The position numbers were made by a program, and so were the translations under genes. Of a DNA stretch of 64,000 nucleotides, positions 1 to 64,000 are shown piece by piece. The notes beneath the pieces are model-generated. The model saw only the letters and a program-made list of their open reading frames with translations. It did not search any database and had not been told where the DNA came from. Every line of letters starts with the position of its first letter. Positions within the stretch are counted from its first letter, which is position 1. Source of the DNA: Pacificibacter marinus (GTDB lineage: Bacteria; Pseudomonadota; Alphaproteobacteria; Rhodobacterales; Rhodobacteraceae); the NCBI RefSeq assembly GCF_018860505.1, contig NZ_JAHKPU010000026.1, positions 1-64,000 of the forward strand. The letters run 5' to 3'.

Positions 1-340
1 CTAAACCGTGGCAAGACCAAATAGCGACTGTGCGGCAGCCGCCTCAGGGAAAGCATCAAGAAGCTTGTCGACAATACTCTGCGGGAACTGGATCACCTCT
101 GTACCCTGCGGCACTGTCTCGGCAGATCCAATATCACTGATCCAGTTTTGCGGCAGGTTTGGGCCTGTCATAATGAGCTGACCAGGGGAGAACTCTCCAA
201 CATGGTCGCCACGAGATGGATTTCGTATTCAGGATGATAGTGCCAGCGCACGGTGCGAAACGGATAACCGTGACGCCACCCTTACCCATACTGGTGAAAA
301 CTCCACCTTGAGCCTCAATGATAGACGCAAGGCACGGCAT
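1..340 (-). pseudogene. Broken AraC-family regulator, N-terminal cupin part
   Basis: Reading all minus-strand frames gives pieces of one AraC-type sugar-sensing cupin domain in three frames. From the ATG at 340 comes a short N-terminal piece, then in another frame a WHYHPEYEIHL segment, then, after an apparent small deletion, GDHVGEFSPGQL followed by TGPNLPQNWISD in the frame that ends at a TAG at positions 3-1. These motifs are typical of the N-terminal domain of AraC regulators found beside polyol or sugar dehydrogenase genes. The helix-turn-helix half would lie beyond the left edge, so it cannot be judged. At least two frame changes plus the stop make a working product unlikely. The neighbouring dehydrogenase is probably a former target gene. 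Confidence 0.6.
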
Positions 341-652
341 CGCCACCTCGCTGCAGCGCAGAACATATTGGGCAAAATTAGATGTCCCATGTACAGAAGT
401 AACACTATGACCCTGTGAAAATGCGGGGCTTGCGATAGCCGGAGAATCTATAAAACCCCTGATACTTTTCCGCAAGCGATGCGGTTTAATTTGTATCAGT
501 GATTGCCTCACTCAAACCACCATGCTGCCTTTGCCCCCAAGAATGATAAGGCACCTAGAATCAAACGGGGCACCGGAGACTTAATGCCCCGATGCCCCAC
601 ATCGTTACGCAGTATCGTCCGCGATATCTTTCAGCGTCAAACCTCTTACATA
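341..652. other. Intergenic stretch, no gene recognised
   Basis: Lies between the decayed AraC gene and the dehydrogenase stop. Open frames here have no RBS or recognisable motif. It may hold the former AraC promoter. I see no clear hairpin followed by a T tract. Confidence 0.4.
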
Positions 653-1693
653 TCAGTTCAGCATATCAATCTGGATTTTAACATCTGTCTCACGGGCCTC
701 AACCGCGCGATCAAAGGCGGCGACGCTGTCCTTGAACGGCAGCGTGGCAGAAATCAGCGGATTGAGATCCACTTTACCCGCCGCGATCAATGCAATTGCC
801 CGATCATAAATGTTGGCGTAGCGAAACACCGTTTCAACCCTGAGTTCCTTGGCCTGTAGACCAACGATATCAACGGGCACAGGATCGACAGGCATCCCGA
901 CAAGAACCACAGCCCCACCCGGACGCGCAAGTGCAGGCAGCCCCAAAATGGCAGGCGCAGCACCGGAGCATTCGAAAACGACATCTGCGCCCCAGCCGTC
1001 GGTGGCCTCGGCGATGGTTTCGGCTGCGGATTTTTGGCGAATGTTGATCGTCTCGATGCCCTCATAGGCACCGATGATGTCCAGCTTGGGCTGCGCGAGA
1101 TCAGCGACATAAACTTTAGCGCAGCCCCCCGCCAAGGCGGCCAATGCCGTCATCATACCAATTGGGCCCGCACCGGTGACAACCGCGATATCTCCTGGTT
1201 GGATACGCGCCCGCAGTGCACTTTGCATCCCGATTGCAAATGGCTCGACCATTGCCCCTTCCGCAAAGCTCACATGATCAGGAATCCGGTAGGTGAACGC
1301 GGCAGGGTGAACGACTTCAGGCGTCAGGCACCCATGCACGGGCGGCGTGGCCCAAAAGCTGACGGATGGATCGACGTTGTAAATGCCCAACTTTGAAGCG
1401 CGCGATGTTGCATCGGGAATACCCGGCTCCATGCAGACCCGATCACCGACTCTCAAATGCGTCACGTCCGCGCCAATCTCAAGAACGACGCCCGCGGCTT
1501 CATGCCCGAGGATCATTGGCTCATTTACAACGAAAGGTCCGATTTTCCCGTGCGTATAGTAATGAACATCAGACCCGCAGACGCCGACGATACGGATGCC
1601 GATACGAACATCGGCAGGCCCCAAGGTCTGCGTCAGAGGAAAATCCCGAATGTTCAGTTTTCCCTTTTCTTCAAGAACAAGTGCTTTGACCAC
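653..1693 (-). CDS. Zinc-type medium-chain alcohol dehydrogenase (polyol dehydrogenase-like)
   Basis: 346 aa, the usual length for the MDR family. The N-terminal catalytic domain carries [10 protein letters not shown] (zinc cysteine near residue 39) and GHEAAG (near residue 63). The Rossmann part has [10 protein letters not shown], a GxGxxG motif, near residue 170. The four-cysteine structural-zinc loop is absent; the region after MEPG reads [15 protein letters not shown], as in bacterial sorbitol/xylitol-type dehydrogenases that lack the second zinc. Likely reaction: NAD-dependent oxidation of a sugar alcohol or similar secondary alcohol in the cytoplasm. Substrate cannot be read from sequence. 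It stands alone, with a broken AraC gene downstream; any connection to the aromatic genes to the right is unproven. Confidence 0.85.
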
Positions 1694-2305
1694 TGTTATG
1701 CCTCCCGTTTCGTGCTGCTTTTATCCGATTGCCGCCATAGCCCCGCGCCGCAATCAGTTTCGTCAGTATATAGCGAGAAGCCTCACAGGTGTGAGGCAGA
1801 CTTCATAAATGGCAAAAATTATATCAGGACCCGTCTCAATCCCTATCAAAGCATTGCAGATAGGGGCCCTTGGAACAGGGAGCCTGCCCCATTTGAGCAA
1901 GCAACAGCTAAAACTGACGCCTTGCCCCTACATGAGAATCAATTCCCCCTCTTGAAAAATGGACGGTCGTTGCGAAACGTGCGTGTCTATTGTGCCCCAT
2001 GTTTGAATTGTGACCCATGTTTGCCATCTTTCTACATTGGCATGCGGTCATTGTGACTTTGTTGAGAGATTTCTTCGAAGGGCGGGATGTCGCGGTAAAG
2101 CGTGAGGGCACCGAGATTGATTTCAGGACCGACTTGCAGCCAAAACTGCATTGGATTTTATGCGCGAAATTGCTTTACATCATTTAAGCGAAATGGTTTT
2201 CTTGGCATCTAACACCACACAAACACCAAGAACTAACTTTACCTACAGCTTAAAAAATTTATACATAAAATAAGTTCTTACCTTCAACTTAGTTAGGGAT
2301 ATTAC
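1694..2305. other. 612-bp intergenic region with a short direct repeat
   Basis: Divergent control region between the dehydrogenase (minus) and marR (plus). It contains two near-identical 14-mers, TGTGCCCCATGTTT at 1991-2004 and TGTGACCCATGTTT at 2009-2022, with 18-bp period. Repeats of this kind occur at some insertion-sequence ends, but no transposase is present. A short coding-like stretch follows at about 2052-2187 on the plus strand without a start and with no recognised match. The final 100 bp before marR is AT-rich and probably holds its promoter. Confidence 0.4.
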
Positions 2306-2770
2306 ATGGATAGCCCGTCCAAACCTGATACCGCCTCCGAAAACCTTGCCCGCCAGCGTCTGCGACTTTGGCTGCAGATGTTAAAAGCCACACGCCACGT
2401 TGAAGGCTTGCTGCGTGAACGGTTGCGCTCGGGGTACGATACAACACTGCCGCGATTTGACGTGCTTGCCACGCTGCATGTCACGCCTGAAGGCATGAAA
2501 ATGAGTGAGCTATCCCAGCATCTCGTCGTGTCAAACGGCAATGTTACTGGCGTCGTGGATCGCCTTGTCAGCGAAGGACTTGCTGAGCGCACGAACCTTA
2601 AAAGTGACAGGCGCGCCTTTTTGGTGCGTATCACCGATGAGGGGCGGGCTTTAATGGATGAAATGGCGGCGGAACATCTTATCTGGATCAACGAATTGTT
2701 TGAAGACGTGTCCGAACCTGACGCAGCACGCGCCATCTCGATTATGCTGGATATTCGCCATAAGGAATAA
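2306..2770 (+). CDS. MarR-family transcriptional regulator 1
   Basis: 154 aa, typical MarR size. The winged helix spans about residues 47-115: LPRFDVLATL, then the recognition helix region MSELSQHLVVSNGNVTGVVD, then the wing with RRAFLVRITDEGR. Such dimeric repressors usually respond to aromatic acids or their CoA esters. Start chosen at the ATG preceded by AGGG. The gene is convergent with the SDR-FAH-cupin operon, sharing a hairpin at its 3' end. It is the first of two MarR genes in this catabolic region, which suggests control by a pathway metabolite. Target promoters cannot be told from sequence; the 4953-5293 divergent region is the nearest obvious candidate. Confidence 0.9.
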   Translation: MDSPSKPDTASENLARQRLRLWLQMLKATRHVEGLLRERLRSGYDTTLPRFDVLATLHVTPEGMKMSELSQHLVVSNGNVTGVVDRLVSEGLAERTNLKSDRRAFLVRITDEGRALMDEMAAEHLIWINELFEDVSEPDAARAISIMLDIRHKE

Positions 2771-2799
2771 GCGCGAAGCTAAAAGCCGCGCGCTTATTC
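2765..2799. terminator. Hairpin between convergent marR and SDR genes
   Basis: Perfect 11-bp inverted repeat GAATAAGCGCG (2765-2775) and CGCGCTTATTC (2789-2799) with a 13-nt loop, overlapping the marR stop codon. On the plus strand it is followed by TTTCG, so it fits a terminator, possibly used from both sides. Confidence 0.6.
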
Positions 2800-2819
2800 T
2801 TTCGCCCTACATTTTGGCT

Positions 2820-3629
2820 CTACAAAATGCCGGTTTCTTTTGCGACGCGGCGATAGCCAGCGCCAGCGGTGAACCCGCCGTCAATCACAAAGTCTTCGCC
2901 TGTGATAAATCCAGATCCTTCCGACGCCAAGAAGAGCACAAGTTGCGCCACTTCTTCGGCCTCGCCCGCACGTTGCGCAGGCGTCATGGAAATCATCGGG
3001 CCAAGATGGGCGGACTCACGGTTCAAGTCCGTCACAATCAACCCCGGACAAACCGCATTCACGCGAATACCATCATCAGCCAATTCCATCGCGGCGCTCC
3101 GCGTCAATCCACGCAGCGCCCATTTGGATGACGTATACGCAGGATCATAATGACCCGAAAACCCGCTGTTGGACGAAATATTCACAATACTTCCCCCACC
3201 GCTTGCGGCCATAGCTGGCGCACAGGTTTTGATACCGATGAAACTGCCTGTCGCATTGACGTCCATCACCTTGCGCCATTCATCAACCGACATATCACCG
3301 ATAATTTTGCGATTGATGATGCCTGCGTTGTTCACAAGAATATCAAGGCGCCCCGTCCAAGACTGAGCGCATTCAACCGCCGCAGCCCATTCGCTTTCAG
3401 AGGTGACATCAAGCTTGAGAAACTTCACCCGCTGCCCCTCTGATGACAGGCGCGCCGCAAGAGCAGCGCCATCCTCTTCAAGCACATCACAGATCAAAAC
3501 CGCCGCGCCAGCAGTGGCTAAAAGCTCAGCTTCCACGGCGCCTTGACCGCGTGCACCGCCTGTGACAATTGCGGTTTTGCCCGACAAATCGGTTAGGGCT
3601 GATTTTATTTGTTCGAAGTTGATACTCAT
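2820..3629 (-). CDS. Short-chain dehydrogenase/reductase (SDR)
   Basis: 269 aa classical SDR. NAD(P)-binding TGGARGQG at residues 23-30, NNAG at 100-103, catalytic serine near 152-153 and YTSSK with Tyr165/Lys169. It probably oxidises an alcohol or reduces a ketone using NAD(P)(H) in the cytoplasm. Its ATG overlaps the stop of the upstream FAH-family gene by four bases, so the two are translationally coupled and likely act on consecutive intermediates. In other bacteria an SDR plus FAH hydrolase pair also handles 2-keto-3-deoxy sugar acids, so a sugar-acid role is an alternative to the aromatic route suggested by the divergent neighbours. Confidence 0.85.
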   Translation of the reverse strand: MSINFEQIKSALTDLSGKTAIVTGGARGQGAVEAELLATAGAAVLICDVLEEDGAALAARLSSEGQRVKFLKLDVTSESEWAAAVECAQSWTGRLDILVNNAGIINRKIIGDMSVDEWRKVMDVNATGSFIGIKTCAPAMAASGGGSIVNISSNSGFSGHYDPAYTSSKWALRGLTRSAAMELADDGIRVNAVCPGLIVTDLNRESAHLGPMISMTPAQRAGEAEEVAQLVLFLASEGSGFITGEDFVIDGGFTAGAGYRRVAKETGIL

Positions 3630-4468
3630 GCTTGCACCATAAGCTGGCGTTGATCACCCAGCCCGCTTGCACCAAGCGTGACAACCTGACCTTCACGTAA
3701 GAATGTGGGCGGCTTCATCCCCAAGCCAACCCCGGGAGGTGTGCCTGTTGCGATGATATCACCAGCCTCAAGCGTCATGAATTGCGAGATATAATGCACC
3801 AAATGCGCAACCCCGAAGATCATGGTTTTGGTATTTCCCGTCTGGCGACGTTCTCCGTCGATATCAAGCCACAGATCAATGTTTTGCACATCTGCGATCT
3901 CGTCTTTTGTCACCATCCACGGACCGACAGGCCCAAAGGTGTCATGGCTTTTGCCCTTCACCCACTGGCCGCCGCGCTCTGATTGAAAGCGACGCTCGGA
4001 CACATCATTAACCAAAGCATAGCCCGCCACATAGTCCAGCGCATCCGCCTCATCCACATATTTGGCGCGACTGCCAATCACGATGCCCAGCTCAATTTCC
4101 CAATCTGTGCGATCAGAACCACGTGGAATTTCAACATTATCATTTGGCCCACACAGCGCGGTTGTGGCCTTTGAAAACAAAACGGGTTCAGCGGGGGGTT
4201 CTTTGCCTGTTTCGCGCGCGTGATCGGCGTAATTCAGACCAACACACAAAAACTTTCCAGGCCGCGCAATCGCAGACCCAATTCGGGGCGCCCCAGAAAC
4301 GAGCGGCAAAGAGGACAGGTCAAGCTTTGAGAGTTTTTCAAGCGATGCGGGCGCAAGCGCTGCCCCGTCAATATCACTCACATGAGCCGACAGATCACGG
4401 ATCTCTCCGTCAGCGTCCAAAATAGCGGGGCGTTCAGAGCCAACAGGCCCATAGCGAAGAAGCTTCAT
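3626..4468 (-). CDS. Fumarylacetoacetate hydrolase (FAH)-family protein
   Basis: 280 aa. The C-terminal FAH fold is evident from GLNYADHARETG (about 77-88), the metal ligands Glu124 and Glu126 in TDWEIELGIVIG, Asp155 in LVNDVSERRF, and ATGTPPGVG near residue 242. Family members cleave C-C bonds of 1,3-dicarbonyl acids (fumarylpyruvate, 2,4-diketo-3-deoxy acids) or decarboxylate and hydrate related oxo-acids, with Mg or Mn. It is the middle gene of the cupin-FAH-SDR operon. In the proposed aromatic route it could open a ring-derived 1,3-dicarbonyl; that is inference. Close resemblance to 2,4-diketo-3-deoxy-L-fuconate hydrolase-like proteins leaves a sugar-acid role open. Confidence 0.85.
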   Translation of the reverse strand: MKLLRYGPVGSERPAILDADGEIRDLSAHVSDIDGAALAPASLEKLSKLDLSSLPLVSGAPRIGSAIARPGKFLCVGLNYADHARETGKEPPAEPVLFSKATTALCGPNDNVEIPRGSDRTDWEIELGIVIGSRAKYVDEADALDYVAGYALVNDVSERRFQSERGGQWVKGKSHDTFGPVGPWMVTKDEIADVQNIDLWLDIDGERRQTGNTKTMIFGVAHLVHYISQFMTLEAGDIIATGTPPGVGLGMKPPTFLREGQVVTLGASGLGDQRQLMVQA

Positions 4469-4486
4469 GAAGCGTCCTTTCTAAGG

Positions 4487-4514
4487 CCCCTTCGACGTGT
4501 TTTCATCGAAGGGG
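4487..4514 (-). other. Intercistronic hairpin between cupin and FAH genes
   Basis: Inverted repeat CCCCTTCGA (4487-4495) / TCGAAGGGG (4506-4514) with a 10-nt loop. No T tract follows on the minus strand, so it is more likely an mRNA-stabilising or attenuating element within the operon than a full terminator. Confidence 0.4.
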
Positions 4515-4526
4515 GAGATGTCTGGA

Positions 4527-4952
4527 TTAAGCGCGGCGATACCCTTCGAGGGCCTCGTCTGGCACATCGGGAAGGTTTGTCACCAAATTGTCAGGCGTCC
4601 GGCAGGTCAGCCAAACCAGCTCTTCAGTCGTGCTCATGTTCACTTCGACATGAGGCATATACGGGGGAACAAAAACAAAATCACCTTCATACAGATCGGT
4701 GTATTCTTTGTAATCATCGCCAAAATAAATGCGCCCATGCCCTTTCAGGACATATCCGCCAGTCTCGCATTCCTCGTGATGATGCGGTGGCGAACGGTGA
4801 CCGGGCTCGTTACTCACACGGCCAAACCAGATTTTTGTTGCCGGTGTGTGTTGCGGGCTAACGCCTGATTTTCTCACACATTCGCCAGATTGCAACGTAC
4901 CATCGTCCAATTCACTTGAACGCGTTACGACAGGAACAACTTTAGCACTCAT
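4527..4952 (-). CDS. Small cupin-domain protein
   Basis: 141 aa, a single cupin barrel. Metal ligands are visible as PPHHHEE (His57-59, Glu60-61) followed by GYVLKGHGRIYFG, and His101 in VPPYMPHV. It is too short to be a two-domain gentisate dioxygenase. Single-domain cupins of this type act as small dioxygenases, isomerases or sensor proteins, and I cannot choose. First gene of the operon reading leftward into FAH and SDR; its promoter lies in the AT-rich divergent region shared with isatin hydrolase, which suggests co-regulation with that gene. Confidence 0.75.
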   Translation of the reverse strand: MSAKVVPVVTRSSELDDGTLQSGECVRKSGVSPQHTPATKIWFGRVSNEPGHRSPPHHHEECETGGYVLKGHGRIYFGDDYKEYTDLYEGDFVFVPPYMPHVEVNMSTTEELVWLTCRTPDNLVTNLPDVPDEALEGYRRA

Positions 4953-5293
4953 TTAAATGCCTCCCTAAATTAAATGCGACCCACGCCGCCATATATTAAT
5001 GTTGGCAGAATTTATTTTAGACTTCAATCATTTTATTGAGGAGATGAATCACAACAAACACATTACAGGCTTAACCCCACACAGTACGCCAGCATTAAAA
5101 GATGCCAAAAATACCAGTAATAATTGAAAATTATGCGTATATTTTGATCGTATTGGAAAAAATACATCGTAAAAACAATATCTCACAAAATTAATCCGAC
5201 CTGAATTAAACTTTCCTCTTGAAGAATTTAGATATATGTATTTGCATATAAAGCAGATCAGAAACTACAAAAACACTTCAGGGAGCCACATCA
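4953..5293. promoter_or_regulatory. AT-rich divergent promoter region
   Basis: 341 bp between the cupin operon (minus) and isatin hydrolase (plus). Markedly more AT-rich than the flanking genes, with no plausible gene. It should contain both promoters and is the obvious place for control by one of the two MarR proteins. Confidence 0.55.
5233..5250. promoter_or_regulatory. Candidate operator palindrome upstream of isatin hydrolase
   Basis: Inverted repeat TATATG (5233-5238) and CATATA (5245-5250) with a 6-bp centre, about 45 bp before the start codon. Size and symmetry suit a MarR dimer, but AT-rich palindromes also arise by chance. Confidence 0.3.
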
Positions 5294-6088
5294 ATGTCCA
5301 CACAAGATACACTTGCCAGCCTTGCCTCCAGCCTTCTGGACGGATCCATTAAAGTCGTCGACTGCACGGCCCCATTGGGCCCAGATACACCACTTTTGAA
5401 ACTGCCCCCCGAATTGGCCGATGACACGCCAAAGATCGAAATCCACGAAATTTCAAAATACGGCGATCGCGGTCCGTTTTGGGCTTGGAATTGGCTAAAG
5501 CTGGGCGAACACTCCGGCACGCATTACGATGCGCCACATCACTGGATCACGGGCAAAGATTTTCCTGACGGCTCTGTCGACACCATCGCGCCGCAAAATT
5601 TTGTCGCCCCAGCCAATGTTATTGACTGCACGAAAGAATCCGCAGCCGATCCCGATTTCTTGCTGACACCTGAGCATATCAAAGCATGGGAAGCCGAGCA
5701 CGGCGAGATCAAAGAAGGCGAATGGGTGCTGATGCGTACGGATTGGGACCAGTACAACACCGATGCAGACAAGTTTCTGAATGCGGATGAAACAGGCCCT
5801 CACACCCCCGGACCAAATGCCGAAGCCATCATTTATTTGATGGAAGAGAAAAAAGCACTGGGCTGGGGCACGCAGTGCATTGGCACGGATGCAGGCGCGG
5901 CTGGGGGCTTTGAAATTCCCTTTCCTGCCCACAACCTTTTGCACAAACACAATCGCTACGGCCTTGCTTCACTGACCAACCTCAGCGCCCTGCCCGCTAA
6001 AGGCGCTATCCTTGTGACAGCACCGCTTAAAATTGTGAACGGCACAGGTTCACCCATCCGTGCACTCGCGCTTATTCCCACAACATAA
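5294..6088 (+). CDS. Isatin hydrolase (cyclase family, metal-dependent)
   Basis: 264 aa cyclase-family hydrolase. The metal motif HSGTHYDAPHH gives His73, His77, Asp79 and His82/His83. GPFWAWNWL just upstream, ITGKDF after it, and SPIRALAL near the end match my recollection of the Labrenzia isatin hydrolases, which open the amide ring of isatin to isatinate (2-aminophenylglyoxylate) with Mn. Kynurenine formamidase belongs to the same superfamily and is the main alternative. Good RBS (GGGAG) ahead of the ATG. It leads an operon that continues with a flavoprotein, MarR and the IorA/IorB-like pair. Isatinate is a 2-oxoacid, so the downstream oxidoreductase is a natural next step. Confidence 0.8.
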   Translation: MSTQDTLASLASSLLDGSIKVVDCTAPLGPDTPLLKLPPELADDTPKIEIHEISKYGDRGPFWAWNWLKLGEHSGTHYDAPHHWITGKDFPDGSVDTIAPQNFVAPANVIDCTKESAADPDFLLTPEHIKAWEAEHGEIKEGEWVLMRTDWDQYNTDADKFLNADETGPHTPGPNAEAIIYLMEEKKALGWGTQCIGTDAGAAGGFEIPFPAHNLLHKHNRYGLASLTNLSALPAKGAILVTAPLKIVNGTGSPIRALALIPTT

Positions 6089-6106
6089 ACTGACGAGCGT
6101 AGCACC

Positions 6107-7672
6107 ATGACAGCACCGATAGATATTGCCATTATTGGCAGCGGGATCAATTCCTTAGCGGCAGGCGCACTGCTGTCTAAATCAGGCAAAAAGGTTGCAC
6201 TGTTTGAACGAGAGACCGTTGCGGGTGGGTGCGTGCGCTCTGAAACACTGGCCGAGGGGGTCACTTATGATCCCCTTGCCACCACATTTGTTCTTTGGGT
6301 CACGGGCGGCGCCCATGCGGAACTTGGCGCAGATCTGGCGCGCCACGGGGTCGAGTTTTGCGCCACAAGCACGCCAACGGGAGTGTTGCTCCCTGATGGC
6401 CGCGCCCTGACCTACAAAACCGATCGCGCAGCAAATATCGCGGCGTTTGATGCGGCAAATGCGGGAGACGGACAACAACTGTCTGCCGATTTGGACGCAT
6501 TTGGCGCGGATGCAGAGCTGTTGTTTGGCCTTATGGGCGGCGACCCATGGTCAAAATCAACCCTAAAACTGTTGGGCAAAGAAGCGTGGAAACGCAAACC
6601 CCGCGGCCTAGCCACAACAATGGGCGGTGCATTGCAGTCCATGCGCGGATGGCTTGAAACATCTTTTGAAAGCGACCTGACCCGTGCGCTTTGGGCACCG
6701 TGGTGTCTTCACGCTGGCCTTGCCCCCGAAGCAGCATTTTCGGGGCAAATGGGTCAAGTCATTGGTTTCGCACTAGAGGCGGCAAGCGCGCCCATCGTCA
6801 AAGGCGGCGCTGCAAATATGGTACGCGGCCTGATCGCCATTATCGAAGAAAACGGCGGAACGATCCACACGTCAACCGAAGTGTCTGAGGTGATGGTGCG
6901 TAACGGAAAAGCCGAGGGGTTAAAGCTTGCCAGCGGCGAAACGATTAAGGCTGGCAAAGTACTGGCATCGGTCACGCCAAACCAATTGTATGAAACACTC
7001 GCCCCCACCCCGACAAAACAAAACGATCTGCGTAAATATCGTTATGGTAATGGAAATTTCCAACTTCATTACCTTTTAGACGGGCCTGTGAAATGGAAAA
7101 CTGAAGGGTTAGAGGACGTGCAGTTGTTGCACCTCACCTCTGGACTAGACGGCGTGTCGAAAGCTGGCAACGAAGCCGAGCGCGGCATGCTACCCGATCA
7201 ACCAACCATCTGCGTCGGCCAACCCTGCGCCGCTGATCCAACACGCGCCCCAGAAGGCAAAACCGTCTTATGGCTGCAAATGCCCGAGGCCCCCCGCCAC
7301 ATCAAAGGCGATGCGCGCAACGAAATTGAAGCACCCGCAGACGGCCAATGGTCTGAGTCCATTCGCGAGGCCTATGCAGACCGTGTTGAGGCGATTTTAG
7401 CGCAACACATCGAAGGTTTCACAGACCAAATCGTGACCCGCCGCGCAATATCGCCCGCTGACTTGCAGGGCTATAATATGAACCTTGTCGGCGGCGATCC
7501 TTATGGCGGTGCCTGCTCAATCGAACAATTCTTTGCGTGGCGCCCCTTTAGCGACACAGTGCGCCACGAGACAGGCATCAAAAACCTCTATCACATCGGC
7601 GCGTCAACACACCCCGGCCCAGGGCTGTCTGGCGGATCAGGGTTTCTCGCGGCCAAGGAGTTGGGCGCATGA
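6107..7672 (+). CDS. FAD-dependent oxidoreductase, phytoene desaturase-like (first copy)
   Basis: 521 aa. N-terminal dinucleotide-binding motif IIGSGINSLAAG (residues 9-20), acidic residue in LFERE at the end of beta-2, and a C-terminal FAD motif near HIGASTHPGPGLSGGSG. The whole length resembles phytoene desaturase/carotenoid isomerase-type flavoproteins of the amine-oxidase superfamily, but no carotenoid genes are nearby. A paralogue of almost equal length lies at 11874-13418, so the pair flanks the IorA/IorB-like genes. Possible roles are oxidation of indoxyl or 3-hydroxyindolin-2-one to isatin, or electron transfer with the oxidoreductase. Both are inference. Its stop overlaps the next ATG. 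Confidence 0.8.
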   Translation: MTAPIDIAIIGSGINSLAAGALLSKSGKKVALFERETVAGGCVRSETLAEGVTYDPLATTFVLWVTGGAHAELGADLARHGVEFCATSTPTGVLLPDGRALTYKTDRAANIAAFDAANAGDGQQLSADLDAFGADAELLFGLMGGDPWSKSTLKLLGKEAWKRKPRGLATTMGGALQSMRGWLETSFESDLTRALWAPWCLHAGLAPEAAFSGQMGQVIGFALEAASAPIVKGGAANMVRGLIAIIEENGGTIHTSTEVSEVMVRNGKAEGLKLASGETIKAGKVLASVTPNQLYETLAPTPTKQNDLRKYRYGNGNFQLHYLLDGPVKWKTEGLEDVQLLHLTSGLDGVSKAGNEAERGMLPDQPTICVGQPCAADPTRAPEGKTVLWLQMPEAPRHIKGDARNEIEAPADGQWSESIREAYADRVEAILAQHIEGFTDQIVTRRAISPADLQGYNMNLVGGDPYGGACSIEQFFAWRPFSDTVRHETGIKNLYHIGASTHPGPGLSGGSGFLAAKELGA

Positions 7673-8115
7673 GCAACCATACTGAAGACCTAGAAGAGTT
7701 CACGCCCTACCTCATGAACAGGATTATGGCCCGCTACAACAAAGGTGTCGAGGCAGCGCTCAAAGGCGTCGGCGTATCCGTCGCGCAAATGCGTGCGCTG
7801 GTTGTGCTTGTCGATCACAGCCCCTGCACAATATCCGAACTGTCGGTGCTCACCGTCATCAAACAACCCACGCTGTCACGTACATTGGACGCGATGGAAG
7901 CTGCCGGTTTGATAAAACGAGAAGCCCGCGATGGCGACAGCAGGGTGCGTTTGATCAGCCTCAGCGACACTGGCCGCGCCGCTTATGAAACGGCATGGCC
8001 TGCCATGTTGGGCATGCGCGACACCATGCTGTCATCCTTATCCGCAGACGAGCGCGCAACGTTTAACCAACTGTTGCAGCGCATCTTTTACGACATTCGC
8101 CACCACGATTTTTAA
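7669..8115 (+). CDS. MarR-family transcriptional regulator 2
   Basis: 148 aa. Winged helix around residues 38-105, with TISELSVLTVIKQPTLSRTLDAME as helices 3-4 and RDGDSRVRLISLSDTGR as the wing. Start overlaps the previous stop (ATGA), so it is co-translated with the flavoprotein and embedded in the isatin operon. That placement argues for autoregulation of this operon. Only moderately similar by eye to the MarR at 2306, so the two probably see different ligands or promoters. Confidence 0.9.
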   Translation: MSNHTEDLEEFTPYLMNRIMARYNKGVEAALKGVGVSVAQMRALVVLVDHSPCTISELSVLTVIKQPTLSRTLDAMEAAGLIKREARDGDSRVRLISLSDTGRAAYETAWPAMLGMRDTMLSSLSADERATFNQLLQRIFYDIRHHDF

Positions 8116-8163
8116 TCAAAATCTGTGCTGGAACACTAGAACCACCCAATAAGGAGAGCGCAA

Positions 8164-10308
8164 ATGGCCGAAAGATCATTCGCTAAGGAAGTTCAAAAAC
8201 TCAAACAAGGTGAAGGGGATATTTTCGCCGGTGAAGGCATTCTTGCCATCACAAAAGCGCTCTTGGAAAATGGGGTGGGCTATGTCGGGGGCTATCAAGG
8301 CTCGCCTATTTCACACTTGATGGATGTGCTGGCCGACGCGCAAGAGATTTTGGGCGATCTGGGCGTGCATTTTGAAGCCTCCGCAAGCGAGGCCACGGCC
8401 ACGGCCATGCTCGCCGCCTCTGTCCATTATCCCATTCGCGGCGCGGTGACGTATAAATCTGTCGTGGGCACCAATGTCGCCTCGGATGCGCTGTCCAACC
8501 TTGCCTCTGGCGGAGTGACGGGGGGCGCGTTGATTATCGTCGGCGAAGATTACGGCGAAGGGTCATCGATCATGCAAGAGCGCACCTATGCGTTTGCGAT
8601 GAAATCACAGGTCTGGATGCTGGACCCTCGGCCGAACTTGCCCGCAATTGTAAAAGCAGTTGGCGACGGGTTTGAATTGTCCGAAGTGTCAAACACGCCT
8701 GTCATGTTGCAGATGGGCATTCGGTCTTGTCACGTTCACGGACAATTCCCAGCCGCAGACAACAAACGCCCCGCCATGACAGTCAGCGACGCGCTGGAAA
8801 ACCCTGCGCGCGACCTGAACCGTATTGTTCTGCCCCCAGCGACCTATCTGCATGAAGAAGAAAAGCTCACCAAACGCCTGCCTGCTGCGAAAAACTTTAT
8901 CTTAGAGAAAGAAATCAACGAACGCTTTGGCAAAGCTGGTTCAAAGGTTGGATTGATCGTACAGGGCGGCACCTATAACACCCTCATTCGCGCGCTGAAC
9001 CGCCTCGGGCTGGCTGATATTTATGGCCAAACGGATATGGATATGCTGGTTCTCAACTGCGTTTACCCGCTGGTTGATAGCCAAATCACAGAGTTCTGCG
9101 AAGGCAAGGATGCGGTTCTTATTGTTGAGGAAGGTCAGCCAAATTACATCGAGCAGCAGATCGGGCATATCCTTTATAAAGCAGGGAAATCCGTCAAACT
9201 GGAGGGCAAAGGTCACCTGCCGATGGGCGGTGAATATACAGGTCAGGTTATGGTTGATGGCATTGGCGCGTTTTTGACCGCGCACGCCCCAAGCTTGCTG
9301 CCTGTCGCAAAAACGGCCGGCAACGAACAAGCTGTCGCCATCCCCGATCTGTCAAAAAACTTGCCCGCACGCCCACCAGGGTTTTGCACAGGCTGCCCTG
9401 AACGCCCTATTTTTGCGGCAACGAAACTGGTCGAAGAAGAATTGGGCGAACACCACATTTCCTCTGACATCGGGTGCCACCTGTTCTCGATCATGCCGCC
9501 CTTCAATCTGGGCTCGACAACAATGGGCTACGGCCTTGGACCAGCATCCGCAGCCGCGTTTCACAATGAAAACGAAGGTGGGCGTAGATCCATTTCCTTT
9601 GTTGGCGATGGTGGGTTTTGGCACAACGGTCTGACCAGCTCAATCGGGAACGCGGTGTTTAATAAATCCGACAATGTGATCGTGATCGTCGATAACTTCT
9701 ATTCCGCCGCCACAGGTGGGCAAGACAACCTGTCCTCGCGGGCCAATAATAAAACCAAGCAAACCCAGAATTCCATCGTCGACGCCTGTAAGGGCATTGG
9801 CGTGAAATGGATCCGTCACATCGACCACACCTATGACGTGACCAAAGTCCGCGATACATTGAAAGAAGCGCTCACGACCGAAGAAACCGGCCCAAAGGTC
9901 ATTGTTGCTTCCTCGGAATGCATGCTGAACAAACAGCGCCGCGTGAAACCCGAATTGGCCAAAGCCGCCAAAGACGGCAAACGCGTTGTGCGCCCCCGTT
10001 TCGGCGTTGACGAAGACATTTGCACCGGCGATCACGCCTGTATGCGTCTGTCGGGCTGTCCATCGCTTTCCGTCAAAGACACAGGCGATCCCTTGCGTGA
10101 TGATCCCGTCGCCGCCATCGACCAAACCTGTGTGGGCTGCGGCAACTGCGGCGAAGTGGCAGACGCGGCCGTGCTATGTCCGTCTTTCTTCCAAGCAGAA
10201 ATCGTTTCAAACCCAAGCGCATCTGAACAAAGACGCGCGAAACGAAGCCAAAAAATCATCTCTTGGCTACAAAGCCGCCGCGACGCCAAACGCGTTGCAT
10301 TTGCCTAA
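8164..10308 (+). CDS. 2-Oxoacid:ferredoxin oxidoreductase, IorA-like (TPP and Fe-S) subunit
   Basis: 714 aa, the layout of indolepyruvate ferredoxin oxidoreductase alpha: a pyruvate-ferredoxin-type pyrimidine domain at the N terminus (GGYQGSPISH near 40), a core with CTGCPERP around 405, the TPP-binding GDGGFWHNG near 479 with DNFYSAATGG near 507, and a C-terminal ferredoxin part with cysteines at about 619-635 and CVGCGNCGEVADA near 656. The first cluster motif is unusual (C-x5-C-x5-C). IorA enzymes oxidatively decarboxylate aryl-2-oxoacids to aryl-CoA, reducing ferredoxin. Placed two genes after isatin hydrolase, the attractive substrate is isatinate, giving 2-aminobenzoyl-CoA; this is inference. 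Strong RBS AAGGAG. Confidence 0.85.
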   Translation: MAERSFAKEVQKLKQGEGDIFAGEGILAITKALLENGVGYVGGYQGSPISHLMDVLADAQEILGDLGVHFEASASEATATAMLAASVHYPIRGAVTYKSVVGTNVASDALSNLASGGVTGGALIIVGEDYGEGSSIMQERTYAFAMKSQVWMLDPRPNLPAIVKAVGDGFELSEVSNTPVMLQMGIRSCHVHGQFPAADNKRPAMTVSDALENPARDLNRIVLPPATYLHEEEKLTKRLPAAKNFILEKEINERFGKAGSKVGLIVQGGTYNTLIRALNRLGLADIYGQTDMDMLVLNCVYPLVDSQITEFCEGKDAVLIVEEGQPNYIEQQIGHILYKAGKSVKLEGKGHLPMGGEYTGQVMVDGIGAFLTAHAPSLLPVAKTAGNEQAVAIPDLSKNLPARPPGFCTGCPERPIFAATKLVEEELGEHHISSDIGCHLFSIMPPFNLGSTTMGYGLGPASAAAFHNENEGGRRSISFVGDGGFWHNGLTSSIGNAVFNKSDNVIVIVDNFYSAATGGQDNLSSRANNKTKQTQNSIVDACKGIGVKWIRHIDHTYDVTKVRDTLKEALTTEETGPKVIVASSECMLNKQRRVKPELAKAAKDGKRVVRPRFGVDEDICTGDHACMRLSGCPSLSVKDTGDPLRDDPVAAIDQTCVGCGNCGEVADAAVLCPSFFQAEIVSNPSASEQRRAKRSQKIISWLQSRRDAKRVAFA

Positions 10309-10319
10309 GGACCAAAATC

Positions 10320-11870
10320 ATGAACATGCAAGCAGCCCCTATCATCGCACGCCGTTCGCCCGGGCCTGACGGAGAAAAAATCATCACCCTTGCCGCCCTT
10401 GCGGTGGGGGGCCAAGGCGGCGGCGTATTGACGAACTGGATCGTCGCAGTGGCCGAAGCCAACGGATACCGCGCCCAATCCACATCTGTTGCGGGTGTGG
10501 CGCAGCGGACAGGCGCGACGATTTATTACGTCGAAATGTGCCGCGATACAGGCCGCACACCTGTGTTTTCGCTGTCTCCATCCATTGGCGATGTCGATAT
10601 TTTAATGGCCTCCGAATTGATGGAGGGCGGACGCGCCATTATGCGCGGCTTCGTCACACCGGGTCGCACAACGTTGATCGCCTCTACCCACCGTATCCCG
10701 GCTGTGTCGGAAAAAATCCACGCAGGCGATGGCCGCGTCGACGGCGCAGAAGTGATCGAAGCAATGGGCATCGCCGCAGATCACGTCGTTGCGTTTGATA
10801 TGGAAACGGTCGCCAAAGCGGCAGGATCGGTTATTTCATCGTCTCTATTGGGGGCACTTGCAGGCTCTGGCTCCCTGCCCTTTTCACGTGAAAGCTTCGA
10901 AGATGTCATTCGCGCGTCAGGGCGCGGCGTCGACGCCAGCCTGCGCGCATTCGGTGATGCCTATGACATTGCCAAAGGCGACAAAGCAGCGCCCACTGTC
11001 GAAGATGCGCCTGCGGTCATTCTGCCTGTTCTAAATGTGCCGAAAAATCTGAAATCGAAATGGACGGCCTTAGAGGTCCGCATCGCCAACCTGCCGCAAG
11101 AAACCCATGAGATGGTCGGCTTGGGTCTGCAAAAAGTCGTCGATTATCAAGACATCGACTACGGCGCAGATTATCTAGATATGGTCGAACAAATCGCCGC
11201 TCTTGATGTGGCGCCTTTTGATCTGAGCATTTGTGCCGCCAAATACTATGCGCGCGCTCTGTGCTACGACGATATCCTGCGCGTGGCCGATATCAAAACC
11301 CGTGCCTCGCGTATGGAGCGGGTCAAAAACGAGGTCGTTGTGAAAGACGATCAACTTTTGATGGTCACCGAATATTTTCACCCGCGTTTCGAAGAGTTCA
11401 CCACCACATTACCCACCAGCATCGGACGCTGGCTGCAAAGACGTAAAGGGCTTGAGGCTTTCTACACCAAGCATTTTGACAAAGGCCGCCGCGTGCGCAC
11501 CGATAGTCTAAGCGGTTTTCTTATGCTGTGGATCGTGTCATCTCTGCGCCCCTACCGCCGCAAATTGCTGCGCCATAAAAGCGAAATGGACCATGTCGAT
11601 ACGTGGTTCAAAACGGTGCTTTCAGTGGCAAAAGACAATCCTGCAATGGCCATAGAAATCCTGACAAACTACCGCCTGATTAAAGGCTATTCCGACACCC
11701 ATGTGCGCGGACATTCCAAATTTGCCCGCGTCATGGGCGCATTGGATATGCTCGTAGGCCGCAGCGATGGAGCAGATTGGATGCGCCGCCTGCGTGTGGC
11801 GGCTCTTGATGATGTCAAGGGCGATGCATTGGACGGCGCGCTTGAAACTGTCAAAAGCTTTGCGAGGTAG
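10320..11870 (+). CDS. IorB-like gamma subunit with C-terminal DUF6537-type extension
   Basis: I choose the ATG at 10320, 11 bases after the iorA-like stop; an earlier in-frame start at 10263 would overlap that gene. 516 aa. Residues about 20-200 are the pyruvate:ferredoxin oxidoreductase gamma domain (AVGGQGGGVLTNW, then SVAGVAQRTGATIYYVE). The remaining 300 residues form the helical extension seen in long IorB proteins of aerobic Proteobacteria. It is the partner of the preceding subunit. The extension may replace the usual ferredoxin or link to another electron acceptor; its function is unknown. Confidence 0.85.
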   Translation: MNMQAAPIIARRSPGPDGEKIITLAALAVGGQGGGVLTNWIVAVAEANGYRAQSTSVAGVAQRTGATIYYVEMCRDTGRTPVFSLSPSIGDVDILMASELMEGGRAIMRGFVTPGRTTLIASTHRIPAVSEKIHAGDGRVDGAEVIEAMGIAADHVVAFDMETVAKAAGSVISSSLLGALAGSGSLPFSRESFEDVIRASGRGVDASLRAFGDAYDIAKGDKAAPTVEDAPAVILPVLNVPKNLKSKWTALEVRIANLPQETHEMVGLGLQKVVDYQDIDYGADYLDMVEQIAALDVAPFDLSICAAKYYARALCYDDILRVADIKTRASRMERVKNEVVVKDDQLLMVTEYFHPRFEEFTTTLPTSIGRWLQRRKGLEAFYTKHFDKGRRVRTDSLSGFLMLWIVSSLRPYRRKLLRHKSEMDHVDTWFKTVLSVAKDNPAMAIEILTNYRLIKGYSDTHVRGHSKFARVMGALDMLVGRSDGADWMRRLRVAALDDVKGDALDGALETVKSFAR

Positions 11871-11873
11871 GCC

Positions 11874-13418
11874 ATGACCGAACCTGTTGTAATCATTGGC
11901 GCTGGGATCAACGGGTTGGTGGCGGCCGCGGATTTGGCCGCGCGCGGCACACCCGTGCGGGTGCTGGAACGCGGCCCAACCGCTGGTGGCGCGGTGCGCA
12001 CTGAAGAGTTGACGAAAAAAGGGTTTCGCCACGATATCGCCGCGATGAACCTATCGATGTTCGCAGGGTCGCAATTCATGGCCCGTCACGGCGAAGAAAT
12101 GGCACGACACGGGTTCGCGTTAGTCCCTATCAGCCACCCGTTCGCCCAAGCCCTAGAGCCGGGCGACCATATCGGCGTAACAACCGACCTTGAAGAAACT
12201 CTCAGCAGCTTTTCCAACGAGGCCGACAAAGAGACTTGGCGTAATTTGATGGCTGAATTTCCAGAACGCGCTGGCGTGGTTGGCGGATTGTTGGGAACTC
12301 CGATGCGACGTTGGCCATTGGCAAAGTTTCTGTGGAAAACCTGGCGCTCTCTTGGCACATCCAAAGCCATTGAAGTTGCCCAGTTTTTGATAAGCTCTCC
12401 GCGCGATTGGCTGGACAACACCTTTGAAGATCCCCGCTTGCGCACAGCCCTGTCCACATGGGGAATGCACCTTGATTTCGCCCCCGATATCGCAGGCGGT
12501 GCGATCTTCCCCTATCTCGAGGCAATGGGGGGGCAAGCTATGGGAATGGTTATCGGCAAAGGCGGTGCAGATAGCGCCACGCGCGCGCTGGTTTCGATGA
12601 TTGAATCTCACGGCGGGCAGATTGAATGCAACACCGAAGTCACACGTATTTGCCACACAAACGGGAAAGTTACCGGCGTTGAGGCGAATGGGAAAATAAT
12701 TGATACTTCAATTATACTTGCTGGGCTGGCGCCCAAACACCTATCGCGTCTGGCGGGCCCAACCGCCGATACGCGTTTTGATAAAGGCATGGAAAAGTTC
12801 CGCCATGCACCGGGAACAATGATGTTGCATCTTGCCCTTGATGCCCCAGTGCCGTGGCTGGCAGAACCGCTTAAGGAATTTGCCTATGTCCACATTGGGC
12901 GGTCCATTGACACCGCGTCCCAGACCTATGCGCAAGCTGTTGCAGGGTTGCTGCCTGAAACGCCTTTGCTTGTCGTGGGACAACCCACCCTATTTGATCC
13001 CACTCGCGCGCCCGAGGGAAAACACACCCTATGGGTGCAGGCCCGCGTTGTGCCTGCCGCTATAAAAGGTGATGCAAAAGGTGAAATACTTCATAAAAAT
13101 TGGGATAATGCGAAAGAACCAATGTCGGAGCGCGTGCTGGATTTGATCGAAGAGCAAGCCCCTGGATTCCGAGCCACCATTCTTGCACAGCACGTCGTAT
13201 CCCCTGAGGATTTAGAGGCAGACAATCCCAACCTTGTGGGCGGCGATCAGATTTGCGGGTCACATCACTTGACCCAAAACTTTTTATTCCGTCCGTTGCG
13301 CGGCTTTGCCGATGGGCACACACCAATCAAAGGCCTGCATTTGATTGGCGCTGCGACGTGGCCCGGCGCGGGCACGGGGGCCGCGTCAGGTTTTTTTGCT
13401 GCACAAACAATCAAATAG
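11874..13418 (+). CDS. FAD-dependent oxidoreductase, phytoene desaturase-like (second copy)
   Basis: 514 aa. FAD-binding IIGAGINGLVAA at residues 6-17, RVLERGPTAGGAVRTE at beta-2, and a C-terminal GAATWPGAGTGAASG motif. Same architecture as the protein at 6107-7672, including the shared segment DPTRAPEGK before the last third and the NLVGGD motif. Starts three bases after the IorB-like stop, so it is in the same operon. Two paralogues around one oxidoreductase suggest either sequential oxidation steps or a heterodimer. No direct substrate evidence. Confidence 0.8.
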   Translation: MTEPVVIIGAGINGLVAAADLAARGTPVRVLERGPTAGGAVRTEELTKKGFRHDIAAMNLSMFAGSQFMARHGEEMARHGFALVPISHPFAQALEPGDHIGVTTDLEETLSSFSNEADKETWRNLMAEFPERAGVVGGLLGTPMRRWPLAKFLWKTWRSLGTSKAIEVAQFLISSPRDWLDNTFEDPRLRTALSTWGMHLDFAPDIAGGAIFPYLEAMGGQAMGMVIGKGGADSATRALVSMIESHGGQIECNTEVTRICHTNGKVTGVEANGKIIDTSIILAGLAPKHLSRLAGPTADTRFDKGMEKFRHAPGTMMLHLALDAPVPWLAEPLKEFAYVHIGRSIDTASQTYAQAVAGLLPETPLLVVGQPTLFDPTRAPEGKHTLWVQARVVPAAIKGDAKGEILHKNWDNAKEPMSERVLDLIEEQAPGFRATILAQHVVSPEDLEADNPNLVGGDQICGSHHLTQNFLFRPLRGFADGHTPIKGLHLIGAATWPGAGTGAASGFFAAQTIK

Positions 13419-13535
13419 CAAAAGACGATCACTCCGCACACAGTTTTTACTTTATATTTGAAATAATATCCATAAAGTGACTCTATAAAACGAACTCGGA
13501 AACCGAGCCTTACCCTCTCAACAGGAGTATACAAG

Positions 13536-15074
13536 ATGACTGCCAAATCAGACCTTACCCGCCGTGGATTTATAGGAACGTCAGCCGCACTGACCGCCCT
13601 ATTCGCAAGTGGCATTCCCTTGTCTGCGCAAGGGACCGACAGCCTGACAATCGCCTATAACGTCCCTGTCCAAAGCTGGGACCCAACCACAGGCCCTGCA
13701 GCTGTAAATCCTGCACTGCAATCCATTTATCTCGCCGTTTATGACCGCTACATTGCACAGCGCCCCGACTTAACATTCGACGCCGGACTGTTGACCGACT
13801 GGGGCTTTAGCGATGACAAAACCAAGCTCACAATGACCGTGCGCGAAGGCGTCAAATGGCACAATGGCGATGACTTCACCCCCGAAGATGTCATCTGGTC
13901 GCTGGAACGCGCAGCCAATCCTGACACGGGCAACCCGATGCAATTCGTCTGGTCCAAAATCGGCAACTTCACCGTAGATGGTAATGTCATCACAGCAGAT
14001 GTGCTGAGCTTTGAACCCGCATTGTTCAAATGGATGGCCTTTCTCACAGCCTTTATCTTGCCCAAGAAATACTACGAAGAGGTCGGCGCCGAAGGGTTCG
14101 AAAAAGCTCCAATCGGCACTGGCCCTTATATGGTCGATGCCTTTGAGCAAGGCGCATATGTCCGCCTGAAAGCCTTTGCCGACTACTGGGGAGGCGCACC
14201 TGAATTTGAAACAGTAACAGTCAAATTCGTCACCGATGCGGCTTCTCGTGTGGCCGAGATTGAATCAGGTAATTCCGACGTCACTTCGAACATGCCTTAT
14301 GAAGAATATGACCGTTTGATTGCCAAAGACGGCCTGTCTGGCGAAGCCATTCCGGTCACTGATATCGGTATGATTTTTCTCAATGACATCGACGTCATGC
14401 TGGATAAAAACGTACGCCTCGCAGCGCATCACGCTATCGACAAGCAGTTGATCATCGACCGTTTGCTACGTGGTTATGGCGTGCCATTGGCCACACTCGA
14501 AGCACCCGGATACGCGGCCTATGACGACAGCATTACTTTTGACTATGATGTTGAAAAAGCGAAAGAACTGCTTGCGGCATCGGGGTATTCCACGGACAAT
14601 CCTGTGACCTTTACCATTCAAACAACTCGTGGTTTCAAACCCAAAGATTATGAGATGATTCAAGCCATCGTTGGCATGTGGCGCAAGGTGGGCATCGAGG
14701 CCGAGATCGAAGTCTACGAGATCGCGAAACACTACGAGCTGCGCGCCACAGACACATTGGCACCTGCCGCATTTTACAACTGGGGCAACTCGATCGGCGA
14801 CCCGTCAACATCGACTGGTTTTTCCATGTTCGGCCCCTCACCCCATGCGGTATGGGACAGCCCTGATTTGATTGAAAAGATCGGGCCGCTGTTTGTAGAG
14901 CCTGATGAAGACAACCGCATTCAAGGCTTCAAAGATGTGTCGCGTTATATCGCTGAAGAGGGCTATGTCATTCCGATTTTGCAATATGTGATGCCAGTTG
15001 TCTACGCGTCTTCCTTGGCGGTGACGCCCTACACCTCAGGTGATTTGCTACCACAAGCGATCACCAAAGCCTGA
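13536..15074 (+). CDS. ABC transporter periplasmic binding protein, SBP_bac_5 family
   Basis: 512 aa. N-terminal twin-arginine-like signal LTRRGFIGTSAAL followed by a hydrophobic stretch and a cleavage zone around FASGIPLSAQG. The mature part has the family 5 signature: WHNGDDFTPEDVIWSLER near 110 and GTGPYM near 192. Such proteins bind peptides, nickel chelates, opines or other small molecules. It starts 117 bp after the isatin operon and heads a complete importer, so it could import the pathway substrate or an indolic compound. Specificity cannot be read from sequence. RBS AGGAG. Confidence 0.9.
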   Translation: MTAKSDLTRRGFIGTSAALTALFASGIPLSAQGTDSLTIAYNVPVQSWDPTTGPAAVNPALQSIYLAVYDRYIAQRPDLTFDAGLLTDWGFSDDKTKLTMTVREGVKWHNGDDFTPEDVIWSLERAANPDTGNPMQFVWSKIGNFTVDGNVITADVLSFEPALFKWMAFLTAFILPKKYYEEVGAEGFEKAPIGTGPYMVDAFEQGAYVRLKAFADYWGGAPEFETVTVKFVTDAASRVAEIESGNSDVTSNMPYEEYDRLIAKDGLSGEAIPVTDIGMIFLNDIDVMLDKNVRLAAHHAIDKQLIIDRLLRGYGVPLATLEAPGYAAYDDSITFDYDVEKAKELLAASGYSTDNPVTFTIQTTRGFKPKDYEMIQAIVGMWRKVGIEAEIEVYEIAKHYELRATDTLAPAAFYNWGNSIGDPSTSTGFSMFGPSPHAVWDSPDLIEKIGPLFVEPDEDNRIQGFKDVSRYIAEEGYVIPILQYVMPVVYASSLAVTPYTSGDLLPQAITKA

Positions 15075-15089
15075 TTTCATTAGGCAAAA

Positions 15090-15118
15090 CCTCGGACTGA
15101 GCGTCCTGCAGTCCGAGG
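15090..15118 (+). other. Stem-loop between binding-protein and permease genes
   Basis: Perfect 10-bp stem CCTCGGACTG (15090-15099) / CAGTCCGAGG (15109-15118), 9-nt loop, with no T tract. Typical of hairpins that protect the abundant binding-protein mRNA and lower expression of the membrane components. Confidence 0.55.
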
Positions 15119-15139
15119 CCAAAACTCAGAAAGATTACT

Positions 15140-16147
15140 ATGCTTTTGAAAACCGTGTTTGTGCGGCTGCTCACGACCGCGATCACCCTATTTGGTGTCG
15201 CCGTGGTCGTGTTCACGCTGGTACGTGTTGCCCCAGGCAATCCGATTTCGATGATGCTGCCCCCTGGCGCCACCGAGGAAGATATCGCAGCGCTGACTGC
15301 ACTCTACGGGTTTGACAAAAGCCTGCCGCATCAATTTATGATCTGGATCGGCGGCGTGATACAAGGCGATTTTGGCACCTCGATCACCCTGCGCCAACCC
15401 GTTGATGAGTTGGTCTTGGGGCGTTTGCCCGCCACGTTAGAGCTGTCGCTGATGGCCCTGTTGATTGCCTTGGCACTCGGCGGCCTTGTCGCGGTGATTG
15501 GCGCACGCAAGCGTAGCACAGGCACCGAAGTCGGGTTGGACCTGACCACCGGTGCAGTGCTGTCTATTCCCGACTTTTTGTGGGGGTTAATCTTTGTGCT
15601 GCTCTTTGGCGTTCTCTGGCCGGTCCTGTCAATTTCGGGGCGCGTTGATCCACGGTTGGATATTGACTTCACGACCAACTTTTACTTTTTTGAGGGCCTT
15701 TTGCGCGGGCGGTGGGATGTTGTCAGCTCGACGTTCTCACATATGCTCATGCCAGCAATGTCCCTTGCGCTGCCTTTGGCCGCAATGATTGCCCAGTTGC
15801 TGAAACAAAACCTGAAAGAAGTTTTGAACCAAGATTACACCACACTGGCCCGCGTGCGCGGCTTCTCGGAAACATCCGTCATTCTGCGCGAAGCCTTGCA
15901 AAATGCCGCCTTGCCGACTTTGGCCTTGGTCGGCGTCCAGTTCACATTCCTGATCGGCGGCACCGTGATTGTAGAGCGCCTGTTTGCCTATGAAGGCCTC
16001 GGAAATATGGCCATTGATGCGGTGATCAATCGTGATCTGCCATTGATCCAAGGCATTGTTTTACTGTTCGCTGCCTTGTTTACCGTGATCAACCTGCTGG
16101 TTGATCTGTCCTACACTTTTCTAAACCCGAGGCTGCGTAATGGTTGA
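15140..16147 (+). CDS. ABC transporter permease, DppB type
   Basis: 335 aa integral membrane protein with about six helices. A first helix at 10-30 is followed by a periplasmic loop, then the BPD_transp_1 domain. The ATPase-contact EAA-like loop is seen in TLARVRGFSETSVILREALQNA near 234-255. It forms the inner-membrane channel with the next gene and overlaps it by eight bases. The RBS is weak (AGAAAG), consistent with lower expression than the binding protein. Confidence 0.9.
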   Translation: MLLKTVFVRLLTTAITLFGVAVVVFTLVRVAPGNPISMMLPPGATEEDIAALTALYGFDKSLPHQFMIWIGGVIQGDFGTSITLRQPVDELVLGRLPATLELSLMALLIALALGGLVAVIGARKRSTGTEVGLDLTTGAVLSIPDFLWGLIFVLLFGVLWPVLSISGRVDPRLDIDFTTNFYFFEGLLRGRWDVVSSTFSHMLMPAMSLALPLAAMIAQLLKQNLKEVLNQDYTTLARVRGFSETSVILREALQNAALPTLALVGVQFTFLIGGTVIVERLFAYEGLGNMAIDAVINRDLPLIQGIVLLFAALFTVINLLVDLSYTFLNPRLRNG

Positions 16148-17003
16148 TGCAACATATTCCCCCCGCCCCATGCGGTTCAAGGTCAGAAATTTGCGCCTTT
16201 GGCTTCCACTGTTGTGGATTGCCACACTGATAATCGCGGCTGTTTTTGCTCCGATTTTCGCGCCGCACGACCCGCTCGCCCAAGATTTGATGTTGGAACG
16301 TTTACCGCCCTTTTTCATCGACGGGTCCGAGCCGGGACACCTGCTTGGCACTGATAGTCTGGGCCGAGATGTGCTATCGCGTATGATCTATGGCGCTCGG
16401 ATTGCCCTATTTGTCAGCGTCATTGCAGCCTTTAGCACAGGGATTTTCGGATCTACACTTGGGCTGATCGCTGGCTACTATGGCGGGTGGTGGGACCGCG
16501 TTATCTCGCGGCTGGTCGATATTTGGATGGCCTTTCCCCCCGTTTTGTTTGCCGTTCTTTTGGTGGCTGTGATCGGCACGGGGCTGACATCGGTTATTTT
16601 CGCAATTGCACTGATTGACTGGACCCGCTTTGCCCGCGTGATCCGCGCGGAAACGATGGTGCAGGCGCAGATGGACTATGTCGACAGCGCGCGCATTGGC
16701 GGCGCACGGCGTATGGCGACGCTGCTCAGTGAAATACTGCCAAATGTTTTGCCGTCAATCATTGCACTTTTGGCGCTTGAAATGGGCATCGCTGTGATCG
16801 TCGAGGCGATCTTGAGCTTTGTGAATCTGTCTATTTCATCAGATGATCCGACTTGGGGCTCGATGATTTCCGAAGGCCGCGGCGCAATTCACTTTGCATG
16901 GTGGGTTTTGCTGTTCCCGCTGATCGCACTTTTCCTCACCGTTCTCAGCTTTTCGACCCTTGGCGAAGGCCTAAAGAAACAATTTGATCCGGTGCTGAAA
17001 TGA
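16140..17003 (+). CDS. ABC transporter permease, DppC type
   Basis: 287 aa. N-terminal region (oligopeptide permease C N-terminal type) with a helix at about 20-40, then LLGTDSLGRDVLSRMIYGAR near 65-84, the family hallmark, and an EAA-type loop in DSARIGGARRMATLLSEILPN. Five or six membrane helices. Second channel subunit of the importer; overlaps both neighbours. Confidence 0.9.
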   Translation: MVDATYSPRPMRFKVRNLRLWLPLLWIATLIIAAVFAPIFAPHDPLAQDLMLERLPPFFIDGSEPGHLLGTDSLGRDVLSRMIYGARIALFVSVIAAFSTGIFGSTLGLIAGYYGGWWDRVISRLVDIWMAFPPVLFAVLLVAVIGTGLTSVIFAIALIDWTRFARVIRAETMVQAQMDYVDSARIGGARRMATLLSEILPNVLPSIIALLALEMGIAVIVEAILSFVNLSISSDDPTWGSMISEGRGAIHFAWWVLLFPLIALFLTVLSFSTLGEGLKKQFDPVLK

Positions 17004-17893
17004 ACAATCTTCACGCAAAAACACTTGATATCATTAACCTGAACGTCACCCTGCCCAATGGCCACCGTCTGCTGCGCGATGTTTCGTTGTCATTAGAACC
17101 CGGCGAGGTGCGCGCCCTTGTCGGGGAAAGTGGTGCGGGCAAATCCATGATCGGCAAGGCTGTGCTGGGCATTCTGCCGACTGGGATCTCAATCAGCCAA
17201 GGCGAGATTTTACTAGAAGGCACGCATCTGAATGCGCTGACCCCAGCCACGCGACGCAAAACGATTGCCCAAACATCTGCTTTGATCCCTCAAGATCCGC
17301 TGACCGCGCTGAACCCTGTGCGCAAAATCGGGCCGCAGATCACGGATCCGCTGACGCGCATCCACGGCTGGACCAAGGCCCGCGCGCTTGCCCGCACCCG
17401 CGAATTGCTGGACCGCGTTCATATCCGAAATCCAGACCGCGTATTGAACAGCTATCCGCATGAACTGTCTGGTGGCATGCGTCAGCGCATTTTGATTGCC
17501 GCCGCATTTGCGCCCTCTCCGCGCCTGATCGTGGCCGATGAACCGACCACAGCGCTGGATGTTACGGTACAAAAGGAAATCTTGCGCCTCATTCGTGAAC
17601 TGCAACAAGAAACAGGCACAGGCGTTCTTTTTGTCACGCATGACATGGGCGTTGTCGCCAAGATCAGTCAAAAAGTCACAGTATTGTTTGGCGGACGGGT
17701 TGTCGAAGATGCACCCACGCGTGACATTTTTGAAAATCCAGAACATGCCTATACCCGCGCGCTGATCGCCGCGACCCCAACCCCAAATGCCAGCATCGAG
17801 CCGTTCCGCCCTGTTCCACCCGCGTTGATTGCCGAATTACACCGCGAGATACAGGCAGATGACGACAGATTTTCGAAAAGGGCGCAGCCATGA
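17000..17893 (+). CDS. ABC transporter ATP-binding protein, DppD type
   Basis: 297 aa. Walker A GESGAGKS near 41, Q-loop IPQDP near 97, signature LSGGMRQR near 156, Walker B LIVADEP near 174, and H-loop THD near 214. The C-terminal stretch after 240 corresponds to the short extension of the DppD/OppD class, without the usual cysteine motif. Supplies energy for the importer together with the next gene. ATGA overlap with both neighbours. Confidence 0.9.
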   Translation: MNNLHAKTLDIINLNVTLPNGHRLLRDVSLSLEPGEVRALVGESGAGKSMIGKAVLGILPTGISISQGEILLEGTHLNALTPATRRKTIAQTSALIPQDPLTALNPVRKIGPQITDPLTRIHGWTKARALARTRELLDRVHIRNPDRVLNSYPHELSGGMRQRILIAAAFAPSPRLIVADEPTTALDVTVQKEILRLIRELQQETGTGVLFVTHDMGVVAKISQKVTVLFGGRVVEDAPTRDIFENPEHAYTRALIAATPTPNASIEPFRPVPPALIAELHREIQADDDRFSKRAQP

Positions 17894-18717
17894 CCGACGT
17901 GATGACACCCCCACAACCTGCGTTGTTTTCAATCAAGGGTCTGCACCTGTCGTTCCCTGATCGCGCGCATAGGCCACTGTTTGGTGCAGCTCCGCGCATT
18001 GAAGTCCTGAAAGGCCTCACGCTTGACCTGCCCGAAGGACGCATCACAGGCATTGTCGGGGAAAGCGGGTCAGGAAAATCGACTCTTGGCCGTGTATTGG
18101 TACGCCTTCTAGCGCCTGACGCAGGCCAAGTTACTTTTGACGGAAAAGATATTGGTGCGTTAGATGAAGATGCGCTGCGTCCGCTGCGCCGCGATCTGCA
18201 AATGATTTTCCAAGACCCGATGTCATCGCTGAATCCGCGTCACAAAGTCTGGCGTATCATCGCGCAACCGATGAAGCGGTATCGCCGCGGTGGCACCCGC
18301 GCGGATGCATTGAAAGCCTTGGAAAAGGTCGGACTGCCTGAATCCTTTGCCGATCGCTATCCGCATGAATTGTCGGGCGGACAGCGGCAACGCGTTGGTA
18401 TCGCTCGCGCAATCGCATTGGAGCCCCGCTTTATTTTGGCCGATGAAATTGTATCTGGGCTAGATGTGTCAAGTCAGGCGCAGGTTCTGTCGTTGCTGAA
18501 AACACTGGCCAAAGACATGGGGCTGACCGTTGCGTTTATCAGTCACGATCTATCGGTGATCCGTCATTTATGCGATGATGTCATTGTTTTGAACCACGGT
18601 GAAATCGTAGACAGCGGGCCTGTGCAAACCGTTTTTGAGCACCCAAAATCAGACATCACCAAGGCCTTGCTTGGCGCGATCCCGCGTCCTGAAATAGATG
18701 ATAGCTGGTTCGAATAA
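17890..18717 (+). CDS. ABC transporter ATP-binding protein, DppF type
   Basis: 275 aa. Walker A GESGSGKS near 57, Q-loop IFQDPMSSLNPR near 110 (the NPR triplet is a dipeptide/oligopeptide ATPase trait), signature LSGGQRQR near 161, Walker B FILADE and H-loop SHD near 218. Fifth and last gene of the importer operon. An early insertion of about 15 residues around PDRAHRPLFGAAPR precedes the usual nucleotide-binding core. Confidence 0.9.
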   Translation: MTDVMTPPQPALFSIKGLHLSFPDRAHRPLFGAAPRIEVLKGLTLDLPEGRITGIVGESGSGKSTLGRVLVRLLAPDAGQVTFDGKDIGALDEDALRPLRRDLQMIFQDPMSSLNPRHKVWRIIAQPMKRYRRGGTRADALKALEKVGLPESFADRYPHELSGGQRQRVGIARAIALEPRFILADEIVSGLDVSSQAQVLSLLKTLAKDMGLTVAFISHDLSVIRHLCDDVIVLNHGEIVDSGPVQTVFEHPKSDITKALLGAIPRPEIDDSWFE

Positions 18718-18732
18718 TTTCTATATATTTAT

Positions 18733-18760
18733 GGGTGGGCCTATGATCTTTGGCCCACCC
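18733..18760. terminator. Hairpin between convergent ABC and thioesterase genes
   Basis: Perfect 9-bp stem GGGTGGGCC (18733-18741) / GGCCCACCC (18752-18760), 10-nt loop. Flanks are AT-rich rather than a clean T run, so termination from either side is plausible but not certain. Confidence 0.5.
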
Positions 18761-18774
18761 AATTGCACTCTAAA

Positions 18775-19194
18775 TCATTTGGCCAATTCAGGGTGCAAAT
18801 ATTTCTCAAGCCCCGCACGGCAATCATCCGGCCATGGGTGTGACTTATGATCCTTGGTCGAGGTCATCACAATCAACTGCTCGATCGTCCAGATCACATC
18901 GCCATCCACAGTCACCACAGTGTAAAGATCAAGCGAAGATTTTCCGATTTTGCGCACATGCACATTGAATTCAAGCAGATCGCCATAAACGGCAGGTTTT
19001 TTGAATTCGATGTTCATTTTGACACTCGGCAACCCCAGATGACGCTCAAACATGAGCTCTTTCCATGGCACGCCAAAAGACGCGAACATTGCCTCGTTTA
19101 CATCGACAAGATAGGATAAATAAGCAGGGTGATACGCGATGCCTGTAAGGTCGCAATCGCCAAAACGCATTGGTTTGGTCATCGTAAAGGGCAT
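18775..19194 (-). CDS. Hotdog acyl-CoA thioesterase, 4HBT type
   Basis: 139 aa single hotdog domain. The motif GDCDLTGIAYHPAYLSY at about 13-29 corresponds to the 4-hydroxybenzoyl-CoA thioesterase active site, with the Asp in the DxxGI pattern. RBS GAGAGGAAA ahead of the ATG. Divergent from the monooxygenase operon across a 373-bp control region, so it probably serves the same CoA pathway, hydrolysing an aryl- or ring-derived CoA ester and recycling CoA. It is the first of three thioesterase-like genes within 5 kb. Confidence 0.85.
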   Translation of the reverse strand: MPFTMTKPMRFGDCDLTGIAYHPAYLSYLVDVNEAMFASFGVPWKELMFERHLGLPSVKMNIEFKKPAVYGDLLEFNVHVRKIGKSSLDLYTVVTVDGDVIWTIEQLIVMTSTKDHKSHPWPDDCRAGLEKYLHPELAK

Positions 19195-19567
19195 ATTGAT
19201 TTCCTCTCAAAAATTGCAGAATCCCGCCCTATGCAAAAGGGCAGCGACCCATGCAAGCCACGCTTCACTTTTATTTATGTTTAAAATGTATTCCAAAGTC
19301 AAATGATGTTTCAATCAAACGGCGGACAGCCCATTTTCTATACGAAATGCTACAAAAAATTTTAAAACCCTATCCAAAAATCATCACATACCTTTGCCAT
19401 AAGGAAAATAAATACACTAATAACAATACATTATAACGACTTTACTCACCCCACGGGCCACAAAATTCCCTCAGCTTATCTGTTGACAGGCATCCCATCA
19501 CTCATTAACTTTAAACTTAAAGCATTATAGCGAGTCTGACACTCGCCAATCAGCAAGGGATAATAAG
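19195..19567. promoter_or_regulatory. Divergent promoter region, AT-rich
   Basis: 373 bp without a credible gene. A TTGACA at 19483-19488 could be a -35 element for the plus-strand operon, but the sequence 17 bp downstream (TAACTT) is a weak -10. AGGGAT before the monooxygenase ATG is the RBS. No clear operator palindrome found. Confidence 0.45.
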
Positions 19568-21850
19568 ATGAAGATAGCAGTTCTTGGCGGCGGACCATCT
19601 GGCTTATATTTTGCGATCTCGATGAAGCTTCGCGATGCGGCCCATGACATCACCATTTACGAGCGCAATCGCTTTGATGATACATTTGGCTGGGGCGTTG
19701 TTTTGTCCGATGAAACGATGTCGAACTTTGAAGAAAACGACCCCATCAGCGAAAAAATGATCCGCGACAACTTCGCCTATTGGGATGATGTAAAAACCGT
19801 ACGCGGTGATGAAGAAATGACATCAAGCGGTCACGGGTTTTGTGGGATCGGGCGTAAGGTATTGCTTATTGCTTTACAGGATCGCGCACGTGATCTGGGC
19901 GTCAATCTGGCCTTTGAAACCGACTTGACGGATGAAAAAATTGCCGAATTGAAACAAACCAATGACCTTGTTGTGGCGGCAGACGGGCTGAATTCCAAGA
20001 CTCGCACGATCTATCAAGATAAATTCAAACCCGAAATTGACATGCGCCAAAATCACTTTGTCTGGCTTGGCACGCATCAAAAATTCGACGACGCCTTCAC
20101 TTTTATCTTTGAAAAAACCGAGCACGGCTGGATCTGGGCTCATGCCTACCAGTTCGATGACGATACAGCGACTTTCATCGTAGAATGCGGGCCTGAAACC
20201 TATAAAGCATTCGGATTTGACACTTTAAATCAACAAGATAGCATCGCACTTTGCGAAAAAATATTCGCCAAGCACCTTGGCGGGCACCCCTTGATGACAA
20301 ACGCCACCCACATTCGCGGCTCTGCTTGGATTCAATTCCCGCGCGTGACCTGTGAAAACTGGCATTTTGAAAATGTCGTACTGCTGGGTGATGCATCGGC
20401 CACGGCGCATTTCTCAATCGGGTCAGGGTCCAAATTGGGCATGGAAAGCGCGATTGCCCTTGCGGATGTGTTGAACGCTGGCAAGCCGTTGCAAGACGCT
20501 TTGCAAACCTACCAAGATGAACGCAAATTGCAGGTGCTGCGCGTGACCTCTGCGGCACGCAATTCAACCGAGTGGTTTGAAGATATCGAACGCTACCTGA
20601 CCCTTGACATGATGCAGTTCAGCTATGCTTTGCTGACGCGGTCTCAACGGATCAGCCATGAAAACCTGCGCTTGCGCGATCCTGAGTGGATGGCCAAGGC
20701 TGAAGCATGGTTCCAGAAAAAAGCGGGCGGCACAGCTGGTCGCAGCCCCATGTTCGCCCCTTACAAATTGCGTGATATGACACTGCAAAACCGTGTCGTC
20801 GTCTCGCCCATGGCGCAATACAAAGCCACCGATGGCACTCCAAACGATTGGCATTTTGTACATTACGCCGAACGCGCCAAAGGCGGCGCGGGCCTTGTGT
20901 TCACTGAAATGCTATGTGTGTCAAAAGAAGGCCGCATCACCCCCGGCTGCCCTTGTATTAGCGAGGATCAAGTCCCCGCGTGGTCACGCTTGACCGATTT
21001 TGTACACGCAGAGACACCTGCGAAAATCTGTGCGCAGATTGGTCATGCAGGGCGCAAAGGCTCTACGCGTTTGGCATGGGATGGCATCGACAAACCTTTG
21101 GCCGAAGGCAATTGGGATCTTTTGTCTGCATCAGCCATCCCCTTAATGGATGGCAACGTTGTGCCAAAATCAATGGATCGCGCAGATATGGACATGGTGA
21201 AAGACCAGTTCATTGCATCCGTTAAAGCCGCTGACAAAGCTGGGTTTGACATGATCGAAATGCACGCAGCCCACGGCTATTTGCTGGCCTCTTTCATCTC
21301 GCCAGTCACCAACAAGCGCAGCGATGAATATGGCGGATCAGTGGAAAACCGTATGCGCTATCCGTTGGAAATTTTTCACGCGATGCGCGCGGAATGGCCC
21401 GAGAGCAAACCGATGACAGTGCGTATTTCCGCACATGATTGGATGGGCGACGCGGGCGTCAATCCTGAAGATGCGGTTGCCATCGCGCAAATGTTCAAAG
21501 ATGCGGGTGCGGATGCGATCAACGTGTCATCGGGACAGACCGACAAAGGCGAGCAACCGATTTATGGCCGTATGTTCCAAGTGCCGTTCTCTGACCGTGT
21601 GCGCAATGAATTGGCTGTGCCGACTTTGGTCGCTGGCAATATTTATGAACCGGATCATGTCAACTCTACGCTGATGGCGGGGCGTGCGGATCTTGTCTTG
21701 CTGGCGCGTCCACATCTTGCAGATCCATATTGGACCCTGCATGCGGCGGTAGAGCTGGGCGACACAGCTCAAGACTGGCCGGCCCCCTATGAAGGCGGTC
21801 GTCGTCAAGCTATTACATTGGCCGAACGTGAAAAGGCTATGGCGGTATGA
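19568..21850 (+). CDS. 2-Aminobenzoyl-CoA monooxygenase/reductase-like fusion (salicylyl-CoA 5-hydroxylase type)
   Basis: 760 aa, two enzymes in one chain. Residues 1-390 are a PHBH-type FAD monooxygenase: GGGPSG at 8-13 and the second FAD motif LLGDASATAHFSIGSG near 275. Residues 395-760 are an Old Yellow Enzyme: APYKLRDM, MHAAHGYLLASF near 565 and SDEYGGSVENR. This fusion is known from Azoarcus 2-aminobenzoyl-CoA monooxygenase/reductase, which hydroxylates then reduces the ring of anthraniloyl-CoA, and from proteins annotated as bifunctional salicylyl-CoA 5-hydroxylase. The isatin genes upstream favour 2-aminobenzoyl-CoA here. No CoA ligase gene is in the window. First of five tightly overlapping genes. 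Confidence 0.85.
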   Translation: MKIAVLGGGPSGLYFAISMKLRDAAHDITIYERNRFDDTFGWGVVLSDETMSNFEENDPISEKMIRDNFAYWDDVKTVRGDEEMTSSGHGFCGIGRKVLLIALQDRARDLGVNLAFETDLTDEKIAELKQTNDLVVAADGLNSKTRTIYQDKFKPEIDMRQNHFVWLGTHQKFDDAFTFIFEKTEHGWIWAHAYQFDDDTATFIVECGPETYKAFGFDTLNQQDSIALCEKIFAKHLGGHPLMTNATHIRGSAWIQFPRVTCENWHFENVVLLGDASATAHFSIGSGSKLGMESAIALADVLNAGKPLQDALQTYQDERKLQVLRVTSAARNSTEWFEDIERYLTLDMMQFSYALLTRSQRISHENLRLRDPEWMAKAEAWFQKKAGGTAGRSPMFAPYKLRDMTLQNRVVVSPMAQYKATDGTPNDWHFVHYAERAKGGAGLVFTEMLCVSKEGRITPGCPCISEDQVPAWSRLTDFVHAETPAKICAQIGHAGRKGSTRLAWDGIDKPLAEGNWDLLSASAIPLMDGNVVPKSMDRADMDMVKDQFIASVKAADKAGFDMIEMHAAHGYLLASFISPVTNKRSDEYGGSVENRMRYPLEIFHAMRAEWPESKPMTVRISAHDWMGDAGVNPEDAVAIAQMFKDAGADAINVSSGQTDKGEQPIYGRMFQVPFSDRVRNELAVPTLVAGNIYEPDHVNSTLMAGRADLVLLARPHLADPYWTLHAAVELGDTAQDWPAPYEGGRRQAITLAEREKAMAV

Positions 21851-22590
21851 GTTTGATCGGAAAAACGGCCTTTGTAACAGGTGGCGGGTCTGGTGTGGGG
21901 GCGGTTATCGCCCTGCAACTGGCCGAAGCTGGCGCGCAGGTCACGATTTGCGGACGGCGCTTGACCCCGTTGCAGGCAGTTGCTGCGCAGCATGAAAACA
22001 TCACCGCCACTGTCGCAGACATCACTGACGAGGCAGCCATATCAGCAGCCATATCAGCAGCCGCCCCCGATATTGTTGTAGCCAATGCGGGCGCATCTGA
22101 AAGCGCGCCTTTTGTCAAAACCGAACTTGAAGCCTTTGAACGGATCATGTCGGTCAACGTCACGGGGACGTTTTTGACGTTGCGTGAGGGTGCGAAGGCA
22201 ATGAAAGAAAAGCCTTGGGGCCGATTGATCGCCATAGCATCCACGGCAGGCATCAAAGGCTACCCTTATGTGGCGCCTTATGCGGCCGCCAAACATGGTG
22301 TGGTCGGCATGGTCAAATCCGTGGCCCTTGAACTGGCCCGCAAAGGCATCACTGTGAACGCCATCTGCCCAGGTTTTCTAGACACTGAAATGACCGAACG
22401 TTCTATCGCCAATATTGTGGAAAAAACTGGCCGCACAGCGCAAGAAGCCCGTGCAAGCCTAGAGGCCACAAATCCCATGCACCGCCTCGTACCGCCACAA
22501 GATGTGGCTGCGGCTGTGCTTTGGTTATGTGCTGAAGGGTCAGACATGGTCACAGGTCAAAGCATTTCTGTGTCTGGCGGTGAAACATGA
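21847..22590 (+). CDS. SDR-family 3-hydroxyacyl-CoA/alcohol dehydrogenase-like protein
   Basis: 247 aa. TGGGSGVG at about 10-17, NAGAS near 80, and catalytic Ser-Tyr-Lys seen as STAGIKGYPYVAPYAAAKH around 140-158. ATGA overlap with the fusion monooxygenase upstream and with the thioesterase downstream. By position it should oxidise or reduce the alicyclic CoA ester made by the monooxygenase/reductase, in a beta-oxidation-like step. That is inference. Confidence 0.85.
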   Translation: MSLIGKTAFVTGGGSGVGAVIALQLAEAGAQVTICGRRLTPLQAVAAQHENITATVADITDEAAISAAISAAAPDIVVANAGASESAPFVKTELEAFERIMSVNVTGTFLTLREGAKAMKEKPWGRLIAIASTAGIKGYPYVAPYAAAKHGVVGMVKSVALELARKGITVNAICPGFLDTEMTERSIANIVEKTGRTAQEARASLEATNPMHRLVPPQDVAAAVLWLCAEGSDMVTGQSISVSGGET

Positions 22591-23030
22591 GCAAGGTTTT
22601 CACACACAAACGTCAGGTTGAATTCAACCATTGCGACCCCGCAGGAATCGTTTTCTACCCTCGCTATTTTGAAATGATCTCCTCAGTCTGCGAGCGTTTT
22701 TTTTCTGACGCCATCGATTTCAGCTGGGCCAGCACAGTCATGAAACAGGGCTACGGCACCCCGATGGGCAATATCGAGGTCCGCTTTCACGCGGCCTCAC
22801 GCCTTGAGGATTGGCTTGATTTTTCGCTCTGCGTCGAAAAAATCGGAAACGCCTCGGTTACCTTTGTCATCACATGTTCTTGCGCGGGCGAGCCCCGCTT
22901 TACATGCACAGCGACGCTTATCTACGCAAATATTGCCACCAACACATCCCATCCATGGCCAGACGCCCCGCGTGCTGCAATGCAACACTACATCACCCCT
23001 TCCCTAGATGAAAAGAAAGTCACCTTATGA
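22587..23030 (+). CDS. Hotdog acyl-CoA thioesterase, 4-hydroxybenzoyl-CoA thioesterase-like
   Basis: 147 aa. FNHCDPAGIVFYPRYFEM near residues 13-30 is the canonical 4HBT active-site segment, with the catalytic Asp in CDPAG. Overlaps both neighbours by four bases. Likely releases a free acid from an aromatic or alicyclic CoA ester formed by the first two operon genes. It is only distantly similar by eye to the thioesterase at 18775, so they probably act on different intermediates. Confidence 0.85.
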   Translation: MSKVFTHKRQVEFNHCDPAGIVFYPRYFEMISSVCERFFSDAIDFSWASTVMKQGYGTPMGNIEVRFHAASRLEDWLDFSLCVEKIGNASVTFVITCSCAGEPRFTCTATLIYANIATNTSHPWPDAPRAAMQHYITPSLDEKKVTL

Positions 23031-23440
23031 GCGCCCTGACGCCCCACAGTTTTCTTCAGCCAGATGGTTGGATCCCTGCAAAAGGCTACGCCAACGGTGT
23101 ATTGGCCGAAGGAAAGATGATTTTCACAGGCGGCTTGGTCGGCTGGAATGCGCAACAAGAATGGCAACACCACGATATGGTTGGTCAGTTTCGCCAGACG
23201 CTGGAAAACATCGTCGCAGTCTTGGAAACGGCAGGTGCCACCCCTCAACATCTCGTGCGTTTGACATGGTACATTACTGATAAAAAAGAATATAATGACA
23301 ACCTACGGGCTTTCGGCGCTGCCTACCGCGACATCATTGGCAAACATTTCCCTGCGATGGCTGTCGTTCAGGTTGTGGCCTTGATGGAAGACGAGGCGAA
23401 AATCGAAATCGAGGCAACGGCAGTCATTCCTCATGACTGA
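23027..23440 (+). CDS. RidA/YjgF-family protein lacking the catalytic arginine
   Basis: 137 aa RidA fold: FTGGLVGWN near 33, LENIVAVLETAGATPQHLVRLT near 59-80 and KIEIEATAVI at the end. Canonical RidA enzymes deaminate enamines/imines using an Arg in a PAR motif; here the segment reads FPAMAVVQVV, with Met in place of Arg. Such Arg-less members form other Rid subfamilies with unknown or non-deaminase roles. An enamine intermediate is expected from a 2-aminobenzoyl-CoA reductase, so the family fits the pathway, but the missing residue means the chemistry may differ. ATGA overlaps on both sides. Confidence 0.8.
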   Translation: MSALTPHSFLQPDGWIPAKGYANGVLAEGKMIFTGGLVGWNAQQEWQHHDMVGQFRQTLENIVAVLETAGATPQHLVRLTWYITDKKEYNDNLRAFGAAYRDIIGKHFPAMAVVQVVALMEDEAKIEIEATAVIPHD

Positions 23441-23807
23441 TATATCGCTCCCCAAAGGCCAGCCCGTTTTGATCACAACAGCCCCCTATAGCGAGGCAAC
23501 TCCGCGCGGCGCGGTGACTGGCGCGTGGATCATGGGGCAACTCGACATTGCAGCGGGCCTTGCAGGTCAGCACGCCAGCGGCGGTGACGCGCTTATGGTG
23601 TCGATCAAAGACCTGACATTCCACGCCCCGCTGCTTGCAGGTGTAGAATTTGCTGTGCATGCAACATTGACGCGCACAGGCAATACATCCTTCGACCTTT
23701 CGTTTTCAGGATGGGCAAACCCCAAAACCACCTGCACGCAGATCTTTAGCGCAGATGTCTTGCTTGTCGCAGTTGATGCCGAAGGGAAGCCTCGCAAAAT
23801 CGCTTGA
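23433..23807 (+). CDS. YciA-like hotdog acyl-CoA thioesterase
   Basis: 124 aa. ATPRGAVTGAWIMGQLDIAAG near residues 22-42 matches the acyl-CoA hydrolase (YciA/BFIT) pattern, with the catalytic Asp in QLD. Shorter than typical YciA (about 130-150 aa). Last gene of the monooxygenase operon, overlapping the RidA-like gene by eight bases and followed by a terminator. It may act as general CoA-ester release or act on a short-chain product. Confidence 0.7.
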   Translation: MTDISLPKGQPVLITTAPYSEATPRGAVTGAWIMGQLDIAAGLAGQHASGGDALMVSIKDLTFHAPLLAGVEFAVHATLTRTGNTSFDLSFSGWANPKTTCTQIFSADVLLVAVDAEGKPRKIA

Positions 23808-23878
23808 TGAATTTTCCGACCCCATTGGCTCACAGACTGCCGCGCAAATCCTTCCCGTTATCGCTATAAAAAACCAAC

Positions 23879-23904
23879 AAAAAGACCCCCGTAGGGGTCT
23901 TTTC
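23879..23904. terminator. Bidirectional rho-independent terminator
   Basis: AAAAAGACCCC then CGTA then GGGGTCTTTTC: a 7-bp GC-rich core stem flanked by A and T runs on both sides. It sits between the convergent YciA-like gene and flavin reductase gene and suits termination in both directions. Confidence 0.8.
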
Positions 23905-23920
23905 TCTGGAATGCCCTCTC

Positions 23921-24406
23921 TCAGACAGCTTCTAAACGTCTGAAATGAGACTGCGCATAAAGCAAGGCATCCCCCTCGCGCAGCGCCGCATCCTTTATAG
24001 CCCCGATAAAGACCACATGGCTGCCGTTCTCGCTTGATGATGTGACCTCACAAGACAGGCTCGCCAACGCTGCCTTAAGACGCGGCAGTCCCGCAGCGCA
24101 AGCGGTCCAGTCTGCGGGCGTGAATTTATCGGCCCCCGTTTCGCCTGTCACACCAGCAAAACAAAGCGCCACATCACAATGGTCATTATCTAAAAGCTGC
24201 ACAGAAAATTTCCCCGAACGCTCGATCTCCTGACATGTTCCGGTTTTGCGATTAACACAGACAAGGATCGACGGCGGGCTGTCTGTGACCGAACACACCG
24301 CCGTCGCCGTGATCCCACGCCTCAGCGTATCTTTTCCTGTGGTGATCAGCGTCACAGCACTTGGGAAAAGCCCCATGGCCTGACGAAATGTCGCGATATC
24401 CACCAT
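23921..24406 (-). CDS. Flavin reductase (StyB/IifD-like)
   Basis: 161 aa from the ATG at 24406; upstream extension into the monooxygenase gene is not credible. Flavin-reductase fold: FRQAMGLFPSAVTLITT near 7-23, ITATAVCSVTDSPPSILVCVN near 32-52, and FSVQLL. It reduces FAD or FMN with NAD(P)H and passes it to the partner monooxygenase. It starts one base after the StyA-like stop, the usual pairing in two-component styrene/indole monooxygenases. Confidence 0.85.
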   Translation of the reverse strand: MVDIATFRQAMGLFPSAVTLITTGKDTLRRGITATAVCSVTDSPPSILVCVNRKTGTCQEIERSGKFSVQLLDNDHCDVALCFAGVTGETGADKFTPADWTACAAGLPRLKAALASLSCEVTSSSENGSHVVFIGAIKDAALREGDALLYAQSHFRRLEAV

Positions 24407-24407
24407 A

Positions 24408-25637
24408 TCACGCCGCCTGAAGGCTGGTGAGATACTCTTGCGCCGCCGCTTCATCAGCGAACCACGGAAAGAAATCACGCGGATCGTCAAACCCGTTGGC
24501 AAGGCGTTGTGCGAGCCCCGGCAAAACCTGCGCGGAGCCCATGATGTCCAGCACAAAGGGGGGCGGCGGCAAGAGCATCATATTGGTCCAACGCACAACC
24601 CATTGCGCATAGTCCCAGAAGTGTTCAAAGGTCGCGACCATCCAATCCTCGTCAAACGGCTTATCACCCTGTGCAAGAATGGCGTCAAAATAAACTGCTG
24701 CCGCCTTCGCTGCGTTGTTCGCGCCCTGCCCCGTGATCGGGTCATTGAGACATACAGCATCGCCAAGCCCCAAAACCTTTGCCCCAGATGGCAAGGTCGC
24801 GACGGGTTTGCGTACCGTCGGGGGGAAACGACCAGCAAGAATACCGTTCTCATCAGTCAACTCGACATTGCCACACCGGTCATATTCCCAAGGCAAGTAG
24901 GTCTTAAGAATGCTCAGCGAGGTCTCAAGATGTGCCTCAGGCGTGGTCGCATCTTTCCAACAATCCATAGGGCCGCCCTGCACCCCCTCGAACACCATAA
25001 TATCGCAGGGGCCGGTTTTGGTCAGCGCAGGGAAAACGAAGTATTCGCCAACACCAGGGATAAGGTTAAAATTCACCGCCGAAAAATTCTCGCGCGGCGT
25101 CATGCCATGAACATAGGTCAACGCCAGCGCACGCTGTGGCGTATCAAACGGCGAACGCTCTGCATCGCGTTCAAAGAGTTTTCCGATCTCTCCCTTGCCA
25201 GAGGCGACAATCACCAGATCAGCAGTTTTAGATTCCTGTTCCAGCATGGCAATATCGGCAGACGCAATCACCAGATCGCCGCCCAGACGGCTGAATTCCT
25301 CAAGCCAGCGCGGCATTTTCACCCTCTGGTCGACCGATTGACCTTTGGCATCAAGCCGTGAAGACCATTCCAGCGCCTTGCCCGCGCCTTCGGGGGCCGG
25401 CACGGTGAAAGAAATCCCTTCAACCGGTGGGCAGGCCTTTTCCCAAAAATTGATGCCGAGGGCGCGTTCGTGGTCTAGGGATGCGTCGAATTGGCATTGC
25501 GACGAGAGAACCCGTCCCGCAGCAATCTGGTCGCCGGTGCGGTCCTGAATAATCTTAACGTCATAGCCCTTTTGCAAAAGGCCAATAGCAAGTTGCAGGC
25601 CCGACTGACCCCCACCGATGATGGTGATACGTTTCAT
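24408..25637 (-). CDS. StyA/IifC-like flavoprotein monooxygenase (indole or styrene type)
   Basis: 409 aa, the normal size for StyA. FAD-binding GGGQSGLQLA at 8-17, then a second motif in LGLGDAVCLNDPITGQGANNA near 296. This E-type monooxygenase has no NADH domain and needs the adjacent reductase. Family members epoxidise styrene or indole. The order regulator-AraC, SDR, StyA-like, reductase matches the indole-degrading iif cluster of Acinetobacter as I know it, so indole 2,3-epoxidation is the preferred guess. The substrate is not proven by sequence. Confidence 0.85.
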   Translation of the reverse strand: MKRITIIGGGQSGLQLAIGLLQKGYDVKIIQDRTGDQIAAGRVLSSQCQFDASLDHERALGINFWEKACPPVEGISFTVPAPEGAGKALEWSSRLDAKGQSVDQRVKMPRWLEEFSRLGGDLVIASADIAMLEQESKTADLVIVASGKGEIGKLFERDAERSPFDTPQRALALTYVHGMTPRENFSAVNFNLIPGVGEYFVFPALTKTGPCDIMVFEGVQGGPMDCWKDATTPEAHLETSLSILKTYLPWEYDRCGNVELTDENGILAGRFPPTVRKPVATLPSGAKVLGLGDAVCLNDPITGQGANNAAKAAAVYFDAILAQGDKPFDEDWMVATFEHFWDYAQWVVRWTNMMLLPPPPFVLDIMGSAQVLPGLAQRLANGFDDPRDFFPWFADEAAAQEYLTSLQAA

Positions 25638-25682
25638 GCGTGTTTCTCCTGTTGTTTTTGTTTTGATATGTGTGGTCGCGGA

Positions 25683-26459
25683 TCAATCCATCAGGCGCGG
25701 GATAGCCGGACTTTTGCCCTCAGGCCCCATCGCCGAATAACCACCATCCACACGAATATCGGTGCCGGTCACGAAAGAGGACTCGTCCGAACACAAGAAC
25801 ATCACAGCTTGCGCCACCTCTTCAGGGTCCCCGACCCGTGGAAACAGGTGGTAATCCGCGCCGACCCTGTCGGTCTTTTCGCGATCGCCATTGGTAAGAC
25901 CGTCCATAATGTTCGACCACGTCCACCCTGGCGAGACGGCGTTCACGCGGATGCCCTCGGGGGCCAAATCCATCGCTTGATTTTTCGTCAACTGCAAAAT
26001 CGCGGCCTTTGACACTGGGTAAAGCCAGCGGCCGGTCTGCGCCACACGTGCAGAGATCGAGCCGAAATTCACAATGGCGCCTTTGTTTTTCGCAAGCTGC
26101 GCACGTGCCGCCTGCATCAACATGACCGAGCCAACAATGTTTACATCCAAAGCTTCCAGCCATTCCGCTCGCGTGCTTTCCAACCCATTGTCGAGATAGG
26201 TCGCTGCGACATTTACAAGAAAATCGATCCGGCCATATGTCTGGGTTGCTGTGGTGACGACCTTGACAATATCTTCATCCGAACGAATGTTTGCTTCGAC
26301 GAAAGTCACCCCGTCCGCCTCAAGCGCCTTACCGCTTTTTGCATCGATATCCGCGATCACGACCTTCACGCCATGCATGCGAAAGGCCTGAACCACAGCC
26401 GCGCCAATTTTTGTGGCACCACCGGGTACAATAGCAACCTTATCCTTCAGTCCTCGCAT
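25683..26459 (-). CDS. SDR dehydrogenase (IifB-like, indole dihydrodiol type)
   Basis: 258 aa. Coenzyme motif PGGATKIG near 13-20 (Pro replaces the usual Thr), NVAATYLD near 86, a Ser followed by YPVSK, and a conserved tail DGGYSAMGPEG. RBS GGGGAG seven bases from the ATG. First gene of the SDR-StyA-reductase operon and divergent from the AraC gene. In iif-type pathways the equivalent SDR oxidises indole-2,3-dihydrodiol to 3-hydroxyindolin-2-one; assignment here is by operon similarity. Confidence 0.8.
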   Translation of the reverse strand: MRGLKDKVAIVPGGATKIGAAVVQAFRMHGVKVVIADIDAKSGKALEADGVTFVEANIRSDEDIVKVVTTATQTYGRIDFLVNVAATYLDNGLESTRAEWLEALDVNIVGSVMLMQAARAQLAKNKGAIVNFGSISARVAQTGRWLYPVSKAAILQLTKNQAMDLAPEGIRVNAVSPGWTWSNIMDGLTNGDREKTDRVGADYHLFPRVGDPEEVAQAVMFLCSDESSFVTGTDIRVDGGYSAMGPEGKSPAIPRLMD

Positions 26460-26593
26460 CGGTGTCTCCCCTATTGTTATGGTTTTGTAAAAAAACCTTG
26501 CCTAAAGGGGGGCGTCTCGCGCTATCCTCATTGCGTCAACACTATCCAGAATACGAAAAAATTATCTTTAGCTCTAAAACAAGATGAGTGACG

Positions 26594-27604
26594 ATGGACA
26601 ATACTGGGGCGATTCAAAATTTGGCAGACACGGGACGACTGCGGCACTTTCCGCTGTCCCACTCACCATTTTTCGCCTCTCAGGATGTGGATGAAGCCCG
26701 CGCGCGCGTTGCACAGGTCTATTGCGACCACCGACTTGAACCCATGGGCAAAAGTGGTTTCGACGCACGGCACAATCGATTGGCAGGAAGCGATCTATCA
26801 ATCAATGTGATGACGTATTCGGCAAAGACCATGATCAGTCCAGGGGCCCTGAAAGAATTCTATCTATTTCAATACCCTTTGAGCGGCCATGCCTCGATCT
26901 CGAACGGTGCAAACTGCCACGAGATCGGCGGAGGTCGCAGTGGCGTTGTGAATCCAAGCGAAAGCACCTGCATGATTTGGGGTGAAGGCTGTACACAACT
27001 GATGATTCAAGTCCGCCGAGATGCGCTGCAGCGCACAGCACGCAGTTATTTCGGCTTGCCTGACGGGCAAAGCCTAAGGTTCTGCGGCGCAAATGATATG
27101 CGTGCGCAAGAAGGCAAAGCCTTTCTCGGCCTTCTGAAGTACGCGATGAGCGGCGATGGCATGTTGGACACTGGCGGCCTTATGGGGCAGCAATTGGAAA
27201 CAACCTTAATGGTCGGGCTTTTACAGACCCAGCGGCACAACCTTACCGAACAAAGCATTACAACTGGCGCTTTGCCGCGTGCTGTGCGGATGGCCGAAGA
27301 GTATATGAGCGCGCATATTGCAGAGCCGATCACGCTTGGCATTTTGGCACGCGAAACAGGCGTCAGTGAACGCGCGCTTCAGATGGCATTTCGGACTGGG
27401 AGGGGTCGATCACCGATGGCAGTGCTCCGCGATCTGCGCTTGGAACGCTCTTGGCAGGAACTCAGCCACGCCGAGGCCGGCACCAATGTCACCGATGTTG
27501 CGATGCAGCTTGGGTTTTATCACCTCGGGCGATTTTCCGAACATTTCCGTCGTAAATACGGCTGCACTCCAAGCGAAACTCTGCGCAAGGCGGGGCGCTT
27601 GTGA
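26594..27604 (+). CDS. AraC-family activator (XylS/IifR type)
   Basis: 336 aa from the ATG at 26594; a GTG six bases earlier is possible. N-terminal AraC-binding-2 type domain (LKEFYLFQYPLSGHA, NPSESTCMIW), then a C-terminal double HTH: MSAHIAEPITLGILARETGVS near 240 and ATDVAMQLGFYHLGRFSEHFR-like helix near 300, with KYGCTPSETLRK. Regulators of this class activate aromatic catabolic operons. Divergent from the SDR-StyA-reductase operon by about 130 bp, which is its likely target. Confidence 0.88.
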   Translation: MDNTGAIQNLADTGRLRHFPLSHSPFFASQDVDEARARVAQVYCDHRLEPMGKSGFDARHNRLAGSDLSINVMTYSAKTMISPGALKEFYLFQYPLSGHASISNGANCHEIGGGRSGVVNPSESTCMIWGEGCTQLMIQVRRDALQRTARSYFGLPDGQSLRFCGANDMRAQEGKAFLGLLKYAMSGDGMLDTGGLMGQQLETTLMVGLLQTQRHNLTEQSITTGALPRAVRMAEEYMSAHIAEPITLGILARETGVSERALQMAFRTGRGRSPMAVLRDLRLERSWQELSHAEAGTNVTDVAMQLGFYHLGRFSEHFRRKYGCTPSETLRKAGRL

Positions 27605-27634
27605 TCGGCACTTAATCGTCGGTTTTTCACCGCA

Positions 27635-27666
27635 AAAGGGCGGCTGATTAAGTTCAGCCGCCCTTT
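27635..27666. terminator. Bidirectional terminator between araC and TRAP 1
   Basis: Perfect 13-bp stem AAAGGGCGGCTGA (27635-27647) / TCAGCCGCCCTTT (27654-27666) with a 6-nt loop, between convergent genes. Strong on both strands. Confidence 0.8.
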
Positions 27667-27704
27667 ATCTGTCCGCATTCTTCCGTGAAACGCGTCAGCA
27701 TCAC

Positions 27705-28676
27705 TTATTTTGAGAACACCTCACGCAGTTGCGCGCCAACTTCTGGGTTTATGGCCATAATCGGCTTCCAGCCTTCTTCTACTGACATCGCGATAAAGGC
27801 CTCAGCCTCTGTTTCGGGCAACGTCAAGGTGGCAATGCCCTCTTCGGCCTGACGCACGAAATCAGTGGCAGCGAGTTCTACGAAACGCTCAGATTCAGCT
27901 TCGGTTTCAAGCATCTGTGCTTCCAGAAATTCACGTTGTTCTGGCGTCAGCTTTTCCCATGTTTTCTCGCTGAAATATACGCCGGTTTCGACCTGATAGA
28001 ACCCAGGGTCTACGCGGGTCTTTGTTTTCTCTTGCCAACCAAGATCGAACACGCCAGTTGCTGGCCACGCATAGCCATCAATCGTGCCGCGCTCAAGCGC
28101 TGTATAGACTTCTCCGGGTGCGGTCTGCATCGGGTTGATGCCAAGACCTGCAAAAAACGCCTGATAGATGGGAACCGAGCGGATTTTCAGGCCCTTAAAG
28201 TCAATGCTGTCGTGCTCTTCGGACAAATAGATATGATAGGGGATGTTTTCGGTAAGGCGACCCAGCCAATAAATATTAGCCTTTTCTTTATGAATATTAT
28301 TCAGCAGTTCATAGCCGCCATTGGCCCGTAGTTCTGACATCGGTAAATCCGTCAGTGTCATCGCCAACCCCTCGGGCACAAGGTTCGCATGATACACTGC
28401 GGTCGTGTTGGCCATGTCCACTACGCCATTGCGCAGCGCATTGCCGATCTCAAAAGGCGGCATCGCATCAGGCCCGCCTATGACATCAATCTGTACAATC
28501 CCAGCGCCATTTTCATTCACACGATCAGCAAAACGCTGAAAAGGTTCATAAAACACAGTACTGGATTGAAAGGCAGAGATCGCCCTCAAGGTGGTTTCTT
28601 CAGCGTGAGCTGCGCAGGTGAATGCGCTCAGGGCAAAGGCTGATGCGAGCGGAAGCAAGCGAAGTGATAGGGTCAA
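27705..28676 (-). CDS. TRAP transporter periplasmic binding protein 1 (DctP family)
   Basis: 323 aa. Sec signal peptide at 1-25 (LLPLASAFALSAFTCAAHA). Mature protein has the DctP pattern, including GLKIRSVPIYQAFFAGLGINP near 153-173, the segment with the carboxylate-binding Arg, and YTALERGTIDGYAWP near 185-199. It binds an organic acid in the periplasm for the DctQM permease encoded downstream. No motif tells the ligand. The location next to the indole-type module is suggestive only, since a strong terminator separates them. Confidence 0.88.
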   Translation of the reverse strand: MTLSLRLLPLASAFALSAFTCAAHAEETTLRAISAFQSSTVFYEPFQRFADRVNENGAGIVQIDVIGGPDAMPPFEIGNALRNGVVDMANTTAVYHANLVPEGLAMTLTDLPMSELRANGGYELLNNIHKEKANIYWLGRLTENIPYHIYLSEEHDSIDFKGLKIRSVPIYQAFFAGLGINPMQTAPGEVYTALERGTIDGYAWPATGVFDLGWQEKTKTRVDPGFYQVETGVYFSEKTWEKLTPEQREFLEAQMLETEAESERFVELAATDFVRQAEEGIATLTLPETEAEAFIAMSVEEGWKPIMAINPEVGAQLREVFSK

Positions 28677-28730
28677 TGGAAGTCTCCTGTTGGTGGTTTT
28701 TTTATACGCTTATTGTGTGAAAGTGTTGTT

Positions 28731-30044
28731 TTAGCGGATGAGTGACGGCAGGAATGTCGTGAGATCAGGCCAGAAAATCATCAAAATCAGAACGAAAATT
28801 TCGATCGCAATGAACGGAAGCGCCGCCTTGTATATTTGCAAAAGCGGAACAGTTTTGACGGCCCCCTGCATCACCATAAGCAAGATACCAAAAGGCGGTG
28901 TCAGCAACCCCAGCTCGATCACGACAAGCATCATCAATCCAAGCCACACAAGGTCAATTCCTGCGCTTTGAGCCAGCGGAATAAACAGGGGCACAGTGAT
29001 CATCATCATCGAAACCTGATCAATAAAGCAGCCCATCAAAAGCAAGATCAGCAACATCGACAGGATCAATGTCATTGGCGTTGGGTCGACCGCATTCACA
29101 AGCGACAGCATGCCTGATGTTGCCCCAGAAAAGGACAGAATTTGCGAAAACGTCGTGGATGCGACGATGATAAACAGGATCGAGACCGATACCTTTGCGG
29201 TTTCCATCAAGGATTCTCGTAACTTTGGCCATGTTAGGCTGCGGTAACAGAGTGTCGCAACGAACGCGGCCATTGCGCCGAGCGCAGCGGCCTCAGTTGG
29301 CGTCGCAATGCCCGAAAGCATTCCGCCAATGACGGCGACGAAAATACCAAACAGCGGCACCACATCACGAAAGAACGGCACGTAGCGTTCCTTAAATGTG
29401 TAAATCTGCGTCTGGTCTTGACGTGGGGCTGCGCTCGGATTGAACACGCCTAGAAGGATCACGTAAATCAGAAATCCTGCGGCCATAAGAAAGCCAGGAA
29501 CGATGCCGCCGATGAGGAGCTGAGTGATCGAAATACCTGACAATGAGCCAAGCATCACAGCCAAAGTGGAGGGGGGAATCAAAACCGCGATGCCGCCCGT
29601 TGCCATTGCTGGGCCAAGCGCCAGCGTCGGAGAATAGCCGCGTTTCATCATGTCTTGTGACAACGTACTGCCGAGCAACGCCGTGTTTGCGATAGAAGAC
29701 CCCGACAGCGCAGAAAATGCCGTACCGCCAACCACAGTGACGCAAGCCAAACGCGCAGGCAGGCGGTTCAACAGCCGCTCGACAGCCTCAATCGCCTTAA
29801 AGGCCAGCCCACAATGAAACAACAATTCCCCCATCAATATGAACAATGGAATCGGGACGAGAGAGAATGAGCTCACGGAACCTGAGGCATTGCGCACCAG
29901 TTGGTCCAGCCCCGCTGTGCCGCCTAAAAACAGCCAAGCGCCGATAATGTTTGTGCCCAAAAATGCAATTGCGACGGGCAGACCCGTGGCAAAAAGCCCC
30001 GCCAGAACCGCGCCGAGGACCGTCAATGTCAGCCACCAAATCAT
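28731..30044 (-). CDS. TRAP transporter large permease 1 (DctM)
   Basis: 437 aa, about 12 membrane helices, standard for DctM. PIPLFILMGELLF near 63, GGTAFSALSGSSIANTALLG near 111 and PTEAAALGA near 243 are family hallmarks. Inner-membrane sodium-dependent transport subunit. Overlaps the DctQ stop by four bases. Confidence 0.9.
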   Translation of the reverse strand: MIWWLTLTVLGAVLAGLFATGLPVAIAFLGTNIIGAWLFLGGTAGLDQLVRNASGSVSSFSLVPIPLFILMGELLFHCGLAFKAIEAVERLLNRLPARLACVTVVGGTAFSALSGSSIANTALLGSTLSQDMMKRGYSPTLALGPAMATGGIAVLIPPSTLAVMLGSLSGISITQLLIGGIVPGFLMAAGFLIYVILLGVFNPSAAPRQDQTQIYTFKERYVPFFRDVVPLFGIFVAVIGGMLSGIATPTEAAALGAMAAFVATLCYRSLTWPKLRESLMETAKVSVSILFIIVASTTFSQILSFSGATSGMLSLVNAVDPTPMTLILSMLLILLLMGCFIDQVSMMMITVPLFIPLAQSAGIDLVWLGLMMLVVIELGLLTPPFGILLMVMQGAVKTVPLLQIYKAALPFIAIEIFVLILMIFWPDLTTFLPSLIR

Positions 30045-30514
30045 TGTGCATACCCCTTTACTGTCAGGCGAAATATGAACTCAAGGCAGCACATTCCGAG
30101 GCATATCAGTATCGGCAGAAGCAGGTACCATTCAGGAAAAATAAGGTTTTTGAAAACCAATGAGCCAAGCTGCCACGTGTCGAGCGTGACCAAACACGTG
30201 CGCCAGAACAAAAGGCCGGTGATAGCCAGACCAGCAACGTTTGCAACGATGGCCAAGCGGGATGCGTTGGTCGGTGAAAGCAGACGCGGCAGAATATCGA
30301 CCTGCACATGTCCATGCGCATAAAGCAGCCACGGCGCGCCCAAAAACGTGGACAGCATCATGAGATACCCTATGAACTCACTAATCCACGACAGTTGTGC
30401 AAGCGCCAGATTTCGGATCAGGACATCTGCGCATACAACAATAGCGATCCCTGCGAACCCCGCTGCAGACGCGGCACCAAAAATGTGCATCGCCCAATTC
30501 ATAGATTTTTTCAC
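30041..30514 (-). CDS. TRAP transporter small permease 1 (DctQ)
   Basis: About 157 aa with four membrane helices. The longest frame begins with ATG at 30535, but GGAGGG lies inside it, six to nine bases ahead of two GTG codons (30517, 30514), so I prefer a GTG start there. LSWISEFIGYLMMLSTFLGAPW and the GHVQVDIL segment are DctQ traits. First gene of this TRAP order reading leftward: Q, M, P. Confidence 0.8.
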   Translation of the reverse strand: MKKSMNWAMHIFGAASAAGFAGIAIVVCADVLIRNLALAQLSWISEFIGYLMMLSTFLGAPWLLYAHGHVQVDILPRLLSPTNASRLAIVANVAGLAITGLLFWRTCLVTLDTWQLGSLVFKNLIFPEWYLLLPILICLGMCCLEFIFRLTVKGYAQ

Positions 30515-30535
30515 CACCCTCAGCCCTCCAAGCAT

Positions 30536-31138
30536 TTCGCACCATGTTAGTCACGGCAAAATATAATTCAAGCTTAAAGTAAATTTAGGCAAAACTTAAC
30601 AAACGCATGTCGCCAGCGCTCACAACCTTTGCAACACAGGTAGATAAACTAAGTTAAATCAGGTTGAAATGTGGAAGTTTTTTTAAAAACAACACATCAC
30701 AAGCCAACACAATAATATTTAACTATAAACTATATAGGCACTTCATTGGCATTTAAATTTCACACCCCAAAAGACCGACCTGACGTCAAAATCTACACGT
30801 TGCGCGTGAAACGACATGAAGCGAGTAAAAAAGAAGCTCACACTCTAGGCGCAAATACGGTGATCGCTTCTGATTTAAATTACAGCGAATTTTTTGAATG
30901 GGGGGCAATGTTGATGATGGCTGCAAGCAGGACTGCCGTGAGAGGCACACGGCAGGAAGACCAGCAAAAACACCTCAACATATAAACGAACGCAAATGTA
31001 ACAACGCTGCATTCAGTTAAAAAGTTAGCGTATAACTCCAACGGATTGTTGATTGCAGGAGGCGACGAGATGAATACTTGCGTTTGTATAGGGCCCCTGC
31101 CGAGCACACTTCAGCGCTCGACAGGCGTAAACCAACGC
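30536..31138. other. 603-bp intergenic region
   Basis: AT-rich, probably the promoter of the TRAP 1 operon at its left end. A 79-codon plus-strand frame (30746-30985) begins with TTG and has no RBS; I do not regard it as a gene. A 30-codon frame at 31070-31162 has a good RBS (CAGGAGG) but runs into the next gene antisense. Confidence 0.4.
31097..31124 (-). terminator. Hairpin downstream of the orotate operon
   Basis: Imperfect stem CTGCCGAGC (31097-31105) / GCTCGACAG (31116-31124), one mismatch, 10-nt loop, 15 bp after the stop at 31139. No T run, so only a possible terminator or stabiliser. Confidence 0.35.
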
Positions 31139-31456
31139 TCACCGCGTTCGTTGCACGTTTGATGTCACAACTTCAGTCAACACAGACAGGCGTTGCTCGG
31201 CGTTGCCTGTAGATGCGGCCTCAAAGGCTTCAACATCGGCGCGAAAGGCTTCGAAACTTTGCTCAAGGGCCTTGCTGGAAAGGGGTTGGCGTTCGTGTAA
31301 ATCCACGAAGTTTTCCGCACTGGTTGCCAGCACGTAAAAGGCGGCGGCATGTTCGGGTTCTGACACGGCGCGTTCAAAAGCGACTTTGGCCACGGCCGCA
31401 TAGGCGTGAATGCCACGGCCTTTTTCTGTCAACAGATCGAGAAGAAAAGTAAACAT
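31139..31456 (-). CDS. Small hypothetical protein, last gene of the orotate operon
   Basis: 105 aa, predicted mostly alpha-helical and soluble, Ala/Glu rich, no signal peptide or cysteine motif. Good RBS (AAGGAG, six bases from ATG) and only 15 bp after the orotate phosphoribosyltransferase stop, so it is a true operon member. I do not recognise the family. A regulatory or accessory role in the pyrimidine operon is possible by position only. Confidence 0.65.
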   Translation of the reverse strand: MFTFLLDLLTEKGRGIHAYAAVAKVAFERAVSEPEHAAAFYVLATSAENFVDLHERQPLSSKALEQSFEAFRADVEAFEAASTGNAEQRLSVLTEVVTSNVQRTR

Positions 31457-31471
31457 GAGTGTCTCCTTAGG

Positions 31472-32182
31472 TTAAAATGTCAGGCTGCGTGCGCCGCCAT
31501 GATCGGCGGACCAGCCCAAAGGGTCTGTTAGAAACGCAGCGATGGTGTCGCGTTCTTGTTTGGTAAAACGGTTATGAGTAACAGCGACATCCAAAATGTC
31601 GGCCCATGTGCAAAGCGCATGCAGGCGTATGCCCGCACGTTTCATCGCCGCGCCTGTTTCGGCGAAAATATCGTATTGGAACAGCATAAACACATCTTCG
31701 ACGACAAGCCCAGCCGCGCGTAAAGCTTGGCAAAACCGCAACTTAGAAGCCCCGTCCGTGGTCAAATCTTCGACCAGCAACACCCGCTGTCCGGGTTCCC
31801 AAACGCCTTCGATATGCGCTTGCGGGCCAAACCCTTGCGCGCGTTTGCGCACATATTGCATTGGCAATCCGGTTTCAAAAGCGATCCATGCGGCAAAGGG
31901 AATGCCCGCAGTCTCGGCGCCTGCGATGGCGTCAATCTGATCACGGCCAACATTGGCATCGATCACATCCGTCGCAAACCCCATCAGTTTTTCGCGCACT
32001 GCGGGAAAAGAAATCACTTTGCGCACATCGATATAAACCGGACTTGCCACACCTGAAGATAGGATAAAGGGGCGATCCTTGGCCACTTCCACCGCATGCA
32101 TATCAAGCAAAGCAAGCGCTGTGATTTGGGCGATCTGCTGACGGGTCTGCGCGGTGAGTGACATGGATAAAGGCTCCTTCAT
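31472..32182 (-). CDS. pyrE: Orotate phosphoribosyltransferase-like protein
   Basis: Up to 236 aa. The PRPP-binding motif VLLVEDLTTDGAS lies near 134-146; KVISFP and YVRKRAQGFG near 110 match the orotate-binding and flexible-loop regions of PyrE. It converts orotate plus PRPP to OMP. Two starts are possible: ATG 32182 (overlapping the previous stop, RBS GGAGG) and ATG 32164 (RBS AAGGAG). It lies in an operon with an N-carbamoyl hydrolase, dihydroorotate dehydrogenase parts and a TRAP importer rather than with biosynthetic pyr genes, which suggests use of imported orotate. Confidence 0.82.
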   Translation of the reverse strand: MKEPLSMSLTAQTRQQIAQITALALLDMHAVEVAKDRPFILSSGVASPVYIDVRKVISFPAVREKLMGFATDVIDANVGRDQIDAIAGAETAGIPFAAWIAFETGLPMQYVRKRAQGFGPQAHIEGVWEPGQRVLLVEDLTTDGASKLRFCQALRAAGLVVEDVFMLFQYDIFAETGAAMKRAGIRLHALCTWADILDVAVTHNRFTKQERDTIAAFLTDPLGWSADHGGARSLTF

Positions 32183-33456
32183 GATGCAGCCTCCATATAG
32201 GTAGAAAGAATATCAACGCCCACCATAAAATCAGCGATTTCCATCGCCTCATCAGGATTGTGAGACCCGTTGCGGTTGCGCACAAAGATCATGCCCGATG
32301 GCACGCCTGCCTGCGCGAAAACCGCCGCATCATGCCCCCCACCAGAGGCCATTTTGAACGCCTCACCGGTGATGGTCTCCATCGCTTGTGCAAGCCCGTC
32401 AACCAAAGCTGGATCCATCAAGGCTGGCGCAACGGACACTGGCGCACCAAGTTCAAAGGTCACGCCACGGCTGCGCGCGATGTCATCCATCTCGTCAGTT
32501 AAATACTCACGCATCTGACCCAACGTCTCCGCATCTTGGGATCGCACATCAAGGGAAAAACCGATCTCGTCAGGAATACGTGCAATGGCATGACGGCTGG
32601 GGTCAGTGCCCACAACGCCTGAGGTCAGCACAAGGTCTTGCCCCGTGTTCAACAAGTGCTGCCAAGTGCCGTCCAAACGATGCATCAATTCGGCAAAAGC
32701 CAAAACCGGATCATGACGATAGGCGCGCGGCACCGCACCTGAGTGCCCCGCCTGCCCGATACAATGAATGTCACGGTAGCGGAAATTGCCACGAATACCC
32801 GTCACCACGGCGGCGGGCATGTTGCGCTCAACCAAAAGCGGTCCCTGTTCGATGTGCAATTCAAGGTAGGCGTCGATCTGGCTCAGATCACAAATCGGGC
32901 GTTGCGCCGCAATAGGAGAAGTGTCGATACCAAGCCCCTCCAAATGCGCATGCAACGCGCGTCCATCGCCTTTATGTGCTGCGTTGAATTCACCCGCAGG
33001 CAGGCTACCAGTCAACATTTTTGATCCCAAGTAACAAGCCCCAAACCACGCGCTTTCCTCGCCGCGCATGGCCAAAACCTTGACTGCTTTGGTCAACTGG
33101 CGGCGACCACGATGCGCCTCAATGAGCACCAAAAGACCTGCGATCACGCCTGCAAGCCCGTCGTAATTGCCCCCCATAGGCACGCTGTCCACATGACTGC
33201 CAATCACCGTGTAATGCTCTGCGCCCTCATGCTCAGGCAAGCAAAACCACAGGTTCTTACCTGCATCCTCTGAGACGCAAAGCCCCGCATCATGGGCACG
33301 CGTCGCGAGATAGGCAAGCGTTTCACTTTCCTTGGCGGAAAATGCCGGACGGCTCACCCCCGCCGCATCCTGAGACAGGACGCGAATGTCTTCGAACATC
33401 TGCGCGGCCAAGTTCGATGCACTGTCTTTTGAGTGCCCTGTACTGTGATGCATCAT
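32179..33456 (-). CDS. Zn-dependent N-carbamoyl-amino-acid hydrolase / allantoate amidohydrolase family
   Basis: 425 aa, M20-fold amidase. Metal ligands are visible: His88 and Asp90 in GSHVDSVP, Asp99 in NYDG, Glu133-Glu134 in RGEESAWFG, and a late His in GGGHDA near 385. These enzymes cleave the ureido group of N-carbamoyl amino acids, ureidopropionate or allantoate, giving the amine, CO2 and ammonia. In this operon N-carbamoylaspartate or a ureido acid from a reduced pyrimidine is the logical substrate. Overlaps its neighbours by four bases on each side. Confidence 0.85.
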   Translation of the reverse strand: MMHHSTGHSKDSASNLAAQMFEDIRVLSQDAAGVSRPAFSAKESETLAYLATRAHDAGLCVSEDAGKNLWFCLPEHEGAEHYTVIGSHVDSVPMGGNYDGLAGVIAGLLVLIEAHRGRRQLTKAVKVLAMRGEESAWFGACYLGSKMLTGSLPAGEFNAAHKGDGRALHAHLEGLGIDTSPIAAQRPICDLSQIDAYLELHIEQGPLLVERNMPAAVVTGIRGNFRYRDIHCIGQAGHSGAVPRAYRHDPVLAFAELMHRLDGTWQHLLNTGQDLVLTSGVVGTDPSRHAIARIPDEIGFSLDVRSQDAETLGQMREYLTDEMDDIARSRGVTFELGAPVSVAPALMDPALVDGLAQAMETITGEAFKMASGGGHDAAVFAQAGVPSGMIFVRNRNGSHNPDEAMEIADFMVGVDILSTYMEAAS

Positions 33457-34391
33457 TCAAACACCCCTGCGTTCGGGGCCTCAATGGACCCGATGATCTC
33501 ATCAAGGCTTGCCACGCCCTGCTCTTGCATCCAGCTTTCAAGTTCAGTGATTAAGCGCGCCATCGCGGTGGGCGATTGGAATGTGGCGGTGCCGATCTGT
33601 ACCGCAGCAGCCCCCGCTATCAGAAATTCAAGCACATCATCGCGTGTAGAAATCCCACCGCAGCCAATAACAGGAATATCCACCGCATTGGCGCATTGAT
33701 AGGTCATGCGCAGGGCGATGGGTTTGATTGCGGGGCCAGACATGCCCCCCATGACATTGCCAAGGCGCGGGCGGCGGTTTGCGATATCAACTGACATGCC
33801 TAGTACCGTGTTGGCGACCACAAGCGCATCTGCACCTGCCGCCTCTGCCGCGCGAGCCACTTCGGCTGGCTCGCCTGTGTTTGGTGTAAGTTTCGCCCAA
33901 AGCGGCAGATCCGTTTTTGCCCGTAATCGCGTCACAACTTCATGGGTTGTGTCAGGTCGCATGGCAAAAGCATTGCCGTTGGCTTCGATATTTGGACAGG
34001 AAATATTCGCCTCAATCGCGGCCACCCCATCAAGGCTGACCTCTGCACACAGGTGCGCAAATTCATCATAGGAATGCGCCGAAATGGACACGACAAGCGG
34101 CGCTTTGAACCCCGCCCAATAGGGCAACATCTCATCGCGGAAATAGTCGATGCCCTTGGACGGAATGCCGATGGCATTCAACATTCCCGATTGCAGATCA
34201 CACACGCGTGGCGTGGGATTTCCCGCACGGGTGCCGTGCATGATGGTTTTAAGAACATGCGCCCCCAAAACATCAAGATCGAACACATCAGCCAAATCTT
34301 CGGAAAAGGTGCCAGAGGCCGGCATAATTGGATTGTCGAGCGTGAGCGCACCAACACGGACTCTCAAATCGGCGTTTTGCATATCTTTCAT
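33453..34391 (-). CDS. Dihydroorotate dehydrogenase catalytic subunit, class 1-like (PyrD)
   Basis: 312 aa from the ATG at 34391, which overlaps the PyrK-like stop; the upstream extension is not credible. FMN barrel: NPIMPASGTFS near 20-30, ANISCPNIEANG with Cys132 in the catalytic position (Cys marks class 1 enzymes), VIGCGGISTRDDV near 233 and AAAVQIGTATF near 254. Class 1B enzymes pair with a PyrK flavoprotein and can use NAD. Reductive use (orotate to dihydroorotate) is known in orotate-fermenting clostridia. Direction here is open, but the co-operonic TRAP importer and carbamoylase favour catabolism. Confidence 0.85.
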   Translation of the reverse strand: MKDMQNADLRVRVGALTLDNPIMPASGTFSEDLADVFDLDVLGAHVLKTIMHGTRAGNPTPRVCDLQSGMLNAIGIPSKGIDYFRDEMLPYWAGFKAPLVVSISAHSYDEFAHLCAEVSLDGVAAIEANISCPNIEANGNAFAMRPDTTHEVVTRLRAKTDLPLWAKLTPNTGEPAEVARAAEAAGADALVVANTVLGMSVDIANRRPRLGNVMGGMSGPAIKPIALRMTYQCANAVDIPVIGCGGISTRDDVLEFLIAGAAAVQIGTATFQSPTAMARLITELESWMQEQGVASLDEIIGSIEAPNAGVFE

Positions 34392-35233
34392 CACATGGCC
34401 TCCGAAATAGGGAACACCGGCCCTTCGCGACAGACACGGCGTTGAATGATCCGATCCCCGACCCGAAAACTGCGCACACAGGCCTGACACATGCCAAGGC
34501 CACAGGCCATTTGCTGCTCCATGGCAATCTCACCGGAAATGTCGTGATGCGCGCCAAGCTCTTGCAGCAAGCGCAAAAGCCGCGATGACCCACAGGTGTA
34601 AAACGCATCCACTTGGCCGGCCTCAATCCGCGCTTTGATCAACGGACGCAAAGCCTCTGGCGTGGAACTTCCGTCTTGGTCATGCACCACAATAACTTCG
34701 GCGCCGTAGCTTTCGAACAAGTCCACAGACATCGCCAATTCAGGACGACGCGCCGAACATATCGCGGTCATTTTGCGACCTTTCTCTTGGGCCATACGCG
34801 CCAAGGGAGCGAGGGTCGCAAGCCCCACGCCACGCGCCACCAACATCAGATTTTGCCAGTCGTCGGGCATTGAAAACCCCTGCCCCAACGGTCCAAGAAC
34901 GTTGAACGCATCGCCCCGATCAAGCGTGGCAAGGCCGCGCGTGCCAGCGCCGGTCACTTTGTAAAGAAACTCCAAACGGCCCGCTGCTTTGTCATAGCCA
35001 TAGATGCTCATCGGGCGACGCAGAAACGGTTGCTCGCCCAATGGAGCAGGACACAAAAGTTGAAAAAACTGGCCTGGCTGGCAATCGAGGATCTCTGCAG
35101 GAGCCTCCAAAGTCAGCAAACGATATTCGCCATTCACAGGCGTATTCGAGACCACGCGACATGTGGCTTCGCAACAGCGTGGCCGCAGCCCCTGCGGTAC
35201 AGGGACAGTCATAACAGTTGGGAGATGAGTCAT
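34391..35233 (-). CDS. Dihydroorotate dehydrogenase electron-transfer subunit, PyrK-like
   Basis: 280 aa from the ATG at 35233 (upstream frame overlaps the TRAP gene). Ferredoxin-reductase fold: flavin motif LRRPMSI near 71-77, GAGTRGLA near 96-103, and a C-terminal [2Fe-2S] site with Cys244, Cys249, Cys252 and Cys268. It moves electrons between NAD(H) and the catalytic PyrD partner through FAD and the cluster. The glycine-rich NAD site (ARGVGLATLAP) lacks one of the usual glycines. Co-translated with the next gene. Confidence 0.85.
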   Translation of the reverse strand: MTHLPTVMTVPVPQGLRPRCCEATCRVVSNTPVNGEYRLLTLEAPAEILDCQPGQFFQLLCPAPLGEQPFLRRPMSIYGYDKAAGRLEFLYKVTGAGTRGLATLDRGDAFNVLGPLGQGFSMPDDWQNLMLVARGVGLATLAPLARMAQEKGRKMTAICSARRPELAMSVDLFESYGAEVIVVHDQDGSSTPEALRPLIKARIEAGQVDAFYTCGSSRLLRLLQELGAHHDISGEIAMEQQMACGLGMCQACVRSFRVGDRIIQRRVCREGPVFPISEAM

Positions 35234-35247
35234 AAGTCTGCCTTCGA

Positions 35248-36531
35248 TCAGCCGTAGATCAGCTTGGGAATAAAGAGAGATATTTGCGGAATATATGTCA
35301 CCAGCAAAAGCACGATGAGGTTCACCAACACGAATGGCCACACCCCGCGGATGATGTCCTCAACAGGCTTGTTAAGCGTCGAGGAGGCCACGAAAATATC
35401 AAGCCCAAAGGGCGGCGTGATCATGCCAAGGCTGACATTGAGCGTCACCAGCATTCCGAAATGGACCGGATCGATGCCAAAGCTCATCGCCACCGGATAG
35501 AGCGGCGGAACCAGAACCAAAAGCGTCGAGTTGGGATCAATAAACATGCCAGCGATAAAGAACAGAATGTTCACAACAATCAAAAAGGTGATTTTTCCTG
35601 CGCCTGAGGCGTCCAAAAAGGCGATGATTTCGTTGGGTACTTGCGCAAGTGTCACAAAATACGCGATAAGCCCCCCCATCGCCAAAAGCACAAAGATGAT
35701 CGCAGTGTTCACTGCGCTGTCTTCGGTGATCTTGGCCAGACCTTTCAGGTCCAATGCGCGAAACACAAACATCTCGACTAAGATCGCGTAGACCACGCTG
35801 ACAGCAGCAGCCTCGGTCGGCGTGATAATCCCGGAATAGATCCCGCCTAGAATGATCACTGGCATGCCAAGCGCCCATTTGGCGTTCCAAATCTCGCGCA
35901 GCCGATCCATCCAAGGCATCCGCGGATCATGCGCCACGCCATCGCGCGCGGCCTGAATGCGCACATAGACAGAAAACGCGATCCCAAGCAGCAGACCGAC
36001 GGCAAGCCCGCCCGCAAAAAGCTTGGCAATCGAAGTCCCAGTGATCCAGCCATACACAATCAATGTGATCGAGGGCGGGATCAACAGCGCGGTTTCGGCC
36101 GAAGACACCAAAAGCCCAAGGCTAAAACGGTCCGAATAACCCGCTTTGCGCAACTCAGGATAAACCATACGCCCCATAGCGGCCACAGTCGCGGGGGCAG
36201 AACCAGACACAGCGCCAAAGGCCATGCTACCGCCAACCACAACGTGACCCATGCCACCTTTTGTGTGGCCGACCAATGCCTTAACCACGCCGATCAATTG
36301 ACGTGCGATTTGGCCGGAGCCCATCAAATTGGCGGCAAAAATAAAGAACGGGATCGCCAAAAGCGTCGAATGGTCAATGCCACCCACAATCTTTTGTACC
36401 ACAGCGGCGTCCGGCAAACGGGGATAGAATGCTTCTTTGTAAGCCAGCGCAGGAAGCCCCAGCACCAACAGCATTTCAAAGCCCGCGACCAGCAAAACGA
36501 CAGCGAAAAGAAGGATAAGTGCAAGGATCAT
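35248..36531 (-). CDS. TRAP transporter large permease 2 (DctM)
   Basis: 427 aa, about 12 helices. IPFFIFAANLMGSG near 59, GGSMAFGAVSGSAPATVAAMG near 100 and TPTEAAAVSVVYA near 238 identify DctM. It carries the ligand of the binding protein encoded at 37120-38127. Only 14 bp separate its stop from the PyrK-like start, tying uptake to the orotate enzymes. Confidence 0.9.
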   Translation of the reverse strand: MILALILLFAVVLLVAGFEMLLVLGLPALAYKEAFYPRLPDAAVVQKIVGGIDHSTLLAIPFFIFAANLMGSGQIARQLIGVVKALVGHTKGGMGHVVVGGSMAFGAVSGSAPATVAAMGRMVYPELRKAGYSDRFSLGLLVSSAETALLIPPSITLIVYGWITGTSIAKLFAGGLAVGLLLGIAFSVYVRIQAARDGVAHDPRMPWMDRLREIWNAKWALGMPVIILGGIYSGIITPTEAAAVSVVYAILVEMFVFRALDLKGLAKITEDSAVNTAIIFVLLAMGGLIAYFVTLAQVPNEIIAFLDASGAGKITFLIVVNILFFIAGMFIDPNSTLLVLVPPLYPVAMSFGIDPVHFGMLVTLNVSLGMITPPFGLDIFVASSTLNKPVEDIIRGVWPFVLVNLIVLLLVTYIPQISLFIPKLIYG

Positions 36532-37019
36532 TCTGCGACCTCCTGATAGCGATCAATGACGCCAAAAAGGCTCAACCCATAGCGCAGCCCCAACAGCAAA
36601 AAGCCCAGAACGGGTGCGAGATAGATGTAGCCCATAGGCACTCCAAGGGTCGGAGATTTCTGACCTGTTTTCAGCACGAATTGCACCAAATCAAGCGCCA
36701 GCCACGCCACATAAAGGCACATGGCCATCCCTATGAGGTCGACAATTTTCAACACCACAGTCAGCAACGGCGCGGGCAGTTTCGCACGCATATTGGTGAT
36801 GCCCACATGTTTGCCACGTTCAAGGGCAAGGCCCAGTGCCAAGAACACCAAGAACAGATTCATCATCCGCACGGCCTCTTCGATCCACGCAAAGCGGCTG
36901 GCAAATGTGCCGCCGATTTCACGGGTCACGACAGAGCCAGTGTAAAGACACACCATGATCAGAAAAAGGGCGATGAGAACGGTTCTTTCGACCGTTCGGA
37001 GCGCTGTAAGTGCTTTCAT
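36528..37019 (-). CDS. TRAP transporter small permease 2 (DctQ)
   Basis: 163 aa, four predicted helices, with RFAWIEEAVRMMNLFLVFLALG and ERGKHVGITNM in the DctQ pattern. Overlaps the DctM start by four bases. Confidence 0.88.
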   Translation of the reverse strand: MKALTALRTVERTVLIALFLIMVCLYTGSVVTREIGGTFASRFAWIEEAVRMMNLFLVFLALGLALERGKHVGITNMRAKLPAPLLTVVLKIVDLIGMAMCLYVAWLALDLVQFVLKTGQKSPTLGVPMGYIYLAPVLGFLLLGLRYGLSLFGVIDRYQEVAE

Positions 37020-37041
37020 AGGATGGGCTTTCGATCACCTG

Positions 37042-37083
37042 AAAAAAGGGACTCCGCAGTCAGGCTATGCCGTAACCGCGGAG
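37042..37083 (-). terminator. Attenuating terminator between dctP and dctQ (TRAP 2)
   Basis: On the minus strand CTCCGC (37083-37078) pairs with GCGGAG (37057-37052), followed by a T run (the AAAAAA at 37042-37047 on plus). The loop is long (20 nt). Fits partial termination after the abundant binding-protein message. Confidence 0.5.
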
Positions 37084-37119
37084 CAAAGAGACCCGAATGG
37101 GCCAGATCTCAAAGTGTTG

Positions 37120-38127
37120 TTAAAGTGCGCCGTATGCTTCGGTGTAGATATCAAGCAAGGCCTGACCTGTTTCACCGGTCTTGCTGACATAGGCATCCGA
37201 GGCCGGTCCAAACATCACACCACGCAAGGCGGCGCGCTCTTCTTCGTCTGCGATCCGCACATTCGCGCCCGACTCTTTGATGGTCTCAAGAGCGGCGTCA
37301 ACGGCGGCTGCTTTATGCGCAGTCAAATCAGGGATCACCTCAGAAAAAGCATCTTTGATGATGGCCTGATAGTCTGCTGGCAGGCTTTCCCAGAACATCG
37401 GGCTGAACAGGATCACATCTTCCATCGCACCGTGATCTGACACGACCACATTCTTTTGAACCTCGTAGAACTTCATCGCCTTGATGGTATCGAGCGGGTT
37501 TTCTTCGCCATCCACAACACCGGTTTGCAGCGATGTGTAAAGCTCACCGAACGGCAATGCGATCGCCGAAGCCCCCAGTGCGTTGAACTGTTCGATCAAG
37601 ATCGAGCTGTCCATCACACGGAATTTTTGCCCCGCAAAATCCGCAAGTGTGTCGAGCGGCTCATTTGAGGTGAATTGCTTTTTACCGTTGGGCCACAGAT
37701 CAAGCGCCACCATGCCTTTGTCGGAAAAACTATCCAGCAAGGCCTCGCCGAATGGACCATCGCGCAGCGCGGCTGCTTCATCTGCATCTTCGGGGATCAA
37801 GTAAGGAATATCGAGAATGGAAACGAGCGGGTTGAAACCACCCAAAAATGCAGCTGGCGCAACAGTGGCCTCAAGCGTGCCAAGTTGAACACCTTCGTTC
37901 ATCTGGCGCTGATTGCCCATTTGACCTTGGGGGAAAAGTTGAAATTCCACATCGCCGTCTGTACGCTCGGCCACAAGATCAGCGACTTTTTCAAGAAAGA
38001 CGTGGCGGCTTTGCTGTGTGCTTTCAAGATGGCCAATACGCGCCACATAGTCCTGCGCCAAAGTCGGCATAGCGACAGTCAGACCTGCCAAAAGGGCAGC
38101 AGAGAAAATAGATTTAGATTGAGGCAT
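37120..38127 (-). CDS. TRAP transporter periplasmic binding protein 2 (DctP family)
   Basis: 335 aa from the ATG at 38127 (GGGGAG RBS). Sec signal at 1-24 (IFSAALLAGLTVAMPTLA). FPQGQMGNQRQMNEGVQLG near 61-79 and AGQKFRVMDSSILIEQFNALG near 150 with the conserved Arg are DctP hallmarks; LYTSLQTGVVDGEENP near 185 follows. Heads the operon P-Q-M-pyrK-pyrD-carbamoylase-pyrE. A plausible ligand is orotate or another carboxylated pyrimidine, by context only. Confidence 0.88.
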   Translation of the reverse strand: MPQSKSIFSAALLAGLTVAMPTLAQDYVARIGHLESTQQSRHVFLEKVADLVAERTDGDVEFQLFPQGQMGNQRQMNEGVQLGTLEATVAPAAFLGGFNPLVSILDIPYLIPEDADEAAALRDGPFGEALLDSFSDKGMVALDLWPNGKKQFTSNEPLDTLADFAGQKFRVMDSSILIEQFNALGASAIALPFGELYTSLQTGVVDGEENPLDTIKAMKFYEVQKNVVVSDHGAMEDVILFSPMFWESLPADYQAIIKDAFSEVIPDLTAHKAAAVDAALETIKESGANVRIADEEERAALRGVMFGPASDAYVSKTGETGQALLDIYTEAYGAL

Positions 38128-38279
38128 GAAGCACTCCCCGTTGTTAAGTTTCTTTATAGAACACATAAACCCCTGAAACGCGGTGTGAGGTCAATATGGA
38201 AAGTCTAAAAAATGAGACGAATCATAAAATCACTCAAATATCGACCTAAACTGATCAATATTTAGGCAACACCAGCCTC

Positions 38280-39155
38280 TCAAATCCCCTCGCGCGCGAT
38301 CAATTCCTCGATATAGTCAGCCGCCTCATGTCCCTTCAGGGATGTCGACCAAAGCCGATTGGCGATCTCCTCATGTAGATCAAGCGCTTCGGGCGCAGAT
38401 GTGATAAGACCAACGCCAACACGTGTATTTGGATTGTGCCCAAGACGGAACGGGCTGATCGTCAAAACTGAACGCCCGCCCTGCCGGACAATTTGAAAGG
38501 ACGTTGACGGGATCGGCTCACGCGCCACGCCGATTTGCACACCAATGTCGGGCACGCGCAACATTTCAACGATATGGCGCACCTCAAACAGAGCCATTTT
38601 CCGACGTTGAGCACGGACCTCATCGGACAGCTCCGCAGCGCCTTCCAGCCCTTCTTTGAGGAACTTACGGATATCCGCATCCGAGATAATCGAAGCCAAA
38701 AGCGGGCGCCTTTGAGTGAAACGCGCCTTTCTTTGCTTTAATATACTCAAAATAGCGTCAACATCCTGACCTTCAGACCCTTGAACAGATTCACACAGGA
38801 CATCTTTCAAAATGGCATCATATTGCTCAGTCGTCACCAGATAGGAAATCGGGCTGAACAGGCCGATAATCTGATCGCAATCCTCTTCGACCTGACGCAT
38901 GCGCTCAAAAAAACCCACAGCGTTGTCGACATATTCAATCCCAACCCCCAACAGGCTTGGAAGTGAGACATGAAGTTCATTGGCGATGGCCGAAAGCATG
39001 TCGATTTTGGCAATCTCGCCCTTTTCCGCACGGTAGAGCGCAGCACGTGAGATATTCAACCTCACAGCAAGTTCCTCAGGCGCAAGACCTCGGCCAAGAC
39101 GATGCGCCTTAAGGCGCGCGCCGATATCTTTGAAATTGAGTTGTGTCTCGTCCAC
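38280..39155 (-). CDS. XRE-family transcriptional regulator
   Basis: I choose a GTG start at 39155 (VDETQLNFKDIG), giving 291 aa; the open frame continues upstream without family-like sequence. HTH_3 domain at about 10-65: LAPEELAVRLNISRAALYRAEKGE. The large C-terminal part, with a segment near 225-285 (RLGHNPNTRVGVGLITSAPEAL), probably senses a ligand. Upstream of and in the same direction as the TRAP 2-orotate operon, 152 bp away, so it is the likely local regulator. Confidence 0.8.
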   Translation of the reverse strand: MDETQLNFKDIGARLKAHRLGRGLAPEELAVRLNISRAALYRAEKGEIAKIDMLSAIANELHVSLPSLLGVGIEYVDNAVGFFERMRQVEEDCDQIIGLFSPISYLVTTEQYDAILKDVLCESVQGSEGQDVDAILSILKQRKARFTQRRPLLASIISDADIRKFLKEGLEGAAELSDEVRAQRRKMALFEVRHIVEMLRVPDIGVQIGVAREPIPSTSFQIVRQGGRSVLTISPFRLGHNPNTRVGVGLITSAPEALDLHEEIANRLWSTSLKGHEAADYIEELIAREGI

Positions 39156-39389
39156 TGTGTGCCTGCCTGAACATTGCCTTGCTGCAAAATCCGCACAAAG
39201 AAATGGCGGCCCGCTAGGTCGTATCAAAATTGAGATAATCACGTTTCCATATGGATCGCAAGTCTGATCTGTTAGCACCTGTGACACCCGCATCATCCAT
39301 GCGGTCAACCAACAAAATCGCTCTCGCAGCAGCGCGAAACAAGGCACCGAAGCGACAATACATAACCGTCAAATAAGCGAAGACCCTAC

Positions 39390-39433
39390 AAAAAAACGCC
39401 CTGCACTTGTAAGACGTGCAGAGCGTTGTTTTT
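39390..39433. terminator. Strong rho-independent terminator
   Basis: On the minus strand AACGC-T-CTGCAC, a 9-nt loop, GTGCAG-G-GCGTT, then seven T. The plus strand also ends in a T-rich run. Terminates the Rieske/2OG operon reading leftward and may insulate it from the XRE gene. Confidence 0.85.
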
Positions 39434-39458
39434 CAGTCTTCTAGAACCAATGTGAGCC

Positions 39459-40430
39459 CTATGTTTTTTCCAAATCATGAGAGGCGCGAATTTTCGACAT
39501 GATGTAATCACCAGCGGACACTGAATCGTATTTTGCAGGCACATCGTCGGACACACAGCTTGGCAAAGCTGATACGTTTGTATCACCTGCAGGCCCCGTA
39601 AAGGCGACCATCGACAGACGCCGCGTAGACCCCGTCAAGTCCCGCCGAGGGTTGGACACGCGGTGCAAGGTGGAGCGCCAGCGATCGTTCGTCCAACGCG
39701 ACAACAGATCGCCAACGTTGATGACAAAAGTATCTGGAATGACCTTGGCTTCATGCCATTCGCCATCAAGTCCCATCACCTCAAGCCCGCCAGGGGCTGC
39801 ATCTTGGCGCAAAATGGTGATCGCACCGTAGTCATGATGCTCGCCGTAACGCAGCTGACCGGGCAACGGGTCTGTGTCTTGGTCAGGATAATTCACAAAC
39901 CGCAAGGTCAATGATGGATCGGCATACATCGGCGCAAAGTAATCCTCTGGCAAATCAAGCGCCAAAGCCGACATCCGCATCAAAGCGTCGTTCAACTTCA
40001 GAATGGCCGTTGTGTACTCTGTCACCAGCCCCGCGAATTCCTTGGGCGTGTCGGGGTAATAGTTGGCCTTATGCCCCTCTTCGCCCTCATGATGTGGCGC
40101 GCCAAACACCAATGCCTCGCACAGATCAGGCGGCGTTTCCCCTTTCAGGGTTTTGGCAACGCTTTCCATCCCCATCGGCAAATAGCCACGGCTTTTGGCG
40201 GCCTCGGGCGGGGAATAGGCCATTTTGGCATCGAACGGCGTCTCAAAAAACGCGGTTGCAGCCGCGTAAAGCCCACCTGTTAGATTCTCTGGCACGCCAT
40301 GCCCCTTAATGACAGCAAAGCCGACGCTTTCAAAAGCCTCTGCAAAGGCGCGCGCAACCTTTGCTTTGCCCTCAGGCGTCCCTTTCAGAAAAGGCGCTAT
40401 ATCGACGATAGGAAGTGTGAACTCGGCCAT
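39459..40430 (-). CDS. 2-Oxoglutarate/Fe(II)-dependent oxygenase, isopenicillin N synthase family
   Basis: 323 aa from the ATG at 40430 with GGAG just upstream. N-terminal DIOX_N part (LPIVDIAPFL), FETPFDAKM near 65, then the 2OG-Fe(II) core: GEHHDYGAITIL (iron His and Asp), WRSTLHRVSNP (second iron His), and STRRLSMVAF (2-oxoglutarate Arg-x-Ser). Such enzymes hydroxylate, demethylate or open small substrates, including heterocycles such as xanthine or pyrimidine derivatives in related families. Last gene of the minus-strand ABC-Rieske operon; 52 bp from the NTF2-like gene. Confidence 0.85.
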   Translation of the reverse strand: MAEFTLPIVDIAPFLKGTPEGKAKVARAFAEAFESVGFAVIKGHGVPENLTGGLYAAATAFFETPFDAKMAYSPPEAAKSRGYLPMGMESVAKTLKGETPPDLCEALVFGAPHHEGEEGHKANYYPDTPKEFAGLVTEYTTAILKLNDALMRMSALALDLPEDYFAPMYADPSLTLRFVNYPDQDTDPLPGQLRYGEHHDYGAITILRQDAAPGGLEVMGLDGEWHEAKVIPDTFVINVGDLLSRWTNDRWRSTLHRVSNPRRDLTGSTRRLSMVAFTGPAGDTNVSALPSCVSDDVPAKYDSVSAGDYIMSKIRASHDLEKT

Positions 40431-40482
40431 ATCGGTCTCCATTCTAAAGATAAATTGTCTGGTGTCGTTCCCCTTATGAGCT

Positions 40483-40899
40483 TTAGCCTATGGTGAGCAC
40501 GCCCAATTGGTCGTAAACGCTCATGCCGTCCCACATGGATGTGCATTCCACGATAAGGTCGTTTTCGATGCGCAGAATATCCATACCCGCCATAGTGATA
40601 CGCTTATTGGTTGCGGCAACATCGCCATAAGGTCCGAAGTGGTAGCCAGACGTTTGCCAATGCAACACCACTTTGTCATCTTCTGCGATCAGCGCCAGAA
40701 TTTCGGTTTTAACATCATTGAACGCGCCCCAATAACGGGTCACATCGTCGTGGATGGCATCAATCGCGCTACTGTCAAAATCGGTGATCTCAACCTTGGC
40801 TTCTGGGCTCCAGTAACGATCGATAGAGGTCTTATCGCCTTTTTCCCACAGCTCGGTGTGATACGCGCGCACAAGGGCTTTGTTGCTGTCAGTTGTCAT
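40483..40899 (-). CDS. SnoaL/NTF2-like protein
   Basis: 138 aa, a single NTF2-like barrel (YWSPEAKVEIT near 28, AEDDKVVLHWQTSGYHFG near 71, ERIENDLIVEC-like strand near 112). SnoaL relatives act as polyketide cyclases, isomerases or hydrolases on small hydrophobic compounds. It follows the Rieske alpha gene by 11 bp and is distinct from the real beta subunit at 42384. It may isomerise or hydrolyse the oxygenase product; function not known. Confidence 0.75.
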   Translation of the reverse strand: MTTDSNKALVRAYHTELWEKGDKTSIDRYWSPEAKVEITDFDSSAIDAIHDDVTRYWGAFNDVKTEILALIAEDDKVVLHWQTSGYHFGPYGDVAATNKRITMAGMDILRIENDLIVECTSMWDGMSVYDQLGVLTIG

Positions 40900-40910
40900 A
40901 TTGGTCGTCC

Positions 40911-42359
40911 TTATTTTACGTCAGCGGCAGCTGCTGCAGCCGATTCCGCTTTGAGTTTCTGTGCTTTCATGAACTTGCTGTCTTCGATCCGCGCGCGGCG
41001 GATCGTTGTGGGAATGGGCTTCGCCATAATGCGTTTCCATTCTTGCATGTAATGACGAATAGGCGCTTCTGAAGCGAGGTCCCCTGTAGCCAATCCATAT
41101 TCGTCGACCACATCGCCCGCATCATCGCCGCGACTGACATCCACCCATTCTTCCTCGATGGTTTGCAAGCCTTCTTGGACCCGCTCGAACATTTCGAAAT
41201 CATCGGGAATACCGAAAGACATAAAGTCTTCGTCGACGCGCATACGCATCAGATTCACTTCCTCAGGCGTCTCATCCGCCATCACGAGATAGTAATTCAT
41301 CAAGGTTTCATCGGCAGAAATCGGTTCAGGCACAACGATCTGGTTGCCCACAAAAATCAAGTTCGGGAAGATGTTAAGATTGACCATATTACCGGTCATC
41401 AGATCCCATGTTTCACGCGGAATATCCCCGCCACGCTCTTTCAAAGAGGCCTCAAGATCCTCACGCGTTGGCAGTGGTCGCATGGTGGACCATGGACCAT
41501 CAGGAATGCCGGGGCGTTGATCGACAACACAATGCCCGTGGCCAAGGGTATAGCCCACCATAGGCGACACGGCGGGATTGCGCGACAAGATCGTATCGGT
41601 TTCCGCCTCTTTACCCAGCAGGTTATAGGACCGGTGCGCGAACGTGGCATGAATACCGTCTGCCGCATTGTCCCACGCCATTTTCCAATTGGCCTTATAG
41701 CTTTGTTTGATCGGTGCTTTCAAAACACGAATACTGGCCCCAGGGTGACGGTCAATATGCTCATCCAACCACAGCTTTGCTGGTCCAAGCCAGTCATCAA
41801 GCGACATAGGGTCTGCCGCCAACGTGCCAAAGACAAACCCGCGATGCGAGACAACTTTGATCTGCCCCAAGTCGAAAGGCCGCTCGTATAGTTTGCTGTA
41901 GCTATCCGCCACGGGCAGGCTTTGCAGATGGCCATCAAGATCGAATGCCCAACCATGATAGGGGCAGGTAAAACGCTTGGCGCAGCCTTCTTCTTCACCC
42001 ACCAATGTGGTGCCGCGATGGCTGCACCGGTTCAGCAAACCGCGAATTTCGCCTTTGCGGGTGCGCACCAAAATGATCTGACGTTTGCCCAATCGTTTGC
42101 GCACAAAATCGCCAGCCTCGGGCACTTCGGATTCATGGCCGATAAAACACCACGTCGCCCCAAAAATACGATCCATTTCGATGTTGAACAAATCAGGGTC
42201 CGTATAAACGCGGCGATGCACCACATCTTTGCGGATCAGATGCTCAACCTCGTCAGTTAAATCAGGCCCGCGTGCGACCACTGCGTCAGGGCGCAAGCTG
42301 TCGGAAATATCGCGTTCAAGATTGGTTTCAGGGTCATTTTTATTCATATTTTCACCCAT
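40911..42359 (-). CDS. Rieske non-heme iron ring-hydroxylating oxygenase, alpha subunit
   Basis: 482 aa. [2Fe-2S] ligands Cys112 and His114 (RCSHRG) and Cys132 and His135 (TCPYHGW). Mononuclear iron site WDNAADGIHATFAH with Asp234, His237 and His242. Overall layout resembles benzoate/anthranilate/salicylate-type alpha subunits. RBS GGGAG. A beta subunit lies just upstream and an [2Fe-2S] ferredoxin gene sits at 52919 in the divergent arm; no ferredoxin reductase is obvious. The Ala-rich tail (ESAAAAAADVK) is unusual. Substrate unknown; context points to an N-containing ring compound. Confidence 0.88.
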   Translation of the reverse strand: MGENMNKNDPETNLERDISDSLRPDAVVARGPDLTDEVEHLIRKDVVHRRVYTDPDLFNIEMDRIFGATWCFIGHESEVPEAGDFVRKRLGKRQIILVRTRKGEIRGLLNRCSHRGTTLVGEEEGCAKRFTCPYHGWAFDLDGHLQSLPVADSYSKLYERPFDLGQIKVVSHRGFVFGTLAADPMSLDDWLGPAKLWLDEHIDRHPGASIRVLKAPIKQSYKANWKMAWDNAADGIHATFAHRSYNLLGKEAETDTILSRNPAVSPMVGYTLGHGHCVVDQRPGIPDGPWSTMRPLPTREDLEASLKERGGDIPRETWDLMTGNMVNLNIFPNLIFVGNQIVVPEPISADETLMNYYLVMADETPEEVNLMRMRVDEDFMSFGIPDDFEMFERVQEGLQTIEEEWVDVSRGDDAGDVVDEYGLATGDLASEAPIRHYMQEWKRIMAKPIPTTIRRARIEDSKFMKAQKLKAESAAAAAADVK

Positions 42360-42383
42360 AGTGTGTCTCCCGTTTCTCAGTCA

Positions 42384-42956
42384 TCAAAGGATCCAGCCCA
42401 GATGGGGCATTCCTGCGGAAATGGCGGGGCAAAGCATGATTTTGCGCACGATCTGCCACCCATCATCTGTACGGCGCAGACGGTGAATTTGCCGCCCCGC
42501 CAAAACCGTGACCTTGCCGGTGCGCTCATGGGTGATGGTGATCGCACTGGTGGCGATGACATCGGTGGAACTCTGTGGCAAAGGCCATGCCTCAACCCCG
42601 CCAATCATGCGCACGATTTGGGCATAGGGCACCAACGCCCAAGCCGATGTATCATGCATACGCCACACCCGTTCGCGCAGACGGCGGTGGTCATCCATGA
42701 TAAGTCCTTGATCACGAGCAGGATGGTGGCTTTGATGCAAAGGCATCCAAAACGCCGCATCCTCGGCCCATAGATCATACCAAGTATCAAATTGACGGCG
42801 GTCCAGCAGACGCGCCTCGCCAATCAAAGTCGCAGCGACCTCAGCCGCCAATGCGCCATCAAACACGACAGGTGCGGTGTCAAGAAATGCCACATCCGCG
42901 ACAAGGCTTTCATACAGCGCAAGCGTCTTGGAAAGGCCGAAAGGTTGGTCAGTCAT
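42384..42956 (-). CDS. Ring-hydroxylating oxygenase, beta subunit
   Basis: 190 aa, NTF2-like beta subunit. EARLLDRRQFDTWYDLWAED near 47-66 is the beta-subunit signature, followed by FWMP and VWRMHDTSAW. It gives the alpha-beta assembly its structural part. Start overlaps the permease stop by one base; the alpha gene starts 24 bp after its stop. Confidence 0.85.
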   Translation of the reverse strand: MTDQPFGLSKTLALYESLVADVAFLDTAPVVFDGALAAEVAATLIGEARLLDRRQFDTWYDLWAEDAAFWMPLHQSHHPARDQGLIMDDHRRLRERVWRMHDTSAWALVPYAQIVRMIGGVEAWPLPQSSTDVIATSAITITHERTGKVTVLAGRQIHRLRRTDDGWQIVRKIMLCPAISAGMPHLGWIL

Positions 42957-44539
42957 TATATCACCTGTTCAGGGGCAAAGTGGGAAAGAACGCGCCGTTC
43001 AAGCATCGCGACCAGCGCGTAACCTGCAACGGAAACGAGTGTCAGAATGGTCACGCAGCTCCACAACATGTTGTAATTGCTGGTCGAACTGGTCAGCGCC
43101 ATAAGGTTGCCAATGCCCGTTCCTGTCGCGAGCCATTCCGCAACAGTCGCCGCCAAAACGGCCATAGGCACAGCCATGCGCGCGGCCGCAAACAAAGACG
43201 GCAACATCGCAGGCACCCGTGCCAAAAACAGCTGTGTCAAAGGTGGCGCTTGATAACTATCAAAGTAATCGATCACCTGACCGGGCGTTTGACGCAATCC
43301 ATGCAGACAGGACACAAGTGTGGGGAAAAAGATCATGATCGCCACGATCCCCAGCATCCCCAACTGCCCACGTCCCAAAACCAGCACCAACAATGGCGCA
43401 GTCGCCACAATCGGAATGGACCGCAAAGCAATCGCCACAGGGGATGCGATTTTCTCTACCGCTGGCAACATACAGAAAACTGCGGCCAAAACTGCGCCGA
43501 GGCCAAGACCTGCCAGATAGCCCAAAACGGTGGTGCCCATCGTTTCACGTAAAGCCGCGAACAATTCGCTTCGATGAGCCGCAGCCTGTGATCCCGCCAC
43601 CAAATAGGCCCAGACATCACCGGGTCGTTTGGCAAAAAAGCGCGACAACTCAAGCCCATCCATGAAAACCTGCCACAACAGCAAGATCACAACGCAAGAC
43701 AAAATCGGCGCGGCGACAGCCATGAACAGTTTTTTCCACAGCACCTTTGGCGCTTTAGACGCGGGCGAGACCAAAAGCGATGGCGGCGCACCAATAGACA
43801 ACAGCTGCCCTGCCCAACCGACCAAAGCATATCCGATAATCGCCACAGCAGAGGCAATCGTGGCCAAAGCCCAAGTGCCATCCACATCAAGACTGCGCAT
43901 GGCTTGGATGCTCAAAACACCAATACCGCGATCTGCACCGGTAAATTCACCGACAATCGCGCCCAAAAACGCTGCAGGGGCTGCAATTTTCAAACTGGCG
44001 ATCAGATAGGGCAGACAGGCACGCGCGCGTACCACGGTCATCGCCGTCAGACGACCACGACCATAACTGGCAATCAAATCCAACCAGCTTGGCGGCACCG
44101 CACGCAGCCCCACCACCAATGGCACAAATGTGGTGTAATAGACTGATAAAGCGGCCAATGTGATCTGAGGCCCCCATCCGGGACCATAAATCACCCGCAA
44201 AATCGGCCCTGTCGCAACAAGTGGCAAACAGAAGACGACCAAAGCAATCGCTTGCGCCAAGCGCTCGATGGGTGGAATGGTCACGACCAGAACGGCCAAA
44301 ACAATCGCCGCGAGGTTGCCAAGCACAAATCCCAGTAAGGCTTCGGAAACGGTCGCCCCCAAAGCGCGGGTATAAAGCGGCAGGTCTTCGATGATGCGCA
44401 TGACAATCGCCGTGGGCGGCGAAAGAATATAGAGTTGGCCAAAGGCAAAGCGGGCCAAGAGTTCCCAAGCAATCAACAGACTGGCAAATCCTGCATAGGT
44501 CCGCATTTGCTCGGTCAACAAAACCTGTTGCCGTATCAT
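42956..44539 (-). CDS. Fused double permease of an NitT/TauT-type ABC importer
   Basis: 527 aa, about twice the usual 250-270 aa. Two BPD_transp_1 units are visible: residues about 15-250 (EAA-like loop with SWLDLIASYGRGRLTAMTVVRA near 170, PAAFLGAIVGEFTGADRGIG near 205) and about 265-520 (QTPGQVIDYFDSYQAPPLTQ near 424, AVLAATVAEWLATGTGIGNLM near 460). Each half keeps its own loop for the ATPase. One gene could therefore make the whole channel. Overlaps the ATPase stop (ATGA). Confidence 0.85.
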   Translation of the reverse strand: MIRQQVLLTEQMRTYAGFASLLIAWELLARFAFGQLYILSPPTAIVMRIIEDLPLYTRALGATVSEALLGFVLGNLAAIVLAVLVVTIPPIERLAQAIALVVFCLPLVATGPILRVIYGPGWGPQITLAALSVYYTTFVPLVVGLRAVPPSWLDLIASYGRGRLTAMTVVRARACLPYLIASLKIAAPAAFLGAIVGEFTGADRGIGVLSIQAMRSLDVDGTWALATIASAVAIIGYALVGWAGQLLSIGAPPSLLVSPASKAPKVLWKKLFMAVAAPILSCVVILLLWQVFMDGLELSRFFAKRPGDVWAYLVAGSQAAAHRSELFAALRETMGTTVLGYLAGLGLGAVLAAVFCMLPAVEKIASPVAIALRSIPIVATAPLLVLVLGRGQLGMLGIVAIMIFFPTLVSCLHGLRQTPGQVIDYFDSYQAPPLTQLFLARVPAMLPSLFAAARMAVPMAVLAATVAEWLATGTGIGNLMALTSSTSNYNMLWSCVTILTLVSVAGYALVAMLERRVLSHFAPEQVI

Positions 44540-45378
44540 GCCTGCGCCTCCAGACGTGAGTCGTCATCTTCGGGTTCATCTACGATTCCCAACGCAGCAT
44601 TTATCTGCGTTACAAGCTCAAGAAACTTTGGACTTGTCAGATGCGAGGCCCGCCGCGGGCGTTCAATATCAATCGCAATATCGGCACTCACGCGTGCAGG
44701 CCGGTGGCTCATCACGATCACGCGGTCCGACAGTAAAACGGCCTCTGTCACGGAATGGGTCACAAGCAAAGTGGTCGTGCCCTGCCCTTCCCAAACGCGT
44801 GGTAATTCAAGATTCAATCGGCGACGGGTCATTTCATCAACAGCGCCAAAAGGTTCATCCAGAAGCAAAAGGCGTGCATCCGTCGCCAAACAGCGCGCGA
44901 TGGCACAGCGCTGACGCATCCCGCCCGACAATTCGGCGGGCCGTTTGTTTTCAAACCCGTCTAGTCCGACAAGCGATAAAAGACGCTGTACTTTTTCAGG
45001 ATCTTTGGGCAACCCCGCCAAACGACGGGCCAGCGCGACATTGGACGCCGCCGTGCGCCACGGCAACAATGACGGGTCTTGAAACGCAACGGACAAACGT
45101 CCCTTGCGTGCAACAAGATGAGGTTCTTCGCCACCGATACGGATGGCGCCAGATGTGGGTGTTTCCAACCCCGCAACCATACGCAACAGTGTTGATTTTC
45201 CACAGCCCGAAGGCCCGACAAGCGCAGTGGTCGTCCCCGGTTCAAGAGTAAGTTCTACATCACTTACAGCCTGAACAGACGCGTCACCATATCCAAAGAC
45301 TTTATTAACAGCCCATGCTTCAACTTTGGGCGGCCCTATCTCAGATACGGGCGTTTGATCAATGCGCTTATCGGTCAT
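44536..45378 (-). CDS. ABC importer ATP-binding protein (SsuB/TauB/ThiZ type)
   Basis: 280 aa from the ATG at 45378, five bases after the binding-protein stop; a longer frame is not credible. Walker A GPSGCGKS near 57, Q-loop FQDPSLLPWRT, signature LSGGMRQR near 151, Walker B LLLLDEP, and H-loop THS near 206 (Ser after His). Energises the fused permease. Confidence 0.9.
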   Translation of the reverse strand: MTDKRIDQTPVSEIGPPKVEAWAVNKVFGYGDASVQAVSDVELTLEPGTTTALVGPSGCGKSTLLRMVAGLETPTSGAIRIGGEEPHLVARKGRLSVAFQDPSLLPWRTAASNVALARRLAGLPKDPEKVQRLLSLVGLDGFENKRPAELSGGMRQRCAIARCLATDARLLLLDEPFGAVDEMTRRRLNLELPRVWEGQGTTTLLVTHSVTEAVLLSDRVIVMSHRPARVSADIAIDIERPRRASHLTSPKFLELVTQINAALGIVDEPEDDDSRLEAQA

Positions 45379-45382
45379 CAGT

Positions 45383-46378
45383 TTACCCGTAGATTTCTTC
45401 GAGAATGGAACGATCCCAAAGATCGGCAGAGACCTCTCGGCCAAGCAGCCCCAAAGTGGCGATATTGTCGGCAACTGTTTCGTCCGTGAACCAACCGAAA
45501 CCGAATTCTTCGGTGAGCGGAGACACCATCAAATCGACCTGTTTTGCGGCCTGAACTTTTTGTGTTTCCAGATCGAGTCCCAAATCGGGGAATTTGGCCA
45601 CAACAAGATCGGCTGCGGCCTCTGTATCCGCGAAATATGCATTCCAACCCGCGATCTCGCCCGCCATAAGCGCCACGATTTCATCACGTTGGTTTGCAAG
45701 TGCATCTTCGGTGACAATATAAGTTTGGCTATGCACCGCATAACCGTGATCCGCCAAGAGCATAGTAACATTGTCAACGCCCGCCATTGTCATCGCAATC
45801 GGCAAATCTGTCAGCCAGCACAGCAAACAATCGACTTGTCCGCTGACCAGAGGTGCAGGGTCGTATTGCGTTGGCACGATTTCAATTTCATTGATATCGA
45901 CATCGTTCAGCGCACATAGCGCTGCCAGAATTGGCGTGTTCGCAACAGCCATACCAATCTTTTTACCAACCAGATCAGCAGGCGAATTGACTGGATTTCC
46001 AGGCAAAGACGCGATTGCGAAAGGATTTTTTTGCATAGCAACGGCGATAATTTTAAAGGTCGCCCCCTCAGCCACAGCAGCCGAAGCGTAATCTGCCGCA
46101 GTGATCCCCAACAAAGAAGTCCCAGCCATAACAGAAGGTTCAACCGGCGCATTAGGTCCACCAGACAACAGACTGACATCCAATCCTTTTTCTGCCCAAA
46201 CACCAATTTCTTCTGCAAGGTAAGACCCGCCGAACTGAACAGACGGCAGCCAAGACAATTGGAAATTAACGGCTGAGTTTGTTTGTGCCGATGCAAAACG
46301 CGCAGGCGCAACCAATGACGCGGCACCACCAGCCAAAAGGCCCAAGGTCGCACGGCGTGTAATAGGTGGGAACTTCAT
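45383..46378 (-). CDS. ABC importer periplasmic binding protein, NMT1/ThiY-like
   Basis: 331 aa. Twin-arginine-like signal TRRATLGLLAGGAASL with cleavage near ARFASAQ. NMT1 fold: FQLSWLPSVQFGG near 38-50 is the ThiY/SsuA-like start, and GKKIGMAVANTP near 133. Relatives bind pyrimidine (HMP), taurine, sulfonates or nitrate. With creatininase, deaminase and Rieske genes around it, a nitrogen heterocycle is a reasonable ligand; that is inference. First gene of the minus-strand operon. Confidence 0.88.
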   Translation of the reverse strand: MKFPPITRRATLGLLAGGAASLVAPARFASAQTNSAVNFQLSWLPSVQFGGSYLAEEIGVWAEKGLDVSLLSGGPNAPVEPSVMAGTSLLGITAADYASAAVAEGATFKIIAVAMQKNPFAIASLPGNPVNSPADLVGKKIGMAVANTPILAALCALNDVDINEIEIVPTQYDPAPLVSGQVDCLLCWLTDLPIAMTMAGVDNVTMLLADHGYAVHSQTYIVTEDALANQRDEIVALMAGEIAGWNAYFADTEAAADLVVAKFPDLGLDLETQKVQAAKQVDLMVSPLTEEFGFGWFTDETVADNIATLGLLGREVSADLWDRSILEEIYG

Positions 46379-46960
46379 TTGAATTTTCCTTCCTGTTGGC
46401 CGGCAGCAGTTAGGATCTGTCGCGCCGGCGAGTTTATGTCACAATCGATATATACGGAGCGGCACAGTTGGCGTTTCAACCTAAGAACCTCTGCCTGCTT
46501 ACCGCCATCCTTGCGATCGGTGTAAAATTGATATGAGGCAAGAAAACAAAACGACAGCACCATTTTACGGACAGAGCGCTCGCAAAAAGAGAACGGTGCA
46601 CAAAATTTAAACATCATACGCGTCAACGCATATTTACGCGACACCTCCTGTCTCGTCGCGCGTCATTCGCCCACCTCCGACTGGATGAAAAACCTAAAAG
46701 ACAAGCAAAAATCCATCAAATCGAAGGTTTTTCACTCAAAATACAATGTAAATGTACATATTTTAGGCAACATATGGGCGACACTGAACCAAGGCACATC
46801 AGGCATATCGATCAATACATACTCAATATATGCTCTCTTCTATAATAAGCTCAGCCATAGCGCTCAAACGACGAGCAATATAGCGTTGCTATTTAACTAC
46901 CGGTAAAGTTCTGCCAGACTGCCATTACTCACAAGCACCTCAACGCCCATAAAGGTCCCG
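46379..46960. promoter_or_regulatory. Divergent control region of the Rieske/creatininase cluster
   Basis: 582 bp between the binding-protein operon and the first LysR gene. AT-rich in the LysR-proximal part. No credible gene. It should hold both promoters and LysR sites. Confidence 0.5.
46738..46764. promoter_or_regulatory. Candidate LysR operator
   Basis: Hyphenated inverted repeat AAAATA (46738-46743) / TATTTT (46759-46764) with ATGT/ACAT nested inside, contained in the divergent region. Consistent with a LysR-type dyad but not specific. Confidence 0.3.
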
Positions 46961-47905
46961 ATGCTTCATTCAAGATTATTGCGATACCTCGACATGGTCG
47001 CACGGACGGGGTCTATTCGGCGAGCAGCCGAGCGCCTCAACATTTCTGCATCCTCGATCAATCGCCAAATTCTCGCACTCGAAGAAGAAATGGGCACGCC
47101 TATTTTCGAACGGCTCCCCAAGACCCTGCGACTGACAGCCGTGGGAGAGGTCTTGATCGAACACATTCGCGAAACACTAAAAGAGCACAGCAAAACACAG
47201 GACCATATTGAACGATTGCGTGGCAATCATGGCGGTGTCGCGCATGTGTTCGCCACTGAGGGACTGGCCAATGGGGTGTTACTGCCCATCCTAGCAGAGA
47301 TACGCGACAATCACCCAAGCATATCGATAGACCTCACAATCGCGACACCCGACGTTGTGTCGCAAAAGATGGTATCGGGCGAAGCCGATATTGCCATTGC
47401 ACAATACCTGCCCGATCACCCGACGATCAACGTGACCGCACGCTTCACCAGCCCTGTGGGAGCGGTCTTTGCCAGCGATCATCCAATCGCGCATACCCCC
47501 TCAAAACGTCTGGCAGATTACAGAGATCACGGGATTGTTTTTCCCGATGCCTCACAACGTCTTCATCGCCCGATTGCCGATCAGCTTGCGCGGGCGGGCC
47601 TCGACTATAAGCCGCATCATTCATCGAACTCTGTGAGCAATCTCATAGAAATGGCGCGCCATCACGGGGCGATCGCCATTCTTCCCCTTATAGATGTGAT
47701 CGAAGACCTGCGACGGCGCACATTGGTGTTCGCGCCCTTATCGGCCATTATGCTTCATGCTGAAATAAGTCTTGCAAGGCATGAACGCGGAACCACCAAT
47801 TCAGCCATTAACATTCTTGAAATAGAGATCCGCAACGCACTGCGCGATATTGAATCTCAAGGCAGCGAAACCGGATCAAAGCGGAGTATCGGCGTTGACG
47901 TCTAA
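46961..47905 (+). CDS. LysR-family regulator 1
   Basis: 314 aa. HTH_1 at 3-62 (LLRYLDMVARTGSIRRAAERLNIS), then the LysR substrate domain (GVLLPILAEIRDNHPSISIDL near 106). The N terminus lacks basic lead residues but is otherwise normal. It divergently faces the ABC-Rieske operon, the classic target layout for LysR proteins. Its stop lies inside the start region of the next LysR gene. Confidence 0.88.
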   Translation: MLHSRLLRYLDMVARTGSIRRAAERLNISASSINRQILALEEEMGTPIFERLPKTLRLTAVGEVLIEHIRETLKEHSKTQDHIERLRGNHGGVAHVFATEGLANGVLLPILAEIRDNHPSISIDLTIATPDVVSQKMVSGEADIAIAQYLPDHPTINVTARFTSPVGAVFASDHPIAHTPSKRLADYRDHGIVFPDASQRLHRPIADQLARAGLDYKPHHSSNSVSNLIEMARHHGAIAILPLIDVIEDLRRRTLVFAPLSAIMLHAEISLARHERGTTNSAINILEIEIRNALRDIESQGSETGSKRSIGVDV

Positions 47906-48821
47906 AATAGATCTTAGGCACCTGCGTGTGCTGCAAGCTTTGCTTCACGAAAGCAATGTTTCACGCGCGGCTGTCAAACTGGGCTTAAGCCAGCCCGCCA
48001 TCAGCGCAACACTACGCCAGTTGCGTGATACATTTAATGACCCATTGTTGGTGCGCTCAGGTGCCGCCATGGTACGTACTGAACGTGCGAATGATATATC
48101 GATGGCCGTCGACCGCGTTCTAACTGATATCGACCTTTTACTATCTCCACCTGGTGAATTCGACCCCGCCACATCAGATCGCACAATTCGCATCGTCGCT
48201 TACTTTGGCCTTGGGTCATTGCTAATTCCGTCATTAATACAGACCATCAATACCGCCTCCCCCAAAGCACGCATTGAAATCATTCAACCCGGAACGCCAG
48301 ATCAAATCAAACAGCAACTGCATGATGGCGATATTGATCTGGTGATTTCCAGCCGTCAGGATCCTTACCCCAATCTACGGTTTGCCCCCTTGGTCGAGTC
48401 GGACATCGCCTGTGTCGTTGCCAACTCACACGAAAAGGCGGGGCAAAACCATCTGACATTGGATGAATACCTAACGCTTGACCACATTTCACCAAGCGCT
48501 GCGGCCGTCGTTGCAGGAACGCCGATTGATGGCCAGCTTTTGCAACTTGGCAAATCTAGAAACGTGGTCGCAACCGTGCCCGAATTTGCCCTTGCTCGCC
48601 AGATTGTCCCACAATCCAATCTGGTTTTAACCACAGCCCGCCCTTTTGCTGAAGAAATGGCAGCAACGCTATCTGTCACTGTTTTAGAAGCCCCACCAGA
48701 GCTTGGCCTGATGAGCGCATGGTTGTTTTGGCACGAAAAATCGCATCATTCTCCCTTTGGCCATTGGTTGCGTCAAACCGTGCGGCACGTAGCGCAAAAG
48801 ACCCTGCGCATGCCATCATAA
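47895..48821 (+). CDS. LysR-family regulator 2
   Basis: 308 aa if started at TTG 47895, which has GGAG eight bases upstream and gives a normal N terminus (TSKIDLRHLRVLQALL). A TTG at 47850 would lengthen it without RBS. HTH_1 with SNVSRAAVKLGLSQPAISATLRQ at about 21-43; effector domain with FGLGSLLIPSLIQTINT near 112. Overlaps the first LysR gene by 11 bp, so both are co-translated. Different in sequence from LysR 1. Confidence 0.85.
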   Translation: MTSKIDLRHLRVLQALLHESNVSRAAVKLGLSQPAISATLRQLRDTFNDPLLVRSGAAMVRTERANDISMAVDRVLTDIDLLLSPPGEFDPATSDRTIRIVAYFGLGSLLIPSLIQTINTASPKARIEIIQPGTPDQIKQQLHDGDIDLVISSRQDPYPNLRFAPLVESDIACVVANSHEKAGQNHLTLDEYLTLDHISPSAAAVVAGTPIDGQLLQLGKSRNVVATVPEFALARQIVPQSNLVLTTARPFAEEMAATLSVTVLEAPPELGLMSAWLFWHEKSHHSPFGHWLRQTVRHVAQKTLRMPS

Positions 48822-48912
48822 GCGCAAAGCCATAACCGCTATAACGTCTGCTGCCTTTCGCGATCTCGGGTGCGCGTGTTTACTGGAACCGAACCGAAAC
48901 CGGAGACTCCAC

Positions 48913-49308
48913 ATGCACAGAGCATTGACCCCAACAGACCTGCCCGCCCCATTCGCACGATATTCACACGGGATGGAAGTAGCGGCCCCTGCACGCTGGG
49001 TCTGGTGTTCAGGCCAGCTTGGTATGGACGAAACAGGTTACATTCCCGATAGCACCAAAGCGCAGGCTGCGCTTTGTTTTGAGAATGCGGGCAAGATTCT
49101 TGCCGCGGCAGGCATGTCCCCTACGGATGTTGTGCGTGTGAATGCCTATGTCACAGATCGCGCCCATATGACGCCTTATATGGAAGCGCGTGATGCTTTT
49201 TTTGATGAGCACATGCCAGCCTCGACCTTGATGATCGTAAGCGGATTTACCCGTCCTGAGTTTACCGTTGAGGTCGAAATCGTTGCCGCGCAGCAGGTGA
49301 CAGCATGA
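48913..49308 (+). CDS. RidA/YjgF-family protein
   Basis: 131 aa RidA fold: WCSGQLGMDE near 31, FENAGKILAAAGMSPTDVVRVN near 56 and PEFTVEVEIVA at the end. The position of the catalytic Arg in canonical RidA (PAR) reads PAST here, so this member, like the one at 23027, lacks it. RutC of the uracil pathway belongs to the same superfamily. RBS GGAG. Overlaps the creatininase gene by four bases. Confidence 0.8.
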   Translation: MHRALTPTDLPAPFARYSHGMEVAAPARWVWCSGQLGMDETGYIPDSTKAQAALCFENAGKILAAAGMSPTDVVRVNAYVTDRAHMTPYMEARDAFFDEHMPASTLMIVSGFTRPEFTVEVEIVAAQQVTA

Positions 49309-50120
49309 TAAAGCGACGCATTTGGTGGGAAGACTTTTCCACGCGGGATTTCGACACTATTGACCCACAGAATACGATCGCGATGCTGCCCATTGCCGCC
49401 ACAGAACAGCACGGGCCGCATTTGCCATTGTGCACGGATACAGCACTGACCAAAGGTATGATCGATACCGTTGCAAAAGACTTGCCTGCCGATGTCGATC
49501 TGCGTGTTTTGCCCATTCAACGGATTGGAAAATCTGACGAACATCTCTTTGCACGCGGGACGCTAAGCTATGACGCGCATGCTCTGATAGACACATGGAT
49601 GGCGCTCGGTCATGCGGTGGCGCGCACAGGCATCCGCAAACTTATCATCATGAATTCACATGGTGGCAATGAAGAGATCATGGGCATTGTTGCCCGCGGC
49701 TTGCGTGTACAGCATGGCCTTTTTGTTGCCAAAACCAGTTGGCTACGCTTTGGCCATCCCGCTGGGTTGTACGACAGCCACGAACTTAAACACGGGATTC
49801 ACGGCGGCGATATCGAAACATCTTTGATGCTGCACTTTCGTCCCGATTTGGTTGATATGAAACAGGCGGAAAACTTTGTCTCCCTGAATGCAAAAATCGC
49901 CCAATCGAACACATACCTCAATGCCACAGGCCCCCATGGATTCGGCTGGATTGCCGCAGATTTGAACCCCTCGGGTGCCATCGGAAATGCTGCGATTGCC
50001 AGCGCGGACAAAGGGGCTGCCAGTGCGAATTGGGCAGCCAAAGGATTTTGCAGCCTGTTGCAAGATATGTTGCAAACCAATCCAGATGACATTTTTTCAC
50101 CCCAAGAGGCGTGCTTGTGA
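49305..50120 (+). CDS. Creatininase-family amidohydrolase
   Basis: 271 aa. Metal motif Glu34-x-His36 with His39 and Asp45 in TEQHGPHLPLCTD, NSHGGNEE near 117, and HGGDIETS near 164. The family opens cyclic amides (creatinine), cyclic formamides or small ureides. In this operon it probably opens a lactam or imide ring. Substrate unknown. Overlaps by four bases at both ends with its neighbours. Confidence 0.85.
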   Translation: MIKRRIWWEDFSTRDFDTIDPQNTIAMLPIAATEQHGPHLPLCTDTALTKGMIDTVAKDLPADVDLRVLPIQRIGKSDEHLFARGTLSYDAHALIDTWMALGHAVARTGIRKLIIMNSHGGNEEIMGIVARGLRVQHGLFVAKTSWLRFGHPAGLYDSHELKHGIHGGDIETSLMLHFRPDLVDMKQAENFVSLNAKIAQSNTYLNATGPHGFGWIAADLNPSGAIGNAAIASADKGAASANWAAKGFCSLLQDMLQTNPDDIFSPQEACL

Positions 50121-51436
50121 CCCGTTTCAACTCCCCCATGACATTCACCAACGCGCGCGTTCATGCCACCCATTTGGCCACCCATTTGGCGCATCCAACG
50201 GGTCCGGCAGATGACGGAGGCTTTCACAAGGTCAATGTGACGCTGCAAGGCGGGAAAATCCGCAAAGTGACGGCTGATGTCCACACTATTGAGGGCGAGA
50301 CAACCAATCTGGCGGGTCGCATCATCACCCCCACCTTCATCGATTGTCATACCCATTTGGACAAAGGGCACATCTGGCCGCGCCAGCCGAACCCAGATGG
50401 CAGTTTTGGTGGCGCGCTTTCGGCTGTCGCGACGGACACGGTGGCAAATTGGTCTGCCGATGACCTGATGGCGAGAATGGATTTCAGCCTACGCTGCGCC
50501 TACGCCCATGGCACCAGCGCCCTGCGCACCCACATCGATTCCCAAGCACCACAAGACGGTATTTCATGGCCCGTGTTTGAAACTCTGCGAAAGGCTTGGG
50601 CTGGACGCATCACCTTGCAAGCTGTTTGTCTTGTTGGGATCGAAGCCCTGCGCGAAACGGCATCATTTGACGCGCTCGCAAAACGTGTTCAGGCAGCAGG
50701 CGGTGTGCTTGGGGCTGTCACATATATGGTCCCCGATATCGAGGCATTGATCGATCAGGCCTTCGCGACAGCCATTCAATACGGGTTGGATCTTGATTTT
50801 CATGCCGATGAAACAGGCGACCCCGATGCCGTTTCCTTGCATCTTATCGCTCAAGCCGCACTGCGCCACAGGTTCACAGGCCACATAAACGTCGGCCATT
50901 GCTGCTCGCTCGCGCGTCAATCTGGCGACATAGCATCTGGCACCCTTGATCTTGTTGCAAAGGCGGGCCTATCGATCACAACCTTGCCGATGTGCAATCT
51001 TTACTTGCAAGACCGCCGCCATGATGGAACCACGCCGCGCTGGCGCGGCACGACCTTGGTTCATGAGATGAAAGCACGCGGCATTAATGTGGCCATCGCC
51101 TCAGACAACACCCGCGATCCGTTTTACGCTTACGGCGATCTCGACATGGTCGAAGTGTACCGCATGGCAACGCGGGTTTTACATCTGGACCATCCTGTCG
51201 GTCAGTGGCCCGCTGCCATGACTGCCGCCCCCGCCCGTGTGATGGGCATTGCTCCCCCGACCATCGCAGCAGGTGCGCCCGCAGATATGATCATGTTTCG
51301 TGCGCGCAGTTGGACCGAGCTTTTGTCGCGTCCGCAAAGCGACCGGATCGTCCTGCGCGACGGCACACAAATTGACACCACCCTTCCCGATTACAGCGAC
51401 CTCGACGCACTCATGGAGTCCTCAAATGAACATTGA
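50117..51436 (+). CDS. Cytosine-deaminase-like amidohydrolase
   Basis: 439 aa from the GTG at 50117, which overlaps the creatininase stop (GTGA). Amidohydrolase barrel: DCHTHLDKGHIWPR near 76, HADETGDP near 234, VGHCCSLA near 263 and SDNTRDPFYAYGDLDMVE near 339 correspond to the metal and base sites of CodA/AtzC-type enzymes. It would remove an exocyclic amino or alkylamino group, or hydrolyse a cyclic amidine. Followed by the FAD oxidase, overlap 11 bp. Confidence 0.82.
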   Translation: MTRFNSPMTFTNARVHATHLATHLAHPTGPADDGGFHKVNVTLQGGKIRKVTADVHTIEGETTNLAGRIITPTFIDCHTHLDKGHIWPRQPNPDGSFGGALSAVATDTVANWSADDLMARMDFSLRCAYAHGTSALRTHIDSQAPQDGISWPVFETLRKAWAGRITLQAVCLVGIEALRETASFDALAKRVQAAGGVLGAVTYMVPDIEALIDQAFATAIQYGLDLDFHADETGDPDAVSLHLIAQAALRHRFTGHINVGHCCSLARQSGDIASGTLDLVAKAGLSITTLPMCNLYLQDRRHDGTTPRWRGTTLVHEMKARGINVAIASDNTRDPFYAYGDLDMVEVYRMATRVLHLDHPVGQWPAAMTAAPARVMGIAPPTIAAGAPADMIMFRARSWTELLSRPQSDRIVLRDGTQIDTTLPDYSDLDALMESSNEH

Positions 51437-52826
51437 ATCCCTAAAGGCCGATCTCGCCGGACTGAACATCATCGACAGCCCAAATTTAGTACGCTTGAAA
51501 AGCCGAGATGCCTTTTATTTCTCACCTATTTTGAAACCGGAACTGGACCATGTCATCGCCGATTTGGTGGTCATTCCAGACACAGAAGAAGACATACTGA
51601 AAACCATTCGCGCCTGTTTTGCCCATGATGTCCCCATCACGGTGCGCGGCGGCGGTACAGGCAATTACGGCCAAGCCATGCCTTTGTCTGGCGGCGTTGT
51701 TCTGGATCTCACCGCGCTGACCGAGATTCGCGAAATCGCTCCGGGACGCGTGGTGGCACAAGCGGGTGCCATTGTATCCGACATCGACAAGGCGACCCGC
51801 GCGCATTCTATGCAAGAACTGCGCATGCATCCCTCCACGGCGCATACGGCCACGATTGGCGGATTTGTGGCGGGCGGGTCCTCAGGTATCGGATCGATCC
51901 AATGGGGCGGTTTGCGCGATCCGGGCAATATTATCCGCCTGCGCATCATCACGATGGAAGCGGAGCCGCGTATCATCAATTTACACGGCGATGATTTGCA
52001 AAAAGTCGCCCATGCTTACGGCACCAATGGGATCATCACAGAAGTCGAGATGCCACTGGCCACCGCTTATGACTGGGTCGATATGATTGTTGAATTCGAT
52101 GATTTCATTGAAGCGACAAAATACGCCAATGACTTAGGCAGCCAAGATGGCATTCTGACGAAACTGATTTCAGTCATTGCCGCCCCAATTCCATTTCAAA
52201 CCTTTAAGCGCCATCAAAAATTCATGACCGAGGGCAAACATGTCGTTTTGCTGATGGCCGCCCCTCATGCCATGATGCCCCTTTTGGCCTTCACCGCACA
52301 TTACCCCGCACATATCGCCTTTCGCAGTGACGAGGTTGATGACCTTAAAGGCATTCCTGCTGTCTTTGAACTCAGCTGGAACCACACCACTTTGCGCGCG
52401 ATGAAAGTCGCACCTGGCATGACTTATATTCAGTCTCTCTACCCCTACCCCAATCAAGTAGATCTGGTCGCCAAGACCTTCGAGATGTTTGGCGATGAAG
52501 TCCCTCATCACCTCGAGTTCCTGCGCTTTGATGGCAATGTCACCTGCTTTGGCCTGTCTATGGTGCGCTATTCCACTGATGCGCGCCTGAATGAAATTAT
52601 GCGCCAACATGATGAGGCGGGCGTGCCTGTGTTCAACCCGCACCGCTACACTTTGGAAGAAGGCGGGATGAAACAGACTGATGAATTGCAGCTAGCCTTC
52701 AAAAAAGAAACCGACCCCAAGGGGTTGCTGAACCCTGGCAAGATGATCGCTTGGGACGACCCCGATTTCGATTATGCGGATGATAAAGTCTATCTTTACC
52801 CCGGCATCAAGAAAGCAGCGAGTTAA
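51426..52826 (+). CDS. FAD-binding oxidase, PCMH (GlcD/VAO) type
   Basis: 466 aa from the ATG at 51426 with GGAG upstream. FAD_binding_4 domain: TVRGGGTGNYGQAMPLSGGVVLDLTAL core near 75-100 and ATIGGFVAGGSSGIGSI near 141. C-terminal PKGLLNPGKMI motif typical of glycolate/lactate-type oxidases. It probably oxidises a hydroxy-acid or amino-alcohol intermediate. No flavin-linking His motif is obvious. Confidence 0.82.
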   Translation: MNIESLKADLAGLNIIDSPNLVRLKSRDAFYFSPILKPELDHVIADLVVIPDTEEDILKTIRACFAHDVPITVRGGGTGNYGQAMPLSGGVVLDLTALTEIREIAPGRVVAQAGAIVSDIDKATRAHSMQELRMHPSTAHTATIGGFVAGGSSGIGSIQWGGLRDPGNIIRLRIITMEAEPRIINLHGDDLQKVAHAYGTNGIITEVEMPLATAYDWVDMIVEFDDFIEATKYANDLGSQDGILTKLISVIAAPIPFQTFKRHQKFMTEGKHVVLLMAAPHAMMPLLAFTAHYPAHIAFRSDEVDDLKGIPAVFELSWNHTTLRAMKVAPGMTYIQSLYPYPNQVDLVAKTFEMFGDEVPHHLEFLRFDGNVTCFGLSMVRYSTDARLNEIMRQHDEAGVPVFNPHRYTLEEGGMKQTDELQLAFKKETDPKGLLNPGKMIAWDDPDFDYADDKVYLYPGIKKAAS

Positions 52827-52880
52827 CTCCACAAGGCTCTTGATGCGCGCACCATATTTGAACACCCAACATTCCCTCCC

Positions 52881-52897
52881 AGTTTGCGACGCAAACT
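52881..52897. promoter_or_regulatory. 17-bp palindrome upstream of the ferredoxin gene
   Basis: AGTTTGCG (52881-52888), central A, CGCAAACT (52890-52897), with CC/GG flanks extending symmetry. 22 bp before the ferredoxin start. Could be an operator or a short hairpin in the leader. Confidence 0.35.
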
Positions 52898-52918
52898 TGG
52901 CCAACAGTCAGGCATAAT

Positions 52919-53233
52919 ATGAAAGTTACCTTCCAAACCCAAGACGAAAGCAAAACAGTGACGGCTCTGGCCGGTCAATCGCTGATGGAAGTCGCTTTGG
53001 CCAATAACATCAATGGCATTGCCGCCGAATGTGGCGGCGGTGCAATTTGCGGCACATGCCATGTTAAAATCTGCGAAAAATGGCAAGACGCCGTCGGTCC
53101 AGCCGAAGACTTTGAAGAAGACTTATTGGACTGTCTTCCCGATTTTAGCAGCGCCTCGCGTCTCGCGTGTCAGGTCTTGTTGACCCCTGAATTTGACGGC
53201 CTTGAAGTGAACGTGCCAAAGACTGCGAATTAA
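52919..53233 (+). CDS. [2Fe-2S] ferredoxin, adrenodoxin/plant type
   Basis: 104 aa. Cluster ligands Cys38, Cys44, Cys47 (ECGGGAICGTCHVKI) and Cys84 (RLACQVLL), the C-x5-C-x2-C pattern of oxygenase ferredoxins. It is the natural electron donor for the Rieske oxygenase 10 kb away, since no other ferredoxin gene is present in the cluster; the reductase is not in the window. RBS is weak. Confidence 0.85.
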   Translation: MKVTFQTQDESKTVTALAGQSLMEVALANNINGIAAECGGGAICGTCHVKICEKWQDAVGPAEDFEEDLLDCLPDFSSASRLACQVLLTPEFDGLEVNVPKTAN

Positions 53234-53400
53234 GCAGCAAAGAGCTGCGTTGTTTTTAAAGATCTCCCTTTCTGTCTTGAGAACATGATACTCGCGGCGC
53301 ATCCGGTTATTTTCTTGCGCGAGGCTTAAATCCTCGTTCATAGCCACATCTGTGTCCCGATGCGTCGTGATCTTTCGCCTGCACGCGTGAATTCGACGGC
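53234..53400 (-). pseudogene. Remnant of IS3-type transposase OrfA
   Basis: A minus-strand reading frame contains the leucine-zipper-like segment ENNRMRREYHVLKTEREIF followed by KNNAAL, the usual end of IS3-family OrfA (RLRRENERLRxERDILKKAAA pattern). No OrfB or clear ends, so only a scar. It marks the edge of the catabolic cluster. Confidence 0.5.
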
Positions 53401-53632
53401 TGGCCCTCTTTAAAAATGGGGGATGCCCCGCACAGATGAACACATCCCCTAGCCCGTAACAACGAAACACAATGGGGTTTGACAGCAACGGCCGCAAATC
53501 TGATTTTCGCAGCTATAGGCGCATAGGTCTGCTATGCGGATGATACAACGTCATTGTGGAACCCTGCGAAGGCGGTATCATGTCAATTATTACATACATT
53601 GATTTTTGCACTTAGAACAAAGGAACACGTTC
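53401..53632. other. Short stretch before AraC, nothing recognised
   Basis: No gene seen. The last 50 bp are AT-rich and carry AAGGA ahead of the araC start at 53633. Confidence 0.4.
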
Positions 53633-54412
53633 ATGCCATATTATGATGACATTATGGTTCCGGCACATCTACGCCCCTTTGTTCGGCGCATCCTTTGTGC
53701 GCAGATACGGGAAACCGTGTCTGAAACGGTTCCCGCGCGTCCGACGGGATTTACCTATATCGGGTGGCTGGCGCAGGGAACGGGTATGGCGACGGCCAAT
53801 GATCAAGCCTACGATTATGCTTCGGGGGCGGTGCATTTTTCGGGGCAACTGACCACATTTGATACCGAATACACGCTGACAGGCCCCGCCGTGCATTACT
53901 TGGCAGAACTGCAAGGCAGTGCGGCGTTCTCCATTCTTGATCGAGACATCGGCGCGCTACGCAACCAAGCCATCATGCTTGGATCAGAGATCACACAACA
54001 GCCAACGACACGCGCATTTGAGGCCATTCTTGAACGCCTCACGCAGGATTCGACCGTGATCGTGCCCCCTCAAATCACCGAGGCGCTTCGCCAGATCGAA
54101 GCTCGAAACGGTGCCCTTAGCATCGCAGATTTGGCACAGAACCTCGGAATGAGTGACCGACATTTCCACCGTCAATTTCTACGCATTGTCGGAATGCCGC
54201 CGAAAACCTTTGCTGTTTGTCAGCGCGTTCTTACGGCGCTCAAGCTGCGTACCCAAACCCCAGATATGCCCATTAGCGATGTGGCCTATGCCGCAGGTTT
54301 TGCAGACCAATCGCACCTGACCCGCATGTTCAAACAATATATGCGCACGACCCCTGCGAAAGTTGAAATTGATAGCGATGGCACGCTGCGCAGTCTTGTC
54401 GCGAAGGTATAA
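53633..54412 (+). CDS. AraC-family regulator
   Basis: 259 aa from the ATG at 53633 (RBS AAGGA). N-terminal sensor part of the DUF6597-like type (AHLRPFVRRILCAQIRE), then HTH_18 at about 165-245: SIADLAQNLGMSDRHFHRQF and AYAAGFADQSHLTRMFKQY. May regulate the following secreted-protein genes, which start 84 bp downstream, but it could equally act elsewhere. Confidence 0.85.
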   Translation: MPYYDDIMVPAHLRPFVRRILCAQIRETVSETVPARPTGFTYIGWLAQGTGMATANDQAYDYASGAVHFSGQLTTFDTEYTLTGPAVHYLAELQGSAAFSILDRDIGALRNQAIMLGSEITQQPTTRAFEAILERLTQDSTVIVPPQITEALRQIEARNGALSIADLAQNLGMSDRHFHRQFLRIVGMPPKTFAVCQRVLTALKLRTQTPDMPISDVAYAAGFADQSHLTRMFKQYMRTTPAKVEIDSDGTLRSLVAKV

Positions 54413-54495
54413 ATCAAGCGTTTGTCCGATTTGTTCAAGAAACGGAGTGCACATGCCGTTAAGCTTGCCCTAGCCAAAGAATAAGGGGCAGATAG

Positions 54496-54918
54496 ATGCT
54501 TAAACCCGTTGTCATCCTCATGGGCCTCAGCTTTGCAGCGCCTGTATTTGCGCAATCCTGTGCACCGTTTATGGGCGATCCGCTTGACGGATTCACTCCG
54601 CTCGACGCGACCGCATATCTTGATCTGCCCGACAGCAATGTTGTCCGCGTGACATCTCCGATCGAAACGGCAATCACCAACGAAATTGTAGCGGGCAACG
54701 TGAGCCGCGCGTCCAAGACATGGTGCCAGATCAGCATTCAGCGCATGATTGTTGATTTCGAAGTGCCGGTTGAAGATGATGCGATCAGCGCAATGATCAC
54801 CCGTGCGATCTACATTTGGAACGCTCAAGATGATCCAGTGGGCTGGCAAATATCACAGCTTGCGGAGCGCCCGCGCTGTGCGCGCGGGGATGACCCATTC
54901 GCGGCTCTATGCCCTTAA
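54496..54918 (+). CDS. Small secreted protein of unknown function (1)
   Basis: 140 aa. Sec signal peptide at 1-19 (VILMGLSFAAPVFAQ). Mature part has four Cys (residues 21, 76, 129 and near the end), suggesting two disulphides. RBS AAGGGG. First of four consecutive secreted proteins. No family recognised. Confidence 0.7.
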   Translation: MLKPVVILMGLSFAAPVFAQSCAPFMGDPLDGFTPLDATAYLDLPDSNVVRVTSPIETAITNEIVAGNVSRASKTWCQISIQRMIVDFEVPVEDDAISAMITRAIYIWNAQDDPVGWQISQLAERPRCARGDDPFAALCP

Positions 54919-54941
54919 TTTATTCAATCGAAAGACTTTTT

Positions 54942-55469
54942 ATGAAAATTCGTTATGCTGTAGCCCTATCGTTGTTCCTGCCCGCCACCAGCTTTGCGCA
55001 ATCCGATGAGCCTTTAGACTCGCCCATGCATGAGGCCGTCGATTTCACGCAACTCAGCAGGTCGGAGTTTATCGACAAGCACGAAGAGGCTCTCAACATT
55101 GGATGGGAGCCAAGCATGCAACTTTATGCGCGCGTTGACCCGTCCCTTGCCGAGATTGTGCCGCCGTTTAAGTGGACCGATGACTACGTCGAGACCTACG
55201 GGTGCCTCTATGACCACCTCAAAGAACAAGACGCGCTCGGTGAGGCAAATGCGATGTTTTCCAGCATGCAGGCATCTATCGACTACATATACGCGCACCC
55301 AGACTTCAGTATACTTACGTTGGCGGAGCACGAGCCATTCATTGATATGCTCCAGCCTAGCGATCTCTATTTAGAGGCATCCATGTCATGCGGCCTTGTC
55401 GCTTTGAATGCACAGGCGATGAAGGATAGCGGCCTCTATGACGCGTTTACGGCGTTCATGTCGCAATGA
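54942..55469 (+). CDS. Small secreted protein of unknown function (2)
   Basis: 175 aa from the ATG at 54942; the earlier start overlaps the previous gene and would hide the signal peptide. Signal at 1-19 (LSLFLPATSFAQ). Acidic mature part with two Cys (ETYGCLYDHL and MSCGLVAL). Overlaps the next gene. No family recognised. Confidence 0.65.
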   Translation: MKIRYAVALSLFLPATSFAQSDEPLDSPMHEAVDFTQLSRSEFIDKHEEALNIGWEPSMQLYARVDPSLAEIVPPFKWTDDYVETYGCLYDHLKEQDALGEANAMFSSMQASIDYIYAHPDFSILTLAEHEPFIDMLQPSDLYLEASMSCGLVALNAQAMKDSGLYDAFTAFMSQ

Positions 55470-56212
55470 CCCAGAAAAGAGATTTTAGAGTGTCAAGTTT
55501 TTCCACTGCGATTGCGGCCCTATGCGGGTTGATCCTTGGCGCTCCCGGCGTTGCCGCCCAAGATGTACCCAACCGCCCCGTTTTCTCCGAAGCCTATGTC
55601 GTGGATGGCCTGATGGCGGGCATCGCGGAGGCCACGGCGCGCAGCAAAGCGGCCGCCGCAGAGCAGATGACGCGGTTTAGCCAGTATGAGGGCGCGCTCG
55701 AAGCCTTTGTGCGCAGCGATCCAATCCTGCAACAGGTCAATTGGCCCTATGGAACGTGCACAGATATGTTGAGCCTTGTGCCGCCGCCCATGGATGGGTG
55801 GGGCTTACGCAGCGAGACGCTCGCGGTCCAAACGCCCAACATCACCGACACTTTTGTCGAGGTCAGCTATGTCACTTTTGATGCGTCGGATGACGGTCAG
55901 GGTGACGACGTTTACGCCGGCGAGCAAAGTGTAACAATTACGATCAACGCAGACCCTGCCGCGGCTGTCACATTTGGAATTGGGTTTACGGACCCGAATA
56001 TGCGCGCCGCTTTGTTGACCGATGGCCCCTATGGCTACCCGATCTTGCCTTACGGTGGGCATACCACACTGCTTGGTTCCTACCTCGTTGATGTGACGGG
56101 TACAGGCACTGACAACGCCGCGCTCTATTTCGGGCACATGATCCGCTGCGCTATCGACAATGGCCTGATTGCAAAGGGGCTTGACCCTGCAACACTTTCC
56201 GAGATGCCGTAG
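55466..56212 (+). CDS. Secreted protein of unknown function (3)
   Basis: 248 aa. Signal at about 10-31 (STAIAALCGLILGAPGVAAQ). Predicted helical segment at 50-80, then a beta-rich half with SVTITINADPAAAV. Two Cys in the mature part (YGTCTDM and MIRCAID). ATGA overlap with the previous gene, so the two products probably act together. Confidence 0.65.
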   Translation: MTQKRDFRVSSFSTAIAALCGLILGAPGVAAQDVPNRPVFSEAYVVDGLMAGIAEATARSKAAAAEQMTRFSQYEGALEAFVRSDPILQQVNWPYGTCTDMLSLVPPPMDGWGLRSETLAVQTPNITDTFVEVSYVTFDASDDGQGDDVYAGEQSVTITINADPAAAVTFGIGFTDPNMRAALLTDGPYGYPILPYGGHTTLLGSYLVDVTGTGTDNAALYFGHMIRCAIDNGLIAKGLDPATLSEMP

Positions 56213-56264
56213 TTTCCAGACTTGGAAATGACATCAACCGCATGACCTAAGAAGGAACTCTTCC

Positions 56265-56816
56265 ATGACACGCCGCACTGCCTGCCTGATGACAGCGAGC
56301 TTCCTCGCATTCGCCCCACCCGCACTTGCGCAAAAAGCCGTTGTGCTGTCCGTGTGTCAGGACGGGCTGGAAGGTGGCGCGAGCCAAACCCACGAGGATA
56401 TGGGGCGTTTCCTGTCGGGCAACTGGGGCATGTCGGCAAATGGCACGGGGCTGACGCTCGGTGTAAATGTGATGAACGTCACACTGTCATGGGACGATGC
56501 AAGCGAGACCTTGATGCTGAGCGGACAAGGAATGACCGCGCCGCTGCATCCGATCCGCTACAATCTAAGCGAAGACGGTGACGCACCATTCGACATGTCG
56601 ATGGAAGCCCTGACGCCAACGGAGATGACCGATGGTGACGCGGAGAGTCTGAATGGTTGTGCAAATTTACCTCGCTATTACTGGCAGGTTAACAGCGGCC
56701 CGCAAAAATCTTGGGGCGGTTTCCTGTTCTACGATAACAACAATGCGACGGGCTTTATGGCCAATAGCGCCGGCGGCTCGCGTAATGTGTTTATGTCCCG
56801 TTCGACCTCAAGGTGA
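56265..56816 (+). CDS. Secreted protein of unknown function (4)
   Basis: 183 aa. RBS AAGGAA. Signal at 1-22 (CLMTASFLAFAPPALAQ). Beta-rich mature part, one Cys pair (SVCQDG and NGCANLP), many Gly/Asn. No family recognised. 52 bp after gene 3. Confidence 0.65.
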   Translation: MTRRTACLMTASFLAFAPPALAQKAVVLSVCQDGLEGGASQTHEDMGRFLSGNWGMSANGTGLTLGVNVMNVTLSWDDASETLMLSGQGMTAPLHPIRYNLSEDGDAPFDMSMEALTPTEMTDGDAESLNGCANLPRYYWQVNSGPQKSWGGFLFYDNNNATGFMANSAGGSRNVFMSRSTSR

Positions 56817-57206
56817 TTTAAGCTACAAGGCAAGTGAAAGCCCCACCAGAACAGGGCGCTCAGAGGAATAAACGCTTTCTTGACGCCACCCTTTCGCACA
56901 TCGACGGCAGTTTAGGGCGACCCTCGGTGGGCCATGTTCCCCTGCAACCATGCTGCGGCTGATCGTCTGGCGGCAAAAAGGCATGGTTCAGGCGATAGGC
57001 CAAATCTATGTATTTTCGAAATTGGTGACCTGATTTTATCCAGTGCAGTGACATATCTACGGCCAATCCGCAGGCACATGGATATAGTCATATCATCAAT
57101 CTCTCACGCTTCCAGCCCAGCCTTTCTGACGGACAAAAATCGCAACCTTAGCAAATATGCTTATTCTCACCACAAGGGCTGACTTTAACCAATTGTCAGG
57201 TGTGAA
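56817..57206. other. 390-bp intergenic stretch
   Basis: No credible gene or terminator. A minus-strand frame of 68 codons has no RBS or recognised family. Convergent ends of the secreted-protein cluster and the arsR gene. Confidence 0.35.
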
Positions 57207-57614
57207 TTATTTAGAGCTCGTGACGGAACGTGAGATTTCTGTCCATTCCGCACTGTCGGCCCCCAGAACACAACTGCCGTCTTGCCTAAGGCTTAGTCGC
57301 AAACGGCATTTATTGATCTCGTCCTTGAATTCATGCTCAGGAATCGTTCGGACCATAGCTTCAAGACTGATATAAAAGGCGTTGTCCTTGGGGCTTAATG
57401 TGTAAAACACCCATTTCCCGTCTTTTTCGGCCCGCACCAATCCGGCCTTTAACAAAGTCTTTAAATTTCGGGAGACGTTGTAATGTGTCTCACCAAGCAC
57501 ATCCATTGCCTCTGCAACGCAGATGCGCTCGTTGATTTGCAATAATAGCCAGAACAATCGTAAACGGTTGGGCTCGGCGATGGCCTTTAAGGCATCAATA
57601 TAACGATCATCCAT
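57207..57614 (-). CDS. ArsR-family metalloregulator
   Basis: 135 aa. Winged helix: IAEPNRLRLFWLLLQ near 12-26, ERICVAEAMDVLGETHYNVSRNLKTLLKAGLVRAEKDGKWVFY core near 30-72. The alpha-3 metal box has one Cys (ICVAEA) instead of the ELCVCDL pair, and a second Cys lies in KCRLRL. First visible gene next to a metal-efflux permease, whose likely regulator it is. Confidence 0.85.
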   Translation of the reverse strand: MDDRYIDALKAIAEPNRLRLFWLLLQINERICVAEAMDVLGETHYNVSRNLKTLLKAGLVRAEKDGKWVFYTLSPKDNAFYISLEAMVRTIPEHEFKDEINKCRLRLSLRQDGSCVLGADSAEWTEISRSVTSSK

Positions 57615-57680
57615 TGTTTTCCCCTATGGCACTTGGTTGCCAAAGTTATCCGAGCGCTTCCCAAACAGCAATGCGTTGGC

Positions 57681-57980
57681 CTAATCCACAGGGCCACCTG
57701 TATGCGCCTCGGCGCTACTTTTTATGAGCGTGGCCAGAAACATTATAACACCGATCAAAAACACCGCCGCAGAATGGCAGGCGTGAAAGATCAATTCGCC
57801 TGTGCTGACACCGGAAAACAGGGCTATCCAGAAGAAAGGGCAAAGCAAACCGAGGAGCGCAATATTAGCGCCCATCCGCGCGGATTTCGGCAGTGTCCTT
57901 TCCTTCACCACACGCTTAATCGCCCGCCAAAGATGCGTATATGGGCACAGGTTCAAGAGGCTCTTAAGTGTCATGGACAT
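57681..57980 (-). CDS. Small membrane protein
   Basis: 99 aa. Two hydrophobic helices, at about 40-58 (ANIALLGLLCPFFWIALF) and 68-88 (HSAAVFLIGVIMFLATLI). RBS AAGGAG. Between the efflux permease and arsR genes, same direction, so part of the same metal-linked operon. No family recognised. Confidence 0.6.
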   Translation of the reverse strand: MSMTLKSLLNLCPYTHLWRAIKRVVKERTLPKSARMGANIALLGLLCPFFWIALFSGVSTGELIFHACHSAAVFLIGVIMFLATLIKSSAEAHTGGPVD

Positions 57981-58005
57981 TCATGCTCCTTATTTGATCT
58001 CGCTT

Positions 58006-58039
58006 GAGAGCAACAGGCCAATATGAACCTGTTGCTCTC
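58006..58039 (-). other. Perfect 12-bp hairpin after the permease gene
   Basis: GAGAGCAACAGG (58006-58017) / CCTGTTGCTCTC (58028-58039), 10-nt loop, without a T tract. Either a weak terminator or a stabiliser separating the permease from the small membrane gene. Confidence 0.5.
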
Positions 58040-58074
58040 GCTGCGACCTGCTGTCCCTGCTGTCGATGGCATCA

Positions 58075-59094
58075 TCATGCGATAGCGACAAAGATGCCCC
58101 CTCCAATCATCGCAAGTGTCAGCACGGTAACGACGAAGGCCACAACAGCTTTGGGTTTCAGGACTGAGGAGATGATCGCGATCTCCGGCAAGCTGGCGCC
58201 AGTGCCCCCGATCAAAAGCGCCATCGCTGGCCCCATGCCCATGCCTTTGGCGATCAACACCTGAAGCAAAGGCAACGCCATTTCAATACGCAGATACAGC
58301 GGCACACCGATCCCTGCGGCAATCGGTATCGCAGACCAGCTGTCACTGCCGACATATTTTTCGACCATTTCAGCAGGCAGAAACGCCGCCGATAGGGCGC
58401 TAATGACCGCCCCGATAAGGACATAAGGAATGATCCGCTTGAACAACGCCCATGCGAAGGGCATCGAGGCGCGCAGCCGTTTTGCATGTGGCTGGCCTGT
58501 GTGTGTCGTAACAGTAGAACCGTCAGAGCACACGATGGGAACCGCCGTATCGCAGCTGGTCACTTGACCGCTATTACAAGAATTTGAAGTTGCAGCAGGC
58601 GCCCCCCCACATGCCGTGGCAGCTGCGCTGCCACAAGATGTTGCAGGTGCCGCCATGTCTCGCCGAACGGCATGTTTTAAGGGCGTCATACCAATGAGGT
58701 ATCCCGAAAGCACAGCCCCACCAAGCGTTATCGCGATATAAATAAGCGTCACCTGCACCCCAAAGGTTGCCAGAATTAGCCCAACCACGACGAAATTGCA
58801 TAAAGGGGCAGAGATCAAGAAGCCAAAGATCGTCCCCATTGAGGCCCCCATTTCGGCCATCCCCATCACAACAGGCACCATCGATGCGCTGCAAAACGGT
58901 GTCAAAGTCCCAAGCAGTGCCCCCATCAAGGGTCCGCGCTTTTCGTGCTTTGCCAATTTCTTTTGGAGTTTTTCTTGCGGGATGTATTCGCGAATGATCC
59001 CCGTCACTACGGAAACAACTGCGATAATCACCACGAGTGCGCCACCGACATGTAGAAATTCATTGAGGGCGACAAGCCATGCGCTTTCTTGCAT
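58075..59094 (-). CDS. SO_0444-like Cu/Zn efflux permease with Cys-rich loop
   Basis: 339 aa predicted permease (DUF318/ArsP superfamily), about eight helices. TPFCSASMVPV (Cys68) and APLCNFVVV (Cys99) are conserved core cysteines. The central hydrophilic loop, about 148-200, has Cys154, 162, 173, 181 and 189, and His198/His203, as in the SO_0444 type Cu/Zn exporters. Likely pumps a soft metal out; controlled by the ArsR protein. Alternative: an organoarsenical permease. Confidence 0.75.
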   Translation of the reverse strand: MQESAWLVALNEFLHVGGALVVIIAVVSVVTGIIREYIPQEKLQKKLAKHEKRGPLMGALLGTLTPFCSASMVPVVMGMAEMGASMGTIFGFLISAPLCNFVVVGLILATFGVQVTLIYIAITLGGAVLSGYLIGMTPLKHAVRRDMAAPATSCGSAAATACGGAPAATSNSCNSGQVTSCDTAVPIVCSDGSTVTTHTGQPHAKRLRASMPFAWALFKRIIPYVLIGAVISALSAAFLPAEMVEKYVGSDSWSAIPIAAGIGVPLYLRIEMALPLLQVLIAKGMGMGPAMALLIGGTGASLPEIAIISSVLKPKAVVAFVVTVLTLAMIGGGIFVAIA

Positions 59095-59459
59095 TTTTCA
59101 GACCATTCTTTGTTATTAAAAAACATACGCACATACGCGCAAATGTGCACCTAGAGAACAACGACGACCTGTGCAATAATTTTATTAGCTGAAAAGTTCG
59201 GATTTCTTGCTAAGACATGAATGATGGAAGCAAAGCACTCAACATTTCCTAAGTGTTGAGCAGGTTCGAACAGCTTGCTGGCAGCTATGATTTCAACAAG
59301 AGCAGCCAGTTTCATGGTAATTTAATGAGAACAATCGGCCGTGCGACCCTCTCCAGCACTGCCGTCCCAATGAAAATGTCAGCACTTTCTGATCGGCATT
59401 TTGAAGCGGTCTGGCTGGTCCTCTCGACAGCGAGAATGTCAGCTTGATTGAACAATCTT
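59095..59459. other. Intergenic stretch with a possible IS end
   Basis: Contains GAAAATGTCAGC (59372-59383) and GAGAATGTCAGC (59432-59443), 60 bp apart, the sort of repeated end seen in IS21-type elements. No transposase gene is present. The rest is AT-rich and unassigned. Confidence 0.3.
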
Positions 59460-60755
59460 CTAAAGACGGTTGTGCATTCCGATCAGCTCCACCTGACTGT
59501 TCACCTGCATCTTCTCGAAAATCTGCTTGAGCCTTTGACGCACGGTGGAGGCTTTGACGCTGAGCAACTCCGCGATCATGTTCGGGGTCTTGCCCGCAAC
59601 CAGAAGTTCGACCGTGGCGATCTCTGCCGAGGACAGGCCATAAGTCTCGCGCAGACAGCTTTGCTTGAGAGCAGTGGTGTCGCTGCATTCGGTGCGGATC
59701 GCACAGACTTTGAAGTGCATAAAGAAGTGCCGCAAATTCGGCGGGATCTGGATGATCAATACGCTGCTACTCTTGGAGGCAATGTTGAACTGGTAGGCAC
59801 GGCTCATCGAGAGGCCGGGATCACTAGAACACAGCTCCCTGATCTCGCCCCCGAGTGCTGCGCTCATCTCGTCAGGGATCACATTCCCCAGCCGTGCGCG
59901 GGTCTGTATCTTGCCGCTGCTGTTGATACTGAAACAGTCCTTGCCATCGACATCGAGCACAAAGACCTCGGACTCCGTGCCTTTGAAAAACTGCGCGAAG
60001 GCGGCGATGCGTTTGTGGGCGATCTCGTCGGCCTGCGCCGTGGCCTTGGCAAACATCGCCTGAATGCGCTCGATCTTGGCCACATCTTCGGCGTTGATCG
60101 GCGGGTGATCATTATCGAAATGCACCGTCATCGCCCAATAACCGTTGGGCGTCAGGATGCGGATGCAATAATGCACTCCGAAATTCAGCGGATAGAGATA
60201 GTCTCGGTAGATCGGGATCATGTCCCGCTCCGCACGGCTCGCAAACACGTCATGATCACAGGCATAGCCGCGTTCCATCATCAGCCCCAGCACCGGCTCG
60301 CGCGGATCGTTGCGCACCCAACCTTCGTTGATGTAGCTGGGCAAAGCCTCTTTCATATCCTTGGTGCCGGCCATCCAAGTGCCGCGAAAGAACGGGTCGG
60401 TGGCGGGAATAAGCGCCCCCGTTCCTCCCAGAATTTCCACAACAATGTTGAGGGCCGCATCCCAGTATTGCGCGTCTTCGGTTGCCCGGCTCAGCGTGTC
60501 TTCAAGCTCTTGGAAAAGGGTGTTCAAAATTGGTCCTTGTGGTCGTGATGCCCCAAACAGGGCAGCGATGCCATTGAAAGAAAAGGAAGATTGCCAGCGG
60601 CCCGCCTGCCCCCCTTTCATAACGGGAGGTCCCAACAAAGGACAACGCGTCTCTGGATTCACTGTAGGGGGTTTCTGAACCATTTGGAAAATTTTTCTCA
60701 CAGATATGTCCCGACAACTCCCGTTTGGTAGTTCGCTTCGGTTTTTTTGCAACAT
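59460..60755 (-). CDS. LuxR-family regulator with long sensor domain
   Basis: About 431 aa if started at ATG 60755 (AGGA seven bases upstream); later starts at 60683 and 60620 cannot be excluded. C-terminal LuxR HTH at about 365-430: LSSAEIATVELLVAGKTPNMIAELLSVKASTVRQRL. The N-terminal 300 residues hold a GAF/PAS-like sensor (YINEGWVRNDPREPVLGLMM region), unrelated to acyl-HSL receptors by eye. Divergent from the giant secreted protein, 57 bp away, so probably its regulator. Confidence 0.8.
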   Translation of the reverse strand: MLQKNRSELPNGSCRDISVRKIFQMVQKPPTVNPETRCPLLGPPVMKGGQAGRWQSSFSFNGIAALFGASRPQGPILNTLFQELEDTLSRATEDAQYWDAALNIVVEILGGTGALIPATDPFFRGTWMAGTKDMKEALPSYINEGWVRNDPREPVLGLMMERGYACDHDVFASRAERDMIPIYRDYLYPLNFGVHYCIRILTPNGYWAMTVHFDNDHPPINAEDVAKIERIQAMFAKATAQADEIAHKRIAAFAQFFKGTESEVFVLDVDGKDCFSINSSGKIQTRARLGNVIPDEMSAALGGEIRELCSSDPGLSMSRAYQFNIASKSSSVLIIQIPPNLRHFFMHFKVCAIRTECSDTTALKQSCLRETYGLSSAEIATVELLVAGKTPNMIAELLSVKASTVRQRLKQIFEKMQVNSQVELIGMHNRL

Positions 60756-60812
60756 ACCCAAGTCCTACCCCCGTACACGCGGGGTCTCCGTTTTTTACGA
60801 TAGGAACCCCTC

Positions 60813-63800
60813 ATGGCCCGACGTTTCGCAACCGCCACTTTGCGCTGTTTTTTGATGACACTGGCATTGAGCGGCGGTGTGCCCACACTGGCGCTGGCGC
60901 AGAACCTCTTGGATAACGGGGATTTTGAAACGGGCACAGTGCCCAACTACGGCGACAATGTCGGTGTGACCTTGCAGGGGTGGATGCGCTCGCACGAAAA
61001 TCCCGCCCCCACCGCACAGGCAACATATCAGTACCGCGAGCTTTCTGTTGTGAAAGTGGACGGACCCGGGGGGCAGCCGCTGACTTTATACAACAGTCCT
61101 TACGGTCAAATCGCCCCCACCAACCTGCCCGAAGAGGATGTGACACACGCGGGCACCCAAACAGACGGGCATTATATCAGGCTCAACACCAAGCATTATT
61201 GGAGTGTCCTCGGTCAGCGTTTTAGCGCGCCCCACACGGGATGTATTGCTTTTGGCGGAGCAATCACAGGATCGTATGTCTCAACTGACCTGTTCCGCTT
61301 CGGATCGATCAATCCGTTTTTTGGCGGTGTTGCCACAAATCCTGATGCCACCTACGCGATGGACAACACAGTGACAATCGGCAACGACAGCGTTCCGTTT
61401 GTGGCCAACCAATGGTCCTTGCTCCAAGATCATTACCCCGTTGATGCAGGCGAACAATACGCATGGGCCTTTGTGCTGCGCCCAGGGTTCACGCTTGACG
61501 ACGCCTTCGCGCACTACGTGGACAACAGCTATTGTCCGACCATTCAAGCTGGCACGCCCAATGCGCCATCTGCGCCAGCGGTTCCCGCTCTTGCCCCTTC
61601 GGATATTTCCCTCACAAAGTCCTGCACGCCAGCCTCCTCAGCCGAACATAACGGTCAGGTCGGGCAGATGTGGGAATGTTCCGTGGATGTCACCGTGCCG
61701 AGTGCGCCTTTTGCGGGGTCCTTCAGCATTTCCGATCTCTATACGCCGATTTCGACCACCGCGAGCGAAGTAATTTCAGCCACGTCCGCTTCGGGTGAAT
61801 TTGATTGCACGACGGGAGCGAGCTGCACCATCGACGGGGTGGATTTTGCTGCCAATGGCACAGATACGCTCGACTTTGCCATCTTTGTCACCAGCACCGA
61901 GTTGCAGGATACCTACCCGATGCAGAATTGCGTTGAGGGCAGCTATGACGACGGAACGGGCGCAATTACGCCTGTCGCGGGCAACTGTGTGGACGCGCAA
62001 TGGATTCCGCGCAGCTCCATCGACAAAAGCTGCGACCCTCTTGAGGCGGACGCATCGGGGTCGATGACGATGAGCTGTCAGATCGATGTGACGGGCACGG
62101 ACCTTGCGACGGGAAGCTATGTCCTCGCCGCCGATATGTTCGGTGCGCTGCCGCCCATGACCACGACGATCACGGGCACGATGATGAATGTCACCTCGAC
62201 CGAGCCTTGGTCCTGTGTAGACCAGAACATCAACAACCCCGGCTCAACAGGTGTGTGCGAACTCACAGCCACCGATATGCTGGCCGCAGGCGGGGCGTCG
62301 ACGATCAATGTCAGCTTCGATTTCACCGCAAGCGCGTCAGAGGGTCAGGTGGTCAATTGTCCCATGACCGACATTCTGCCCGCCTCCTTTATCAGCGCCG
62401 CGGGCCAGCGCAGCGCCGCACCCGCCGTGGACGCGCCGCAGTCCAGCACGATTGCGGGCCTGCCCGACAATTGCGTGGTTCTGGACCTGCCCGTATCAGC
62501 CGAACCACCCGAATTTTCCTTGAAAAAGGGCTGCCGTTTGGGCGGGGTGCAGGATGGAAACGCCTTTTATGCCTGCACGATCTATATCAGCCAGACAAGC
62601 GGCGCGTCGATCACCGATCCGCTGACCTTTGACGAGCTGTTCGCGACCACATCAGGCAGCCCCGCGACGCAATATATGCTCAACATGCAAGGCACTCCCG
62701 CCATGCCGAACGGATGGGATTGCCAGCAGCCGCCCTACACCAATGGCGCAAGCTGCACGATTGCCGCCACCGATTTCAACGCCACCCCGAGCCATCGGAT
62801 TGATGCCTATCTGTCGATCCCGACGAGCGCCTTTGGCGTTGAGGGCTTCGAGAACTGCGCGCAGGTGCGGATCGGGAATCAGGTTGTCGGCGCGGCGGAG
62901 TGTGTCGAGGTTGAACAGCCTCCAGTCGAAACCGTCTTTGATGTCTCGAAACAGTGTAAGGAGGCAGGCCCGCGTCAGACATTCGGTTCCTCGGTCTGGT
63001 TCCAGCCCTATCAATGCACTCTCACCGTCGTGACCAACGCAGCATTCACGGGGCCGCTGTGGCTCTCGGAAAACCTGTCCTTTGGTCAGAACCCCGGTGC
63101 AAGCTCGATCCTGAACATCACCTCTGCTGATCCGTGGACCTGCACCAGCCCGCCTTATGCCCCCGCGGGCCAAGGCACGACGCCAGAGTGCAGCATCGAC
63201 GGCGCGCAATTTCCCGCCTCGGGACAGTCAACCCTGACCGTTGATCTGATGATGAACGGCGCCATGGACATGTTTGGCGCGCAGAACTGCGTCTCGATCG
63301 GTCTAGGCAAAGTGGTCGGAGAAGGCGAACCGCTGGCCAGTGACTGCTTTGAAATTGCCCCGCCACCCACGCCTGAACCAGCCCTCGACATCACCAAGAC
63401 CTGCGCCCCTGCTGTGCGTGGCGGTGATGGCATTTGGACTGCGGAATGCGAGATCAACGTCCACTTCGAAAACTTCGACACCGCGACCAACCATCAATTC
63501 TACATCTATGACGCATTGGGCGGTAATGGCCCGCAAACGCCGCTGACCTCGCTAATGCCGTTCAATGCTATGGGCATGGGCGGTTGGGGACCAACAACAG
63601 GCACGCCCGCAGGGTTCAATAACGCAACCGGAATGCTTTTGAACTATCTGCAAGCCGATGGCAGCGCCACGATCACGCAGCCTTATACCGCCACGTTCTC
63701 CGGCCCTGCGGGGCAGTTGATCAACGGCGGGCCGATCACGAACTGCGCTTGGGTCACGATCCCAACGCTGTCGCTGCGCGCGCCTGCGGGGCCTGTGGGG

Positions 63801-64000
63801 GACGAAAAGGTCTGCACGCCGATCACCTTCCCCGCAAGTGCAACAGCAGGAGCCGGAGGCATAGTTGATCCCGCTCTGCCCGACACTCCTGTTGGCCCGA
63901 TCATTGCCACGGGCAGCATCGGATCAACCCGACCCGACATCGTGCTCCCGCGCCCCGAAGCGCCGACACCCGTGCCCACTGTGCCGCGTCCCATTTTGAC
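60813..64000 (+). CDS. Giant secreted Cys-rich repeat protein (5' part, runs off the window)
   Basis: The frame from ATG 60813 (AGGAA upstream) is open without a stop through 64000, giving more than 1060 residues. Sec signal at 1-29 (LALSGGVPTLALAQ). N-terminal part to about 255 has an NGDFETG start like sugar-binding or adhesin domains. Then at least five modules of roughly 140-165 aa begin with similar pieces: SLTKSC near 263, SIDKSC near 403, SLKKGC near 567, DVSKQC near 709 and DITKTC near 859; each carries further Cys pairs. They resemble DUF11-like beta repeats. A Pro-rich stretch ends the window. Likely a surface or secreted structural protein. Confidence 0.8.
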   Translation, partial: MARRFATATLRCFLMTLALSGGVPTLALAQNLLDNGDFETGTVPNYGDNVGVTLQGWMRSHENPAPTAQATYQYRELSVVKVDGPGGQPLTLYNSPYGQIAPTNLPEEDVTHAGTQTDGHYIRLNTKHYWSVLGQRFSAPHTGCIAFGGAITGSYVSTDLFRFGSINPFFGGVATNPDATYAMDNTVTIGNDSVPFVANQWSLLQDHYPVDAGEQYAWAFVLRPGFTLDDAFAHYVDNSYCPTIQAGTPNAPSAPAVPALAPSDISLTKSCTPASSAEHNGQVGQMWECSVDVTVPSAPFAGSFSISDLYTPISTTASEVISATSASGEFDCTTGASCTIDGVDFAANGTDTLDFAIFVTSTELQDTYPMQNCVEGSYDDGTGAITPVAGNCVDAQWIPRSSIDKSCDPLEADASGSMTMSCQIDVTGTDLATGSYVLAADMFGALPPMTTTITGTMMNVTSTEPWSCVDQNINNPGSTGVCELTATDMLAAGGASTINVSFDFTASASEGQVVNCPMTDILPASFISAAGQRSAAPAVDAPQSSTIAGLPDNCVVLDLPVSAEPPEFSLKKGCRLGGVQDGNAFYACTIYISQTSGASITDPLTFDELFATTSGSPATQYMLNMQGTPAMPNGWDCQQPPYTNGASCTIAATDFNATPSHRIDAYLSIPTSAFGVEGFENCAQVRIGNQVVGAAECVEVEQPPVETVFDVSKQCKEAGPRQTFGSSVWFQPYQCTLTVVTNAAFTGPLWLSENLSFGQNPGASSILNITSADPWTCTSPPYAPAGQGTTPECSIDGAQFPASGQSTLTVDLMMNGAMDMFGAQNCVSIGLGKVVGEGEPLASDCFEIAPPPTPEPALDITKTCAPAVRGGDGIWTAECEINVHFENFDTATNHQFYIYDALGGNGPQTPLTSLMPFNAMGMGGWGPTTGTPAGFNNATGMLLNYLQADGSATITQPYTATFSGPAGQLINGGPITNCAWVTIPTLSLRAPAGPVGDEKVCTPITFPASATAGAGGIVDPALPDTPVGPIIATGSIGSTRPDIVLPRPEAPTPVPTVPRPIL

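Follow-up and report, generated by a model that had tools for sequence, protein, structure and literature searches.

Gene content and conservation of a Pacificibacter marinus cluster suggest direct conversion of isatinate to 2-aminobenzoyl-CoA

The window analyzed here is a 64,000-nucleotide stretch of the Pacificibacter marinus draft genome (G000; 97% complete). The following features were assigned in it.

2820..4952, minus strand: SDR, FAH-family hydrolase, and small cupin, divergent from the isatin hydrolase gene; presumed lower-pathway genes
5294..6088, plus strand: isatin hydrolase (IH) of the IH-B type, predicted to convert isatin to isatinate (phmmer and PF04199)
6107..7672, plus strand: FAD1, CrtO-like NAD(P)/FAD oxidoreductase
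7669..8115, plus strand: MarR-family regulator in the IH-IorAB operon, role presumed (PF12802, 50 bits)
8164..10308, plus strand: IorA-type ThDP/Fe-S subunit, proposed isatinate:CoA oxidoreductase alpha (TIGR03336, motifs)
10320..11870, plus strand: IorB-type subunit with DUF6537, proposed isatinate:CoA oxidoreductase beta (NF006179, PF01558, PF20169)
11874..13418, plus strand: FAD2, second CrtO-like flavoprotein
13536..18717, plus strand: oligopeptide-type ABC transporter (binding protein, two permeases, two ATPases)
18775..19194, minus strand: 4HBT thioesterase (PF13279)
19568..21850, plus strand: 2-aminobenzoyl-CoA monooxygenase/reductase-type fusion (ACMR; NF006101)
21847..23807, plus strand: SDR, thioesterase, RidA, and second thioesterase, overlapping and downstream of ACMR
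23921..24406, minus strand: flavin reductase, presumed monooxygenase partner
24408..25637, minus strand: indole-monooxygenase-type flavoprotein, StyA family (similarity to 7z4x)
25683..26459, minus strand: SDR, putative indole-dihydrodiol dehydrogenase (NF006121, 383.6 bits)
26588..27604, plus strand: AraC-family regulator, weakly AndR-like (NF041686, 150.6 bits, below the cut-off of 350)

A preliminary description of this DNA had placed IH, IorA/IorB, the ACMR fusion, and the StyA/reductase/SDR module within about 22 kb, and each of these genes was confirmed by profile and sequence matches. Of the two regulators included in that description, the MarR gene lies inside the range and the AraC gene just past its end. 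The two CrtO-like flavoproteins, the five-gene ABC transporter (first two genes assigned by profile scan, remaining three by translation), and the SDR, thioesterase, and RidA genes had not been mentioned. Twelve of the 18 loci found preserve the gene order IH-FAD1-MarR-IorA-IorB-FAD2-ABC, with identities of approximately 70 to 100%, which indicates that the arrangement is more than chance. FAD1, FAD2, and the ABC transporter are members of the IH-IorAB operon; the transporter adjoins FAD2 in 12 of the 18 loci and in 23 of 53 loci with clade-A IorA. The SDR/FAH/cupin group lies beside IH in 10 of the 18 loci, and relatives of the FAH and cupin genes also occur in a Tsukamurella cluster. In Azospirillum (locus L216), a FAD1 relative (57%) lies between StyA and IH. 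StyA is adjoined by an SDR in this locus and in L026 too.

The IH protein matched isatin hydrolase B (4j0n) best among solved relatives (phmmer; E = 1.3e-125, residues 1 to 263) and scored 120.8 bits against PF04199. Its metal motif (H73, H77, and D79) aligned with that of the solved chains; His/His/Asp metal ligands of isatin hydrolase are named in the available text of PMC6117287. The mark of the IH-A type is absent, with Ala in both the window protein and IH-B 4j0n at the position of the metal-binding Gln219 of LaIHA. Judged by sequence, the protein is an isatin hydrolase of the IH-B type that is predicted to open isatin.

The StyA-type protein scored 594 bits against solved chain 7z4x, which we take to be the indole monooxygenase VpIndA1, versus 134 bits against styrene monooxygenase StyA (3ihm). 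The ACMR protein scored 1208.8 bits against NF006101, over the cut-off of 1078; this model bears the name salicylyl-CoA 5-hydroxylase. That name, together with an ABC transporter and two flavoproteins that have no assigned role, would fit a different ring-opened natural substrate handled by the same chemistry, such as an isatin carrying a halogen or hydroxyl group, or an oxygen analogue leading to salicylyl-CoA. We consider such a substrate very unlikely, given a monooxygenase far nearer to 7z4x than to StyA and an IH near characterized isatin hydrolases.

Next, the IorA/IorB pair was considered. The IorB open reading frame spans 10263 to 11870, with the start placed at an in-frame ATG near 10320, and its product scored 657.6 bits against the subfamily model NF006179, above the cut-off of 348. 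All 90 clade-A rows of the alignment retained seven C-terminal Fe-S cysteines of IorA, and the ThDP motif GDGGFWHNG was present in each clade-A row displayed, a sample of that alignment. Six loci were named for omission from the IorA tree set, which went from 107 to 106 rows. A search by sequence found no solved structure matching IorA, and the structure model was poor (mean pLDDT of 60). Annotation names and weak equivalog matches would suit a conventional enzyme of aromatic amino acid metabolism, an indolepyruvate or arylpyruvate oxidoreductase present in the cluster by chance. Yet the IorA/IorB pair fell below the cut-offs of both indolepyruvate ferredoxin oxidoreductase equivalogs, with 300.8 of 650.9 bits for TIGR03336 and 46.7 of 205.8 bits for TIGR03334, and an ordinary enzyme does not predict the near one-to-one tracking of IorA and IH over 248 genera described below. 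This makes chance residence of an ordinary Ior enzyme very improbable indeed.

The comparative search of the IH, IorA, and ACMR families proposed in the preliminary description revealed co-occurrence. The family sample comprised 248 genomes, one for each genus. In raw counts that take no account of phylogeny, genome size, or joint transfer, 50 of these genomes carried IH, and all 50 also had clade-A IorA; conversely, 50 of the 52 family genomes with clade-A IorA had IH. The two genes were no more than 20 kb apart in 41 of the 50. None of the 11 loci of a sister IorA clade (52 to 56% identity) had IH nearby, and the seven genomes with only the sister clade all fell outside the 50 IH genomes. 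In the phylum sample (329 genomes, likewise raw counts), IorA was found in 20, IH in 20, and both in 18. ACMR accompanied IorA in 48 of 52 family genomes, compared with 38 of the remaining 196; in the phylum sample the figures were 19 of 20 and 30 of 309. It was also present in all 16 additional genomes picked by IorB. Four genomes with IorA and IH lacked ACMR; three of these (G014, G028, and G201) also lacked the ligase discussed below, and one (G108) had it. IH adjoins IorA in an actinomycete also. Certain loci link the IH-IorAB pair to StyA and others link it to Rieske iad genes, which marks the pair as the shared part.

Some loci depart from this pattern and count against the reading favored below. 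IH occurred without IorA in G579 and G493, 15 of 53 clade-A IorA loci showed no IH within the retrieved stretch (some on short contigs), and 17 of 57 plasmid records had IH without IorA on the same record, while six IorA-only plasmid records all lacked IH. Nine IH plasmid loci without IorAB were examined. Five had another ThDP enzyme beside or near IH, and four had none, one of the four having IorAB on a sister plasmid. This other ThDP enzyme was found in 0 of 128 loci that had an IorA match, and its presence in the five loci counts in favor of that reading. Both Deinococcus psychrotolerans and Rhodococcus erythropolis carry IH together with a ThDP enzyme and a CoA ligase.

The absence of a CoA ligase from the cluster, also claimed in the preliminary description, was confirmed, and the ligase-free state holds for the window genome and a few relatives. 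A PF00501 search of the window genome returned six AMP-binding proteins, none on the cluster contig. Profile scans placed a malonyl-CoA synthase and a PRK07529 protein over their cut-offs and a propionate-CoA-ligase-like protein below; of two short proteins, one was far below its cut-off and the other had no match at 1e-40. The sixth (L005) was compared by BLAST alone. All six were at most 35% identical to the relatives' aminobenzoate-type ligase, and the scanned proteins belong to other groups; no benzoate- or aminobenzoate-type CoA ligase was found in this genome. When 18 genomes were searched with the ligase, nine (G000, G248 to G253, G255, and the metagenome-assembled G263) gave no match above 35 to 36%, yet IH, IorAB, and ACMR were present. 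As a general rule the claim failed: 45 of the 48 family genomes with IorA and ACMR keep the ligase, so the ligase-free state is not a general trait. Of 86 family genomes with ACMR, four lacked the ligase, of which G000, G138, and G102 had IorA and G212 (62% complete) did not; the absences in G138, whose contig ends less than 10 kb from ACMR, and in G102, which is in 870 contigs, may be gaps. A strict alternation of ligase and IorAB, which had been expected, was rejected (three of these four had IorA; P = 0.63).

In a rival route, isatinate yields free anthranilate, either by non-oxidative decarboxylation to 2-aminobenzaldehyde followed by oxidation or through IorAB and a thioesterase; known indole degraders provide the model for the activation or dioxygenation of anthranilate that would come next. 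Anthranilate is the reported product of known indole and iad pathways in the available text of PMC12538310, PMC6221969, PMC9613470, and PMC12633357, and the last, in that text, describes C7H7NO (the formula of aminobenzaldehyde) and anthranilate formed without iadAB. The IH/ThDP enzyme/ligase loci of D. psychrotolerans and R. erythropolis, a thioesterase gene after iorB in Ruegeria, Caballeronia, and Shinella, and the ligase kept by most IorA genomes also favor it. Against it, no aminobenzoate-type ligase was found in the window genome, and its three Rieske proteins, two scanned over their full length and one partly, all stayed far from the anthranilate-dioxygenase cut-offs; the best match of L205, and of L206 in part, was glycine betaine monooxygenase, with scores under the cut-off of that model, and L207 matched IadD at 31%. 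With both of the routes checked missing, free anthranilate would seem a dead end in this genome, and we regard passage through it as unlikely here.

We favor instead a direct joining step, isatinate to 2-aminobenzoyl-CoA by IorAB, as first proposed in the preliminary description and now supported by comparative genomics (the co-occurrence of IH, IorA, and ACMR, and no ligase found in the window genome). From the observed gene content, conservation, co-occurrence, and missing ligase orthologue, we infer the reactions and electron acceptor that follow. The StyA-type monooxygenase with its reductase, and the SDR, would take indole towards 3-hydroxyindolin-2-one and isatin; FAD1 or FAD2 may carry out the last oxidation to isatin, and a role for FAD1 in converting dioxindole to isatin is possible but speculative. 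IH would open isatin to isatinate (2-aminophenylglyoxylate, a 2-oxo acid). IorAB would decarboxylate isatinate oxidatively with ThDP and hand the acyl group to CoA (isatinate + CoA + 2 oxidized ferredoxin → 2-aminobenzoyl-CoA + CO2 + 2 reduced ferredoxin). ACMR would take up the thioester directly, skipping free anthranilate and ATP activation. We assign a probability of roughly 0.7 to the cluster being such an aerobic indole/isatin degradation route.

The odds are just favorable for a broader proposal: that clade-A IorAB is a widespread isatinate:CoA oxidoreductase where the aerobic breakdown of indole and that of auxin meet, both in Pseudomonadota and in one actinomycete or more, that this is the missing function of IadA/IadB, with the reported anthranilate a side product, and that in other bacteria it is swapped for a single-chain ThDP decarboxylase and a CoA ligase. 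The review PMC6221969, in its available text, poses as an open question whether indole degradation truly passes through isatin. If correct, the joining step would answer that question and give IadA/IadB a role, provide ligase-free entry to the aminobenzoyl-CoA pathway in which the ATP of ligation is saved and reduced ferredoxin gained, and require anthranilate as an end product in auxin-degrading plant bacteria to be re-read.

In the literature covered, which leaves most subscription journals outside, no work was found linking isatinate with aminobenzoyl-CoA or isatin hydrolase with indolepyruvate, and titles and abstract openings of related papers do not state the joining step. The IH-IorAB pair also occurs in published iad auxin loci, which the preliminary description does not mention. 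As described in the available portions of PMC9613470 and PMC12633357, the iad (indoleacetic acid) loci of Variovorax and Bradyrhizobium carry iorA/iorB homologues (iadA/iadB) and MarR regulators, as in the window, and a cyclase-family protein, IadI, annotated as kynurenine formamidase, that parallels the window IH. Isatin and isatinic acid are detected, and these portions give iadA/iadB no reaction. In contrast to the window route, the iad pathway starts from indoleacetic acid via the Rieske oxygenase IadCDE, with anthranilate the reported end product; IadDE was not found among the three Rieske alpha proteins of the window genome. In the available text of PMC12633357, strong accumulation of C8H7NO3 (the formula of isatinic acid) is confined to strains overexpressing iadC-K2, a region that, going by its name, leaves out iadA and iadB; this favors the joining step. 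Against the step, iadC-K2 restores anthranilate in a locus-deleted strain, which shows that isatinate can reach anthranilate without IadAB.

The iif and ipo-dho indole clusters (PMC12538310 and PMC6221969, available text) share with the window an indole oxygenase and reductase, a short-chain dehydrogenase, and an AraC regulator, and the iif-type set (indole-type StyA, flavin reductase, and SDR) is present here. However, those pathways proceed to anthranilate by a cofactor-independent oxygenase, with isatin suggested to be a dead end. The ligase-type 2-aminobenzoyl-CoA pathway uses the same ring-attacking fusion enzyme but relies on an ATP-dependent ligase for entry. In most family loci ACMR is accompanied by this ligase, an enoyl-CoA hydratase, and an acyl-CoA dehydrogenase, all three of which are missing from the window cluster. 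Chemical precedent for the proposed step is provided by the phenylglyoxylate:acceptor oxidoreductase of anaerobes, which, although different in subunit make-up and anaerobic in setting, converts an aryl-glyoxylate and CoA to aroyl-CoA and CO2.

The window genome is a 3.65-Mb draft in 51 contigs (completeness, 96.67%). The presence of the genes named in the preliminary description was confirmed, and they are arranged with their neighbors as follows.

2820-4952, divergent from the isatin hydrolase (IH) gene: SDR, FAH-family hydrolase and a small cupin-like gene without an NCBIfam match
5294-18717, plus strand, with short gaps or overlaps: IH, FAD1, MarR regulator, IorA, IorB, FAD2 and a five-gene oligopeptide-type ABC transporter (13536-18717)
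6107-7672: FAD1, CrtO-like flavoprotein
11874-13418: FAD2, CrtO-like flavoprotein
18775-19194, minus strand: 4HBT thioesterase
19568-23807, plus strand: 2-aminobenzoyl-CoA monooxygenase/reductase fusion (ACMR), SDR, thioesterase, RidA, thioesterase
26459-23921, minus strand: SDR, StyA-type monooxygenase, flavin reductase
Divergent from the preceding run: AraC regulator

Farther along the window are two TRAP large permeases, a TRAP binding protein, an M20 peptidase and a dihydroorotate-dehydrogenase-like gene (28731-38166); a Rieske oxygenase alpha subunit gene (40911-42359, minus strand; 196/781 bits to benzoate dioxygenase) close to 2OG-Fe(II) oxygenase and ABC permease genes; and creatininase-like and amidohydrolase genes (49305-51436).

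IH matched isatin hydrolase B of known structure from end to end, and ACMR scored above its model's cut-off. The StyA-type monooxygenase scored 594 bits against chain 7z4x, listed merely as a putative flavoprotein, which we take to be the indole monooxygenase VpIndA1, and 134 bits against StyA. IorA and IorB both fell below the indolepyruvate-oxidoreductase equivalog cut-offs; IorB exceeded the cut-off of subfamily NF006179. In clade A, one of two sister IorA clades, residues C620, C626, C632, C656, C659, C662 and C672 were kept in 90/90 aligned rows, as was the GDGGFWHNG motif in every row displayed. In the proposed route, IH would yield a 2-oxo acid (isatinate), IorAB would convert isatinate to 2-aminobenzoyl-CoA, and ACMR would act on this CoA thioester.

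The closest named locus found was that of Pacificibacter marinus F2R14 (IorB, 99%). A search with IorB gave 18 loci in named genomes. IH, IorA and IorB were detected together in 17 of these, including a Streptomyces locus in which all three are just 23 to 30% identical; IH was not detected in the remaining locus (L024). The run from IH to the ABC transporter was retained in 12/18. A Pseudovibrio locus carried ACMR, SDR, RidA, IH, MarR, IorA and IorB, with no flavoprotein or transporter match. ACMR was found in 16/16 genomes searched, a nonrandom sample chosen by IorB. The transporter adjoins FAD2 in 12/18 of the IorB loci and in 23/53 clade A loci.

Among 248 genomes of the family, one per genus, clade A IorA (at least 60% identity) was present in 52, ACMR in 86 and IH in 50. 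All 50 IH genomes carried clade A IorA (Fisher P = 1.5e-50), at most 20 kb from IH in 41 and farther away or on separate contigs in 9; IorA without IH was confined to G155 and G229. ACMR was present in 48/52 IorA genomes versus 38/196 others (P = 8e-23; P = 2e-22 without the window's genome). In the fetched regions, IH accompanied IorA in 38/53 clade A loci, some on short contigs, and in 0/11 loci of clade B (52 to 56% identity). An IorA tree of 106 rows, built by a quick method without bootstrap and with a long-branch warning for L023, split clade B from the rest (SH-aLRT, 100), and StyA and iad (auxin degradation) contexts were scattered among the other rows. In a phylum sample of 329 genomes, several from the same genus, IorA (at least 60%) occurred in 20, IH in 20 and both in 18; G579 and G493 had IH without IorA, and G517 and G282 had IorA without IH. 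ACMR was found in 19/20 IorA genomes versus 30/309 others. Plasmid records, many of them near copies (e.g., Sulfitobacter), held IH in 57, IorA (at least 60%) in 46 and both on a single record in 40. In the actinomycete Tsukamurella, IH adjoins IorA-IorB in a cluster that also encodes ACMR, FAH, cupin, RidA, two flavoproteins, SDR and an AMP-binding protein. The IH-IorAB pair persists and ACMR accompanies it, a pattern that fits assignment of the isatinate to 2-aminobenzoyl-CoA step to IorAB; from comparative genomics, we consider this likely (probability, roughly 0.7).

As exceptions, 17 plasmid records carried IH without IorA; 9 were examined, and the other 8 were from Roseibium or Labrenzia. 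In 5 of the 9, another ThDP enzyme lay beside IH (L210, L212, L214 and L217) or about 4 kb away (L211). Three of these enzymes were scanned (546 to 548 residues); all were below every cut-off shown, with sulfoacetaldehyde acetyltransferase, 5-guanidino-2-oxopentanoate decarboxylase and acetolactate synthase as top-scoring models. A CoA ligase lay near IH and the ThDP enzyme in D. psychrotolerans and R. erythropolis, and the IH-linked ThDP enzyme was found in 0/128 loci with an IorA match (many overlapping or near copies). Decarboxylation to an aldehyde, oxidation and ligation would fit these clusters. Of the remaining records, L216 (Azospirillum) carried SDR, StyA, flavin reductase, FAD oxidoreductase and IH, and the strain's sister plasmid carries IorAB; L209 and L215 carried iad-type genes but neither IorA nor the ThDP enzyme; and in L218 IH alone was seen. 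G579 encodes ligase, MarR, IH and ACMR without IorAB. Six plasmid records carried IorA without IH, one being the conjugative plasmid of Variovorax sp. PBS-H4 from linuron-contaminated soil (L031), where two IS1071 transposase genes flank IorA and no IorB gene is annotated beside it.

The proposal that the route is ligase-free held for the window genome and a few relatives, not for the relatives at large. Six PF00501 proteins were found in the window genome, none on the window's contig. Profile scans gave names to four (malonyl-CoA synthase and PRK07529, above cut-off; propionate-CoA-ligase-like and a short PRK07638-like protein, below cut-off), the fifth had no match at 1e-40, and the sixth (L005) was compared by BLAST only. 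Against the relatives' ACMR-linked ligase, which is benzoate-CoA-ligase-like slightly below cut-off (365.5 versus 375.25), the best identity was 30% full-length and 35% over part. None of three Rieske alpha proteins in this genome (two scanned whole, one in part) came near anthranilate-dioxygenase cut-offs. The ligase query was run on 18 genomes (G000, the window's own; G239; and 16 behind the loci). Orthologues of at least 69% identity were found in 8 (G239, G254 and G256-G261) and one of 50% in G262; the other 9 (G000, G248-G253, G255 and the MAG G263) gave generic matches only (about 36% or less) and represent fewer lineages, since the window and G248 are near-identical, as are G249 and G250. 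In the random family sample, ligase was present in 45/48 genomes with IorA and ACMR and missing from 4/86 ACMR genomes, a rare state. In the family, the ACMR operon usually includes ECH, ACAD and ligase; the window's cluster has none of these, and its lower pathway probably differs.

Around the IH-IorAB pair, upstream genes differ (StyA for indole; the Rieske oxygenase IadCDE for auxin), as do downstream genes. Many IH-IorAB loci, Tsukamurella included (L208, 17902-21074), carry CrtO-like flavoproteins, often paired, and in Azospirillum L216 one (7323-8903) lies between indole monooxygenase genes and IH; these proteins may oxidize dioxindole to isatin. IorAB loci of Caballeronia (L032, 18733-22700), Shinella (L033, 7908-11784) and Ruegeria pomeroyi (L030, 8084-11965) encode a large cupin, FAH hydrolase, carbon-nitrogen hydrolase and Asp/Glu racemase, a set that would fit gentisate-like ring cleavage of 5-hydroxyanthranilate ending in maleamate and maleate.

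The question of whether indole degradation includes isatin is raised in PMC6221969. For auxin, PMC9613470 treats iadA/iadB (iotA/iorB) as markers for iad loci and reports isatin, isatinic acid and anthranilate in Variovorax. According to the portion of PMC12633357 at hand, the nine-gene region iadC-K2 restored anthranilate in a locus deletion, and C8H7NO3 and C7H7NO accumulated strongly only in strains overexpressing it. From its name and gene order there, this region appears to lack iadA and iadB; the C8H7NO3 buildup could reflect a missing isatinate-consuming enzyme, a reading of ours on which the authors are silent in that portion. IH usually has IorAB as its ThDP-enzyme partner and, in some loci, a different ThDP enzyme. 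The proposed isatinate step would be a variation on known kinds of aromatic degradation rather than a new class.
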